NCBI GenBank assembly: GCA_963575745.1
Contig: CAUYUJ010015847.1
Location: 137,066 to 201,065 of the forward strand
Reading direction: 5' to 3'
DNA from: Prorocentrum cordatum
Taxonomy: Eukaryota; Sar; Dinophyceae; Prorocentrales; Prorocentraceae
DNA length: 64,000 bases
Below the pieces are notes generated by a model that was not told the DNA's origin, searched no databases, and worked only from the letters and a program-made list of their open reading frames with translations. A program made the translations under genes and the position numbers. Below, piece by piece: positions 1-64,000 of the stretch (positions within the stretch are counted from its first letter, which is position 1; each line of letters opens with the position of its first letter).

Positions 1-1129
1 TCCGTCGCACCCACACACCCAAACGCACAGCAGCGTCGTCCAACGGGATGCACTACCCGACTCGATGTGAGCCACGCATCTGTCCATGTCCTCAGCGCAG
101 CCCATGCCCACGAGAACGGACAAGAGGTGAGGACCGCCTGGACTGCGTCCCACTGGATGGTAACAAGTGCATCCGCATGCCGTGGTAGGAGCTTGCCGAG
201 ACGCTTCCTCAGCAGCGACACAGGAGGAGCCTCCACTTCATCAGCTTCACGAAGAGCACGATGAACAGCACGCTGTGGTCGTGGCCGCTTGCCCATTTGT
301 GGGATCAGAGCATCATGTGCCACTGGAAGCGCACACGCCACCATCCGACATTCACGGGGTCCGAGAGCCACTCCACTCGCGGCATCAGCCAGGGTCTCCA
401 CGAAGGCGGGAGCTTTCCAGAAACCAGGATAAAGCCGACCCGAGCCGAGCATATCTAATGAGTGCCACATCGGGTGAGCCTCCACATGCGCCCGCAATCG
501 GGATATAATCTCTGCATGTTGTGGAAAGGTCAACAATGCTGATCGGACCAGAGATGCAGTATTGAGATGTCCCCACCTGAGCGCGCGAGGGCAACCCCAC
601 TTCTCCAGTTGAGTCCAGCTATTGAGTGTGAACGCGCCCAAGGGAACACGGAAGACCTGTGCCAAGACGGAGAGCTCGAGCCGTAGCAGCGATGGTGGAA
701 GCCAACAGAACTGCGATATGTACGACAAAGTGGACACTGCACGTTGATTATACAAAATCGCCGAGATACTAGCCGGGGTAACTCCATGAGCTATGGCAAG
801 GGCACGGAGACGAAGTTTGGCTATGGGGTCAATCCAGCATCTTCTCGAATCCGCAGCGGGGCCCAGCCAGAGGCCGAGGTGCAGGAGCTCAGGGACGACC
901 TCGAACGAGGCCCACCGAGGGACGACATGAGCAATCGCATCTTTGACACGGCCCTGGAGAGATTCATCAAACCGACCAGACAAGGGAACCACTTTGCATT
1001 TAGCGACTTTCAGCTGGAGATTTGCTAGTGTCTCGGCCAGTGACATAACCCGATACACGTGAGCAAGATGTCGAGTAGCCGAGAGGACCCCACCTATATC
1101 GTCGGCACACGCCCTTATAAGTCCCCTCA
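1..1129 (-). pseudogene. LINE ORF2, RT motif C to C-terminal region (partial)
   Basis: Reading the minus strand from about 1128 to position 1 gives a frame with no stop codon over more than 370 codons. It opens with the RT motif C signature ACADDIGGVL (about 1090-1120), the catalytic Asp-Asp pair that follows motif B of the neighbouring upstream ORF. Downstream residues such as SYISQFCWLPPSLLRLE and NSWTQLEKWGCPRA are consistent with the thumb/connection region. The segment is in a different frame from the RT motifs A and B at 1127-2440; a one-base difference near 1135 would join them. It has no stop inside the window, so its end is unknown. This segment is easily missed because it runs off the edge. 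Confidence 0.85.
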
Positions 1130-2445
1130 TGCCCCTGTCAATACATGTAGCCAGGTCCCACAAAAGGCTGCCGTCCCGAGAGCATAAAGTGAGCCCGATA
1201 AAGCGTCACCCTGCACGATACCACTCCGAATCCAGAACAACCTCACGAACTCCCCCTTCAACGGCGCCACCCCCTCAATGGCTTCATGCAAGCGCGCAAC
1301 AAAGGTGAGGGGAACATCGGGGAGGCCGAGGCAGGAGGGCACGAACATCAGGAAGTCCTGGTTGAGAGAGGGGAACGCCTGGCCGAAATCCAGGGAAAAC
1401 AAAACTGGGTAATCCAGGGGATCCGACGGAGCAACCGATTGACAACGAGCATGTACATCGAGCTCCAACACATTGACCCCGAAGTTACGCCCAGGAATAA
1501 ACCCACGCTGGCAGCTCGGCACCGCCACCTCGAGTATGGGACGCACTGCATAGTTCATTACCGATGACATAATTTTAACATCCGTGTTCCGTAGGCCAAG
1601 CACCCGCACCTTCTCGGGGCTTCGTGTGCACGACCCATCACGCAGCTTGGCATCGGCGATCTCTTTGGGTAGGAAGGCCTGAATCGTAGCATTAGCACTG
1701 TCGAATAGCGCCTGCCCATCGCATTGCCATTCGAGTGCATTCCACAAGATTTTGGCACCCATCGGTACCGCAGACCAAGCAGCATACGGCGCCCCATCAA
1801 TCCCAGGAGCAGAATCTTGCACCGATTGCAGGACACGTCGTAACAGACGAGGGGTAGGCGGAGGAAGATGAACATCACCCACTGGCGGGAGCCACTGTCG
1901 AATATAAGTACACGCCGTATTTTGATCCCAAGACTTCTTAGCAAATACAGGGCCCCAGTATTGACCTAGAACCTTCAGTTTCTCCTGGGGATCCGAGACG
2001 ACATGATCAGAGGACCCGCGCACGCATGTCAGAGCAAGTGGACGACCAATAGGAGACCACAACCGAGCTTTTCTCTCCAAAGCCCTGAGCTGCATTCGAA
2101 CCGATCGCGAGGAGGCCCCAGAGGACGAAGCCGAGGCAGACGAGGATAACGCAGAGCGCTCGAGGTCAGCAGCATCCCGCTGTACCTGCGCACACCACTG
2201 TTGAAACGACGGTGGATGCAGAAGTGCCACAGCATGCCCATCCACCCGCATATGTGCAGATGCCAAGCTATGCGACGCTAAGATGCGAGAAGCCAGCTGC
2301 CAGTCCTGACGCCAGATCACACGCGCAATCATCCTGGAGAGCAAGAGGAGGGTCTTGGGGTGCTCAGGGAGAGTCTTGAACATCTGGTCTCTGGTTTCAC
2401 TCCCAGCGATCTTCACGAGGCTCTTAAAGTGCCCCAGCTGGAACG
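1127..2445 (-). pseudogene. LINE ORF2, reverse transcriptase fingers and palm (motifs 1 to B)
   Basis: The translation shows the RT core in order: a finger region ending APGIDGAPYAAW, the segment QRGFIPGRNFGVNVLELD, motif A LFSLDFGQAFPS (about 1370-1405, catalytic Asp), and motif B GIVQGDALSGSLYALG (about 1180-1230). The frame then stops at 1127, just short of motif C, which lies intact in the next frame. The amino end overlaps the endonuclease frame; the true crossover is near 2440, where the endonuclease frame ends and this frame becomes sensible (about GHFKSLVKIAG). Function: reverse transcription of the element RNA at the nicked target. This copy is inactive as read. Confidence 0.9.
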
Positions 2446-3405
2446 GGGGGCGACAAGAGATCCCTCTTAGAGTCCGAGACGAGCCCCTCCAACCTCTTCT
2501 GGAACCACGGGTCCTGACACACATGTTTGGGCGCGCATCTAGTCTCTGGCAATCGTGCACTGCGAGCAGTCATAGCAACGATAATAGCAGCATGATCCGA
2601 AATCCCTTTATCAGACACACAAGCAGGCGCGTCCAACGTCGTCGCCATCACAAACAGCTGGCAGGCCTGCCAGCTGGCGAGGGAGCAGAAGATGCGGTCA
2701 ATCGCCGCCTCCGTGCCCGCATGACGATCGAAGTGCGTCGGGTGCGAGTGCTCGAACTCAAGCATGCCCCCCAAGGCTTGCTTCCATATCGCAGCACGTC
2801 CATGATGGCGCCGCTCTGACTGCTTCACCGCGGCCACAGGTGAATCCAAGATGAGCGCCTCCTCTGCTGCAAAGTTGAAGTCGCCCAGCACCATCACCAA
2901 TACTTTGTCAGGGAACTCCTCCGCATAAGATAGATCGCATCGAATTCGACGAACGACGCCACGAACAGTACCCTCATCAAGCTCATGGTTGTGTACATTG
3001 TAAATGATGAGCTCAGCTTCCGGTGCACGGATAGCCACTCGAATAACCCTGCCTGCCACTACAGGCTGCGACTCGACATGAGTCTCCCCGTTTGCTGACG
3101 ACAGCAAAGGTGGAATCAAAACTGCCACTCCTCCGCGGATCAGCGAGTCCCCGAAAGATGACTCAACGTGCAGGGGGGGGTCGATGGCGCGTAGATATGA
3201 TTGAAGTTGGAGCTCGTCTTGGCGAACCTCTGGGAGGGCCACCACGGTCTCTTGCAAACGTAAACGAGAAAGGTAGTGCTTCTTCAGACTGGATTCCAGC
3301 CCACCCGCTTGAAGTAGCGAGCGACAGTTCCATGATGCGAACCGAAGAGGACGAGAGGGTACCCCAATGCGAGGAGCACAATGATGAAATAGATGGCATA
3401 CGTTA
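2424..3405 (-). pseudogene. LINE ORF2, apurinic/apyrimidinic-type endonuclease domain
   Basis: The frame contains the motifs of the exonuclease-endonuclease-phosphatase fold used by LINEs to nick target DNA: FASWNCRSL (N-terminal Asn), RLQET (metal-binding Glu), GGVAVLI, IYNVHN, VLGDFNF (Asp and Asn, near 2870), THFDR with AAIDRIFCS, and GISDHAAI (the terminal Ser-Asp-His, near 2595). All catalytic positions appear present. The open frame extends upstream to 4301, but that part overlaps ORF1 in another frame and reads as low-quality sequence, so the domain is taken to start near 3400. The frame ends at 2424, and the RT follows in another frame. Confidence 0.9.
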
Positions 3406-4275
3406 AAGACACCACTGCTCCTCAGCTGCAGGCTCGACCAAACATTTAGTACACGCTCGCAGTCGCTCGATGTCCATGCTGTTCTTCGCGATACGGTTGG
3501 GCTCCCAATGGATCTTAGACTCTTCCTGTCCCGCACCGACCTCCACTTTGAGAATTTTGTCCCAGCCCACCAACAAACATCCTCTCTCACGGTCCGTGAA
3601 CAGTTTAGCCTGAGGGTATACATTCGCGATCTCCGACCTGCACCGCCGAAGTAGAATCTCTGTCTTAACTTGCTTCGGACTCTTGTCAGGCCCCAGAAAG
3701 AGCCTGCAGTCCGTCGAACCTGTGACTCCGACCGGGAACTCCCGCCATTGTTTGTCCACTTTGAGATTCTGCAGCACCGTGTTTGCTTTGCGTGTCGCAG
3801 GGGCCACTGCACCCTTGAAGGCAACCACGAAGCGCTTGGATGGTTCGGCCCCAGCATCTTTGATCTCATACTCGAGGGTTTCACGTACATGAGCGACAGT
3901 GGTGTGCTTCTGCGACATTGCCACAATGATCGTGCCCTCAGGGTCGCGGTCGAAGCCCGCTGGAACACGAGGGGATGGCTGTGGTCGCTCATTTGCCAGT
4001 GCCAGAGCTCGCTGCATATCATCCAGGCGTCGGTTGAGAGCGCCAATAGCTGTGTCGTGCTCATTGATGCGGCGCCCCGGATCTCCGATGAGAGCCCGCT
4101 GTTCATCCAGCTGTGCTTGAAGTCGGCGCGATACATCATCCACTTGCGGCCTGACGACTGACATAATCTTCTCATCCATGGTAGCTTGGTTGTCCTGAAC
4201 CCTCTGACGAACTGCTTCGAGGAGCTCGAGTGCAGTCTGGTTGCCAGCGGCGACGGATTCTTTGACTGACTGGCC
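3403..4275 (-). CDS. LINE ORF1 protein (coiled coil plus nucleic-acid-binding region)
   Basis: This ORF lies directly upstream of the endonuclease, ending at 3403, the position expected for a LINE ORF1. A first methionine in the sensible part is near 4180; the open frame continues upstream to 4584, but there it is only translated AGG/CCT repeat. The first ~90 residues are rich in Glu, Gln, Arg and Leu with heptad-like spacing (for example DVSRRLQAQLDEQRALIGD), suggesting a coiled coil for trimer formation. The rest (about FVVAFKGA to LFTDRERGCLLVGW) looks like a compact alpha/beta domain resembling the RNA-recognition-like part of ORF1 proteins. A short Cys motif RACTKCL is near the end. Assignment rests on position plus this layout. 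Confidence 0.65.
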   Translation of the reverse strand, partial: GQSVKESVAAGNQTALELLEAVRQRVQDNQATMDEKIMSVVRPQVDDVSRRLQAQLDEQRALIGDPGRRINEHDTAIGALNRRLDDMQRALALANERPQPSPRVPAGFDRDPEGTIIVAMSQKHTTVAHVRETLEYEIKDAGAEPSKRFVVAFKGAVAPATRKANTVLQNLKVDKQWREFPVGVTGSTDCRLFLGPDKSPKQVKTEILLRRCRSEIANVYPQAKLFTDRERGCLLVGWDKILKVEVGAGQEESKIHWEPNRIAKNSMDIERLRACTKCLVEPAAEEQWCL

Positions 4276-4284
4276 AGGAGGAGG

Positions 4285-4400
4285 ACGAGGAGGAGGAGCA
4301 TGAGGATGAGGATGAGGATGGAGAAGAGGATGATGATGATGACGAGGAGGAGGAGGAGGAGGAGGAGGAGGAGGAGGAGGAGGAGGAGGAGTCGATGCTG
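4285..4400. repeat. AGG/CCT trinucleotide array with GAT interruptions
   Basis: The plus strand is almost only A and G in AGG triplets, with GATGAG and GATGAT interruptions. It lies at the 5' side of the LINE. Long frames across it (poly-Arg, poly-Ser, poly-Pro) are products of the repeat. Confidence 0.9.
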
Positions 4401-4915
4401 GGGGACGCACGTCCGTCAAACCTCCATGGCGGGGTCGGGGGTGCGCTCTCAACCACTTCCGCCACCTCCGACCCGCCTTCCACGCCCGAGCCACGCCCGT
4501 CCTCGCTCCCGCTCGTTCCCTCCAGGCGGCGGGGAGCGGCAGGGGGGGGAGGAGGAGGAGGAGGAGGAGTTGGAAGGACTGCAATAGGAAACGGTATGAT
4601 TATTTGGATCAAGACGAGGGGAGCGATGATGGATGAGGAGAGGGGTGGGCGCTTCGAAGAACCACGATGAGTTTGTTCGTGATGGTGGTGTTGATTCTGA
4701 CGAAGAGGAGGGCGACGATACATGATGGCGATGATGATCATGATGCTGGCAGTGATAGTGATGGCGTTGAAGACTGTGGGGGTGACAGCCAAAGCGATGA
4801 TGAAGATGTTGGTGATGATGATGATGAGGAGGAGGATGATGTTGACGATTAGGATGATGATGATGACGATGATGATCAGGACCGGGATGGTGATGGCGGT
4901 GATGGCGACGAGGAT
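4400..4915. other. Non-genic spacer with GATGATG-rich tract
   Basis: Proline-, His- or Met-rich frames here follow low-complexity composition. From about 4720 to 4925 the plus strand is a degenerate GATGATG tract. I see no motif supporting a gene. Confidence 0.6.
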
Positions 4916-4916
4916 G

Positions 4917-5015
4917 ATGATGAATTGTTGACGCTCCGCGCATCCCCACCAGGCCCTCCAGAAACGATGCCCAGGCGAGTTGCCTTGCTCAGGAGAGCGG
5001 GGGAGCATGCAATGA
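4917..5015 (-). repeat. Dispersed repeat R1, terminal fragment
   Basis: The reverse complement of this stretch matches the right-hand ends of the elements at 15420-16065 and 22665-23335. Shared landmarks are TTGTTGACGCTTCGCGAATCC and the ATCCAGAAACGATGCCC core. Here the match ends in the AGG array beginning near 5135, so only the terminal ~100 bp is present. Confidence 0.75.
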
Positions 5016-5134
5016 ACCAAGAGCTGGGGAAGCCGTCAAACCGAAGTTTAGGGTCATCCTGCGCAGACCTTGGAACGAACCGCATGCACCTTCGTGGTCC
5101 GGTCGAATGAGGAAGGCAGGGGAAGAACGACGAG

Positions 5135-5697
5135 GGGAATGAGGGAGAGGAGGGATGGGGGGAGGGATGGGAGGAGGAGGAGGAGGAAGAGGAGGAGGAG
5201 GAGGAGGAGGAGGGGGAGGAGGGGGACGAGGGGGAGGAGGAGGAGGAGGAGGAGGAGGAGGAGGAGGAGGGGGAGGAGGACGAGGACGAGGACGAGGAGA
5301 GGAGGACGAGGAGGACGAGGACGAGGAGGTCGAGGAGGTCGAGGAGGACGAGGAGGACGAGGAGGGCGAGGAGGAGGAGGACGAGGAGGAGGACGAGGAG
5401 GACGAGGAGGACGAGGAGGACGAGGAGGGACGAGGAGGACGAGGACGAGGACGAGGAGGACGAGGAGGACGAGACGAGGAGGACGAGGAGGACGAGGAGG
5501 ACGAGGAGGACGAGAGGAGGGAGGACGAGGAGGACGAGGAGGAGGAGGAAGAGGAGGAGGAGGAGGAGGAGGACGACGACGACGAGGAGGAGGGCGAGGA
5601 GGAGGACGAGGAGGAGGACGAGGAGGAGGAGGAGGAGGAGGAGGAGGAGGAGGAGGAGCGGGAGGAGGAGGAGGAGGAGGAGGAGGAGGAGGAGGAT
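5135..5697. repeat. Long AGG array with GAC interruptions
   Basis: About 560 bp of near-pure polypurine (GGA)n on the plus strand, with GAC triplets interspersed between 5280 and 5620. Many overlapping frames exist on both strands (poly-Glu/Asp, poly-Arg/Gly, poly-Ser); all are repeat translations without conserved domains. Confidence 0.95.
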
Positions 5698-5985
5698 GTG
5701 CGTCTGTGGAGCGATGGCGACCCGCTCTCGAACCTGCTTGCCGGGAGCACCTACAAAGGCGCCATCAATGTCACTGCGACCGCGCGTGGGCAAACATTGA
5801 CCTAGATGCTCAAGCAAAGCAGGCTGCGTAACAGGGGCGTGAAGAACGCGAAAATGTACCACTGGAATTCCTTGGAAGATGCTGCAGGAGACCTGATGGG
5901 AACTCAAAGGTGCCAATCTGGGGGGCATCGGGCAAACCAGAAAGGGGTTCATGAGGGTATCGAACAGGTGGAGGAAGAGGAGGAG
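5697..5985 (-). repeat. Dispersed repeat R2, copy 1
   Basis: Nearly identical to 11880-12155. On the minus strand both copies read the same ~85-residue peptide (containing FLVCPMP, HAPVTQPALLEHLGQ and GAFVGAPGKQVRER) with a few conservative changes, so the repeat may carry a former coding segment. In this copy the AGG array is attached to the low-coordinate side; in copy 2 it is on the other side. I recognise no protein family. Confidence 0.85.
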
Positions 5986-6289
5986 GAGGAAAACCCCAAG
6001 TCTATCCACCTGCAGGTGGTCAAAAACTCCTGAAAAACTTCGGGCCCTCACGCTGCAGAACCGGTACCAACACTCATAGCACTTGCTGGAGCTAGTCGCC
6101 TGGAGTACCCACGAGACTGCACGTGGTGACGACCCAATGGCCCTCGAGCGGTTCTACGTGAAGCCAAACAAGAGGTTGAAGGTGTTGCACGACCAGCTCC
6201 ATAATTGTGTTGCTGACCCCATTGAAATCCGCCGACCCTGTCGGCGTGTGTGAGGGGCTACTCCGTTTGAATCGTCATCTCCGTCGATT

Positions 6290-6400
6290 CCTCGTCGACT
6301 CCGTCGTCGTCTCTGTCGTCGTCATCTCCGCCGTCTCCTCCTTGGCTCCGTCGTCGTCTCCGTCGTCTCCTCGACGTCGTGAAGCGCGCCAGCCAAAACG
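6290..6400. repeat. CGTC/TCGTCGTC trinucleotide-rich tract
   Basis: Degenerate repeat of CGT and TCC triplets at the left edge of the CCAAGA element. No coding evidence. Confidence 0.75.
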
Positions 6401-6419
6401 AAATTGAGCAACGTCGTAG

Positions 6420-7115
6420 TTGAGTCGAAGGGAAGCCCCTCCCCTTCGATCCCTTCCCCGCCGGGGGGGGGGGTCCCGGGGGGGGTCGCCGCCCAGATGC
6501 GAATCCTCCCCGGGGGGTCCCGGAGCAGAAAAAAAACCACAAGACGGGCCAAGATCGCCCCAATACACCCCCAAGACGGTACAAGATGGCCTCGAATCGA
6601 CGAACGATCGCCCCAAGACGCCCAAGACGGCCCAAAGACGGCCCAAGGCCCCCAAGACGCTCCAAGAGAGCCCCAAGAGCACTCCCAAGAGGGCCCCAGG
6701 AGGCAAAAAAAACAGATGTCCCTAAAGTGTTTGAAAATGTTTGGCATTCTCGCCTTTTCGATTTTCCGACGCTCCAAGACGGCCCCAGAAGCCTCGAAGA
6801 CCGCGCCAAGACGGCCAAGAGGCCCCCAAGAGGCCCCCAAGACGGCCCAAGAAGGCCCCAAGACGGCCCACGAGGCGCCCAAGACGGCCCACGAGGGCCC
6901 CGAGACGTCCCCAACAGGGGCGCACGAGGGCGACCACGAACCACACATTCGAGCCATCCGCCTCAAGAGGGCCACAGGAAGCCCGAAGAGGCCCCCAAGA
7001 GGCCCCAAGAGGCGCCCAAGAGGCGCCCAAGAGGCCCCCAAGAGGCTCAAAAGAGGCCCTGAGAGGCCCCAAGACAGCCCCCCTGAGGCCTCAAAACTGC
7101 CTCCGAAAGACCCCC
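6420..7115. repeat. CCAAGA-rich dispersed element, copy 1
   Basis: A GC-rich stretch built on a loose CCCAAGAGGCC unit. It begins with CCCCTCCCCTTCG plus G/C runs, then becomes degenerate repeats of CCAAGA separated by GGCC or CGGCC. Translations are Pro/Arg/Gln/Lys-rich on one strand and Trp/Gly/Leu-rich on the other in every frame, the mark of a short-period repeat. The same texture recurs at 15640-15830, 22910-23080, 33780-34330 and 35440-35970. Confidence 0.75.
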
Positions 7116-7149
7116 GAGATGCCACCCACGAGATCCCAACCAACATCCG

Positions 7150-7232
7150 AAAGCCCTCTGTCGCCGTCGTTGTCGTCGTCGTCGTCGCCGCCGTCGTCGT
7201 CGTCGTCGTCGTCGTGTTCGTCGTCGTCGTCG

Positions 7233-7306
<74 letters not shown>

Positions 7307-7322
7307 TGGATCGTCGTCCTCG

Positions 7323-7362
<40 letters not shown>

Positions 7363-7400
7363 ATCCTCCGTCGTCGTCGTCGTCGTCGTCGATGTCGCCG
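7150..7400. repeat. CGT trinucleotide array
   Basis: About 250 bp of (GTC)n with a few interruptions. It follows directly, on the minus strand, the end of the coding-like segment that finishes with ALRPVPPTL. Confidence 0.9.
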
Positions 7401-7404
7401 ACGA

Positions 7405-8440
7405 GGTCGACTTCTTCAGGGTCGGCGGCACCGGCCGTAAGGCCTTCGCAATAAGATCCACACCCATGAGCGACTGTAGCCAAACGATCTCTGACCGCCG
7501 GGATACGTTTAAAGACCACCAGGCTGCGAATAGATCAGGATTGCCACATTCGCTGTGAGCTCCAAGAAGGAAGCCTGCAAGGAAGGTGAACAGCAACACG
7601 ATCAGCTTGAAAACGGGTGTGGACCCGATTCGCTTAGTAGCTTGCACCAACTTTGCAACCTGGATGGCACGCTTGTGGAGGTAGCGGTCGGGCACTGCAT
7701 CCGGACTGTGGCGCTCGATGAAGGCGCTCATATTCTGCCCCGTAACCTTCCCGTTGTCCGTGAGCGTCCGGACCACGCCGTTGAAAGTCTTGTCGTTGAA
7801 CGTGATCTTGTGGTCCAGAGAGGAGAGGCTTCGAGCCACCTGATGGTGCCGTCGCTGATGCGGTTACTCGGCGGGCTCGTGGATCTTGGAGTGCGCACCG
7901 ATGGCGACGGTGCTGTGCGCGCACCGCTGGACGGGCGCCCGTCTGCAGGCGGGTTGACTTGGACCGCAATGTCTGCCATGCGCAATGCCATTGATTCCGG
8001 GGTGAAGGTAGCACTGAACGTTTCGGCGAGGGCTTTACCAATCACCTGTCCTTGCTGTCGTAGACGTGCTTCGTCGCGTTCTGCATCTTTGGCCCGGCGG
8101 TACTCGACGTAACCTGGTGAGACAGACCTGTCGCGAGGCCTGCGACCATCTTCGAAATCCTCTGCGCGCATGCGGTAGTAGTCCGAGTCATTCCTGAACC
8201 TTCGGCCATCGTCTCGGCGGTCATCTCTGCCCCTGTCCCAATTGCGCCGGCCATCGCGCCCGCGATCATCACGTCCACCACTATCGCGCCCACGGTCTCC
8301 ACCATCGTAAGGCCGGCGATCGTCGCGGTAGCGGCCATAACCTTTACCATCACCTTTCCACACGGCGGCTGGCCCAGGCGAAGCTTGCGGGCGAGCCGGC
8401 GCGGGTGCGGAAGAAAAAGTTGTTCCGAAGCAGCTGCAGC
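7405..8440 (-). pseudogene. Arg/Asp-rich ORF with hydrophobic C-terminal segment, broken
   Basis: I do not recognise this protein. The first part (8483 down to about 7840) is rich in Arg, Asp and Gly (GRYRDDRRPYDGGDRGRD and similar), followed by KALAETFSATFTPESMALRMAD. The frame then changes near 7840, and the continuation reads SLSSLDHKITFNDKTFNGVV, HKRAIQVAKLVQATKRIG, a hydrophobic stretch PVFKLIVLLFTFLAGFLLG, and ends at IAKALRPVPPTL next to the CGT array. One frameshift therefore separates the halves. Its amino end overlaps the last residues of the Penelope-like RT frame, so the element may have inserted into it. The RD-rich part resembles a basic nucleic-acid-binding tail; that is inference only. 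Confidence 0.5.
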
Positions 8441-10860
8441 CAATGTGATAATGTTGGTGACAACGCAAAACACGGCGACACAATGATCAGACTTCTACGG
8501 CCTCCGAGAACTGCTCTGGCGAAGCGTGGGCTAACTTGTCCAAGAAACACAGAGGGTAACCTTCCATGGCAAGCTCCTGAAACTCTTCCATAAAGACACC
8601 ACACCAGCAGTTTCCGCCCAGCTCCCATGCTTCGAATACGAGTCAGACGGCCGATCAAGAGCGCGCGGAGAGAGCCAAAAGGAACAGGAAGCGCATCAAT
8701 ATATCTGGGATAACGTTTTTTCACCTGCGCTCCAGAACCCCACAACCAAGGACGATCCACATTTTTCGGTAAGAGTAGCAAGCCCCGCTGCAAGACTAAA
8801 AGTTCGATGTCTGCCCAGGTATGCGTTAGACCCGCCGAGACCAATGAAAACTGGATCGGATACCTTTTCTTCGCCCACTTCTCTAGACAACGGTGACATA
8901 GTGCACGGGAAAGAAGAAGAGCGTCATCTATATAACGAAGACCTTGAACTAGCATGTCTGGTTGCCAGCTCGAAATTTCATCCCCAAAAGACGATCCCAC
9001 TAGCGATGACACCGATGACGCCCAGGACCATTTGCGTTCAGGTTCCCCCAGAACCATTGATAAGGCCATGCGGGAAATTAGCCCTCCAATAGCAACGCCC
9101 TTCATTCTCCATACCTGGCTTCCCAGCGCAACGAAACATAATTGCAGAGCCGCCCAGACAGCCCTCCGAAGCTCGGCAATAGATAATGAGACGGGTTGGC
9201 GGGCGGAAGAAGGAAAACGACTACCAGGCCAAGCGCGCACTGCCCCTGCGGCATCAATCGACACCGAATCAACACCCAACCATGATTCGAACTCGCATGC
9301 CCAGTACTCGAACGCCGGCATGACCATGGATGTGATACATGCCTCATAAGCTTGATCTGCGTCACACACCACTATAGAAAGCCATGGTTTGGGATTGCCA
9401 CAACACGCGCACGCACATGCAGAAGACGAAGAACGGAGAGATCGCACAGAATGCCGAATAGATGATGTGATGTCTGCTGGACGCCGCACCTCAAAATATC
9501 CCCCTGTGATCATGAGTAGACCTTGCAATGCTTTTCCGATCGCCCTCCATCTGCGACGCCACGGACCTCTCACGCAGGAAACGATAAGACGGAGGCATGC
9601 GCGCCCTGCTTTTTCACAAATGTGCAAACCAGTAGGGCTGAAGCATTTGGCCTTTATGAGCGGGTGCATGTACGGGCCGCTGGTGTAACGCACGCGTTGC
9701 ATCCCTGCCCGGAACCGGGGAGGGAGGCCAAACATACTGATAGCCAGGGTCAGCACCTTCAGGTCAACCACAGTCATTGAAGTAAGAACCCAATTATCGG
9801 AATCTCGGATCAAGAGCTTGATCATCATCACATACAGCGCCAAACGAAGGATAATCCACGTCGTATGGGCGTCTTTGTCCTCGGATACCTGAACCAAGTC
9901 TTTCCGGAAACATTTAGCAATATCAGCTTCGCATTGTTGCCGGCGACGGGGTGCAGGTTCGTCAGGGGCCATGCCGCTCCAAAATATCAGCTGTTGTGTG
10001 GCACTTTCTGAGATGCGGAAGGGGGCCCGTGCCTGGCCCAGCCATTTGCCCAGTCCTGGAACAACCTCTTCACGTACGTAACGTCTGGTAGGCCATCTTG
10101 TGGTAGCCCAGTCGGAGAAGTTCTTTGCAAGCGATGAACATGCCAAAAAATGCTGACAATGTCGTCGAAGACAAGTTCTCGACTTCCCTAAACCAGGTGT
10201 TACGCATTGCAGAACTGACGTTGCGATATGAGCTCGAACGGTAAACAGGCCGGCGAAGAAGGCGCAGAGAACTTCGTACCCATGATGCAGCTGCCGGGCA
10301 CCGATTGCGCCACATTCTGCACGCAGTGAGGCAAAATTCTCGAATGGCCTTCTCAGAGAACGCTGTGGAAACCATGATCGGCCAGATATGCAAGGAGGGA
10401 GGTGTTGAGAACGTAGTAGTCGATCCACTAAGCGTAGACCCCGACGCTGACGCTGGACACCAGATACCATACTGACCATGCCTGCTAACCAATACGCACG
10501 TGCAGCACGGCGTTGGAAAGACCAGGAAGTTGGCCACCAGATGCTGGCACCCATCGAACAGCACCACAACACAAGAATATGCACATGTGCTTTGGCAAAT
10601 ACGTATAAGGGGCCCACGCGACCTGTTTTGCCGCATTCGTGGCGGAGGTGATGTAAATACTGCTGTGGATAAATAGAACGCGTCCAATCTGGGTAGACGC
10701 GGTCTTCTCGAGCCAGCATGCGATGCTCGAGCTTTTGTGTCATTTTCCAAACTGAAGAGTAACTCCACACTGAATAAACCATGCGCGTTTGTGAGACAAG
10801 CGAATCTGACGAACGCGTGGGAGGAACAGACGGAGTACGTTGGGAAGGATATGGGCGACG
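8350..10860 (-). pseudogene. Penelope-like element: reverse transcriptase
   Basis: An open frame of about 810 residues from 10782, continuous with the GIY-YIG frame. RT motifs in order: a finger region, motif A SIVVCDADQAYE (near 9345-9380), the motif B region MKGVAIGGLISRMALS (near 9055-9110), and motif C GLRYIDDALLLS (near 8915-8945). The motif B form (GxxIGG) is unlike the QG of LINEs and closer to Penelope/telomerase-type enzymes. A Cys cluster ACACACCG precedes motif A. The last ~30 residues overlap the Arg/Asp-rich ORF in another frame, so the true C-terminus is uncertain. This half has no internal stop. Confidence 0.85.
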
Positions 10861-10899
10861 CCTTGGCTTTGACGATCGAGTGGGTACTCTGCTTGCCCG

Positions 10900-11721
10900 T
10901 GAGTTCTGAACTCTGGATACGTTACCTGGCGGGTTCTACATGCGTCTGAGGTGCGCTTCCATCGCCAATGCGCGCGATGTAGACGGCGTCCTATACACCG
11001 GGCATAAGCACACAGCCGACCGCGACTCTTGGCGAAGCTGTCAAAAACGAAGTCGATGCCCGCGGTTAGTTTTAGGACGAGCCACACCTTCAAGATGTTC
11101 GAGAAGACGTTGGCTCAGACCGAAAGGAGACGAACGACGATGCAGCTGCACCTTTCCAATGTAGTACATGCGTTTGGTGAACAACACGTAAACCATTGCA
11201 CAATCTGTACGCGATGAAGGCTCACATGCGGCATACATAGATTGTAAGGCGCGAAAAGCTGGTGCGGTGCAGTTTTCGAAGAACAGAGGCAACCATGCTG
11301 GGTTCATGGTGCGTATACGTGCTGTGGCCCACGGTTCAGTTGGAGCTTCCCGAAGTAATAAGATACCTTGTGCCACTACACATGCAAGCATTAGGCGGCT
11401 TGCCCAGAGGCAACGACGATGGGTAGCAACAGACTCAACCAAGAACTCGTACAGAACTTCAATACAGAGTTTCCGAAACTTGGTAGCCGGGGCTGCCCAG
11501 TGACAGAGAGCTGTAGACCACAACGCTGCGCGCAACTGCGAGGGTGACTGCGGTGGGGCAACACGACAACGAGCACATACTTCCAGAATGCGTTGCCAGC
11601 AAGCCTGCTCAAATTGCGAAACAAGTACCGCTGTGACCTCTATGAGCTCGTCTTCGATAACCGTGAACCGCTCCTCTGCGAAGTTGAACTCAAGCGGTTG
11701 GCACGAGAGCATGTCCATCAC
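10900..11721 (-). pseudogene. Penelope-like element: N-terminal region and GIY-YIG endonuclease
   Basis: The frame begins at 11721 with about 165 mostly helical residues of no recognised type. It then reads VYVLFTKRMYYIGKV (the GIY-YIG pair, here VYV/YIG), GLSQRLLEHLEG (the conserved Arg helix), a TGA stop at 11041, and MEAHLRRM, a TAG stop, then NPPGN. The last piece matches the conserved Glu helix and Asn-Pro-Pro-x-Asn ending of GIY-YIG nucleases. All key residues stay in one frame despite the two stops, so this is a domain with point mutations. Role: DNA cleavage to prime reverse transcription. Confidence 0.85.
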
Positions 11722-11879
11722 TCGAAAAGCGCAAACTCCCTGAAGACCAGAAGGAAGACCGGAATGAAACTTGCATGTAAGAATATGTAGAATATGTAGA
11801 ACAACCTGCGCACGGATCCGCTAATGAGACTGTTCAGCGACGAACTGGTTCTATCCGGCACGTCTGTGCGAACTAACGA

Positions 11880-12155
11880 GGATGTGTGTCTGTGGAGCGA
11901 TGGCGATCCGCTCTCGAACCTGCTTGCCGGGAGCACCTACAAAGGCGCCATCGATGTCACTGCGAGCACGCGTGGGCAAACATTGACCTAGATGCTCGAG
12001 CAAAGCAGGCTGCGTAACAGGGGCGTGAAGAACGCGAAGATGTACCACTGGAATTTCTTGGAAGATGCTGCAGGAGACCTGATGGGAACTCAAAGGTGCC
12101 AATCTGGAGGGCATCGGGCAAACCAGAAAGGGGTTCATGAGGGCATCGAGCAGGT
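11880..12155 (-). repeat. Dispersed repeat R2, copy 2
   Basis: Nearly identical to 5697-5985, from TGTGTCTGTGGAGCGATGG through GGTTCATGAGGGCATCGA. It sits just upstream (minus-strand sense) of the Penelope-like element, with an AGG array on its far side. Confidence 0.85.
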
Positions 12156-12772
12156 GGAGGAGGAGAAGGAGGAGGAGGAGAAGGAGGAGGAGGAGGAGGA
12201 GGAGGAGGAAGGAGGAGGAGGAAGGAGGAGGAGGAGGAGGAGGAGGAGGAGGAGGAGGGGGAGGAGGCGGAGGCGGAGGCGGAGGGGGAGGGGGAGGGGG
12301 GGGGGAGGGGGAGAGGGAGGGGGGGGGGCGGGGGACGGAGAGGGGGGGGGGAGGGGGAGGGGGAGGGCGAGTGGGAGGGGGAGGGGATGTGGAGGGGGAG
12401 GGGGAGGGGGAGGGGGAGGGGGAGTGGGAGGGGGAGGGGAAAGGGGAGGTGGAGAGAGAGGGAGAGGTGGAGAGAGAGGGGGGAGGGGGAGGGGGAGGGG
12501 GAGGGGGAGGGGAGAGGGGAGGAGGAGGAGGAGGAGGGGAGGAGGAGGAGGAGGAGGAGGAGGAGGAGGCGGAGGAGGAGGAGGAGGAGGAGGGAGGAGT
12601 GAGGAGGAGGGAGGAGGAGGGAGGAGGAGGAGGAGGAGGAGGAGGAGGAGGAGGAGGAGGAGGAGGAGGAGGAGGAGGAGGAGGAGGAGGAGGAGGATGA
12701 GGAGGAGGAGGAGGAGGGAGGGAGGAGGAGGGAGGAGGAGGGAGGAGGAGGGAGGAGGAGGGAGGAGGAGGT
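12155..12772. repeat. Long AGG/GGGGA polypurine array
   Basis: About 620 bp of polypurine on the plus strand: AGG triplets, a GGGGGAGGG section (12270-12500), then AGG and GGAGGAGGGA units. The overlapping poly-Glu, poly-Gly, poly-Arg and poly-Pro frames are repeat translations. Confidence 0.95.
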
Positions 12773-14340
12773 AGGTAGGTGCGTTCCCTTTGAGCTGGCG
12801 GCGGAGGCGTCGGACGGCGCTTCCTTTTAGCACGGAGCCACGACCCGGAGAGGGTTCGGAAGCGACCTTGCTGCGACGGCTCTGGAAGACAAAGCGCTAG
12901 CACTGGAGGGAACGGGGGGAGGGTAGGCGAAAGCTTTAGCTCGGGGGGCCCGGGCGGAATGCCTGGGTCGGCGCTGGACCCCCCCCCCCCCAGCGCTCAA
13001 AACGAGCCCGGGGAGCGGCGCCAAGGCGCCGGGGGGGGTGGGGGCACAGCCCCTGCCCAGGGACACCCCCCCCAGCCACCGAAGGACGTCGCAGCTCCAG
13101 CCAACACCTCCGCCCTGAGCCTCAGCCAGAGCGAAGCAGCAGAGGCAACTCAGAGACTCCCCGCAACATGGGGGGGGGGGCCAGGCAGGGAGCACCTGCC
13201 TGGAGCTCGTCCGATCCCCACTACACTGCCTGGTCGACGCACCCCGCAGGTGCGGGACGGTGACAGGAAGGGGAAGAGGGAGCCACCCCGAGGGTGGGGA
13301 AGGGGGCCCAGCCCGACCCGGCCAGCCTGCCAGGGGCCCACAGGGAGAGGAAAACCGCTCCCGCTGCACCCCAGGGCAGGACCAGAGCACTGAGGAGAAT
13401 CCAGCCGTGGCGACAAAGGGACCCCCGAAAAAGCAGCGGTCAGGGAACCTTCCCCCAGAAGCGCCAGGCAGAGGGGAGGGAGGGCGGCAGGGGGCGAGAT
13501 CGGAAGGGGAGAGAAAACCACCCCAGAGAGGAGGAGAAAGGGAGAGAGGACGGGGCGAAGAGAGAGGCCCATCCCGGCCCGACCCGTGGGGGCGGATCTC
13601 TAGGTTTCGCGCGTGCTGGCTGGAACAATGGTTCGGGTGGCGGTCTCTTGCGCCTGGCCATTCCGCCTGAGAAATCTCGGCCCTGAAATGGCAGCATGGT
13701 AGCGGTGCGATAGGAGATGGGGTGGATGCCCTACTCTGTTCATGAGCAGGCTTGCCCCGCCATTTCGCAGACTCGTGGTCCTCCTCTCCTCCCTCCCCCC
13801 TTCCTCCTCCACATTCCTCTCCCCCTCCCCCCCCCCCCCGCCTCCAGGAACCAAGCTGGGGCGTGCTAGGGGCGGAGGGGGAATTGGCGACGACGACGAT
13901 GTCGACGTTCACGGCGGCAGCGATGGCGGTGAGTAGGAGGAGCAGTTGCCATTGCCATTGTTCGTCATCCTCATGTTTCTGTTGTTCTTTATTTTCTTTG
14001 CCCTCAACCCCCCTCTACGTGGTGAATGTTTTCATTGCGAAGGCCCGCGCGAGAGCCCCTCGGGCCCTCGGCTGCCGCCGCTGCCCCAGGAGGGGGGGGG
14101 GGGGGGCAGGAGGAGGGTGAGAAGGAGGAGGTAGCAGAGCTGAGCAGGATGAATGAAGGCCAAAAGGGCGATGAGGACGGAGAAAGATGAGGATGAATAA
14201 AAGGGCGAGTAGGAATAATACTTCGGCGGAGGCACCGCGTGGGGAAACGAAATTGAGCTCCTGGCGAACGCTGCCCCGATTACTTTTTATCCTTGGGCCT
14301 TAGGTCCCAACAACATGCGAACGCTGGTTTTTCTGCAAAT
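12773..14340. other. GC-rich region without a supported gene
   Basis: Several long overlapping frames exist on both strands (for example minus 12827-13912 and 13440-13697) but they are Pro/Gly/Ser-rich and none shows a domain. A minus-strand frame starting MARRKRPPPEP near 13665 is the least repetitive piece and could be a relic basic protein. Short CGACGACGACG and poly-C/G runs are present near 13835, 13895 and 14095. Confidence 0.4.
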
Positions 14341-14359
14341 CGTCAACGTATTAGCTGAG

Positions 14360-17102
14360 TCAAACTGCAGCGAACCATGAATTATGCACGATGTTGCCGT
14401 GAAGACGCAACCGCTGAAAAATCCGCTTCTCCCATGCCCGCCTGTGCGAGTTCTCAGCTACGCTGCGGATGACTTTGTTAAGTGTTTCGTCGTGCCACGT
14501 CGAATGATGCAGAGGATTACCGAACAAAATCATGTGTGCCGTGAGGTGTACAAAGAGATGATGTTTTGGCGTGAGCATGCCACCTGCTCTGTCGTATGCT
14601 TTCAAATGTCTGACGCACAACGTTAACAACTTCTGATGTGTATGAGGCGGGATCTTTCGACCTGGCGATGTCTTGAGCACGTTCATGTATTCCACCAAAT
14701 GCTTGCACGCATTGAATATCTCCACACAACTATCGGCCTGGAAAAACTGCTTGCTGCTGATATGGGCGATGAATTTGAGCAAATACCCTGTCTCCGCTCC
14801 CTTGGTGTGCATTTCAGGAGCAAACGCACTGCCGAGCATCCCTGGCGTCAGCCTGCCAATCCTACTAGACAGAGGGATGTTCTCCGATTCATAAAACTCC
14901 TGCAACTCATGTCTAAGAGCGCGGCAAGCGCGTTCCACCATGACCTCGCCAGGGCCATGGTGGTGCCAGGGATTCGCTGTGATCACCGCCCACAACGCGA
15001 CCGCCACCGCTCTCGCAGCCGCGCCCAGGTGCAGCGTGTGAAGGGTGTCTATGCAGATAGACGTCTGGGGGCTTATCCCCAGCGACGCGTCGAATATTGG
15101 ATTCCTCCGCGTCACTGGGTCCAGCAGCGCACCACCCGCATCCGTTCGGCGACGCCAGAACGTGACCCGGAACGGAAGCGCCCGGCGCGTCAGCAAGCCC
15201 ACGTCAACCAGATCAGAGTTGGGGACGAGACGATCGCCAGCTCTGAGGAGCACCCCTCCCGCGCGCACTTCCCTCTGGAGGACTCGGCCAAAGCGCCTGT
15301 CATAGCGCAGCCCTCCATCAGCGAACAATGCCTGCCACTTGTCCTGGGTATCCAAGACAAGGTCGATCTCGCAGGCACTGCGCACATCCTGGTAATCCCA
15401 CCCGCCCTCTGGGCGTAGGTGGCTTAAAGAGTTTCCTCTTCCTTCTGTCCCTGCGGGGGGGGGGTCACCCCTCCCCCTGCCCCCTCCCCTGGACCTGGAC
15501 AGGGGTTTCCGCGAGCCGCCCGAGCGTCCAAAACGGCTCCGGCGAGGAAGCCAACATCATTGGTTGTATTAAGGTTTTGGCCCCATGTTGGCCTCCTGGG
15601 GGGGACTGCAATTAGCGCCCCCCCTCCCGTGATCGATCTCACCCAAGATGGCCCAAAGATTGCCCCCAAAACTCCCAAGGATGCCCCGAGAGGGCCCCAA
15701 GAGGTGGCCAGGAAGCCACAAGAGGCCCCCAGGATGCCACCAAGAGGCCCCCAAAAGACCCTCACGAGTCCCCCAGAGACCCACCAGAGGCACCCAGAAT
15801 GCTCCAAGAGGCCTCGGCGAGAATGCCAAATCATTGATTGTACGAAGGTTTTCGCAACATGTTGGCCTCTTGGGGGGGACACTGATTAAGAGATGACTCC
15901 ACAAGCACCTGGGAGAGCCCAAGATGACTTCCAAGAGGGCTCCAGATATCCCAAAATGTCTCATACTGGCTTCCTCTGCGTGCTGCCCACTTCCCTGATC
16001 GAGGCGATGCCTCTGGGCATCGTTTCTGGATGGGCTGGTCGGGATTCGCGAAGCGTCAACAATTCACTGGATCACCCCATGGAAGACCAACCAACGATAT
16101 GTTGTTGTACTCATGCAAGGTGCATTGCACAGATGAGCACATGGGGCATGGATGGTACACAGAATTCCACGATGCGAATCCGAGCGCGGTTACCCACTCA
16201 GCCCAGTCCCCTTTCAGTTGAATCACGCATGCCTTGTAGCCGAGATCAGCTGAAAGACTGCCCCAGACCTCGGAAGCCTCCCACTCTTTACCATTGTGTT
16301 TTACGGTCGGCCGAACCCCCTCCACCATGGCTTTGATTGACCATCGGAGCATGGTGAATATATGAAATAAAATATCCCACCCCTTGCATCCACAACCACA
16401 CAGCGACGATTTTCTCACCACACAAATGAGATGTCGCCTGCGTGTGATAAGATTGTACATCACGAAGCATATCAGGGACTCTTGATGGGCAGATGTTTTC
16501 TGTCTAGTGTATGACACGCCGTCAACGTAAACCGCGAGAGGGACAGGCAGCTTTTCATTGTTGCGCACAGCTTGTTGAACTAAAGGATGGTCCCGATACA
16601 CAGGTTCCCATTCGTCATTATCGTACATGGCTTTGGCCTTTTCGCTGATGCTGGGGTCAGCGGCTAGCTCATCGTGAAACGCCTCGTGAGGTAAAACGCA
16701 AGGCGTTGCGCGTTGAACACGAGACAAACCTATCAGCAGGAGGGGGGGGGGAGGAGGGGGGCGGCGTGCCAAGGGCGGAGGTGAAGGCAGATAAGGCGGG
16801 CACGGTGAGAGCAATGGCGTGGCGCAAGGGGGCATGAGAGACGGCCAAGGAGGGGCAGGGGAAGCATGAGGCGAAGAAGGAATACCTTTCCGAACGTTCT
16901 GTGGCGCCCAAAGGTTATGCAACTCCAGGTTCTCGGGCCTTGTCGGGAGCAACGTGTCGAGGTGTTTTGCAAACTTGTCGCTGGAGGACGTCGGGCTGCA
17001 TGCGAAATCACGTACACCACCAACGGCACCAGCCTTTGATGCGTAATGGGATATCACACAAACAGCTTTTGCGCTCAGGACACATCTGGCATAGAGCTCC
17101 AA
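14360..17102 (-). CDS. DDE transposase (CMC/Plavaka-like), block 1
   Basis: Two minus-strand coding segments align end to end with the plus-strand copy at 50121-53105. Segment 1 (17102 to about 16090) contains PLAVYVDGVSYTRQ (candidate first catalytic Asp), NLITRRRHLICVVR and a Cys cluster CGCGCKGW. Segment 2 (about 15390 to 14360) contains ICIDTLHTLHLG, the D-x-L-H-x-x-x-L-G pattern of CACTA/Plavaka-type enzymes and likely the second Asp, then LTPKHHLFVHLT and STWHDETLNKV (candidate catalytic Glu). The gap of about 700 bp holds dispersed repeat R1 and is probably an intron. A second probable intron is the Pro-rich stretch 16730-16888 (donor AAAG|GTATT, acceptor ATAG|GTTTG). No stop breaks either segment. 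It lies downstream of gene B on the same strand. Superfamily assignment is tentative. Confidence 0.7.
15420..16068 (+). repeat. Dispersed repeat R1 with CCAAGA core, inside the block 1 transposase
   Basis: Starts with CCCTCTGGGCGTAGGTGG and ends with GGGATTCGCGAAGCGTCAAC. Both ends recur at 22665-23335. Internally it carries two related modules (ATTGGTTGTATTAAGG near 15560 and ATTGATTGTACGAAGG near 15832, each followed by CATGTTGGCCTC(T/C)TGGGGGG) separated by CCAAGA repeats. It occupies most of the gap between the two transposase segments. Confidence 0.8.
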
Positions 17103-17109
17103 CAGGCAT

Positions 17110-18980
17110 TGAATTAGATTCTCACCAGCTTCTGTTCTCTCATCATCTGAACGAGCGAAATCACCAGGGGGCGATGCGTGTGTGTCTGACGCCTCCTCTT
17201 CTTAGCCATGGCGGCTACGGGCGGGAGCTGGGGTCGAACAGAAGTGCGCCGATGGGGGCAAACGGAACATTGCCCCTCGCCAAGCGACGTCGGCCATGCC
17301 CCCCGATCCAAGGACCCCCCCCCCTACGTTTGCCTCCAGAGAGCTCGCTTTGCCGAGGCCCGCAGGGTGGTTGGACCGTTCGCATCCCACCTATTCCCAT
17401 CCACCGCACTCCCCTTTCCCGTACCGAGGCAGTGTCTTGCATTCCCTCCCCAGTCTTTAATAAGCACCTTGGCCTCGGGCCCTGCCCCGTGGACACGTCA
17501 GGCCCCCGACAAGAGAACCCCGAGAAGACCCACAGAGCATCTTTAGAGAGCCACTAAAGATGACCCCACATCCTTGGGGGCGCCCAACAACAAAACGGAT
17601 TAGACGGAGCCCATTGGCGTGCGAGTGTTGTCGCGCGTGCGTGCGTTTGTTTGTTTCGCGTTGGTGGGAGGGGTTCCTCGGGCGCTATCTTGGGCCCCCA
17701 AAGTACCCCATACGTATAACACATTTGAAGCAACGGTTAATAGTATATCTGTATCTATATCTATATATATATACATACATACATACATACATACATACAC
17801 ACCGACATACCGCAGGGGCTCAAACTTACATATCGTGGGCTAAGCGTGGAAAAAACGCCGCCTTGCGACGGGCTCCACAGTGGAGGAGGGATGCGGAGGA
17901 GGAGGGCGCTCTCGCGGGCAGAGCAGCGCCAATGGCCTTCGCAATGAAGATGTCCAGGCCGTAAGAGAGGCGGCGCAAGCGGGGGGGGGCGACCGCTCGC
18001 TCTTAGCTTACCCTCTCCGTCCTCCTCATCCTTCTCCCCCTCCTGATTTTCTTCCCTCCTCCACCTAGTGCCAAGTCGTGTCGGTTCCCTCTACCTCCTC
18101 TTCCTCCTCCCTACCAGTCTCCTCCTCCTCCTCTTCGCTTTCCTTGTTCAAGTATATCACGTCCCTCCTCCTCCTCCTCCTCCTCCTCTCGCCGATGTCC
18201 CTCGAATGTTCCCCATGCGTTCAAACCCTCATCCCCGTTTTCGGACCGATGATCGCCTCGCGCGTGTCCTGCCCGTCCCAAGTCAGTCGAAGTTGTCTTT
18301 TTGATTGAGCTCCTGATCCTCAGTCTCCACGTGATTCCCCCTCCCGCCTCCTCCTCCTGCTCCTCCTCCTCTACCTCCTACTCCTCCTCCTGACGCGCAT
18401 CGTTGGTTCCAGAATCCATCGGAGCCATTGAAATTGGAACCGCGCTGCGGGATCTACCTCCTCCTCCTCCTCATCATCATCCTCCCCCTCCTCCTCCTCT
18501 TCCTCCTCCTCCTCATCCTCATCTCCCTCCTCCTCCTCCTTCTCCTCCACCTTCCTCCTCCTCCTCATCGTCATCTTTGTCCTCGACCTTTCTACTTCTC
18601 ACTCTGTATTCAATATCCGTCTTGAGTAGGCAGCCTCAGCCCCCTGGACACCTTCATCCTCGTCCCCTTCCTGCCAACCCCGTCCTTCATTACCCCATCC
18701 TGCCCCTTATCCCACCCCCACCCTCGGTCTAGTACCCTCCTACTGCCACATTTTTGCTCAATGCGTAGTTTCCCCTAGATTATGAGGGCGATGCGCAGGT
18801 CACCCGCCTGCGAACTGGAGCATCTGAGGGCCAGGGGGGGCTCGAGACGGGTGGATCGCTTCAAAGAAGAACGGTTGAACCCTCTTACGCCTATTGTTGG
18901 GTGGTTTCGGTGATTTTTGGGCCCCCGAGCCGATGAAATTGCTCTGGGAGTCCCCGGGGCCCAGTGATTTCAAGAGAAAA
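17110..18980. other. Spacer downstream of gene B, no supported gene
   Basis: Holds a GC-rich unique stretch (17200-17600), a TATC/TATA then CATA microsatellite (17740-17800), and CCT-rich tracts (18080-18190 and 18340-18600). ORFs here are low complexity or lack motifs. Confidence 0.6.
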
Positions 18981-18984
18981 AAAA

Positions 18985-19112
18985 AACGGAAATCAGCGGA
19001 AAATCAGCGGAAATCAGCGGCACGAAACACTGTAAAAACACAGCTGAAAATGAACAATCAGCGAGAATCAGCGCAAACTCAGCGCAAAATCAGCGCAAAA
19101 TCAGCGGCCCTT
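18985..19112 (+). repeat. Short tandem repeat based on AAATCAGCGG
   Basis: About nine imperfect copies of a 10-13 bp unit (GAAATCAGCGG, GAAAATCAGCGG, CAAAATCAGCG). It lies between gene B and the transposase of block 1, as a different 12-bp repeat (48700-48865) does in block 2. Confidence 0.8.
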
Positions 19113-19255
19113 TTTCCGTCCTAGAAACAGCCGGGGTTCCTAAAAACAACCGGGGTTGGCCAAAATCCGGCCTGCAGAACGGGCATTCGTCAGAAAACAA
19201 AGTCCGACCCTGAAAAACAACCGGGGCCCGCCGCTGATTAGCCGTTGTCCGTTGA

Positions 19256-19280
19256 AGAAAAAAAAAAAAAAAAAAAAAAA
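19256..19280 (+). repeat. A tract
   Basis: A run of about 24 A residues after TTGAAG. Weak candidate for the poly(A) end of a plus-strand retroposed fragment; nothing else supports this. Confidence 0.6.
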
Positions 19281-19603
19281 CGAACCCCACCCAACATTTG
19301 ACGTTCCACCCTGCTACGTTTGCCCCCAGGAGAACCCTCGAGGCAAAGGCAGGGCTCGTCACAGGCGAATGCACAGGCGCACTGGTCGCCAACCCCTGCG
19401 GCGACTGCGTTCGACACTTAGTCGAACGCCCGAGAAAAGTAAGACGCGCAGATCACGCGTGCACGATATATTATGATGCGCGCTGCACAAGCTGGCTCTG
19501 ACAGACCGCATGCACGAGAACTTACAGTGTAAGAGCCTCACCCAATTGCATATCAGCTGTCACCCATTCCAGCCTGTATCTGAATTGAACCTCAGTTAGC
19601 GTG

Positions 19604-21562
19604 TCAATACTCCTTCATCTTCTCATAATGCATCCTCGAGAGTTTGTCCGCCTGTTTCTGCGCCCTGTCGACGAGCTCGCCGAGGTCGCTGGTCAGGGTC
19701 GCCAACTGGACATCCATCTGGGCAGGGTCATCGTAGCTCGCCTGAATCTGATCTACATTCTGGCCGATAAGCATGGTCGCGATGGGATTGGAGAACACAT
19801 ACTTGATCATGTCGTCGTTGGCTTTCGTCATCGGCTCCACCAGCACGCTGTCTTTCAGCCACGACCAGTCGGGAGAATTTGCAATCTGGGCTGAGATGCA
19901 AGCGATCGAGGAGCTCGCCTGGCCATGCGCCACCTTCAGCTGCTGCGCATCCTTGATCTTGGCCCTCAAGTGCTTAGAGGCTGAAGCGTTGGCCTTAGCC
20001 TTAGCGTTGCCCTTGCCCTTGCCCTTCGGCGTCGCAGGTGCTGGCTTCGGCGACAGAGCCTGGCCCCTCACAGACTTCCTCGACCTCTTGTTGGGCGGTT
20101 CCCTCGCCTCGTCGCCGACGGCGGCCTCTTCCTGGGCCGCGCGCGCCGCGGCGGCTGCGGGCTCAGCCGCGGGCGCAGCTGGACCTGCGGGCGCAGCTGC
20201 GGGCGCAGCTGCGGGTGCATCTGCGGATGGAGCTGCGGGCGCAGGTCCGTTGCCGCTGCGCGAGGCAGCGCTGACCGCCGCGCCGCCGCTTGCAGATGGC
20301 GGCGCTGCACCTGCAGCTGCACGAACTGGTTCGAACGTGGTACGCCCTTCGGGCTCAGCGAATTCTGCAAGAAGGCGGCCTCTGTTCTCCTCGCGCTGCG
20401 TAGTCTGCCAGCACTGCGTGAATATATCATTGTACTGCTGCTTCACGTACAGGAACTCCATGGCTCTAGTCATGACGTTGAAGCGGTACCACTGGGTGCC
20501 CATCATGGCGCACGCGTATGCGTAACGCCAGGCACGCTCAGCCGCCTCTTCGGTGCTTCCCTCCTCGACTTTGGTCCTGTCCAGGGGGTGGTAGACGCCC
20601 ATGTCTGCAGTCGCGACCTGATGGCGATTGATCATCTCGCGGCTCTCCCTGTACATCTCGAACTTTGCCTTGCACCACTTCTGCCTGACAGCCTGCTTCG
20701 CGCGGTTGCCCCTGCACTCGAGCCACGACTTCTTCAGCTCCTTATCCGAGGCCAACTCCCTCTGGAAGCGCCAGCCCAGAGGGCTGCGAGCATTGATCTC
20801 GAAATTGGTCATCTCGGCCTCCTCCAGGTGGGGATCCCTGCCTGCGTCGTCTTCGCCATCGAGCTCATGCTTGTCGTAGCGGCCCCTCCCCATCTGCTGG
20901 CTCGACAAGCTGCGCAGGAATTCTTCCTGGCCCATGCCCTCTGGGACGCGGGGGGGGCCGTCGGGCGGGCCGTCGACGGGCGGGCCGACGGGCGGGCCGT
21001 CGGGCGGGCCGTCGGGCGGGCCGTCGGGCGAGCCGTCTGGCGGGCCGTCGGGCGGGCCGTCGGGCGGGCCGTCGGGCGGGCCGTCGGGCTCCTCGGCTGC
21101 CTTGCCTGGCAGCGCCTCGACCCTCTGCCAGAACCCCCTGTCTGCTGCCACGACTTCGCTGTACTGCTGCTCCGACATGCCCTCGCGCGGAAACGTGGGC
21201 CTCGACAAGTGCGCGGGCGGCTGCGATGCGGGGGCTTCCGGAACGGGGGCTCTGGCAGCAGCGATGTCACGTGGATTGCCTGGCACCGTGAAGGTCTCCT
21301 CACGCTGGCTATCCTCAAGGAACGTACCTTCGGGCCCCTGCTTGTTGAGCTGCCCGCCGCCCTGCCCATCAGCTGGAGCTTCGGGGGGGTCATGGACCTC
21401 AATGGGCGCGGGCGGGGCGGCCTCTGAGGGCGTCTGGGGCGCACTCGCTGCCGAAGGCGTCGCAGCTGGAGTTCCTCCTGCATTGGACCCCGATGCCGTC
21501 GTGGAGACAGGGGAGGGGGCGCCCGCCGTGACCCTGTCGAGGCTCTCAACCAGGACTGTCAT
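19604..21562 (-). CDS. Gene B, block 1: uncharacterised protein, 652 aa
   Basis: An uninterrupted minus-strand ORF with ATG at 21562. I know no family for it. In order: a Pro/Ala/Ser-rich N-terminus; a run of PPDG repeats (about residues 155-205, from a 12-bp GC repeat at 20950-21100); a charged helical domain (about 250-400) containing WRFQRELASDKELKKSW, RQKWCKAKFEMYRE and AMEFLYVKQQYNDIF; an Ala/Pro-rich linker; a basic patch NKRSRKSVRG suggesting nuclear entry; and a C-terminal helical domain (about 540-650) with SPDWSWLKD and SNPIATMLIGQ. Both helical domains align with gene B of block 2 (45445-48397), so they are the conserved parts. It lies between gene A and the transposase, same strand. 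A structural or DNA-binding accessory role is inference. Confidence 0.75.
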   Translation of the reverse strand: MTVLVESLDRVTAGAPSPVSTTASGSNAGGTPAATPSAASAPQTPSEAAPPAPIEVHDPPEAPADGQGGGQLNKQGPEGTFLEDSQREETFTVPGNPRDIAAARAPVPEAPASQPPAHLSRPTFPREGMSEQQYSEVVAADRGFWQRVEALPGKAAEEPDGPPDGPPDGPPDGPPDGSPDGPPDGPPDGPPVGPPVDGPPDGPPRVPEGMGQEEFLRSLSSQQMGRGRYDKHELDGEDDAGRDPHLEEAEMTNFEINARSPLGWRFQRELASDKELKKSWLECRGNRAKQAVRQKWCKAKFEMYRESREMINRHQVATADMGVYHPLDRTKVEEGSTEEAAERAWRYAYACAMMGTQWYRFNVMTRAMEFLYVKQQYNDIFTQCWQTTQREENRGRLLAEFAEPEGRTTFEPVRAAAGAAPPSASGGAAVSAASRSGNGPAPAAPSADAPAAAPAAAPAGPAAPAAEPAAAAARAAQEEAAVGDEAREPPNKRSRKSVRGQALSPKPAPATPKGKGKGNAKAKANASASKHLRAKIKDAQQLKVAHGQASSSIACISAQIANSPDWSWLKDSVLVEPMTKANDDMIKYVFSNPIATMLIGQNVDQIQASYDDPAQMDVQLATLTSDLGELVDRAQKQADKLSRMHYEKMKEY

Positions 21563-21599
21563 CAGGAAAGGTCGATCCTCGAAAGTGTGATGCGAGGTT

Positions 21600-22480
21600 C
21601 ACACAACAGGACGCCGCAGTGCGTCCAGCTAGAACTGAGAAACAACGGCGATGGTACTGTGAACTATGGTTGGCTGCGTGATGCGTGCTGTCACATGTTG
21701 CATTATGTGCAATTGCATGTTTTGCCAGTTGTCTTTCAGCTCTGTGCTTTCTGCTTATGCTGCGTGTTTTATATGCTGCCTGCTTCCTGCTTGTTTATGA
21801 GGTTGGCCGTGCGATTTCGTATGATGCAACGTGCGTAATTGCATGCGTTCCCAGTTGCTTCTGTTTTGCGCGGCATACGTGTCGACTCTTTCGAACAACT
21901 CTCTTTGCCCCTCCTTCTCACCCCAATTATCCTACTCTGGGGGCGGGGCAGAGGAGGGGGGAGGGACGAGGGGGAGGAGGGGGAGGAGGGGGAGGAGGTG
22001 GATGAGGAGGAGGAGGAGGAGGAGGAGCAGCAGCAGCAGGATCATGAGCAGGAGCAGGACCAGCAGCAGAGGCAAGAGCAGAGGCAGAAACAAGAGCAGA
22101 AGCAGGCGCAGGAGCAAGAGCATGATGAGGCGAGCCTATCTCCCCTCAGGCGATCATGGCCCCGAGTTCTTCCCAACCGATTATTGCCTCGAGCTCCGCC
22201 AGCCCTTCGGCTGACATGGGGAGGTCGCGGGGGCGGCGGAGGCGGCCGGGGTGGCGGGTTCCTAAGGTACCGAACCCACTCAATCCACTGCCCGATATTT
22301 TCATAGTATTCTGGCACAACGACTTGTTCTTGGGTAAACCACCCACGCGGGCCAAGCGACGGTTGGGGCGGAGGGTGCTCGGAACGGGCAGGTGGATAAG
22401 AAGAGATCAAGAGGGAGTGGATAAGGGCAGACGAGAAGGAGGAGGAGGAGGATAAGGAGGAGGGGGGAAGACCTTCTTCT
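21600..22480. other. Region upstream of gene B with GGAGG and CAG-rich tracts
   Basis: Contains two related stretches (TGCAATTGCATGTTTTGCCAGTTG near 21710 and GTAATTGCATGCGTTCCCAGTTG near 21835), a polypurine tract (21950-22025) and a degenerate CAG/GAGCAG tract (22025-22120). No convincing gene. Confidence 0.55.
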
Positions 22481-22664
22481 GATATATCAGCAGGGTGGCG
22501 TAAGCTATTTGAATGCGCTCAAAAACCAGCCGAAAAGCTCCTGCCCACTACCAGGTTGCTGGCCCTGAAAAAGCCTTAGTGGGCAAGAGCGTGTTTCGCG
22601 TTGTTGGGCCGAATCGCTGGATTTCCTTTGGGGTCGGTGTCAACATGCCTGCTTGAATCCCATC

Positions 22665-23335
22665 AGCCCTCTGGGCGTCGGTGGTTTAAAGCGCTTCCTA
22701 GTCCACCCCTCCTTCTTCCCCTTCGGGGAGGGGCTTACCCCTCCCCCCATGCCCCCTCCCCTGGACCTGGACGGGGGGTCCGCGAGTGCCCCCAAAACGA
22801 CTTCGGCGAGGAAGCCACAATCATTGGTTGCATTATGGTTTGGGCCCCATATTGGCCTCCTGGGGGGGGGGGGGCTGTAATTAATGGCCCCCCCTCCTGA
22901 TCGATCTCACCCAAGATGGCCCAACGACTGCCCCCAAGGCTCCCAAAGGTGCCCCGAGAGGGCCCCAAGGTGGCCATGAAGCTCCAAGAGGCCTTCAGGA
23001 CGCCCCCACGAGGCTCCCAAGAGACCCCGAAGAGGCCCCAAGAGACCCCAGAAGCACCCAAGATGCTCCAAGAGGCCTCGGCGAGAATGCCAAATCATTG
23101 ATTTTATGAAGGTGTTAGCAACATGTTGGCCTCTTGGGGGGGGCTGATTAAGATGACTCCAAGAGCGCCTGGGGGAGCTCAAGATGACCTCCAAGATGGC
23201 CCAATATACCCCAAGATGTCTCATAATGGCTTCCTCTGCGTGCTGCCCACTTCCCTGATCGAGGCAATTCCTCTGGGCATTGGTTCTGGATGGGCTGGCG
23301 GGGATTCGCGAAGCGTCAACCATATTTTTTCACGA
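22665..23335 (+). repeat. Dispersed repeat R1 with CCAAGA core, full-length copy
   Basis: Starts CCCTCTGGGCGTCGGTGG and ends GGGATTCGCGAAGCGTCAAC. The same internal order as 15420-16068: C-rich head, CTCCCCTGGACCTGGAC, two ATTG(G/A)TTG...TTGGCCTC modules, and CCAAGA repeats between them. It lies between genes A and B of block 1. Confidence 0.85.
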
Positions 23336-23339
23336 GCTT

Positions 23340-24280
23340 GATGTCCCATTGGGCGCCGCGGCACTTGCGGCAGCAGGTGGCAATCTCACGGAGGCAGAGT
23401 GAAACGTGTGATCTCTCTTTCTCGAAGAGTCGAGCCCCTCTCCCCGACCCCCCATTCGCTTTGGGGGGGGGGCCGCGAGTTGTGTCGATCTGCGTATCGC
23501 CAGGTTCTTGGGGTCCTTTGGGGCGTTCCTCGGACCAACCTCCTCACCTACACCCTTTCGGTCTCAACCACACCCATCTTCTGGACCCTTCCCTCCTCCG
23601 CTCCTGCACCGCCACCTCCCCCAACTCCCCTCCCCCGTTCCTCTCCCTTGTCTGGCGGGGTTGGGGGTAGAGGCTCAGGCCCTTCGCGCCCATCTTTGCG
23701 CCCCAGAGAACATAGAAGCAACGCTCCATGGTCCAATGCCCATGGTATCTCGCATGCCGCACGTGCTGTGGCATTTCGTCCAAGAGGGGGCAGGGTCTCG
23801 AGCAATCTTGACGACGCTGACGGTATAGCGATTTTCTCAGATTCATCATTATCGTTATCCGTGTTTTCCTCCGCCGTCTGTTTGTCATCCTGTTTCCAAC
23901 GATTATCCATTTCCCTACCCTCCTCAGCTGTGTTTCGTCATGCTCGTGTGTCGTCATGCTCGTGTTTCGCTCGGCTGTGGTACGTTTGGCTTCAAGTGTT
24001 TGAGGTTCAATCGGCCCCCTGGAAACACACCTGGAGTGTGTTGGACAGCTTCGCTGTCTGCCCGAGCTCGGCAAACTGAAAGAACTGAGCGCGAGAGGAA
24101 AACAACATAACACACTTGAGACGGGAGCACTAGCGACGCAGTGCGCACCAGAATGAACGCAAATGTACACACCACAGAAATAGAAAGGCTCAAGAGATCG
24201 GTGGGCTCAGCTCCCCCGCCAAGTCATCTGAAAATCCCTCTCGCACATAGACCAACCTCATCGTGGCGACATGCCGTGCA
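23340..24280. other. Spacer between genes A and B of block 1
   Basis: No motif supports a gene. Two adjacent copies of TTCGTCATGCTCGTGT occur near 23935-23975. Confidence 0.5.
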
Positions 24281-24284
24281 CGGT

Positions 24285-25943
24285 TCACGCATCATCATCG
24301 TCAAACGAATTGTTCCAGAAATCAGAGCATTCAACAACTTCGTCCATCATGGTGTTCAGCGAGGTGGTCATACTCTCCCACGGGCCAGTCACTGGAGGCG
24401 GGATCTCTCGGATATCATCGGGGCTATCGTCCGCGGAGTCGTCGTCGATGGGTTCGACGACCTCGCTCGTGGGCTCGCCCGTCTCCTCTGGTGGCCCCTC
24501 CTTTGCTTCCTGGGGGTTCTCCAGCGGCTGAGGCACCTCCTTGCCCTCATGGGTCTTCTCCTCGGGCTTCTTCTCGACGATCGTCAGGTTCTCCACTCCA
24601 TTCATGGGTGCGCCCTTCTCATCGGTGGCTGCTTCCTTGTCGGGCTCCTCGTGTTTGGCTTTCTTGCAAGCTCTTTTGGGGGCGGCAGCTGGGCGCTTCC
24701 GCACCGCCGTCTCCGCAGGCTGAGTCTCGATGGGCGAAGCTGCGCTGGTCGCAGCCAGTGCCGCCGCCTTCTCGTCCTTCTCCTTGCGTTTCTTCAGCTC
24801 CTTGAGCTTCTCCCTCTTCAACTGCTCGGCGTCTTGGGCCGTGAGGCGCCCCTCGCAGTAGCGCTTCGCGATGTCCTTCATGAACTCCACCGCCTCCGCC
24901 TCCTCGACGGCGTGCGTGGAGATCTGCGTGACCTGCTTCAAGTTGTGCTTAATCTGAATCAGCTTGATCCCCCTATCCATCACAAACTTGACCTGCACCT
25001 GGAGGCCGTCCATGTTGCCCGTCCACCAGATGTTGTCCCCTCGCGGCGTCTTCGAGGGCGCAGGTCCAGCATCCTCGAGAAAGGTCGACGCCAAGCAGTC
25101 CAGCACCTCGTACTCCATTCCGTCTGCCCACTTCGCCCAGACGTAGGTCTCGCCTGGCTTGACGGTCATGCTGTCGCAAACCTCAAGCTGAAATCGATCC
25201 GCGAATGCATCGCATCTCCATGCACGCTTCATGCTCTCGTCGTATCCGAACGTGAACGCATCCTCGGGCTTGGATCCCTCCTCGGGCTTGGGCTCCTTAT
25301 CGGGCTTGGTCTCGTCCTTCACGTTGCTCTTCTGCAGCGCTGCCTTCTTCGGCTCTGGGACCTTGCTCTCGTTGGCCATGAGGTTGGTCCACCACGCAGG
25401 AGCCCTGTTCGGCGGCTTCTCCTTGCGAGCGAGGCCAGCCGCGTGAAGCAAGAGAGTTCGGAGCCTCAGCGACGCGCCTTTGGCCCAGAACTCAACCTCT
25501 CTCAACTTGATGTCGTCCTTCTTGGCCGTGCCGATGTTGGCCATGACCTCCTCCACCACGTGCGGGGCGATCGAGAAGTTCGGCGCCACCTGGGCAAGGA
25601 TGGGGGCGCGCAGCCGACGACGCGACAGGGCAGATGAGGAGAAGCGAGGGGGCAGGAGCAAGAGATGACAAACGTTAAATCAGCAGGCCACCTGGCGAAT
25701 CGCTCTCAGCACCTCCCCCAACTTCTCAACCCTGCCGCGGTCCAGCATCTCCGATGCCAGGGCGTGTCCGTGCATGGGCCAGCCTTTGTCATCGACCAGC
25801 GGTGTGAGTGCCTCAGTCAGAGCGCCGTTGATCTCCTCACCGTAACGTGTCCTCGGGACTGGCTCTGGTTTGGGCGGGCTCTCGGCTGCGCCACTCTCCA
25901 TCATTTTGGCCTTCGGGGTCGACCCAGTCATCCTGAGAAACAC
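24285..25943 (-). CDS. Gene A, block 1: uncharacterised nuclear-type protein, two exons
   Basis: Exon 1 runs 25943-25692 and exon 2 25589-24285, giving about 518 residues. The 102-nt intron is inferred because exon 1 ends AIRQ and exon 2 resumes VAPNFS in a frame that stays open, with GT at its start and AG at its end. No family recognised. Exon 2 has VEFWAKGASLRLRTLL and PAWWTNLMA, then a core YVWAKWADGMEYEVLDC, QVQVKFVMDRGIKLIQIKH and YCEGRLTAQDAEQLKREKLKEL, a basic Ala/Pro/Lys tail (RKRPAAAPKRACKKAK, probable nuclear signal) and an acidic C-terminus. The W-K-D-G core and the Glu/Lys helix align with gene A of block 2 (42366-44726). First of three same-strand genes A, B, transposase. Confidence 0.75.
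25585..25695 (-). other. 102-nt intron of gene A bounded by 9-bp direct repeats
   Basis: The plus-strand sequence GCCACCTGG occurs at 25585-25593 and at 25687-25695. The inferred splice sites fall within these repeats (CAG|GTGGC at both junctions), so removal of 102 nt restores one copy. Such repeats look like a target-site duplication from intron insertion. Confidence 0.75.
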
Positions 25944-26086
25944 GGATCTGGTCTGCGCCGAAAGGCTTGAACCAAACCGGCTGCACGGCTTTCTGTCGTT
26001 GCGTTTTGTTGTTTTGTTTTCATTCTTTTGCTCGCACCCCCCCTTTTATGTCCATGCACGCACTCCTTCTCACAGCGGCCCAGTGT

Positions 26087-26470
26087 GCGCGGCACTGAGG
26101 CGGCAATTGCACATTGGACGCGCCCTCCATCCGTGGAACTGCAGCAATGTTGTAAGCCAATTACGTGTTGCGCTAAGGCGTGAGCTCCATTTTGAGTCGC
26201 CCTTATGTGAATCCGCTAGAACTGGAGATATATAGCACATGTTCGTGGCATTGAGGCGAGAATGCCACATTGAGTAACGCACCCCCTCGACCCACGTGAT
26301 TGTTATATACAAAAACTGTCGTGCGTGGCGTCGAGGCAGGAATTTAATTTCAGGTCTCATGCCACCTCCGTCCATCACTCCGCGGCAACCAATGTGCGCG
26401 GCGCCATGGCGAGTGCTAGATTTAGAGCAACAGACGGCCTGGACCCAAATCCCTCTTCCAATGGCTGGGC
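26087..26470 (+). repeat. ~77-bp degenerate tandem repeat, five units
   Basis: Unit starts near 26090, 26167, 26241, 26321 and 26394 share GTGCG(T/C)GGC....AGGCG..AAT..., an ATT about 28 bp in, and GCC about 40 bp in. Spacing is 73-80 bp. The array lies 150 bp upstream of gene A of block 1. Confidence 0.7.
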
Positions 26471-26499
26471 GGGGCGGGCGGTGGTGCGGCGGCGCCAGG

Positions 26500-26835
26500 G
26501 GCGCCCCCCCGCGCGCGCCGCCCCCCTCGCCCTCCCCCCCGCCCGAACGAAGATCGAGTCGGAAGGACCAGGCGAACACGGAAAAGAGAAGAAGGAGAGA
26601 GGAGAGGAGAGGGGAAGCAAAAAGAGGAGGAGGGGGAGAATAACGACGAGGAGGAGGAGAGCAGCTGAGTTTTTTTTGTGTTGCAACGCACACGAATATG
26701 CATCGAGGAAAAGCAGAGCTGCGATCGACAATATCGCATGCCCTGCCTGAGTGCGATAATCGCACAAGGACGTTATTTTTAACGTCTAGAAGTGATCTAA
26801 CGCAAGACGATAAAATTAACGTATAGACGTTAGGG
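26500..26835. other. AT-rich boundary with short inverted repeats
   Basis: GC-rich purines up to 26660, then an AT-rich stretch containing ACGTTATTTTTAACGT (near 26772), TGCGATAATCGCA (near 26751) and several TAACGT/ACGTTA words up to 26832. It separates the tandem repeat from the recombinase fragment and may be the end of the DIRS-like element. Confidence 0.5.
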
Positions 26836-26838
26836 TTG

Positions 26839-27363
26839 CTATTTCCAGCGTCTCGGCACCCTCTGGGTAATCGTCCACAGCCGACGCCGATCCGCGGTAA
26901 CGTCGCCCAGCCCAGCCAGGGCGTGCGCGCACCTAATCGCGAAGAGCCGCTGCCGGGTCGTGGCCGCCCGGCGGCCCATCGTCTGGCGGAGGTAGACCAC
27001 GTGACAGATGAGATCATCCTCATCCTCGATCCGCCCGTCGCGGGTCTCCGCCTGCAAGTACGGGCTCCGCACCCGCAGGCGCCGCCGCAGGAGCCAGGGG
27101 CGCCAGCCCCCGCGGTAAGTCTCGCGGGTCCCCTCCGCCAACTTGGCCAGCGTCGCCTCCGTGGCTTGCCGGTCCAACGCGGCCCCGTGCTTGGGGTCCG
27201 CGGGCGGCGCGGGGCGCCCCTTGCAGCTGAGCCGCCGCGCGGCCGGCTTAACCAACCGGGCCGCGGGCGCACTCCGCGAGCGCGGGCCGGCCCCCTTTAC
27301 CCGGGTGCGCTTCTTCCTCTCGCCTGCCGGGCTGGCGGTGGCCACTGCCTCCTCGCTGTCCAA
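26839..27363 (-). pseudogene. Tyrosine recombinase, N-terminal core-binding domain only
   Basis: After a basic N-terminus the frame reads LAEGTRETYRGGWRPWLLRR, then DDLICHVVYLRQTM, RRAATTRQRLFAIRCAHALAG and RRLWTITQRVPRRWK, the helical core-binding domain of tyrosine recombinases/integrases. The catalytic domain (Arg...His-x-x-Arg...Tyr) should follow but the frame stops at 26839 and the next sequence is AT-rich and non-coding. The recombinase is therefore truncated. Confidence 0.65.
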
Positions 27364-27599
27364 CTCGACTCCGAGGGCCCTGGCGCGCTCCCCAGCCCCC
27401 GTTTACCCCGCGCTTGCCGACGGGATCGGCGGCTCGCCCGGCCCCTCCTCCTCGGCGTCCGGCTCGTCCTCCAAGAGGGCCGCCAGCCCCGTCCTCCCCG
27501 GGCTTCCGGGGCGCGTGGAGCTCGGCCTCGTAGAGTGGGCCAGGCCGCAGGGGGGCCTGCTGCCAGGCGCGCAACCATACCAGGTCGTCCTTCCCATCC

Positions 27600-29538
27600 C
27601 TGCCCGGGTCTGCGCCGGCTCCGGCGCGCTCGGCTCCGGGACCGGCCGCCTCCGCACGGCGAAGCTCGCGCTCAGCCCACTGCGACGTCCAACGGGCCGC
27701 GCGGCGGGGGAGGGCGCGAGCGGCGGCCGCCATCCGGTCTTCCACCAACCGCCCCGAACGCCCCCGCTCGTCCCAGAGTTCGGCTGGCCCGCCCTGCGCG
27801 CACCAAGCTTCCTTCGGGTGCAGCGGGCGTGCTCGCCACTTTCCCCCCGCGAGCTCCGCCACCACCGTGTTGGAGTAGCCCTTGACCAGGTCCGCCTTAC
27901 CTCGCACCGCGTGGCAGGGCCCCCGCGGGTCGAACAGCGCGCTGGCAGCGCGCGCGGTGCCCTCCGGTTGCCACGTCCCGCGCGGCCACGGCAGCATTCG
28001 ATCGCCTGAAGTGGAGATCCTCGGATCCAGGGTCAAGGCCCCCTGGCCCTCGGCAAAGTACAGGTCCTGCACGCTGGGCTGGCCCGCGCCCCGCCTGAAC
28101 TGGCACAGCCCCCGCGGTTCCAAGCGGGGCTGACCCAGCTCGGTCGCCTCGCGGGCCGCCCCCACAGCGGCGGCGGGACCCCGCAGCTGGATCTCGCGCG
28201 CCCTCGCCGTTACATCCCGAAAGTGGGCGCAGCAAAGGTGCACCGCGGGCCCCAGCGACTGGCACCCGGCGCCGCGTAGCCCAGCGCAAAGGCGGCCCCC
28301 CGCGAAGTTGACCGGGGCGTCGACGAGCAGCCCCATCGGGCGGTCCGCAAGGACGGCCCGTACCAGCGCATCGGCCTCTCTGCCCCCCCGGACCTCCGAC
28401 AACGAGCAACACAGCCACCTCGCCGCCCCCGCGCCCAGCGGCTCGGGCTCAGGGGTCGGGCGCCCCCGGGTCGCGCCCTGGAGGCAGGCCCAGGTGGCCA
28501 GAACCCCCTCGCCTCCGAGGTCTCGCCACGCGTCGCCGAAGGGGGGCCAGGCGGTCCCAATCTCCTTCAGGACCTGCCCAGTCACCTTCAGAGGGGCGTG
28601 CCGGGGGACCGGGCTGCGGCAAGCCTTCACCTGGGCGGCCGCCGCCCGCCGCGCTCCCGTATCTCCTGGGATCCTGAGCTCGCGCTGCGCTGCTTCCTCC
28701 ACCATCTCGCCCCAGGGGGCGCGGGGCTGAAGCTCGCGCCACCCCAGCTTGGCCATCCGGCCGCGGACCTCGTCGCCCTCGGCGCGGGTCACGTAGTCCG
28801 CCAGCTCGTTGTGGTACGTGCGAAGGTACAGTCCGTCCAGCACACGAAACTTGTAGCGGAGCTCCAGCATCCCCAGGATGCGCAAGAGGCGCCGCGTCAC
28901 CGCGTTGCGAGCCCGCCTCCGGCCAAGCCAGTGGCCGACATTCTGATTGTCGGTGACATAGGGCAAGAGGCGCTGGCACCAATGCTCCCCTCGCTCGGCC
29001 GCGAGGACCACGAGGCAAGGAGCTCGACCACCGCGATGATCTTGCCCTCGCCCTCCCAGGTGATCCCCGGGGCCACGCGCAAGGCGTCCAGGTACGGCCG
29101 CGCGTCCGCCATGATATACACCTTGGCCTCCCAGTCCAAAGAGCCCAAGCGATCCGGCGTGGCGCCCCCGCCAAGCCAGCCCAGGCCCTCGCCGGCGCCC
29201 GGGGGCGCCAAAGCCTCCCGAACCGCGAAAAAATCCGCGAAGGAGGTCTCGAAGTTGCCCTCCACCGGCATCTCGAAGCAGACCCGCATCCACTCCAAGG
29301 TCTGGTCCCAATCATCCCAGGCTGCCTCCACTTCCGCAGCGCTCCCCAGCGGGCGGACGCACACCTCACCCGCGGGCCCCCGCAGCACGCGGTGCACCGA
29401 GGGGAGCTCCAGGTTCAGCTGAGGCGCAGCGCCCGCGCAGAACTGGCCCAGCCCGCTCAGCTCCCCGGCAGTCCGCAACCGCGCCGCCCGCTCGCCGTAC
29501 CTCAGCTCCCGCTCGGCCAACAGATACCTCATCTCCAT
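27600..29538 (-). pseudogene. DIRS-like element: RNase H and C-terminal methyltransferase-like segment
   Basis: At least two frames are needed. From 29538 the sequence shows RYLLAERELRYGERA and DWEAKVYIMADARPYLDALR (RT connection, then the first RNase H Asp). Near 29030 the frame changes and continues LLPYVTDNQNVGHWL, RLLRILGMLELRYKF and YLRTYHNELADYVTR, matching the later RNase H motifs (Asp of TDN, Asn-x-x-Ala-Asp). Further on come ARWLCCSLSEVRGGREADALVRAV, GLLVDAPVNFAGG and, near 27850, GPCHAVRGKA with RARPLHPKEAWCAQGGP, which resembles the C-terminal motifs of cytosine-5 methyltransferases (Arg-x-Leu...Glu...Gln-Gly). The methyltransferase reading is less certain than the RNase H. Confidence 0.6.
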
Positions 29539-31685
29539 GGCCTTCGCCTCCGGGAGCGAGACAACCTCGCGGCCGAAGTCAATTTAAATTCTAGCCCCCA
29601 GATGATATGGGTGGTGCTCGGCTGGCCCTCGACCTCCCGCTTGGCCTCGTTGACCGCGGCCTCGCCGAACGCTTCTCGGACGGCCGCGTCCAGCGCGTCG
29701 CGAGCTAGCCACGGCCTCAAACCCAAGGCAGGCTCCACGATGACCGGATAGTCCATCAGCCACTCGGACCGGAAGTGCACCACATCGTGCCATCGAGGGT
29801 CCGCGGGCCGCCCAGCCTCATGGAATTCTCGCGCCGCCAAGGCCACCATCATGTAGTTGCCGGGAGCGCCCGTCCAGCCGAAGACCACGGCCAAGTATAT
29901 CACCCGTATATCCGCATCCTGGCCCAGGAGGGTGGCCGGAAAGGAGGTGCCGAAATCCCCCGCGTCCACGGGTCGGACGTCCACCCACTTGAAGGCTCAT
30001 GACACGTCCGGCTTCGCGCACAACAAGGGGATCCCGGGATGCCGCGCCCGATGCCACAGCGCTTGTCGTGCCACCTGTCGGTGCCTCGGCTGAAGCGCGG
30101 GCGGGTGGCCCCGCTTGCTCGTCGCCGCATTGGCAGACAGCATCGCGTGGATCAGTCGGCCCTCGGTTGACAGCGTCTGGTCCGGGAGCTGCTTGGGCGC
30201 TCGCCCCAGCGGCGCCTCCACCAGCGCGCTCAGGTGTTCCTCGGCCGCCGCCGACGCCAGTAGCACGATGCCGTGCGAGGCGCCCTCCCATATCTGGTCG
30301 TAGGCCTCCTGCAGGTGTGGTATCACCCCCGGGCACGGCTTCGCCCTCTCGCGAAAGCGGGGCCCGCTCCTCCGTGAGCTGGCCCCCTGCTCCGCCAGCT
30401 CCTTGACATACTCGAAGTGCTCCGGCCCCCGGGCCTCCCTCGCACGCTGGCTGAGTAGCCCGCTCAGGGGGTTCCCCAGCCGGTCGCGCCTGGCCCGACG
30501 CAGGAGTCGCGCCGCTTCTTCAAGCGATCCCGCGGCCTCGAGGAGGCGGCCCCCCAGCCCCATCAGCGTACGCATCGCGTCGGCGTTGTACTCGGGGTGA
30601 CCCGTGCAGAAGTTGATGTAGATCACCGCCAGCTCCGCAGGTGAGCACCCTTCGAGGTCCTCCTCCAGATCCTCCTTCGCCTTACTGCTACCCCCGCACT
30701 TTGAACTGCCCCGTCGCGCGCTCTCCAGCCGCTCGATGCCAGAAAAATCAACCTCGCTGAGGGTCCCCACCATCGGCTGGGAGCCCTGCTCGCGACGGGG
30801 CGCCCCCTGGCCATTCCAAACCGGGAGGAGCTGCCGGCGAAGCTGCGCGACGGAGCATCCCTGGTAGGCGCCCGTGAGGACAGCCGCCCAGGCGGCGCAG
30901 AGGCGGGGGGCCCACTCCTGGGCTTCCCGCGTCCGCTTGACGCCCGAGCCGGGCAGCGCGCCCTTCCGCTCCACGTGCTCGTGGTCCCGCGGGCACCGAC
31001 GAGAGAGGAGCAGCGCGTGCAGGTAGAGCCGAGGGCTCACCAGCCACCAGCTGCCCTTACGGTAGCGGCGGGTGGGGTCGTCCGAGGGCGCATTGCCCCA
31101 GGCACACATGTGGATGGGCACGATCATGGCGCCCGTGAGGCGCCGCAGGGCAATCATTTCCGGCTGGTCCCAGATCTTGGGGTAGCGCCCGGAGGGCCAT
31201 GAGGACTCGATGAGGAACTCGCGCCCCTTGTGGTGCAGGATGGTGCAGACCTCGCACGTGAAGCGCGTGTGGGCGTTCCCGTCGACCTCGAAGGCCTTGG
31301 TGCCGTCGCCTTGCGGCTGGGCCCAAGTGCGGGCGCCCTGTGAGTGGCCGCGGTCATGCGTCATGAGGCCGAAGTCCGTGAAGGATCCGCACGGGGCCCC
31401 CCAGCACCAGACGTTGGCCGCGTCTGGGCCGGGCGGCGCGTTCGCGTCCTCGCGGATCCTGGCCTGGACCGCTGGTGCCAGGAGGTCGTGCTCATCACGA
31501 CGTCCAGCCCCGCGAAGCGGGTCCGAATAGAGCTCGACGGGGGGCTGCACCTTCAGGCCCGCGGCCTGCAGGGCCGCCGCCCAGCCGGCTGCCCCCGCAT
31601 AGAGCTCGCGACCGACCACCCCGTACGCAAACGCGGGGTCGTACTTCAGCGGGCGAGCCGCGGCCTGGAGGAGGGTCGCTTGCAC
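29529..31685 (-). pseudogene. DIRS-like element: methyltransferase-like domain and reverse transcriptase
   Basis: One frame from 31685 to 29529 with a single TGA at 29997-29999. The first part has GRELYAGAAGWAAALQAAGL (SAM-binding motif I pattern F/Y-x-G-x-G), VWCWGAPCGSFTDFG (the Pro-Cys catalytic motif IV of cytosine-5 methyltransferases) and REFLIESSWPSG (motif VI-like). The second part is an RT: EGRLIHAMLSANAATSKRGHPP, PGIPLLCAKPDVS then the stop and AFKWVDVR (motif A), YLAVVFGWTGAPGNY (motif B) and LMDYPVIVEPALGLRPW (motif C, with the second Asp replaced by Tyr). The stop inside motif A and the altered motif C make the RT dead as read. A methyltransferase role is inferred from motifs only. 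Confidence 0.65.
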
Positions 31686-32400
31686 GTCTGCCGGGTGATC
31701 GCGGAAAACTCCGGGTGACGGACCGTGCGACCAGCCCGGTTGCCGCCGGACTTGCAGGTCGCGCAGGCCACCGGCGTGCCCAGGACCGCGGGTTCCGCGG
31801 CCGGCCCCTCGTCGAGCATTTCCCCCCAGCTCACGGCGAGTAGGTCCTGGGGGAGCCGCCCCGCACGCGCCCGCCTGAAGCCCAGGTCCCGCGCCGCCTC
31901 CGCCTTGGGGGGCACGAGAATCCGCATGTGTCCTCCCCAGATCAGGACCGGGCGCACGACCTCATCTGCCCCGGCCCGGGTGCCGACGAGGTGGTCGATG
32001 CAGAGCCGGCCGGTCGCGTTGACCCGGTGCACCTGGAGCGTGAGACCCTGGAGCCGCTCCAGCGGGGCCGCCATCAAGCTCCGGTAATCCTTGTCGTGGT
32101 GTGCGTGCAGGGCGTCATGCACGTAGGACCGCACGTCGGCCTCCAGCGGTGTGATCCACGGTGGAGGGTCGCCCAGAGCACAAGCGATGTCCCGCGAGCG
32201 CTCCCAGAGCTCCCCGCGAAGCTGGGCTCCCAGGGCACGGACAGCCTCCGCCGACGGGAGCCCCTCCGAACCCTCGGGGTCGATCAGAGCGGCGTCGGCC
32301 GCGTGGAGCGGCAAGCGTTGCTTCTCCTCCGGACCGCCCCGGTCAATCCCCAGGGCGTCCGCCAGCGCGTCGTCGGGGATTATGCGGTCCGCATAATCGG
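31646..32400 (-). pseudogene. DIRS-like element: ORF upstream of methyltransferase/RT
   Basis: Overlaps the start of the methyltransferase/RT frame by a few codons. It contains GMRILVPPKAEAARDLGF-like and SWGEMLDEGP segments and ends with a Cys/His pair region (GTPVACATCKSGGN, VRHPEFSAITR). The C-x-x-C and following basic residues suggest a small zinc-binding motif. No catalytic motif recognised. Probably part of the polyprotein separated by a frameshift near 31700. Confidence 0.4.
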
Positions 32401-32467
32401 CGAACCGCCACGCAACCTGCTCGTCGCCGTCCCAGAAGGTGCACGTGCCTTGCCCGATCCCCGAAGC

Positions 32468-32860
32468 CTAATCCCAGGTGACGGGCCCCGCCTGCGTGCC
32501 GCCGTCGGCCGCTCCGCCAGCCACGGTGTTCAGCCCCTCCTGCAGGGCGCCAACCTCAGCGCTAAGGGCACGGTGGCCCCGGTCTGCGGTGTCCTCGAGG
32601 GCTTTCTCCACCGTCAAATGCTCGCCCCGCAGACGCGCTCCCAGGACGAGCCCCCGAACGTGGGACTGCAGGTACTCGGAGGCACCGGTGAGGCAGCTGA
32701 AGACGTCCTCGCGGTCGAGCTGGGCCATCAGTTCCCTCCGCCTGTCTGGCTCCTCGCCCTTCGGCTGGGAGTCCCAGACGCGCGCGGTGCGAGGGGCGCT
32801 GGCCTCCTCGAGCCAGACGGCGTCGGCGCCCTTGAAGGCCTCGCCGAGGCTATGTTCCAT
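32468..32860 (-). pseudogene. DIRS-like element: acidic helical ORF at 5' end of pol part
   Basis: A 130-residue frame (start SLGEAFKGADAVWLEE, with REDVFSCLTGASEYLQSHVRGLVLG and KALEDTADRGHRALSAEVGALQEG) that looks genuinely helical and coding. It directly precedes, on the minus strand, the ORF at 31646-32400, and ends near the poly-G run at 32887, where the foldback insertion begins. Confidence 0.4.
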
Positions 32861-32999
32861 CGCCGTGAGCTGCAGCTCGTCATAATCGGGGGGGGGGGGG
32901 GGGGGGCGCCGCCACCGCGGCTGCCCCCACCCCCCTCCGCTGGGGAGGGGGGGGGGGGATGAGGGAGGAGGCGCTCACGTAGTCAGTTCCCCTTTGCCT

Positions 33000-33116
33000 C
33001 CCATGGAATATTCTATGTCGCAGCCCATGGATGGCGGAACCCATGGCGCAATCTATGGCGCAATCCATGGATGGCGCGGCCATGGCGCAACCCATGGGCG
33101 GGGCGACCCATTGCTC
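33000..33116 (+). repeat. ~15-bp CCATGG-containing tandem repeat
   Basis: About seven imperfect copies of CCATGGCGCAATC-type units (CCATGGATGGCGG, CCATGGCGCAATCTATGG, CCATGGGCGGGGC). Each unit contains the palindrome CCATGG or a variant. Confidence 0.75.
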
Positions 33117-33189
33117 AACCCTTGTTGTTTGTGCAAAGAGGCCCCCAGGCTGGCCTCGGAGGAGGCGGCCTCAGCTACGGAGGAGCGGA

Positions 33190-34460
33190 AGTAGGAGGGA
33201 AGGTGCTGCTGCTGATGGTGTTGCGGCTGATATTGCTGCTGGTGGTTTCGCTGGTGCTACTGGTCCTGCTGGTGCTGGTGTTGTTCCTGGTGCTGCTGGT
33301 GCTGGTGCTGCTAGTGGTGCTACTGGTGGCGCTGCTGGTTTTGCTGCTGCTGGTGTTGTCGGTGTTGCTGATGCTGCTGGTGGTTCTGCTGGTGCCGAAG
33401 CCTCCCTGCAAAGACCTGCAAATACCCTGCAAAGAGGGGGCCCGTTGTTGGCTATGGGGCCTTGGGCCACATGAGGAGGAGGAGGAGGAGGAGGAGGAGG
33501 AGGACAAAGGGAGGAGGAGGAGGAGGGGGAGGAGGCGGCGGAGGAAGAGGAGGAGGAGGAATGCGGCACGAGGAAGGTGAGGAGGAGGAGGAGGAGGAGG
33601 AGGAGGAGGAGGCGGGAGGAGGAGGAAGGAAAGGAGGAGGGAAGGAACGGACGATGACAAGGAGGATGAGAAGGGGGGCTTCGGGGAGATGCTGTCGTGA
33701 GAAGTTCTTGGGGGACTCTTGAGGCCATCTTAGGGGCTCTATTGGGGGTCCCGTGGTGCCTCCTGCAGGCATGCGACACTCGTGGGAGCCCTTTGGTGCT
33801 CGTTTGTGGCCTTCTTGAGGCCCTCTTGGGGCTCTTCGGGGGAGGGGGGGTGGGGGGGGTCTGGGAGGCCTCGCGAGGCCATCTTGGAAGCAACGGCTGA
33901 ACAAAGATGGCGGCGGCAATTCAGCCCGCCCCCCCTGGAGGCTCGAAACTTGTGTCTGGGGGGGGGGCCCTCTTGGGCAGCTCTTCGAGCACTCGTGGGC
34001 GCTCTTGGGGCCGTCCTGTGGGCTTCTTAGACCCCTCTTGGGGCGTTCTTGGCCTTTCTTGGGGCCATCTTCAAACGTCAAGAACCCATCGGAAGCGAAA
34101 CCGCGAGAAGTCACAGCATATGGATTTTCATCAGGGTTTGGAGCTATGTTGGCCTGTTGGGGGTCCTTGGAGGGATCGGATGGCGCTTGAAATCGCATTG
34201 GGGCCGCCTTGGAGCCTCCTCTTGGGAGTATGTCGGAGGTTACCTAGAGCCGTCGTGAAGTATCTTGCGCCGTCTTGGAGGCCACCTTGGGCTCTCTGAG
34301 GCCCTCGTTGAGCCATCTTGGGCCAACGGGAACGCTCTGCCACCTCGCGCCCCCGCCCCCTGCTCATTTCCAGGCCAAGGGGAAGGGGGGGGGGGGGGTG
34401 ATGGGGAAGTGATGCGCTCCCACCCGGGCAGGGGCATACGTTTTTTTTTGCTTGCAAAGA
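33190..34460 (+). repeat. Foldback element, left arm
   Basis: Order: CTGCTGGTG tract (33200-33400), GCAAAGACCTGC (33410), AGG array (33470-33625), then GGGCTCTTGGGGCC-type block (33700-34330) and C/G-rich head (34340-34440). Each has a counterpart on the other strand between 35330 and 36490. Confidence 0.75.
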
Positions 34461-34549
34461 GAAGCCGCAGTTCGCTAGACCACCTACGCTCGAAACCATA
34501 AAAAAACGCTGCGATCGCTGGGGTAAGTGCTGCTAGGTGTATGGGTAAG

Positions 34550-34878
34550 TACCATAACTGACTTAAGTAGCACCCAGTGTTATCATGTTGCTATCATGTT
34601 GCTATCCTTTTGTTATCCTGGGATCGGGGCAAAAAGGATAACAACATGATAACGCAATGATAACAAAAGGATAGCAAGGGGCAAATAGGATAACAAAAGG
34701 ACAACAACAGAATCAGAAGGGGCAGATACGATAACATGTTATCATGTTGTTATCCTTTTGATATCCCTTTGTTATCATTTTGTTATCCTTTTGCCCCGAT
34801 CCCAGGATAACATAAAATGATAACAAAGGATAACAAAATGATAGCAAAAGGATAACACGGGGTGCTACTTACGTCATG
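34550..34878. repeat. ~320-bp imperfect palindrome of GTTATCC/GGATAAC words
   Basis: The left end TAAGTAGCACCC....GTTATC mirrors the right end GGATAACACGGGGTGCTACTTA. Inside, CCTGGGATCGGGGC (near 34616) is mirrored by GCCCCGATCCCAGG (near 34793). The whole stretch is made of GTTATC(C/A)TTTTG words and their complements, so it can fold on itself. Confidence 0.85.
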
Positions 34879-34879
34879 T

Positions 34880-35262
34880 ATGCCACTTCGGCGAGCCAAT
34901 AACTTAGCGATGCTGATCGCGGACTCCTCGAGGACCCGCGGGAGAAAGAGGGAGGGCGCGCAGGAGCGGAGGAGAGTGGGGAGCGTGAGGAGAAACAGAG
35001 GGGACGGAGGAGCGTGGTGATAACGAGGGGAGGGGGAGGACGGCGGGGAGCAATGGGACAAAGAGGGGTCGGATGCGAAGGCGGGGCAACAGTGCGTGCC
35101 AGAGGCAGAAGAGGCGGGGGAGGAGGGGCAGCAGCAGGGGGGAAGGGGGAAAAAGTGGCAGGGGCACGGAGGACGCGGTGGATGGGAATCACAAGGCAGC
35201 TCGCCATTTGGGCCCCACTGCCAACACGAACGGCGGGCGCAGATCTGGCCTAGCACCGTAGG
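34880..35262. other. Spacer of foldback element
   Basis: Moderately GC-rich, purine-biased sequence with no motif-bearing ORF. Confidence 0.5.
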
Positions 35263-35264
35263 AA

Positions 35265-35384
35265 TCCCACTAGCCCTCTGGGCGTAGGCTTTCGGCGAAC
35301 TTTGTATTCGCTCTGTCAAAAAGCATCCTTCCCATGCTCGGGGGAGGGGCTTACCCCTCCACCTACACCATACCCTGTGCCTGA

Positions 35385-35415
<31 letters not shown>

Positions 35416-36490
35416 GAGGTGGCAGAGCGTCCCTTTTCGGCCCAATATGGCTCCCAGAGAACCTCAGAGAGCCCAAGGTGGCGTCCAAGATGGAGCAAGA
35501 TAGCGGTATGTGGCTGAATATACAATATAGCCTCCGACGCGCATCCGAGAGGCCTCAAGACGGCCCCCCAAGACGGTGTCAAGCGCCCTCCGAGCCCTCC
35601 AAGCCCACCCCCCCCCCCCCCAAGACGATAAAATTGTGCACAAACCCGAAAACAAATCATACGGTTTGCCTTCTCACTCGTTCGCTTCCGATGGCCTTTT
35701 GGGGCCCCACGATGGCCCAAGAGAGCCCCAAGAGAGGCCCACCCCAAGAGGGCTCCAAGAGCGCCCGAAGAGAGCCCCAAGACGCCATTCTTGAGACTCC
35801 CATGGGGGGGGGGGGGGAGCTGAAGAGTCGCCGCCCTCTTTTTTCCAGCCGCGGCTTTCACGATGGCCCCAAGAAGAGGCCCCACCAGACCCCCACCCCC
35901 CCAAAAAAGGCCCCAAGATGGCCCCAAGAAGGCTACAAAAAGAGCCCCAAAGGACACCACGAGTGCCCCTAGAGGCCCCGCGGGGACCCCAAGCGAGCCC
36001 CTGCGATGGCCTCAAAAACCTCCAAGAACCTGCCGCGACAACATATCCCCAAAGCCCGACTTCTCATCCTCCTTGTCATCGTCCGTTCCTTCGTTCCTCC
36101 TTTCCTGCCTCCTCCCTCCTCCTCATCATCTTCCGCGTGCCGCATTCCTCCTCCTCCTCCTCTTCCTCCCCCTTCTCACTTTTTCCTCCTCCTCCTCCTT
36201 CTCCTCCTCCTCCTCCTCCTCGTGTGGCCCAGGGCCCCATCGCCAGCAAAGCAGGGGGCCCTCTTGGCAGGGGTCTTTGCATGGGGGGCTTCAGCACCAA
36301 CAGAACCACCAGCAGCATCAGCAGCACCGACAACACCAGCAGCAGCCGCACCAGCAGCAACACCAGTCGCACCACCAGCAGCACCAGCAGCAGCAGCACC
36401 AGGAACAGCACCAGCACCAGCAGCACCAGCAGGACCAGCAACACGACCAGCACCAACAGCAGCAGCAACATCATCAGAAACAGCATGACC
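35265..36490 (-). repeat. Foldback element, right arm (with R1-type head)
   Basis: Begins (plus sense) with TAGGAATCCCACTAGCCCTCTGGGCGTAG, the R1 terminus, then a 34-nt G run (35387-35414), CCAAGA repeats, a CCT array (36160-36220) and a CAGCACCAG tract (36290-36480). From about 35330 its reverse complement follows the left arm. Confidence 0.75.
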
Positions 36491-36494
36491 ATAA

Positions 36495-36760
36495 GCTACT
36501 TATAAGTAACTTTTAAGTAATACTAAGTGTTGGTGCCTAAAAGGTGTTAAGTAACTTACAAGTACTTATATGTATCTTACCCCGCTCGGCGATGGACGGA
36601 AAATAATTAGAAGTAGCGCAAGTAGCTTGTTTCCGCAAGAAGAGCATTCAAACACATATACCGTTACTTAGGACCATACCCAACATATACTGTTACTTGA
36701 CACAGAACAGAAGTAGCCTACACCCAGCTATACCTAGCTCGTAAGTATGCACAAGTTCCA
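36495..36760 (+). repeat. Cluster of AAGTA/TACTT words
   Basis: Sixteen or so AAGTA or TACTT words (for example AAGTAACTTTTAAGTAATACTAAGTG, split over this AT-rich stretch; AAGTAGCGCAAGTAGC; CATATACTGTTACTT). It borders the gag-like fragment and shares the AAGTAGC word with the palindrome at 34550. Confidence 0.65.
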
Positions 36761-36771
36761 GGGCCCTCTTA

Positions 36772-37150
36772 GCAGAGGCCCTTAACACAGGACTCCGGGT
36801 ATTCATCCGGGTCCTTCTCATGAGCCTCCTCCAGCTGCGCTAGCGCGCGGCGCCGCTGCTCACCATGCTCCGCCCCCAGGACGGACTCGAACATCTGGAT
36901 CTCGCACCGCGCCCGCTTGAACCAAGGCTTCATGTGCCTCGCGCTGGTGGGGCTCGAGCTTATCGTCCTCGGGTAGCCGATAGTTGTCGAAGTCCACGTT
37001 CCGCGCCGGCGCGCAATCCGAGACAACCGGATCGCGCGGGCCGGTCCCGAAGGAGAGCGTCGCGAACCCGTGCCCCATCCTGTTCGCGACCAGGGAGGCC
37101 ACTCGATCTCGCGAAGGGTGCGCTTGGAATACGCGCACATCCTCTTCAAC
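36772..37150 (-). pseudogene. Gag-like protein, C-terminal fragment
   Basis: Two frames read sensibly in succession: VFQAHPSRDRVASLVANRMGH with NVDFDNYRLPEDDKLEPHQ from 37138, then EIQMFESVLGAEHGEQRRR and EEAHEKDPDEYPE to the stop near 36783. One frameshift near 36920 separates them. It follows the larger gag-like ORF and ends at the foldback insertion. No domain recognised. Confidence 0.4.
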
Positions 37151-39245
37151 GAATCAAAGAGATCCCGCCGCCTGCCCGCGCACCGCCGTCCTCGTCGCGA
37201 ACCAGCCGTCCCGGCCCCCTATAGCTGCCGCCCCCGGACTGGAAGGGGTTGCCGGGGACCGCTGGTGCCTGGCCCCTCCCACGTCGCAGGGGGTCGCCGA
37301 CCAGCCCTCCCTGAAGTCCCCGTCTTGGCGGAACCTCGGGCCTCGCCGCGAACAGGTCATGGCTGGCGCCCCGAAGCCCCGGATTACCGGTCGGGCCTTT
37401 TCTTCTCCTGGTCCGCTGCGCCGCGGGGCGGAGGTCGGCCGCGACCCTGTTCCCCGCCCTGGGCCCGGCGACTCCTCGCGGCCTAGCTGAGCCAGGGCCT
37501 GCTGGAGCGCGGCCGGGATGGCTTCGCGATGCCTGGCGCCCAACGCCTCGCCGGATGAGCTGACGTGCCGCGCCCAGCGGAACCTCGAGCACGTCAGCCA
37601 CCGTTCCGAAGGCTCCGGTCCGCACCGCCGTCAAAGGCTGACGTGAAGAGGACCGCGGGGTCCGCCGCGGCGTCGTCCGACTCCCCGTCGGGCGGCGGGA
37701 GCGCGGCGGTGGAACGGGCAGCGCCCCGTCGCCGCTGTCGCGGCTGTGGGCCCGGCCGCCACCACGGTGGTGCTGCCCCAGGAGGCCCCCCGCGTTGCGC
37801 TGGAGCTCGCGGCGGCGACCCTCGCTCAGGTAAAGCCGCCGCCAATCCCTGGCGGTCTCCACCTCCGCTCCGTCCCATTGGTTCTCCCGCAGGCGGTGCA
37901 GCATCTCGGGTGGCAGGTGATACGCCGCCGCCCGAACGCCAACCTCCCGGGCACCCATCGGAACCTCGTAGAGTAGGCGATTCTGCCAGTCCTGGTCGCA
38001 CCGCCCGTCAGCGCGAGCCGCGGGGTGGCGCACGACGTCCTCGGCTCCGACTTCGACCGTAACATCCTCGAGGCCGGCCCCGAGCCTGAGACGGGCCGCA
38101 TCTGGCGAGCCGCGGATCTCCATGCCCTCGCACTCGCCCAGCAAGATGTACCACCGCTGCGGTTCGCCCTCATCGCGGGGGGCGTAGTCTGGGCAGACCT
38201 TGATCAGGAACAGCCCCCCGACCCACTGGTGACCCGCCAGCTGTGCCAAGGGCCCGCCCCGTCCAGGCTGGCCGCGCGCACTCTCGGTCGAGCGAGCCCG
38301 AGCACTCGCGGGCGTTGGCGGGGTGGGCGCCCTCCGCCCTGGCCCCCGAGCCTCCCGGGCCTCCTCGAACGTAACCGGGCCCGCCGCCACGGGATCCGGG
38401 TCGCCCGGGAGCCCGCGATCGCCGCTGGCCCTGCGTCGGGAATCCCCGCCGAATCGGCGCCGCAAGCCCCCAAGCAGTCCGTTGGGCACCGTCGCCTCAA
38501 TCCGCACCGTGTCGCTCCGCGTGTCGCTCTTCAGGTGCGTGCCGCACGTCGGCGCTCCCCCGAACGCGCCCTTGGCCAGCCTCTGGCAGGTGGCCACGCT
38601 GCACTTTCGCCCGTTGAGCGTCGCCTGATATTTCTGCGCGCGGTGGGCGCAGAGGCACAGGCGGGCGGTCTCGCCGCGGCGCGGGGTCGGAACATCCGAG
38701 ACCTCCGCGTCTTCCACCAGGAGGACCGTCGGCTCCTCGAGGGCGCGATCGCTGCACCCCTGGGTCTGGAGAGGCCTCGCACCGCAGGAGGTCTGGACCC
38801 CCGCGCGTGCTGCCTGACGCGGTCGGTCCTCCTGGTCGATCTCGCTCTCCGACTCGAAGGCCAACTCGCGCCGCCCGGTGCTGTCGCCGATGAGCCGCTG
38901 TTCCGGGCGCCGGCGGCGCAGCCAACACAGGAACGCCCAGACGAAGCCACCCAGGATCCACCGCAGGACGCGAAGCACCTTGCGCAACCCCACGCCCGCG
39001 ACACGCCACACTGTAGGCTTGCCGTGCTCAGCCAGGTCCACCAGCTGGGTGTGGTCGATGGCCGCGCACTGGTCGACGTGCATGGGATGTGCGGTGGCGC
39101 ACCCCACGACCCTGCAGAGGTGCACCTGCCCCCGGCTCTCCAGGTTCTGCCTCCACGTCCGGCTGGTGCACCCCGGGACCCGGTCTATCTTGACCTCGAG
39201 CCCGTGGCGGTCGAGCCGCGCACGAGACCCGGGCGATCTGCCCAT
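37146..39245 (-). pseudogene. Gag-like basic protein with Cys/His motif
   Basis: A 699-codon open frame. Its first third reads as plausible protein: VGLRKVLRVLRWILGGFVWAFLCWLRR (hydrophobic segment), then CLCAHRAQKYQATLNGRKC with C-x4-C and H residues following (zinc-binding pattern), and VGGLFLIKVCPDYAPRDEG with QRWYILLGECEGMEI, ending with LLYEVPMGAREVGVRAAAYHLP and REN-W-DGAEVETARDW. After about 37800 the frame becomes Arg/Gly/Pro-rich and probably is not the true frame. I take it as the gag-like ORF of the DIRS-like element downstream. Confidence 0.45.
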
Positions 39246-39251
39246 TCTTCC

Positions 39252-40080
39252 TCAGGAGGAGGTGGTCGTAGGCTCTCCCAGTCCCACGCCCCCGCACCTG
39301 CTGAGCGAAGTAGGCGGACTCGGCGTCTCCTCCTGCTCCTGGCCCGCGCCACCGCACTCCCTGAGGGACCGGCGGGGGTGGCAGGAGCTCCGCTGGGCCC
39401 CGCGGGCGTCGCCCGCAACAAGCGCCCAGCTGACCCAGTGCCCATCCGAGCGCAGACCGGCCCAGGCGATCGGCGCGAGGAGGATGTTGATGCAGTAGGC
39501 AGCAGTCCCCAGCAGAAACGTCACAACACCCATCGACAGGCGCAGCATGGACGCCCCCCACCAGCGGTCCATGAGCCACGCACCGAGCCGATCGATCGCG
39601 GCCCCGACGTAGCCTCCCGAAGTCGACACGGAGCCCGCGCGGTCCGGCGTGCTGAAGTAGATGCCAAAGCCCGTCGCCTCGAAAGCCCAGCGCGCGCACG
39701 TCCAGCCTGCCCCTGCCCGGCGCGTCGCCGTCGCCGCCCCGGCCGCTGCAGCGGGCGCGGGAAGAGCCCGCGCTGGCCACCGCGACCCTGGAGACCGCCA
39801 ACCGCCGGCCACGCCAGCCCCCGCCTCAGGAGGCTGGGGCGGCCGGGGTGGGCCCCCGCCAGGCGGGCTGGGCCCTCCCCCCCGAAGGCTGTCCGGACCC
39901 GGCCGGCCGGACCTTCCCTGCCTCTCCGGCCGTGCCCCCGGCAGGTGGGGCTCGGACGCCTCCCGCGGTGGGCTTGCCTGGTGGCTTCGCCCCCGGTCCC
40001 GCTGTCTTGGGCGCCGGCCCCCTACCCTTCCTCCCAGAGGTCCGAGACTTGCTGCGGTTAGCTCAAGAACGGCTCGAGTC
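39252..40080 (-). pseudogene. N-terminal part of gag-like ORF, hydrophobic
   Basis: From about 39720 this minus-strand frame reads FEATGFGIYFSTPDRAGS, GYVGAAIDRLGAWLMDRW and a hydrophobic stretch MLRLSMGVVTFLLGTAAYCINILLAPIAW before going out of frame near 39440 (a neighbouring frame continues with SAYFAQQVRGRGTGRAYDHLL). One frameshift joins it to the ORF at 37146-39245. The upstream Pro/Gly-rich part is of doubtful value. Confidence 0.4.
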
Positions 40081-40240
40081 ATCTCGAGGCCGGAGAAAGT
40101 GGCCGAGTCATCTCGAGGCCGGCAACACTTGAACACTTCAACCGCAACACTTCAAAACTTCAACACTTGAACACTTCAACACATATGCGATGCAATACAA
40201 TGCTATGCTTTGCGATGCACTGCTATGCAATGTTATGCAC
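40080..40240 (+). repeat. AACACTTCAAC repeat with ATGC-rich satellite, copy 1
   Basis: ATCTCGAGGCCGG occurs twice, then CAACACTTGAACACTTCAACCGCAACACTTC, then words of ATGC (ATGCGATGCAATAC, GCTATGC). A related pair occurs at 57010-57335 in the opposite internal order. Confidence 0.75.
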
Positions 40241-40304
40241 ATGATATATATATATATATATGTATGCATGTGTATATATATATACATATATATACATACA
40301 CACA

Positions 40305-40344
<40 letters not shown>

Positions 40345-40510
40345 TGTATATATACATATGTATATACATATGCATACATATGTATATATACATATGTATG
40401 TATATATACATATGTATATACATACATTCATGTATATATACATGTATATGTACACATATGTATATATATATGTATGTATACATATATGTATGTATGCCAT
40501 GCAATGCAAT
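40240..40510 (+). repeat. TA/CATA microsatellite
   Basis: About 270 bp of TATATA, CATATA and TGTATA words. All overlapping Tyr/Ile/His-rich frames are repeat translations. Confidence 0.95.
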
Positions 40511-40654
40511 GCTGTGCTATGCAATGGCAGAGAAAGGGAGGGAGAAAGCCAAACGAACGCTATTTATCCAGCGTGGTTCTGTTCTTGTCGCACCCCAGCG
40601 CGGCACATTCTTCAGCTTCATTATGTGCCCTCGCATATGAAGCCGCGGGGGTAG

Positions 40655-41052
40655 CCGAGGAGAAGGAAGAGGAGGGGGGAGAGGAGGGGGAGGAGGAGGG
40701 AGTGGAAAGAGGAGGAGGGGCAGGAGGAGAAGGGGGAGAAGGAGAAGGAGGAGGAAGAGAAGGGAAAGGAGGAGGGGGAGGAGGAGGAGGAGGAGGAGGA
40801 GGAGGAGAGCGGCGCAATTTCTCCTGCGCAGACGCATCATGAAGCAGCTTTGCGCACCAGCACCAGCTCCTTGTCAGGCGCTGGCAAGTGAAACCCCGAT
40901 GGGGCGGAGGGGAAGGGGGGGGAGGAGAAGGGGGGGGGGAAGAGGAGAAGGACGAGGAGGAGGACAAGGAGGAGAAGGAGGAGAAGGGCGAGGAGAAGGA
41001 AGAGAAGGAGAAGGAGGAGGAGGAGAAGGAAAAGAACGGAGGAGGGGGACAA
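40655..41052. repeat. AGG/GGAGAAGG polypurine array
   Basis: About 400 bp, near-pure purine on the plus strand apart from 40815-40905, a short unique stretch (CAATTTCTCCTGCGCAGACGC). A CCT array in the opposite sense lies at 41390-41560, with the T tract between them. Confidence 0.9.
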
Positions 41053-41109
41053 CAAACTTAAATTAAAACGACGGTTCGCGACTTTAGCGCGATCACCCTC
41101 CGACGAATG

Positions 41110-41210
<101 letters not shown>

Positions 41211-41345
41211 CTTGCCGATCCTCCTCGTCGAACTTGAACTTGAATATCGCCGCCCTGGCTGGCATCGCCTCGATATTTCTGGCGCCAGAACTCTTGCGCC
41301 GTGAGGGCAAGGCAAAGAAAACACACAGTCCTCATTTTCTTGTTG

Positions 41346-41349
<4 letters not shown>

Positions 41350-41389
<40 letters not shown>

Positions 41390-41560
41390 CCTCCTTCTCC
41401 TCATCCTTCTCCTCCTCCTCCTCCTCCATCTCCCCCTCCTCCTCCTCTTTCTCCTCCTCCTCCTCCTTCTCCTCCTTCTCCTCCTCCCCCCCCCCTCCCC
41501 TCCCCTCCCGCCCCCTCCCCTCCCCCCTCCCCCTTCCTCCTCCTCCACCTCCCTCCCCCC
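41350..41560. repeat. CT dinucleotide then CCT array
   Basis: (CT)18 at about 41351-41386, followed by CTCCTCCTT units to 41560. Complementary in sense to the polypurine array at 40655-41052. Confidence 0.9.
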
Positions 41561-41835
41561 TGGCGCGGCGCTGGCAGCTTTTGGCTAGCCTGCGAGCGCC
41601 GCGCGCGAGGGGCGCCCAGCGCCAATGGCGCAGCCCGCGCGCCTCTCAGGCGGACCGCCTGGGCGAGGGGGGAGGGGGGAGCAGAAGGGCGAGGAGGGAG
41701 ATTCGCAGGGTCGCAAGAGGGCCAGGGCGGAGGGAGAAAAGGATGAGGATGAGGGAATGGATGAGGATAGGAAGCGAAAGAGGAGGAGAAAGAGGAGGAG
41801 GAGGAGGAGAAGGAGAAGGAGGGGGAGGAGGAGGA

Positions 41836-42212
41836 GAAGGACACTATCAGCAGCGGTGCAGAGTAGTACGATCAGTCGAACGTAAGATCCGCTCTCCCCC
41901 ACCCCACCCCCCGCCCTCCCACGAATTCGAAGTGAATCCAGCCGCGGCTCGATCAGCTTTTCGGGCTTCAACTGGGCCTCGATGGCAGGGAGGGCGAGCG
42001 GGCGGGGAAGGGGGTCCTCGGCCTCAAACTCGGCTCCTCCTCCTCCTCCTCCTCCTCCTCCTCCTCCTCCTCCTCTTCCTCCTCCTCCTCCCCCTCCTGC
42101 TCCTCCTCCTCCCCCTCCTGCTGCTCCTCGAGGAGACTAGTAGCAGGAGACTAGTAGCAGCAGCGGTGCAGAGGATCAGTCGAACGTGAGATCCGCCCTC
42201 CCCCCACCCTTC
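41836..42212 (+). repeat. Duplicated ~80-bp unit upstream of gene A, block 2
   Basis: AGCAGCGGTGCAGAGTAGTACGATCAGTCGAACGTAAGATCCGC-type sequence at about 41848-41895 recurs as AGCAGCGGTGCAGAGGATCAGTCGAACGTGAGATCCGC at 42157-42195; each is followed by CCCCCACC. Between the copies lies a CCT array (42030-42125). Confidence 0.8.
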
Positions 42213-42365
42213 TCCTTCTCCTTCTCCTCCTTCTTCTCCTCCTTCCCCTCCCCCCCTCCCCCTCTTAGGTTCGCCACTCCCCCAGCCTGCCTTCATTCAT
42301 CGCAGCCGTTTTGGCCGAGCTCGAGGCGAGCCGATGGGCCCGCTCTGGACTTTTCTTTCGAGTAC

Positions 42366-44726
42366 ATGTCTCGAAACTGCTGCAAAGCAGTAGACGAGTG
42401 CCGCGATGCGCTCATGCTGCACATCACGTCGAAAGACCCGTTCGAGTACGGCAGCAACCCAGGCAACGATTGCCTCGACGCGATCGCCCTCGGCCGCACC
42501 AAGGCCAACGCGAAGGTCACACACGGGGCAAACGACGTCGTCGATGGGGGCGGGAGGGGGAGAAGGGCGAGAAGGAGAAGAGGGAGGAGGAGGAAGATGG
42601 AGGGGAAGGAGGGGGCGGAGGGAGGAGGAGAAGGAGGAGAAGGAGAAGAGGAGAAGGAGGAGGGTAGATGATGACGGATAGGATGAGGACGGCGTCGAAC
42701 GGCACGGCGGCGTCAAAGCCTTCTCCTCCCCGCCACCTCCTCCTTATCCTCCTGACCCTCCTCGATCCTCCTCCTACTTCTCCTTCTGACCCTCCTCGCT
42801 CCTCGCATCCCTCCTCCTCCTTCTCCTCCTCATTCCTCATTCCTTCTCCTTCTTCTCCTCCTCCTCCTCCTCCTCCCTCCTCCTCCTCCTCCCCCCCTCC
42901 TCCTCCCCCATCCCTCGTCCGTCCTCCCCCCCCCTCCCTCGGGTGCGACGACCGACGAGCGACGCCCCCCCCCGCCCAAGTTGCTGGGCGCACTTGAAGC
43001 GGTCTCGAACAACCTCGCCTTCTCGCCCGAGACGATGAGGTCCGCCTGCATGCAGATGGCTGCGCAGAAGGCGGTGTCGGGTTCCAAGCCGCAGCGCAAG
43101 GCTTGGAAGTTCGAGACCGACGAGGAGATGGAGCAGTGGGCCGACCTCATGTCTCAAAAGTGCATTGGGTGAAAGTCGCGATCAGCTCACCTCCTCCTTC
43201 TCCTTCTCCTCCTCCTCCTCCTCATCCTCATCCTCGTCCTCATCCTCATCTTCCTCCTTCTCCTCCTATCTCCCTTTCTTCCACCCCTTCCTCCTCCCCC
43301 ATCCGAGCCTCCGCCCTCCTCCATCCCTGGGCCCCAACCCCCCGCGGCTCTCCTCCTCGGAGGAGGGGCGAGGGCAGGATAAGCAGGAGGGAGGAGGAGG
43401 ATGAGGAGGAGAAGGAGGAGGAGGAGGAGGAGGACAAGGAGGAGGAGGAGGAGGAGGAGGAGGAGCAGGAGAAGGAGAAGGAGGAGGAGGAGGAGGAGGA
43501 GGAGGAGGAGGAGGGGGAGGAAGTCATTTTCTTGCACCATCCACAGGTTGCGCTCCATGCGCAGGCACCTGTACGACCCGCTGAGGCGGGAGCGGGACCC
43601 TGGCGCTGGCAAGCATCCGAAGTGGCTGGACGAGGTCAGAGCGTTGCAGAAGGCTGCGCCGTCTTCATCTGCTGGAGCGGCTTCATCGGCTTCGTCGGCT
43701 CCGCGCGTGCGGAAGGTCGACGCCGACTGGGGCCCGTCGACGGGCATCGCGCATCGGTGCGCGTCGTCCGAGAGCCAGGGCTTCGCGTCGTTCGAGCCGA
43801 CTGGCGACGGCGACACCGACGCGATGCAGGTTCGCTGGAAGGACGGCGCGATCTCGATCTTGAGCACGCTGACGGTCGGGGCGTGGCAGGCCCTGGGGCG
43901 CGGCGAGAGCGCTGTCGCTCGGTCCGCGACGAACACCCTCGCCGTCTTCGAGGGCGCGGTCGGCACCGTCAAGGTGGAGAACAAGCGCCTGAACCCAGGC
44001 GAGGAGGGCGTCGTGCTGAAGATCAACGGCGGCCAGAAGCTCCAGCTGTCCCTCAACAAGCACAGCCACGAGAACGCGAAGACGTGGCTGATCGAGCGCG
44101 CGCCGAAGATGGCCGACGGCAGCCTCACGGTCGAGGAGGCCAAGGCGGAGAAGAAGATCTTCGACGCCAAGGCGGAGAAGAAGGTCACGGCACTGAAGAG
44201 GCCAGCAGCGGCTGCAGGAGCGCCCAAGGCCGACGCCGAGGGCGAGGACGAGGACGAGGGCGCGGCGACGGCGGCGCTTCGCAGGTCGGCAGCTTCGACG
44301 GTCGACGGCGACGATTCCGCCGACGCGGAGGAGAGCGACAACGCGTCCAACAGCGAGGACGAGGAGCCTGAGGAGCCTGAGGAGCCCGTGGCGAAGCGCG
44401 GCAAGCCAGCGGCGGTGCAGCCTGAGGAGCCCGCGCCGACGGCAGCAGCGAAGCCCACGGCAAGCGCGAAGGGGAAGGCTGCAGCCGCGAAGAGGAAGGA
44501 CGAGCCCTCCGCGAGCCAGCGAGAGGCCAAGAAGGCCAAGGCAGCACATGAGCCAGGGGGCGCCGCCGATGACGCTGTCAAGATCGAGAGCTCGAGCAGC
44601 GAGAATGGCGGCGACGAGGCCAGCGACCCTGGCGGCGACCCCAAGGGGACCGACAGCTCCGAGGAGTCAGAGGCGGGCGGCATGCCGCCGCCGCCAGGCA
44701 CGGGCGGCTTGGCTGGCTTCTCGTGA
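42366..44726 (+). CDS. Gene A, block 2: uncharacterised nuclear-type protein, three exons
   Basis: Exons 42366-42536, 42981-43168 and 43547-44726, inferred because coding sequence alternates with AGG/CCT arrays and the frames join cleanly (donor GAC|GTCGTC and acceptor CAAG|TTGCTG for intron 1, less certain; donor ATTGG|GTGAAA and acceptor CACAG|GTTGCG for intron 2). No family recognised. Exon 2 has ETDEEMEQWADLMSQK, exon 3 LRSMRRHLYDPLRR, KHPKWLDEV, AMQVRWKDGAISILS, VVLKINGGQKLQLSLNKHS and ADGSLTVEEAKAEKKIF, which align with block 1 gene A. Two segments near residues 270-430 are acidic/Lys-rich (KRPAAAAG, AAKRKDEP), suggesting nuclear location. No internal stop. Order A, B, transposase on the same strand. 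Confidence 0.7.
42537..42980 (+). other. Intron 1 of gene A, block 2, with AGG and CCT arms
   Basis: An AGG/GGAGAAGG arm (42546-42665) is followed by a unique 50-bp centre and a CCT/TCCTCC arm (42720-42935). The arms are complementary and could form a hairpin of about 100 bp. Confidence 0.65.
43169..43546 (+). other. Intron 2 of gene A, block 2, with CCT and AGG arms
   Basis: Canonical GT...AG. CCT arm 43187-43270, unique centre, AGG arm 43385-43525. The block 1 paralogue has no intron here. Confidence 0.8.
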
Positions 44727-44744
44727 GGTCGGAGCCCAGCGAGT

Positions 44745-45265
44745 AGGGGAAGGAGGAGGAGGAGAAGGAGGAGGAGGATCGGGGAGGAGAAGGACACCGA
44801 GGGGGAGGAGGAGCAGGAGGAGAAGGAGAAGGAGGAGAAGGAGAAAGCGAGCCAGTGCAAGAGCTTTCGGGCAGGCGCTCGGCCTGCGAAGCGGCGCAAG
44901 CATCGCTCGTGCCGCGCCCTTCCGCTGAAACATATTCGGGGCTCCTTGTCCTCCTCCTCCTTCTCCTTCTCCAGTTTCACTTCTGTTCAAGCCAGTTCTT
45001 CAGCTTAGCAGCGGTTTCGGACCCAATTCAATTCAAGCGAGGACCCAAACCGATCGCATCAGCCAAGGACCCAACCCATCCCAATCCATTCAGGCCTGTT
45101 CCAGGATGACGAGGGTCAGGAGGAGGGGGGGGAAGAGGCTGAGGGTAGAGGAGGGGAGAGAGCGTGAGGGTGCGAGAGTGTAGGAGGGGCGAGGAGGAGA
45201 CGGGAGAGGGTATATATAGAGAGAGAGAGAGAAAGAAAGAAAGAGAGAGAGAGAGCTGTTACAGT
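44745..45265. other. Spacer between genes A and B, block 2
   Basis: AGG tracts (44745-44850, 45120-45180), a unique stretch with repeated GAGGACCCAA (45039 and 45065) and a GA microsatellite (45218-45255) preceded by TATATATA. It may include the gene B leader; no exon is firmly visible. Confidence 0.5.
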
Positions 45266-47284
45266 AGAGCAGCAGTAGACAGTCAAGGGATGAGCAGGGC
45301 TGACTGCGCGCCGCGCCAGGCGGAGCTGCTGCCGATGGCCCCCCGCCAGCGCCTGCAGCAGCGCCGCCGTCGCAGCCCCAACAGTCGGCGGATCAGTCGC
45401 CGATCGCCGTCGCCGATTGCCAGATTTCGCCCCAGGTCCACCAGATGCAGGCGCAGATCGACGCGCTTCTTGCGCAGAGGGCGATGCTTGGGATGCCGAT
45501 GCCGACGAGCCCGATGCTTGGGGTTAAGCAGGATGACTTCGAAATGAAGAGCGAGGCGGGCGACGACGACGCAGCGGCCGAGGCGCTGGCAGGCGATCTT
45601 GCACAGGCTGTTGGTCCGCCAGCCGAGGAGGCAGCAGCCCCTGACGATGCAGCAGCCAGCGAGGAAGAAAGCGAGGTCCCAGCGGCGCAGGCTGATCCAA
45701 CGCAGGCCCCCGAAGCATCGGGCAGCGAGGACGGGGGCGACGACCTGCCGCTGGCGCGCGCTGAGCTGGCTAGGGAGGGGGACATGTTCCAGAGGAACCA
45801 GCGTGAGCTCAAGCAGCTGCGGGAGAGGCAGGCGGAGCTGCAGCGCGTGCTCGAGATGGCCGAGGGCACGGAGCGCCGCATCAAGAAGAAGAGAGCCGAC
45901 CGCGAGCAGGCCGCCAGGGATCGAGGAGCTTCTCGGATGGCTGCGTCCCTCGAGCCAGTGCCCGTCCCCAAGCGCTCTCGCGTCGACGAGGTCCTGGGGC
46001 GCGGCCGCGACACGGTGAGTACCGAGCTGGACGCCGAGTTGGCAAACGGCCCATCGTCAGCCGCTGTGACGCCAGTCCCTCGCCCTTCAGAGACGCCGCC
46101 GTCCACGCCGATGAAGCAGCCCGTGGACCAGAAGAGCGCCCTGGCTGACATCTCGAATGCGGTTGCTGAGAAGCTTAGGAATGACCCCAGTTCCTTGACA
46201 GAAAACACGGCTGGCCATAACTTCGTACCTCGTGGGCTCGACAATGTGGCCGAACAGCAAGCTGGTGAGCAGGGGCCTCATGATGAGGCGTCCACCGACG
46301 AGCTCGAGACGATGTTGGAGGAGATGAAGGGAAAGCGGGGCGCTGGTGACGTTGAAATCCGCCTCGCGGTTGCCGAGCAGAGCTACAACTTCGGCGTGCG
46401 CTCAGCCATTGGCAACAAGCTGGATCGGGACCTCAAGGCGAACCCCGCGAAGGATTTGGAGTGGAAGCAGGACAAGAGCAAGGATAAGGAAGACTTCAAG
46501 AAAAAGTGACTCTTGGAGAAGTGGAGCGAGCTGCCGACGACCAAGCGAACCTTCACCACCTCCCACACCGAGGACTGGCGCGAGAGGGGCGAGCTCATGA
46601 CCTTCCTCAAGATGGCCTACGAGGAAGGGGGTCCCGCTGGGCAGACGGACCCAGGTACGCTGGAGGCTTGCATGCGCACCGTCAGGCGTTGCATTGACCT
46701 CGGGTACCCATATGCCCAGCGGGGCCCCCAGAATGGGGTCCCGAAGTTCCTCTACTTCAGGCTCATACCAGGAGAGCTTCAAGCGGGAGTGGTCGAAGAC
46801 GATCGCGCACACGAAGGGGCCGAAGGCCATCGAGAACGGGAGCTCTGGCACAGCAGGTGGAAACTCAAGCGGAACGGGGAGGCCGACAGGCACAGGCTCT
46901 GGCACAGGAGGCGGCGGAGGCACTGGCACAGGATCAGGCGCAGAAGGCGCTGGCAGTGGACCAGGCGCAGGCACTGGATCAGGCTTGGGCACTGGCATAG
47001 GATCAGGCCGTGGAAAGGGCAGCGGCCGTGGATCAGGCGGCGGCGGCGCCGCGGACGTGGTGCAGAAGCAGCTCGCTACCGCCAAGAAGCTCACAGAGGC
47101 CATCAAGGGCGCGCTCTCTGCTGGCAAAGCGATGCTGGATGACATCAATGAGAAGGCTGAGTTCAAGTGGGCCAGGACCGACGAGGTGGAGGGCTTGATG
47201 GACGCCAAGGAGCAGGCGCTGCGCACGGCCGCGAGGAGCATCGCGCTGGCTAGCATGCTGATGTCGAACACGGAGCTGGCGCAG

Positions 47285-47543
47285 GCGACCGATTGAACAG
47301 GATAGGATGAGAAGGGGGGATGCGGAGAAGAAAGAGGAGGAGGAGGTGAGGGGGTGAGGAGGGCAGCGGCGAAGTGGATGATGAGGGTGAGGCTGAGGAT
47401 GATGAGGAGGAGGAGGAGTGGGAGGAGGGGGAGGAGGGGGGGCAGGGGAGGGGGAGAAGGAGTAGGAGGAGGAGGAGGAGGGGGAGGAGGAGGGGGGAGG
47501 AGAAGGAGGAGAAGGAGGAGGAGGCGGACCCCTCCGCACCCAG
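47285..47543 (+). other. Intron of gene B, block 2, with GC donor
   Basis: GCGCAG|GCGACC at the donor and CCCAG|GTGAGG at the acceptor; joining gives Ala-Gln-Val in frame, matching block 1 gene B. Filled by AGG repeats. Confidence 0.7.
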
Positions 47544-47606
47544 GTGAGGCAGCGGCTGTCCGCCAAAGAGATCAGCTCGCAGTCGGCGGAGATCAGCAAG
47601 CTCGAG

Positions 47607-48271
47607 GACGGCCGCCTGCAGGGGAACGGTGCGGGTGGGAGGGTGAGAAGGCAGATGATGAGGAGGAGGGGGTGGAGGGAGTGGGAAAGGGTGAGAGTAG
47701 GAGGGGGAGAAGGAGGGGGAGGAGGAGGAGGAGGAGGAGGACGAGGAGGAGGAGGAGGAGGAGGAGGATAAGGAGGAGGGGGATAAGGAGGGGGGGGGAG
47801 GGGGGGGGAAGGGGGGGGGGGGGGGGAGGGGGGGGAACGGGGGAAGGGGGAAAGGGGGGAGGAGAAAGGGAAGGAGGAGGGGGAGGGGGAGAGAGAAGGG
47901 GGAGGAGGAGGAGAAGGAGAGGAATGAAGAGAGGAGGGGAGGAGGAGCAGGAGGGGGAGGAGGAGGAGGAGGGGGAGGAGGAGGTGGAGAAGGAGGAGTG
48001 GGAGGGGCAAGGAGGAGAAGAAGGCGAAGGAGGAGGAGGAGAAGGAGGAAAGGGATGAGGGAGGGGGCAAGGGGAGGAGGAGAAGGAGGAGAAGGAGAAG
48101 GAGAAGGAGGAGAAGGAGGAGGAGGAGGGGGATCCCATCCCTCCTCCTGGTCATCCATCCCTTCTCCTCCTCTTCCTCTTTCTCCTCCGCCTCCGCCTTC
48201 TCCTCCTCCTCCTCCTCCTCCTCCCTATTCCTCCTCCTCCTTGTCCTCCTCGTCCTCCTCGGCCGCTGCAG
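47607..48271 (+). other. Intron of gene B, block 2, with GA donor and AGG/CCT arms
   Basis: CTCGAG|GACGGC at the donor and CTGCAG|GATCCC at the acceptor, so AG|GA is present at both ends. A long AGG/GGGGA arm (47640-48130) is followed by a CCT arm (48140-48262). Confidence 0.7.
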
Positions 48272-48699
48272 GATCCCGTCGGCTCCCTGAATGCTCTCGT
48301 TGCGAAGACCCACCGCGTGCACAATCTCATGGATCTCAAGGGCGGCGACGCTGGCAGCAGCGCGGGCAGCTCGCGCAAGAGGAAGAAGCAGGCTTAGGTA
48401 GGTTCTCAGATCGTCAAACCTGCAAGGGGGTGAGATGCAGAAGAGGAGGCTGCTGAGAGGGAGGGTGAGGAGGAGGTGGAGAAGGTGTTCTAGGGGCAAA
48501 CGAAGGGCCCATGCGGGCCCAGGAAGGAGGGGGGCAGGGTCCGACGAGCCAGGGGCTGCCTCGACTGTTTGCGTCAAGCCAGGGGTGACCAGAACACTAG
48601 GAGTCACGATTGCATGGGCAGCTGCGGCGACCGCATGGGCAATCCGCGGCGCCGATATGGGTCACATGGTGTTGCATTCAGAAAATAACCGGCAGATTA

Positions 48700-48866
48700 C
48701 ATGAAAATCACACCCAGATCGATCACTGATCTGATCACTGATCTGATCACTGATCTGATCACTGATTTGATCACTGATCTGATGCGTTTACCCGGTTATT
48801 TATCAGGGATCGTACACTGATCCGATCACTGATCCGATCACTGATGGTTCACTGATCCTTTGCTGA
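48700..48866 (+). repeat. Tandem 12-bp GATCACTGATCT repeat
   Basis: About nine copies of TGATC(T/C)GATCAC, interrupted by GCGTTTACCCGG (48785). The unit is rich in the palindrome GATC and is nearly self-complementary. Lies between gene B and the transposase of block 2. Confidence 0.9.
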
Positions 48867-48879
48867 TCCTATAAAAACA

Positions 48880-49116
48880 TCCCGACCCCCCCTCCTCCCC
48901 CCCCGAACCCCACCCCGACGCCCTCCCGACGCCCTCCGAACCACCCCCCCCCCCCCCCCCCCACACACCACCCCCACCACCACACCACACACACACCACC
49001 ACCACCACCATCAACCACCATCACCACAACCACACACCACACACCCACACTCACTGCCAACACACACACACACACACGACCCCTCCGAAGCTCCCGACAC
49101 CCACCGCCGAACCCCC

Positions 49117-49157
<41 letters not shown>

Positions 49158-49215
49158 ACGCCCTCCCGACACCCTCCTGACACCCCCTCATCCTCCCTCT
49201 CCTCCTCATCCTTGT
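48880..49215. repeat. Poly-C and CACC/CACA tracts
   Basis: Includes a C run of about 38 nt at 49117-49155 and CCACCACCAC/ACACACAC. No coding evidence. Confidence 0.9.
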
Positions 49216-49414
49216 CCTCCTTGTTCACCCCTCCCCCCTTTTCTGACTGAGTGCAACGCCATTCCCGCCCGTTTGAAGGGCAGCAGGGGCTGCCTTCCAG
49301 CCCTTGGGGAACGCATCCGAGGCGACCGCCTGGATGCAGCTCCTGGCGCAGCGCGAGAGCAGTGCGCTAGCGAGCTTCGGGTGACACGGCGTCCCCTTTT
49401 CCTCCACCTCCTGC

Positions 49415-49690
49415 TTGGAGGGGAGGGGGGGAAGGGGGGGGGAGGAGAAGGAAAAGGAGGAGGAGGATCGAGGAGGAGAAGGAGGAGGAGGAGGAAGAAG
49501 AAGAAGAAGATGTCCCTGGCAGGATGAGGAGGAGGAGGAGAAGGAGAAGGAGGAGGAGGAGGGGGGGGAGGAGGGGGGGGAGGAGAAGGAGGAGGATGAG
49601 GGGAGAGGGAGGAGAGGGAGAAGGAGAAGGAGGAGAAGAAGAAGGGTGGGAAGGATGAGGAGGAGAAGGAGGAGGAGGAGGTCTGAGGGA
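49415..49690. repeat. AGG/GGAGAAGG polypurine array
   Basis: About 275 bp of purine repeat with AAGAAGAAG near 49497. All overlapping frames are repeat translations. Confidence 0.9.
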
Positions 49691-50120
49691 TAAACAGACT
49701 CCTCTCTCCTCCCTCGCCGCGCCGTCGTTGCCTGCTTCGACTGCATCGGGCAAGGGGCTGCGTTCCGTCGAAGGTGCAGGCCCCATGGGGCCGCGAACCC
49801 GCTTTCCCAGGGGACCGAATCTGGCTCAGATCGACCCCATGGGGTCCGAATTTGCGCTGGCGGCTGCCCCGCCCCTCCCCCCTGGAGTCGCAGCTGGCGC
49901 TACCCTCCTGCCCCTTTCTCAGGCCTGCCCTGCTGGGAGCACGCCGAGCTACCCTTGCATCCTGAACTCTACAGCGCCAACCCCCTTCAGGACCTGGATT
50001 TCTGGGAGGGACATCACCATGGGCCCCCGGGGCCGCCCGTCTCATGGGACGCCGCAGGCGCCCGAGGTGATTGCATCTCGATTCGCGGCGGCTCCGTAGT
50101 AACTGGCTCGAGCGGGTACC

Positions 50121-52733
50121 ATGTTTAAGCGGGGGCGAACTATCAGTTCCGCGCCAGATGATAGCGATGCAATTCGATATGCCGAGAAGCGCCTAGTGGA
50201 TTTACAAACAATGTATTGCCAAGGCGAGATGACTGCTAAAGCATTATGTACTTTGGCACATACGGCATGGATGGCGGGGGCCCGATCTGACAATCTTAAG
50301 AGCTGGGCCCTCCCAAAGGGCCAGTCCAGTGGGCATTACCAGAGACTCATCGACACTAGAATTGAGGAGCTCAACATTACACGCGTAAAGCCATTAACGT
50401 TGTGTGTGCCAGGGCAGTCAAGGGTTCGGCGTCGACGGACGGACCTTAGGGCCCAAGTAAGACCGATGCACGAATTGCTTCACGAAGAGATGTACGATAT
50501 ATATGGGTCTCGAAACGAAATGCGACAAGCCTTGCAGAACACAGAGCAGCCAGCGATTTACCATCAACACAAAGTTGTGAGGGATTCGTCTGGTGATGAC
50601 ATCGTTTTGCCATGCGCTGTATATTTAGACTCTGCTCAGTTTGGGGGCGCCGCGGGCGCTGGGCGAACCAAATCACAGCTCGTGGTTTCGTTGATCAATA
50701 TGTTGACGAGGCGCCGACATGTTTCGATAAGTTTCAGAAAACACCTCCAGTGTAAGTGCGGATGCCACGGACATTGCTCAACGTACCCACTGTTTGGTTT
50801 CATTCGTTGGTGTATCGATGCGCTCGCTGAGGGCGCGCATCCAGATCGGCACGTCAGCGGGCGCGGCTGGCTTCCAGAGGATGGGTCTCGCGGTGATTTG
50901 GCGGGCCAGCCTTTTGGGATAAAAGCAGCAATATTATATATCATGGCCGATTGGGAGGCCATCGCCAGTTCGTTCTGCGTTCCGTCCTGGTCCCACCATT
51001 CGTACCCGCGCCCTCTGTGCGACGCGTCCATCGACACCCTCCACGAATACAGGACCCGATTGTTTCCGATGGGGAGAGGATGGGGGGGGGGAAAAGATGA
51101 GGAGGAGGATGGCATGGAGGGAGGGGTGGGGGTGGGGGGGAAAGGCCCGTTCAGGGCCAGCCTGTTCTCCGGCAGGAAATGCCACGAAATCCCGCGGGAC
51201 CGCCCCTCCCCCTCCCGCCTTTTACCCCTCTCCCAGATCTTAAACAATCTCAGCCTGGTTCGGTCATCGACGGCGCCGTGGACCGCGCGCGAAGTCGGCG
51301 CGCACGACCGCGCGACAGATCGGGCAAAGGTCTGGGTCTATCTCGTTTCGGAGGCCGATCGGGGCAAGCTGGTTTCAGGGACTGATTTGTATTTCAACAG
51401 GCGTGATGGTGGGAAGGGGCTCACAGTTTCACGGGAGTTGCCGTCTATCAACCATGCCCGCTCTGTGCTGGAGGTTGGAGACGTGCTCATGCCACAGACG
51501 GGGCTTCCAGGTATAGCTAGCTACGCAGTAATGCCAGCGCCTGGGTGGTATTATTTCTGGAGGCCTTCAAAGGCCACGCTGGCGACAAGGCCAAATGATA
51601 TGCTTAGTGCTCTTATCGGTGTGACAATATCAGGTTCCATGGCAGTTGAGTGTCTGCACACTGTCGCTTTGTTCGATCATTCTGGAGACGGTTTGGAGAG
51701 CCGTTGATTCGGATTTCTTTTGTACGCATGATATGGCGAAGAGCATGCGAGAACAGATCGTATTCGACAAGATTATGGTGCATCTCGACAGCTGGTATGT
51801 TGAACAGAAGCGTCTTAAGCGGAACCCTGATCAGATAAAACCTCAATCCTTGGGGATTGTCAGATCTGCCTCGAGCCCTGCCCTCAAGTCTAAAGGAGGG
51901 GAGTCCGCGTGGTTATTCGAGTGGTGTGCGACGTCTTTCTTGCCAGAGCATGCTCGGTATTTATCGAATGGGGCTGGGTTGCTGGCGTCTGCGCGAGCTC
52001 TGTTCGATTGGAGCCAGTACCTTCGGACCTTGCCTGATGTGCCCAACTTGGATCAGTGCAGGAGACTCGAGGAGATGGCACTCCGACATTTGATATTACT
52101 CGAGGGGGCGAAAGTGCCTCTCAAGCCGAAGCACCACCTGTTCTGGCACCTCACAGAGAGGACCTCGGGGACCAAACGCGCCAACCCCACCCGTCGCCGC
52201 GGCTGGATCGCGACAGAATTCTGGCTCTCACATCGGAGCTCGATCGAGCCGACCCTGGGAACACTCGTCGCCACGGCTGGGACCGCCTCTGAATTTTACA
52301 GTGCTCTTGCACTTCGGATGTCGTCCCTCGAGGCGGCTGGATCGCGTCGAAATTCTGGTCTCTCGGGGCGGGGGGCGGCGCCCAAGTCGGCCTGGGGAAT
52401 GGCATTGTCGCCGCGGCTGTCTTCGTTTCGAAAGCTCGCGCTCTGCCCGCCTGCCGCCCCCGACCCATCCACCCCCGGCAGAGAGAGGGCAAAGCAAGGG
52501 GGTTGTCCAACGCTGCGGGTCCTCGCACCCGAAGACACCTGGCAGAGCGGGGTCCTCCCCCTCCTCCTCATCCTCCTCTCCCCTCCTCCTCCTTTCCCTT
52601 CCTCCTCCTCTCCCCTTCTCCTTCTCTCCCCTCCTCCTCCTCTCCTCCCCTCCCCTCATCATCCTCCTCCTCCCCCCCCTCCCCTCCCCCCGCCTCCGGC
52701 CCTCCCCCCCCCCCCCCCCCCCCACCCCCCCCC

Positions 52734-52782
<49 letters not shown>

Positions 52783-52850
52783 ACCCCACCCCCCCCCCCC
52801 ACCCCCCCCCCCCCCCCCCACCCCCCCCCCCTCCCCCCCACCCCCCCACG

Positions 52851-52893
<43 letters not shown>

Positions 52894-53105
52894 ACCCCCT
52901 TCACTTCCCCCAACAACGCTTCTCCTGCAGGACAAAAGAGTTCGGACACCCAAGGCTGTATGCTACCTGGCAAGACGAGAGCTTGAATGGCATGCTCGGC
53001 CGTCTGGCAGAGTCGGCGCATGCCTCGCAGTACGAGAAAGGCGTTTTCGCACGCCTCGACTTGCAATTCCATTTGGGGGTCGGAGCCGCTCGATGTGAGA
53101 TCTAA
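50121..53105 (+). pseudogene. DDE transposase (CMC/Plavaka-like), block 2, frameshifted
   Basis: Aligned with the minus-strand copy at 14360-17102. It has LPCAVYLDSAQFG (first Asp), NMLTRRRHVSISFRK, the Cys cluster CKCGCHGHC, VECLHTVAL (where block 1 has IDTLHTLHL, so the second catalytic Asp is Glu here), and, in another frame after about 51668, AVDSDFFCTHDMAK, LKPKHHLFWHLTERT and, past an intron, KEFGHPRLYATWQDESLNGM. The frame change near 51668 is a 1-nt indel. Intron 52161-52930 is required to join HLTERT to KEFG, giving a gap-free match to block 1. The stretch 51060-51250 has no block 1 counterpart and may be a second intron. The frameshift and Asp-to-Glu change suggest inactivity. Confidence 0.7.
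52161..52930 (+). other. Intron of transposase, block 2, bounded by AGGAC
   Basis: Donor AGAG|GACCTC, acceptor TGCAG|GACAAA; AGGAC occurs at both junctions. Filled with CCT repeats and long C runs (52700-52900). Splicing joins the flanking frames exactly as in the intronless block 1 sequence. Confidence 0.75.
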
Positions 53106-53369
53106 AAAAAAAGAAGCACAGACCCCGATGTCCCCCTTCAAAGAAAATCTCCGAGTGGCCACCGAAGCATCCTCCCCCCCCTCTCCACCTCCTCCCCCGC
53201 TCCTCCTTCTCCCTCCTCCTCTCTCCTCATCCCTCCCCCTCTCTCTACCTCTTCTGATAAGTCCTCCCAGCCGCTCCCAAGGGCGCGGGGGCGCGGCCTG
53301 CTGCCGTCTAGGAGGTCGGGCTCGCCATGCATATCTCCCGGGCTGGAGGGCGATCAAGGGGCGCCAAGG

Positions 53370-53550
53370 AGGGGCAGGCGAGGGAGAGGATGAGGATGAG
53401 GAGGGGGAGGAGGAGAGGGAGGAGGAGGGCGAGGAGGAGAAGGAGGAGGAGAAGGGGGGGGATGAGGAGGAGGAGGAGGAGGAGGAAAAGGAAAAGGAGG
53501 AGGAGGGGGAGGAGGTGGAGGAGGAGGACGAGGAGGAGGAGAGTGAGACC
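53370..53550. repeat. AGG polypurine array
   Basis: GGATGAGGAGG units on the plus strand, preceded by a CCT array (53165-53250) in the opposite sense. Confidence 0.85.
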
Positions 53551-53654
53551 CCGAAGATCTCCGAAACGCTCCCAAAGCCAACCGTCGAAATGCTCTGGCC
53601 CAAGTTCAAGTTTTTCTGTGTTTCCCTGTGCTTCTCGGTGCGTTCAGCGCCATA

Positions 53655-54094
53655 ATGGCGGAGCTTCCGCCCCAGCATGCGCGTCTACGCTTCGTGTGGC
53701 TGGTGCACTTCCTAGGGCGTCCGTTCGAGGGCGTCCAACCCGAGGACATGTTCGACGGTGGAACCGTTGGCGGGAAGGCGAAACTCGGGACGAATGGTTT
53801 CGAAGGACGCTGGAGCTTCTCGGTCGATTCGGACGCGATCCAGCGGCCTCGAGATTTCGACGGCGACGACGGCCTCACCATCTCCTTAAGATTCGGCCAC
53901 CTGGCGCCGTTCCCGACGGCACGCCCGACGCCTTGCCCGACGCCCTGCCCGACGCCATGCCCGACGTCGTCGCGCCCGACGACCCCGACGTCGACATGGG
54001 CTACACCGAGATCGACAGCTCGGAGCCCGACGACGGCATGGAGGTCGACTCGGCCTACTGGGTGTGGTTGTACACCCACGGGTACAACGACTAG
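53655..54094 (+). pseudogene. Small acidic protein, frame break in a tandem PD repeat
   Basis: I do not recognise it. From the ATG at 53655 the frame reads HARLRFVWLVHFLGRPFEGV, EGRWSFSVDSDAIQRPRDFD and GLTISLRFGHLAPF. After a short GACGCC tandem repeat (53920-53960) the adjacent frame continues with DALPDAMPDVVAPDDPDVDM, YTEIDSSEPDDGMEVDS and ends AYWVWLYTHGYND at 54094. Both parts have biased acidic composition unlike repeat noise, so a one-base change within the repeat probably split one gene. Confidence 0.45.
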
Positions 54095-54119
54095 GATCCA
54101 GGGTCGCCTTGAGGGCCAT

Positions 54120-54370
54120 GAGGAGGAGAAGGAGGAGGAGACGGAGAAGACGGAAGGGGAGGAGGAGGAAGAGGAGGAGGAGGAAGAGAAGGAGGAGGTG
54201 GCGAGGGAGGGGGAGGAGGATGGGCGGAGGAGGGAGGACCTCCTCCTCCCCTTCCTCCTCTCCTTCTCTCCCCCTTCCCTCCTCCTCCCCCTCCCCCTCC
54301 CCATCCTCCTCCTCCTCGTTCTCTTCCTCCTCTTCATCCTCTTCCTCCTTCTCCTCCTTCTTCCTCAGTC
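54120..54370. repeat. AGG arm followed by CCT arm
   Basis: AGG/GAGGA from 54120 to 54238 and CCT/TCCTCC from 54239 to 54370, directly abutting. The two arms could form one long hairpin. Confidence 0.9.
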
Positions 54371-54599
54371 GTCGTTCTCCTCGTGATCCTGCCCCGCCGC
54401 CGCCAGGACGCGGCGCTGGGCCCCCCCGCAGCTGGCGGCCTTCCCGCCGCGAAGCGAATCGTCGGGCGCCAGCCCGTGGAGAGGGGCGGGTTCGAGGCTG
54501 CGGGAAAGAGGAAGGATGGGGGGGAGAAGGATGAGGAGGGTGAGGAGGATCATGAGAAGGCTGGAGGAGGAGGAGGAGGAGGAGGAGGACTAGGATGAG

Positions 54600-54760
54600 G
54601 GGGGAGGTTGCTGCTGCTGCTGCTGCTGCTTCTTCCCCCCCTCATCCTTCTCCTCCTCCTCCTCCTCTTCCTCCACCTCGCCCTCCTCCTCATCCCCCTC
54701 CCCCTCCCCCCCCCGTCCTCCTCCTCCTCCTCCTCATCCTCCTTCTCCCCCTCACCCGTC
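54600..54760. repeat. CTG then CCT array
   Basis: GCTGCTGCTGCTG (54610-54630) followed by CCT repeats, opposite in sense to the AGG tract at 54555-54590. Confidence 0.85.
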
Positions 54761-54888
54761 TCCTCCCCCTCCTCTGCGGAAGAAGCTTCCTCGTCCTCTC
54801 CTCCTGGCGGGTGAAGGGCACGACGCGCTGGCCCCGAGAGCGCTTGAGGAGGAGGAGGGGAGAAGCTCGGCGACCAACGAAACGCTGT

Positions 54889-54952
54889 TTGCCGACCGAT
54901 GCGCTGCCGACTGTTCGGGCGAGTGCGAAATCGGAAGCGCATCGGTCGGCAA
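54889..54952. repeat. 22-bp inverted repeat (hairpin)
   Basis: TTGCCGACCGATGCGCTGCC at 54889 is mirrored by GGAAGCGCATCGGTCGGCAA at 54933-54952, with one mismatch and a 20-nt loop. Confidence 0.9.
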
Positions 54953-55171
54953 TCTGCGATTCGTCGATCGCTGGCCACTCCCCTCCCCCTGACCACTTCT
55001 GTTGCCCGCTGGGGGGAGCTCGCGAGCTCGGCGCGGGAGCAGAAGCCCGCGCTCTGTTCATCCATCGCGCCCCGCTCGTTTTACTGGCGGGAGCCGAAGG
55101 GCGAGGGGGAGGGGGGGGGAGGAGGCTGGAGAAGGAGAATGAGGAGGCGGAGAAGGATGGGGGCCCCTCAT

Positions 55172-55273
55172 GCAGGAGGTCCTGCCCCGCTCCCTAGCGA
55201 TCGGCTTGCGGTCTTTTCAGCAGCCGCCTAGGGCAGGAGGTCCTGATCGGCTTGCGGTCGTTTCAGCAGCCGC
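55172..55273 (+). repeat. Direct duplication with GATCGGCTTGCGGTC
   Basis: GCAGGAGGTCCTG followed by GATCGGCTTGCGGTCTTTTC occurs at 55172-55228 and 55232-55273; the second copy lacks 15 bp. Confidence 0.85.
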
Positions 55274-55802
55274 CGAGAGCACCGTCGGGAGGGCGCAAGC
55301 TAGCCGAAGGACGAATGAGAGAGTGGATGAGGAAGTTGAGAGAGGAGAGTAGTATTCAATGTGTGTAACTGTGGGGGGAAAGGGGCGAGGAGGAACGAAC
55401 TCCCAGGGCGTCACCCACCCCCACCGCCAGGTCTTCACGGCGTCGGCTGCGGATTCACCAACTCCACTTCGCGACCCAGCTCGCAGCCTCCGCCAAGCGG
55501 GAGGGCTTGCGCTCGCGCTGGGCTGCGAAGGGAGTTGATGGGAAATCGCAGCCGACGCCGAGCCTCGTTCACACCGAACGAGTCGTTCGTGGGCCCAACC
55601 GAGACGCAGATCCAGCGCACCTCTAGGATGCAAATCCCGAGGTCTCAGTGCAGGAGCCTTCCGACGGAGCTTGTTACATCCCACCTGGCCCCCCCCCTCC
55701 TCTTCCCGCCCCTAACGCCACCCCATTCGTTCCGACAGCAGGCGAATCCAAGCAGGGGGGATTTGATCACGAAACCTTTTGAGAGCGGCCGTCTGGCAAC
55801 TT

Positions 55803-56136
55803 TCACCAGTCGTAGTAGACCGCGTTCCAGGTCTTCACGTAGGTCCTGGTCTCCTCAAAGTACGACCACCTAATAACGGCACGCTCCCCTCCTCCTTCTC
55901 CTCCTCCTCCTCTGCCCTTCCTCCTCCTCCTCCTCTTCCTCCTCCCCCTCCTCGCCCTTCTCCTCGCCCGCTCGTGTTCCCCCCCGAGGAGGAGAAGGAG
56001 GAGGGCCCGCCCACCATACCCCATTCTCGGCGCCGCCGCCACTGCACGTGATGTTCGGGTTGGCCTGGTCGGCGCCCCCCATGAGGGGGGAGCTCCTTGT
56101 GATCGGCTGCCTCCTCGGGCTCCGAGACCTCGCCAT
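55803..56136 (-). CDS. Small two-exon gene, 62 aa, unknown function
   Basis: Exon 1 56136-56015 starts MARSRSPRRQPITRSSPL and ends GGGAENGVW; exon 2 55869-55803 gives WSYFEETRTYVKTWNAVYYDW and a TGA stop. Donor TATG|GTGGGC, acceptor TTAG|GTGGTC; the total length is a multiple of three. The 145-nt intron consists of complementary CCT and AGG arms. The Arg/Ser start looks like an RS-type or nuclear signal. More exons may lie upstream. A candidate spliced-leader relic (CCAATTTGGGCTCA) sits about 60 bp before the ATG; see rejected list. Confidence 0.55.
55870..56014 (-). other. Intron of the 62-aa gene, complementary CCT/AGG arms
   Basis: On the plus strand, CCT repeats (55888-55970) are followed by GAGGAGGAGAAGGAGGAGG (55986-56004). 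Bounded by GGTGG at both ends. Confidence 0.6.
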
Positions 56137-56470
56137 CGTTGCGGCGCCTCCCGCGCCCTTGGCACCGCGCGCACTCGAGCCCCTGAGCCCAAATTGGGGC
56201 GCGCGGCGCAGGGCGGCGCGAGGCGCGGCAGCGGCGACGAGGGAGGGGGAGGGAGGGGGAGGGAGGGGGAGGGGGGAGGAGAGGAGGGGGTGGAGGGGGG
56301 GGAGGAGGAGGGAAGGACAAGAGGGGAGAAGAGAGCGAGGGAGGAGGAGCGGAAGGTGAGGAGGAGGGGGGGAGGGATGGGAGGAGGGGGAGGGGGGATC
56401 CCCCACAAGCTAGGGTGCACTCGCGTCATATATGACGTGCTACCCTCCCACAGTATTTGATTGTTTAACT

Positions 56471-56570
56471 GGAGTGTGTTGCGAACTCATGTTTCGAGCA
56501 CTCCCCCTTATTTTGTTTGTCTTGGAGTGTGTTGCGAACTCATGTTTCGAGCACTCCCCCCTTATTTTGG
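56471..56570 (+). repeat. 53-bp tandem duplication
   Basis: GGAGTGTGTTGCGAACTCAT at 56471 and again at 56524, each followed by GTTTCGAGCACTCCCCC and TTATTTTG. The two units are nearly identical. Confidence 0.9.
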
Positions 56571-57009
56571 CGCGGGCGTCCCGCGACCCTGCTCTCCGTG
56601 TAGAGTACTGGGCGGTCGCCTGTGTGACGAAGCCCGCGACTGGCGCCTCCTTCGCCCCGAGTGATCGAGAAACAAAAAAAAAAAACGGGGGGGGAGGTCG
56701 CGGAGAAACCTGCGCCAACGGAGAAGCCCGCGCCAAGCCCCTGCCAGCCTCCTCTACAACGCGAGCTGGCGTAAGCTCAATGAGCGCGCGCACGTGTACA
56801 TTTGAGGTAAATGAGGTGCCCTCTCGACGTTGGAAAAAAGAGGGGGTGGGGTCGCGGGGCCCGCACCAATCGTGTACATATGTTTTAATGTGCTGTCCTC
56901 CGACGCCGTGCAGAAGTGCGAAGCGGCACGCTGTTGGCTCGAATTTGCTCGAGCGTTTGGCGCCTGTCGTTCATAACTGCGCGCAGCAGCTGGTGCAGTG
57001 GAGAAAATG

Positions 57010-57335
57010 TCACCACCATATGCCGACGCTATGCTATGCATTCCTACAGCATGCTATGCTATGTTATGTTATGTTGTATATTATGTAGATGCTATTCTAT
57101 GCGCTCCTATGCTGATACTGATGTCTGCATATGTTGTACCAATCACATGCTACGCACTCCCATGCTGATTGTCATCATATGGTATACCGTGCTACACACA
57201 CTATGCTATGATATGCTCATGCAATGCATTGCACATCATCTCCAGGCCGGAGACACTTGAACACTTCAACCGCAAGCCGGAGGATTGTCAGCCAAATAGC
57301 TGCAACCGCAAGCTGTCAACCGCAACACTTCTTGG
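57010..57335 (+). repeat. ATGC-rich satellite with AACACTTCAAC repeat, copy 2
   Basis: Words of GCTATGC, GTTATGTTATG and CTATGC (57025-57230), then CATCTCCAGGCCGGAGACACTTGAACACTTCAACCGCAA-type sequence (57235-57275) and further CAACCGCAA words to 57330. Related to 40080-40240. Confidence 0.75.
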
Positions 57336-57747
57336 ACCTCTGGGATCAGATTCGACGTTCCCGGGCCCCCCAGATGGGGCCCAACCGGCCCCGAACCTTT
57401 CCCCGCCCCTCGGATGGGCGAGCAAAAAGCGAGGATTGTCTTGGGGATGCGCCCTCATTTGAGGGAACCCTTAAGACCGACATCGAGGTGAGGTGATGCC
57501 GAACACAGGGATGGGATATGTTTCGAACCGGTAAAGGTCGGAGCAGATGGGGTCGGAGGATCGCGCCGCATCGTCCATGATGTGGAGCCCGAATCGCGTC
57601 GCGTCGACGTCGCCGACGCATCGCCGACGTCGACGATGCATCGCCGATCTATCGGCGATGTGGCTCGATCCCCCAACCTCATCTAATCCGATCTCATATT
57701 GGAGGCCTCTAGATACGTTTCTGGGCTGTCGGCGAGGAGCGTGCCCA

Positions 57748-57895
57748 GGAGGCTTCAGAACCTGCAGGATTCCTTATCGGACGAGGGCGGCGGCGATGCC
57801 CATCGTCAAGCCCCAGTTGGCGTTCCATTGGCTCCCAGACCCTGGATTCATTATTCAAGGGTTCCTTATCCAATGCCCTCGCCGTTTTGTTTTCG
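57748..57895 (+). repeat. Inverted-pair repeat, left member
   Basis: Contains CCCAGTTGGCGTTCC, GGCTCCCAGACCCTGG and GGGTTCCTTATCCAATGCCC. The reverse complement recurs at 59600-59765 (GGGTCTGGAAGCCAGTGGGG, GGACAAGGAACACTGAG). Confidence 0.75.
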
Positions 57896-58084
57896 GCCAG
57901 TCTGATCCGATTCGATTCCCGTTTTTCTGCGGTCCGACGCGGCCCGATGCTTGCCCGGCGCCGTTGCGCATTTTGGCGCAGCCGTTGTAACGGGCGGGGG
58001 GGGCGCGCGCGGCCGCGGCCCGGCCAGTGGTGCATCCGATGGGCCCCCCTCTGGGCCGCGAGACATTTTTTTGGGCGGGGGGGC

Positions 58085-59035
58085 CCATTGGGGCCACGGC
58101 CACCGCTGCCTTCGAAGCAGCTCCCCACGGGGCTTCGAAGCGCTGTACTGGACGGAGAAGGCGCGCGCCAAGGTCGCCTCAGGTGCCTTCAGTGGAGCCC
58201 CTTGCGGAGCCACGAAGCGCAGTGCTTGGCGGCGCAGACGCGCCCCAACGTCGCGGCTGGGGTCTTCGCTCGAGTGCCCTGTGGGCCCGCGAAGCGCTGC
58301 ATTGGGTGGCCCGAACGCACGCAGGCGTTGCGTCGAGGGCTTTGGATGGAACTCCTCATGGGGGTGCGAGGCGCTGTGCTGGGTGGCGCGGGCGCATGCC
58401 AACACCCCCTTTGGTTTCCTTCGGCTGAGCTCCCGATTAGACCATGGGGCGTCGTATTTGGTGGCGCGGACGTTTGCCAGCGTCGCATTTGGGGCCTTCG
58501 ATGCAGCTCCCTATGGGGACGCGAAGCGCTGAGCTGGGTGGCGCGGACGCATGCCAGCGTCGCCTCTAGGGTTCTCGACGCATGCGAACGTCGCTACCGG
58601 CGCCTTCATGGGAGATCTCTGCGGGGCCACGGAGCGCTTCCATGGGAGGCGTGGGCGGCGCATGCCAGCGTCGCCCTCGGGGCCTTCGGTGGAGTTCCCT
58701 GTGGGACCATGAAGCGGTGGATTTGGCGGCGCGGGCGCGCGCTGGCGTTGCCCCTGGGGCCTTCGGTGGCGCACCCCATGGTGCCCTTCAGCGCTATGCT
58801 GGGTGCGCGGACGCGTGCCAACGTCGCCTCCTGGGGCCTTCGGTGGAGCTCTTTCTGGGGCCACGGACGCTGCGGTGGTTGGCGCGGGGCGTGCATCGCC
58901 GTTGGCGCCGTCAGTGGGGCTCCCCGTGGGGTCGCGAAGTGTTTTGCTGAGTGGCGCGGGCGCATGCCAACGTCGCCTCTGGGGTCTTCGGCGAAGTGCC
59001 TATGGGGCCACGAAGCATTGTACTCGCGTGCCGAA
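58085..59035 (+). repeat. ~76-bp GC-rich minisatellite, about 12 units
   Basis: Units share GCCTTCG(A/G)TGGAGCTCCC, GTGGGGCCACGAAGCGCT, GGTGGCGCGGACGCATGCC and AACGTCGCCTCTGGGG. Spacing is about 70-80 bp. Because the unit is not a multiple of three in every copy, long frames on both strands are chance products of GC bias. Confidence 0.85.
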
Positions 59036-59599
59036 GGGGCCGGCATGCGGAGGGGGGCGGGAGGAGGAGTTCGGATGAGGAGACGCGGCGACTCTCTTCT
59101 CAAAGCGAGGAGGCCAATCCGCAGGATGCTTGGGAATAGCATGAAGCGCGCACTTGCCCCATGGCCCCGAAGAGCCTCTGGGCATGATGGAGCGACTAAC
59201 AGCAACAACCCGATAACATGTTCATGATGCATCGGCGCGGCTCGGGCGCCCTCCGCCGACTCCGATGTTCGACTCAAGCGTTCCCCAGACTGCCCCGTGA
59301 GATCCATGGCGCTGCAATCCTTCCCAAGCTTTCCAGGCTCGCCGTCGCCACCAGCAACGGGATCCACATCCCCAACCCATCTTCTCCGACGCCGCAGGAT
59401 GCCTCAAGGAACACATGAATTCAGATATGCGTTGTCGCGTGGACCACAAAAGGTTTTGACAACTGACTCGTTTTGCTTGCGCCGTGCACCATCGTTTCAC
59501 ATTGCCAAAACACATATAAAGAGCGCGCCGTTGTCAAAATGGCGCTCTCGCCCTGGTGCCGCGCCTACTCGGCTTCCAACTCTTCCTATCTGCGCTCGT

Positions 59600-59765
59600 G
59601 GATGGCTGATCCCGCCCCAGACGGCGGGGGCGCTGGACAAGGGCGCTGGACAAGGAACACTGAGATAAGGAACCCAGGGTCTGGAAGCCAGTGGGGCCCC
59701 AACCATAGGTTGACTTTGAATATCACCGGTGCCCTCCTAAGATAAGGGCTCGCTGCCTCTCGAGA
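59600..59765 (-). repeat. Inverted-pair repeat, right member
   Basis: Reverse complement matches 57748-57895. It and its partner enclose the minisatellite. A GGGCGCTGGACAA direct duplication (59630-59660) is present. Confidence 0.75.
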
Positions 59766-60111
59766 ACATGCCTTAACGAACGCCCCGCCAAAGTGAGGTT
59801 CTCCATTGGCTTCGCTCGCATCCGAATGCAAAGACAGTCGCTTGACCTTCCTCGACCTCTACGACCGGGCGCCCCGTGCGGCGCAACAGCTAACGCTGAT
59901 GGATGGCGGCTCCTCTTTCGAAGCGCGGCTATTGCGTGAGATTTTCGCAAACAATATTCTGCGACTTTGACATCTTGCAACGCTTGGACGGATGAAGGGC
60001 GCGCCGTCGTGAGAGTGACGTAATGCGAGGGCATCCTTGAAGGGCCCTCGCGTGGGACTTCTGCGGGGAATACGTCCACAAGGCTGACATTCTGCAACCT
60101 TTAGCAGCATG

Positions 60112-60566
60112 GATCAGGAGAGGAAAAAACACACAGACACAATTAATCGTCGATTCCCAGGAAAATATGCGAAAATATGGGAAGTGGGGGGGAAGACAAA
60201 AACCAAGAAAATATGAGGAAATATGGGGAAACTCTTTATTTGTGTGTATTTATTTGTGTGTCCTGGGGCCCCTTTGTAGAAGCATGGAGGGCATGTGTTT
60301 CTCAAAGTGAAGCCACCCTGGGCGTCATCCGCGCGGGGGGTGACCGGCGTTCTCGCCTGACCGGCGGACCGCAGCCGCTCGTCATTCGGAGGCGCCCACG
60401 GTGGACATCCAATGATCAGGAGGGAAAGAAACACACAGACACAACTAATCCTCGATCCCCAGGAAAATATGGGAAAATATGGGAAGTGGGGGGGAAGACA
60501 GAAACCCAGAAAATATGGGAAAATATGGGGACTATCTTTATTTGTGTGTATTTATTTGTGTGTCCT
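60112..60566 (+). repeat. Two ~153-bp direct repeats with inverted ends
   Basis: GATCAGGAG...ACACACAGACACAA...AAAATATG...TTTGTGTGTATTTATTTGTGTGTCCT occurs at 60112-60264 and 60414-60566, about 90% alike, spaced 302 bp. Within each copy the ACACACAGACACAA start is roughly complementary to the TTTGTGTGT end. The 150-bp centre is unique and non-coding. Confidence 0.85.
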
Positions 60567-60699
60567 AATTTCCCTTTACAATGACTCATGTGGCCCCTAT
60601 GAGGCGGGAAGCTGACACGGGAGTGTGCGCTGCAGCATCGGTTGATGCAGCGTTGGTCTATTTATTGTGCCCCCCTCCACATCTTCATTTCTTCCCGTT

Positions 60700-60765
60700 T
60701 CCTCCGTGATTGCGAAGGCCTTGCGGCCAGTGCCGCCGACCCTGGACGGCGACGACGACGACGAC
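60700..60765 (+). repeat. Repeat of the ALRPVPPTL-encoding segment
   Basis: ATTGCGAAGGCCTTGCGGCC and GTGCCGCCGACCCTG recur, reverse-complemented, at 7410-7455. Here it is followed by GACGGCGACGACGACGACG and there by GTC/CGT repeats. Confidence 0.75.
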
Positions 60766-60879
60766 GCGATTCTGCATTCGTTTGTTGCCTTCTGCTTCCT
60801 CCTTCCACTTCCCCCTCTCGCGATTCGAGCCGGCGGCTGGCCTGTCATGCGCGATGTCATCTTATTATGTTTCCTTCTC

Positions 60880-61130
60880 CTTTCCTCTTTTCCTCCTTTC
60901 CTCCTCCTCTTCCTCCTCCTCCTCGTCGTCGTCGTCCTCCTCCTCCTCCCCTCGTCCACTTCCTCTTTTTCCCCCCCTTCCCCTCTTCCTCTTCCTCCTC
61001 CGCCTCCTCCTCCTCCTCCGCCTCCGCCTCCTCCTCCTCCCCCTCCTCCTCCTCCCCCTCCTCTTCCTCGTCCTCCCCCCGCTCCTTTTCGCTTGCCCCC
61101 CTTTCCTCTCCTCTCCCTCGTGCCTCCTGC
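60880..61130. repeat. CCT/TCCTCC array
   Basis: Pyrimidine repeat with GTCGTCGTC near 60930. A purine array in the opposite sense lies at 61340-61545. Confidence 0.9.
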
Positions 61131-61339
61131 CACCTCGTCCTTAGATTCGTTTCCTCCTCGCCCGCCCCGCTTTCGGGCTCCTCCGCCGACGATTGCGCGC
61201 CGCCGGTCCGGCCGCGGCACAGGACGGCAAGCTGCGCTTGCTGTACGAAGCCGCCCCCATGTCGTTTTTGATGGAGCAGGCTGCCAGCGCGGTTGATGAG
61301 GGAGGAGCACGTGCGTGGGGAGTAGGACACGAACACCTA

Positions 61340-61545
61340 CAAGGAGGATGAGGAGGAGGAGGAGGAGGAGGAGGAGGAGAAAAAAAACGAGGAGGACGAG
61401 GAGGAAGAGGAGGAGGAGTAGGAGGACATGGACACGGAAACAGAGGACGAGGCGGAGGCGGGGGAGGAGGAGGGAGAGAAGGCCTTGGAGGGAGGAGGAG
61501 GAAGGGGGAGGGAATTGGAGGTGGAGTTCGAGCTGGAGGAGGGGA
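61340..61545. repeat. AGG polypurine array
   Basis: GGATGAGGAGG then GGAGGAAGAGG units; complementary in sense to 60880-61130. Confidence 0.9.
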
Positions 61546-61569
61546 AAGAGAGCACGAGTCTGAGGGCGA

Positions 61570-62495
61570 AGGGTCACGCCGCCCGGCGCGCGGTCGCGGC
61601 CGCGGCCGCGCGGGGCCGCCCGAGCATCCCCTGACCACGTGGGCGAACGCGACGACGGGTTCACCCTTGCCGACGAGCGCCTTCAATGACCCCGAGCAGG
61701 AATTACGCCCCGCACCCAAACCAGCCGCCGCCGCCGCGCCCAGGAAGGCTTGGAGGCTGCGCAAGTCGGATTCGAACGTGTCGCCGCCACCGCCATTGTA
61801 TCGTCGCAAAACGCGGTCCTGCTTGGCCCGAGAGCCCGCTTCACCATCGCAGGCGCCGCCTCCGATTCCGCATCACGGACCGTCTCGATCATCCGACGCT
61901 GCCGCGGCTGCAAGGCGTCCGGCGGCAGCTCGTCCGCCCACCTCGTCGGAGTCGAGGCCAGACTCCATGGGCGAGCCAGCCCCGTGATCGATCTCGACGG
62001 CGCGCTGCCCAGCGGCCCGCGTAGCCGCGCGCCGCGCCGCAGGGCGCTGGCGGCGGCGGCGGCGCCTCTCCAGTTTTTTCTCCGAGGCGACGCGCGTCGG
62101 CGTTTTTTCTTGCAGCCCAGCGGCGCCACCGCAGCAGCGGCGGCGGGCGCAGCCAGCGGTGCCGCGGCCGCGCAGGCGGCAGCGGCGGCGATGGCCGACC
62201 GCGCCACCGCCGCAGCGGTGCGGCGGGGCGCCCTGGGCGAAGACGGCGGTGCGGACTGCCGCCTCGACGAGGCGGGCGGCGACGGCAGCAGCAAGGCCCC
62301 CATCGATCTCCTTGCGCAAGGGATGTCTGTGCCGGCCTCTGGTACCCCGCGGGCGCCTACTACTTTTGCAACTCTTGTATATGCCTCCTCCTCCTCGCGT
62401 TTTTTTCGCGTTTTTTTTTCTCCGCAGTGCCCGCCATGTTCATGTAGTATTGAATCGCGCTCACGTCTACTACTCCCCCCAAGCGCCACAGCTTC
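61570..62495. other. GC-rich stretch, possible relic coding sequence, unresolved
   Basis: Both strands have long Ala/Arg-rich frames. The most protein-like pieces are on the minus strand: WADELPPDALQPRQRRMIET with RALGPSRTAFCDDTMAVAA (62000-61800) and, in another frame, NGGGGDTFESDLRSLQAFLG (61800-61740). If real they are one broken gene. No family recognised. Confidence 0.3.
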
Positions 62496-62519
62496 ACGCT
62501 TAGGTTGGTCTAACGTAAA

Positions 62520-63220
62520 GGAACAGGAGGAGGAGGAGGAGGAGGAGGAGGAGGAGGAGGAGGAGGACTACGACGAAAACGAGGACGACGGGGACGACGA
62601 GGACGAGGAGGATGAGGACGAGAAGGAGGTGGACGAGGAGGTGGGGGGCGAGGAGGCGGAGGAGGAGGAGGAGGAGGAGGAAGGAGGAGGAGGAGGAGAG
62701 GAGGGAAAAGAAAGGAGGAGGAGGACGAGGAAAACGAGGAAGACGAGGAGGAAGAGGAGGAGGAGAGGAGGAGGACGAGGAGGAGGACGAGGAGGAGAGG
62801 AGGAAGAGGGGAGGAGGGGGGGGAAAGAGGAGGAGGAGGAGGAGGAAGAGGAGGGGAGGAGAGGGGAGGAGGTGGAGGAGGAGGAGGAGGAAGAGGAGGA
62901 AAAGAAGGAAGAGGAGGGGAGGAGGAGGAGGAGGAAGGAGGAGGAAAGAGGAGGAGGAGGAGGAGGAAGAGGAGGAGGAGGGGGGGGGGGGAGGGGCGGC
63001 TGCGGCGGAAGGGGGGGGGCGGCGACGACGGGGTCGAGGGGGAGAGGAGGAGGAGGAGGAGGAGGAGGAGGAGGAGGAGGAGGAGGAGGAGGAGAGGAAG
63101 AGGAGGAGGAGGAGGAGGAGAGGAGGAAGGAAGCGGCGGAAAAGGAGGAGGAGGTGGCGGAGGAGGGGGAGGAGGAGGAGGAGGAGGAGGAGGAGGAGGA
63201 GGAGGAGGAGGAGGAGGAGG
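62520..63220. repeat. Long AGG polypurine array
   Basis: About 700 bp of purine repeat on the plus strand with GAC/GACGAC interruptions (62570-62650) and a GC-rich interruption (62985-63040). Long poly-Glu, poly-Arg and poly-Pro frames are repeat translations. Confidence 0.95.
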
Positions 63221-63419
63221 TCCTACCCCCTGGGGCCGCCTACTCACGGCACGGTTCCGTAAGAGCAGGAGGCAATGTAGAAGGATAGCAGCTGGAAGAA
63301 ACCGCCCTCAAGGCCGCGGACGCAGGCCAACTTGCCGCCAACGAAGAAGGCGTCGCCGCCGAAGAAGACGCCGTGCCACCATCCGAACACGGAACAGCAC
63401 CGAATCACGACATGGTCGA

Positions 63420-64000
63420 TCATGGCGCCGCGTGGCTGCAAGAGGGGCCACCCTGCGGGAGCGGTGCTGCTGGGGTACGTCGGGCACGAGGCGTCAGTCC
63501 CTTCTCGACGCGCCTGATCGCATCTTGCTGGTTGCGGCGCGTGGACTCGTTGGGCGAGAGCCCATCGCACCTCGAGCCAAGCTTCCGCACTGCGCGGGCA
63601 TCACCCGCATCACAGTGAGACCCGCAGCGTCTGCAACAGTAAACACTGTTGCCCCTGATTACGTCGTGCCCGAGCGCGGCGAAGGCGTCCCCGACCTCGG
63701 CCAGGGCAGGTGGCAACGAGGCTGTGGGGGTCGAGGGCTGTGAGTTCCCTTCGAGCGCCAAGGCCGCGCCCAGGGCCATGCCAGCCCGCTGGTCGCCGCA
63801 GAGAACCCAGCCCTCGCCGAAGGCGCGGAAGTATTCGGCGTTGAGAGCACTGGCAACACGCGATGGGCGACGCACACGATGAGAATCAGCTTGCAGCGAC
63901 TCGTGGGAGGGGCCCGTTGTGGCGGCCGTGACTCCGCGTTGGGTACATCGGCGCCGCCCGAGGCTGGCGCAGCATGCCCGATGCCTGGAAAGAAATCGCC
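63420..64000 (-). pseudogene. Retroelement C-terminal fragment with Cys motif, partial
   Basis: The minus-strand frame is open from the window edge to 63420. It reads ALNAEYFRAFGEGWVLCGD, ALAEVGDAFAALGHDVIRG, then NSVYCCRRCGSHCDAGDARA with KLGSRCDG, and RRVEKGLTPRARR before the stop. The C-C-x-x-C-G...C pattern followed by an Arg-rich Gly-Leu-x-Pro end looks like the zinc-binding tail of dinoflagellate LINE-type ORF2 proteins; that identification is from recall and unproven. Upstream sequence is outside the window. Confidence 0.4.

Follow-up and report, generated by a model that had tools for sequence, protein, structure and literature searches.

The DNA analysed here, referred to as the window, is a 64,000-nt stretch of the Prorocentrum cordatum genome (C14998:137066-201065 in a 4.13-Gb assembly) and contains two blocks of three genes. 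In both blocks, gene A is followed by gene B and then by a candidate transposase gene, T, all in one orientation, with block 1 on the minus strand and block 2 on the plus strand. This shared order and orientation was described in the initial annotation and was borne out by our refined gene models, as were the differences in introns and lesions between the blocks. A1 has two exons vs three in A2, B1 is one open frame whereas B2 carries a TGA and a frameshift, and T2 is frameshifted. The gene features are listed below; box A refers to the motif [LVI]-D-x-[LM]-H-x3-L-G.

25692..25931, minus strand: A1 exon 1; the splice to exon 2 is spanned by P0001, an annotated P. cordatum protein
24285..25589, minus strand: A1 exon 2; contains RKRPAAAPKRACKKAK; splice supported by P0001
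19604..21562, minus strand: B1, 652 aa, single open frame; B is present in 6/6 element-1 copies
16886..17201, minus strand: T1 exon 1 (predicted start); in six other copies the similarity starts at its residue 7
16076..16729, minus strand: T1 exon 2; VYVDG, KGDW and CPMC motifs
15409..16075, minus strand: T1 intron; nearly all of it is taken up by a dispersed repeat with another copy at ~22.66-23.32 kb
14360..15408, minus strand: T1 exon 3; IDTLHTLHLG and DETLN motifs; the sole box-A match in the 127,996 six-frame residues of the window
42366..42515, plus strand: A2 exon 1, hand-modelled
42981..43168, plus strand: A2 exon 2, hand-modelled
43547..44726, plus strand: A2 exon 3; matched in the genome search (A2 splicing was done by hand)
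about 45304..47293, plus strand: B2, broken; TGA at 46507-46509 and frameshift near 46767
about 50121..53105, plus strand: T2, decayed, with a frameshift near 51680 and changes in the DG, CxxC and box-A motifs

T1 comprises 672 codons with no internal stop. A well-placed ATG (GCCGCCATGGCT) upstream of T1 (17150-17260, minus strand) does not share the reading frame of the conserved exon. The proteins of both A and B have matches among annotated P. cordatum proteins. The RKRPAAAPKRACKKAK stretch of A1 is presumably a nucleoplasmin-like bipartite nuclear signal, and we also take the basic patch in B to be of nuclear type.

The initial annotation held that each gene aligns to its partner in the other block, and this stood to a different degree for each gene. 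Homology between T1 and T2 was certain (BLASTP E 8e-25; Smith-Waterman z 50). For the B pair, broken B2 was substituted by the intact P0004, a close relative that has W at the TGA site and a continuous frame across the lesions. B1 and P0004 aligned well over ~165 central residues (z 9.0, 0/1000 shuffles; 14.5 bits, 0/1879 scored shuffles), but the C-terminal part was unsupported (z 0.4), and hhalign gave only E 0.0055 for this pair. Seven cross-pair controls in the Smith-Waterman shuffle test remained at background. B1 and B2 appear homologous over these ~165 central residues.

Pairwise similarity between A1 and A2 was weak, with a Smith-Waterman z of 7.0 for the hand-spliced model and 4.0 for the middle part alone (4/1000 shuffles), a profile score reached by 8/1490 scored shuffles and an hhalign E of 0.058. 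One hhalign result for A was set aside as circular, the A2 exon being inside the profile. Plain BLASTP detected neither the A pair nor the B pair, and in a blind scan of the window by open-frame fragments neither A2 nor B2 stood out. A home-made intron-tolerant aligner gave no discrimination at low skip cost. At cost 30, A1/A2 and B1/B2 were mutual best matches (the B2 side being queried with P0004), with reversed proteins scoring similarly or higher for A and for B1; at cost 24 the A pair ranked only third. Only P0004 against B1 stood clear in this analysis (83 vs 49 at cost 30).

The assignment of A1 and A2 to one family came from searches of the whole assembly. The A1 search returned 66 match rows and the A2 exon search at least 131 (some loci in two rows), and neither query matched the other's locus in the window. 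Nevertheless, ten of the 15 distant contigs in the A1 list were matched at the same place and on the same strand by A2 (C15822, C13456, C20644, C3186, C21165, C14100, C1736, C16074, C14217 and C16792). As these ten distant loci are common to both searches, A1 and A2 belong to one family. The same searches revealed at least 17 near-full A1 copies with 95-100% identity to P0001 and seven A2-type copies at 97-100% (one in two pieces, one with a stop), the window copy being included and the copies lying on different contigs in both cases. These copy counts are lower bounds, as only the best candidates were scored.

The A1 search listed sixteen other near-full copies, and retrieving the sequence around six of them placed block 1 within a larger repeated unit, element 1.

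13587..26867, minus strand: element 1, 3'-truncated copy, 13,281 bp; the six fetched genome copies match across it save for ~190 nt, then continue into a shared 3' part
26858..26867, minus strand: 5' terminal inverted repeat CCCAGAGGGT; same start base in 8/8 other copies; in inverted orientation all 10 bp pair with the 3' ends of five copies
26084..26410, minus strand: four 5' subterminal repeats GCCTCARYGCCRCGMACA; four matches at <=3 mismatches; 0/100 shuffles reach four

The main pieces of the six copies were 94-99% identical to the window element, with ~190 nt at 23110-23296 unmatched in all six, and on the 5' side nothing matched past 26869. Genes A, B and T were found in this order in all six copies, with B split by a stop in two of them and a stop in T exon 2 of one. 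The common 3' part, absent from the window copy, was present in 6/6 copies, measured 2389-2408 nt in the five with a located 3' end and ended with CCCTCTGGG in these five; the 3' end of the remaining copy, C17778, was searched for and not found. Because five copies run on in this way to the 3' terminal repeat, element 1 at full length is ~15.7 kb, of which the window copy has lost the last ~2.4 kb through 3' truncation. With its 3' end missing, the window copy should not transpose as it stands. The terminal repeats of block 1 had first been sought within the window alone and were not found there, likely because of this truncation.

The 5' start of eight copies (the six fetched and two more) reads CCCAGAGGGTGCCGAGA and falls at one exact base. 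Their 5' flanks differ, save for one pair, C10125 and C17778, which share a flank and may therefore be a single duplicated insertion. Both ends were read in five copies, and in each of these the terminal inverted repeats match perfectly over 10 bp (full end comparison for C2101, the other four showing the same terminal bases) and the element is flanked by 2-bp target-site duplications (CA/CA, TC/TC, TC/TC, TA/TA and TC/TC). The four GCCTCARYGCCRCGMACA repeats, counted with a pattern derived from these very repeats, lie ~450-780 nt from the 5' end, with offsets equal within 1 nt in 6/6 copies. No 3' partner of this motif was detected, the two ends of C2101 sharing no 12-mer beyond simple repeats.

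Block 2 likewise lies within a larger element, element 2.

40033..57344, plus strand: element 2, 17,312 bp; terminal repeats, subterminal repeats and a second copy with the same two ends
40033..40059, plus strand: left terminal inverted repeat; 23/27 match the right one; imperfect, outermost 27-28 bases
57318..57344, minus strand: right terminal inverted repeat; pairs with the left repeat
40079..40147, plus strand: left subterminal repeats; exact 22-mer CACTTGAACACTTCAACCGCAA, 0 expected in shuffles
57236..57275, plus strand: right subterminal repeats, in direct orientation to the left ones; a 40-nt direct match scores 32.5 vs a shuffle maximum of 14 (n = 60)

The terminal sequence of element 2 is CCCAGAGGTCC, with the same first bases (CCCAGAGG) as element 1. 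The terminal inverted repeat alone was only moderately unusual (2/200 shuffles and 1/90 real pairs scored as high) and was not selected by a masked scan for repeats; it becomes convincing with the addition of the subterminal repeats, which share the exact 22-mer between the regions at 40.08-40.15 kb and 57.24-57.28 kb, and of a second copy on C17982. Stretches of this copy, in which only the ends were compared, are 88-94% identical to element 2 and run from exactly 40033 up to 57344 or 57345. The C17982 copy is flanked by AA on both sides, a 2-bp duplication; window element 2 has no matching duplication, with CT vs AT at its two flanks. The window copy keeps both ends and is decayed, as seen from the stop and frameshift in B2 and the frameshift and altered motifs in T2. 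Two further observations concern this element: a run of 94 T lies inside it at 41115-41208, and the fetched C17982 sequence (C17982:127823-132822) has CCCAGAGGTCC twice, once at the 5' end of the element and once elsewhere, where it may mark where a different element ends.

In order, the resulting unit comprises a terminal repeat starting with CCCAG, subterminal repeats, genes A and B, T and a second terminal repeat, with a 2-bp target-site duplication. The initial annotation had suggested that A and B are accessory genes of a large DNA transposon, perhaps a CACTA-like one, and the common termini, terminal inverted repeats and target-site duplications around A-B-T support the transposon reading. 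The size it gave (10-12 kb) was too small for elements of ~15.7 and 17.3 kb, and its outer borders (14.3/26.5 and 41.8/53.2 kb) were off, the elements spanning 13587-26867 and 40033-57344. It had also raised an alternative, that an ancient segmental duplication copied a host locus in which a transposon resided alongside A and B as host genes. The nuclear appearance of A and B, the frequent presence of dinoflagellate genes in arrays or extra copies (as stated in the excerpted text of PMC11453091) and the 5' flank shared by C10125 and C17778 would all be compatible with such an event. However, copies on different contigs begin at one nucleotide while their flanks otherwise differ, and A, B and T are enclosed by terminal repeats with target-site duplications. 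A segmental duplication leaves these common termini and duplications unexplained, and we give it hardly any credence.

We further investigated whether the unit is conserved beyond close copies, using the 10 kb downstream of three distant members of the A2 list (45, 34 and 32% identical to A2) that were chosen before their content was known. T occurred downstream of A in the same strand and order at 3/3 of these loci, within 6.5-9.7 kb, and B lay between A and T at two of them (L029 and L031). At the third (L030, on C1736), B was not found and only the later part of T matched. No T or B match occurred in ten control stretches (53.8 kb) taken from outside element-1 copies. The possibility that A and B usually lie away from the transposase, which would have argued against a transposon origin in the initial annotation, was therefore not what the sampled loci showed. 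In total, A precedes T in five diverged lineages, namely element 1, element 2 and the three distant loci, and the two elements in the window are old and distantly related to each other. Between A and T at L030 (1461-8912, oriented downstream of gene A), we also observed open frames of up to 2484 codons in several frames, probably a long repeat array.

This conservation bears on whether A and B take part in transposition. If they were passengers, host genes captured long ago with no role in the process, then the missing B at one distant locus would be readily accommodated, as would the lack of any DNA-binding domain recognised in A or B by domain and profile searches. Against this, A and B still precede T even where divergence between lineages has brought protein identity down to 21-27%, and we consider a passenger origin unlikely. 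Where they lie in the element, how fast they diverge and the nuclear signals they carry are best explained if A and B are end-recognition or regulatory partners of T.

To classify T, five sequences were aligned: T1, T2 and three relatives from short assembled contigs (P0006, P0007 and P0008). T1 and the three relatives keep a DG, a GDW followed by CxxC, box A and DE[ST]LN, save that P0008 is without the DG region and P0007 ends before DE[ST]LN. Box A was found in 4/5 aligned sequences (T1, P0006, P0007 and P0008, but not decayed T2) and is rare by chance (<=8/20000 shuffles per protein); among the T sequences of the three distant loci, it was seen only in that of L029. The CxxC after GDW, as read from the alignment, is CPMC in T1, CPFC in both P0006 and P0007 and CFLC in P0008, and is lost in T2. 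For box I ([ILV]-x-[ILVF]-x-[ILVF]-x2-D-G-x3-[FY]), the core up to DG occurred in T1 and P0006 only (P0008 being without the region), the form with F/Y in 0/5, and ~3% of shuffles hold the core.

Profile and structure searches returned no family. No Pfam or NCBIfam model matched T at cut-off, and Transposase_21 (PF02992) was absent from the matches listed, for which the E limit was 1 with the window exons and 5 with the three relatives. At these limits, the KDZ Pfam model (which we take to be PF18758) was likewise not among the models listed for T. A T profile matched no PDB sequence within an E limit of 1. AlphaFold gave a poor model of T (mean pLDDT 56.5, pTM 0.34), for which Foldseek returned nothing at E 0.001. 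Pattern scans found no T relative in viral and prokaryote collections and no A or B relative in the viral collection. Pfam also held no model for A or B at cut-off; this is in line with the earlier statement that they fit no recognised family, and neither of these two protein families has a known relative in the libraries that were searched.

The features of T and of the element ends can be compared with two known systems. The Transposons Related to CACTA (TRC; SmTRC1 and relatives in Tribolium, Aedes and fungi) have box A, CCC-starting terminal repeats and 2-bp duplications according to the portion of PMC1636069 available to us. The elements here share with this group box A (in T1 and the three relatives), a CCC core in the terminal repeats of both elements (CCCAGAGGGT and CCCAGAGGTCC; Aedes: CCCAGTCAAC) and 2-bp duplications (in the five element-1 copies and the C17982 copy of element 2). 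In contrast to the TRC elements of 4.5-9.2 kb described in that portion, they are ~15.7 and 17.3 kb long, carry two extra separate genes and encode a T with no PF02992 match. Plant CACTA elements, as covered by the excerpt of PMC2613891, include En/Spm (8.3 kb), Tam1 (17 kb) and Tgmt* (20.5 kb), and are similar to our elements in size range, in their subterminal repeats and in combining a transposase with a second protein that differs strongly between elements. However, the terminal inverted repeats here start with CCCAG rather than CACTA and the duplications are 2-bp rather than 3-bp. Furthermore, A and B are separate genes, whereas in the same excerpt the plant proteins TNPA/TNP1 are spliced from the transposase's own transcription unit.

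T therefore resembles TRC/CACTA transposases in its motifs, and we describe it as TRC/CACTA-like. We do not assign it to the group, given the lack of a match to Transposase_21. T could instead come from another DDE superfamily (e.g. the KDZ group) and have merely converged on the TRC motif, as the absence of Transposase_21 or any other transposase model from the matches listed (E up to 1 for exons, up to 5 for relatives) might suggest. We judge such convergence improbable, as box A, the DG / GDW / CxxC layout, the CCC-starting terminal inverted repeats and the 2-bp duplications jointly fit TRC.

Taken as a whole, we are highly confident that each block is a copy of a large cut-and-paste DNA transposon and that both belong to one old, diversified superfamily in P. 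cordatum. In the mechanism we propose, T would be a DDE enzyme that cuts and joins the element ends, and A and/or B would be nuclear DNA-binding proteins that sit on the subterminal repeats and load or regulate T. Recognition of the element ends by A and B may be analogous to the role of TNPA/TNP1, which act at subterminal repeats in plant CACTA elements (excerpt of PMC2613891). We are evenly divided over a stronger version, in which A, B and T would form an obligate three-protein transposition machine, A and B would be new end-recognition families co-diversifying with the subterminal repeats, and the superfamily would be old, present in many lineages, autonomous and a contributor to the growth of a 4-Gb genome.

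Dinoflagellate genomes are huge, and little was found in the open-licence literature on their autonomous DNA transposons. Among the papers listed there, no title or abstract start described elements such as these. A dinoflagellate survey reports a 119-bp RepeatMasker hit to EnSpm6_SB in Alexandrium ostenfeldii (excerpt of PMC3229502), and by term count the word CACTA is absent from a dinoflagellate genome review (PMC11453091). The introner elements described in the accessible part of PMC10666404 are, like the elements here, mobile DNA with inverted repeats in the same species, but they are intronic and taken as non-autonomous. With exact ends and duplications defined alongside a candidate transposase and its two conserved partners, A and B, copies become countable, datable and testable, and the question of which machinery moves DNA transposons in dinoflagellate genomes becomes concrete.

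Several other repeats and retroelement-like frames occur in the window. A LINE-type retroelement at 1130-4415 (minus strand) has endonuclease (PF03372) and reverse transcriptase (PF00078, just below cut-off) frames; an apparent repeat match at 2.7 kb was rejected as it sits in a LINE endonuclease. An 861-codon open frame at 8353-10935 (minus strand) has no Pfam match and contains a YIDD motif, presumably as in reverse transcriptases. This frame is flanked by direct repeats (5695-5970 and 11881-12156) that are 6.2 kb apart and ~94% identical when compared as translations. A GC-rich open frame at 27251-29311 (minus strand), which lies just beyond the 5' end of element 1, contains TYHNELADYVTR, a stretch that we take to be like a retroelement RNase H. 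Finally, the introner-like dispersed repeat of ~670 nt occurs at 15394-16063 and about 22656-23323 (minus strand; 84% identical over 686 columns), one copy being in the T1 intron and the other between A1 and B1, with partial relatives at 4.9, 6.6-7.1 and 34-36 kb.
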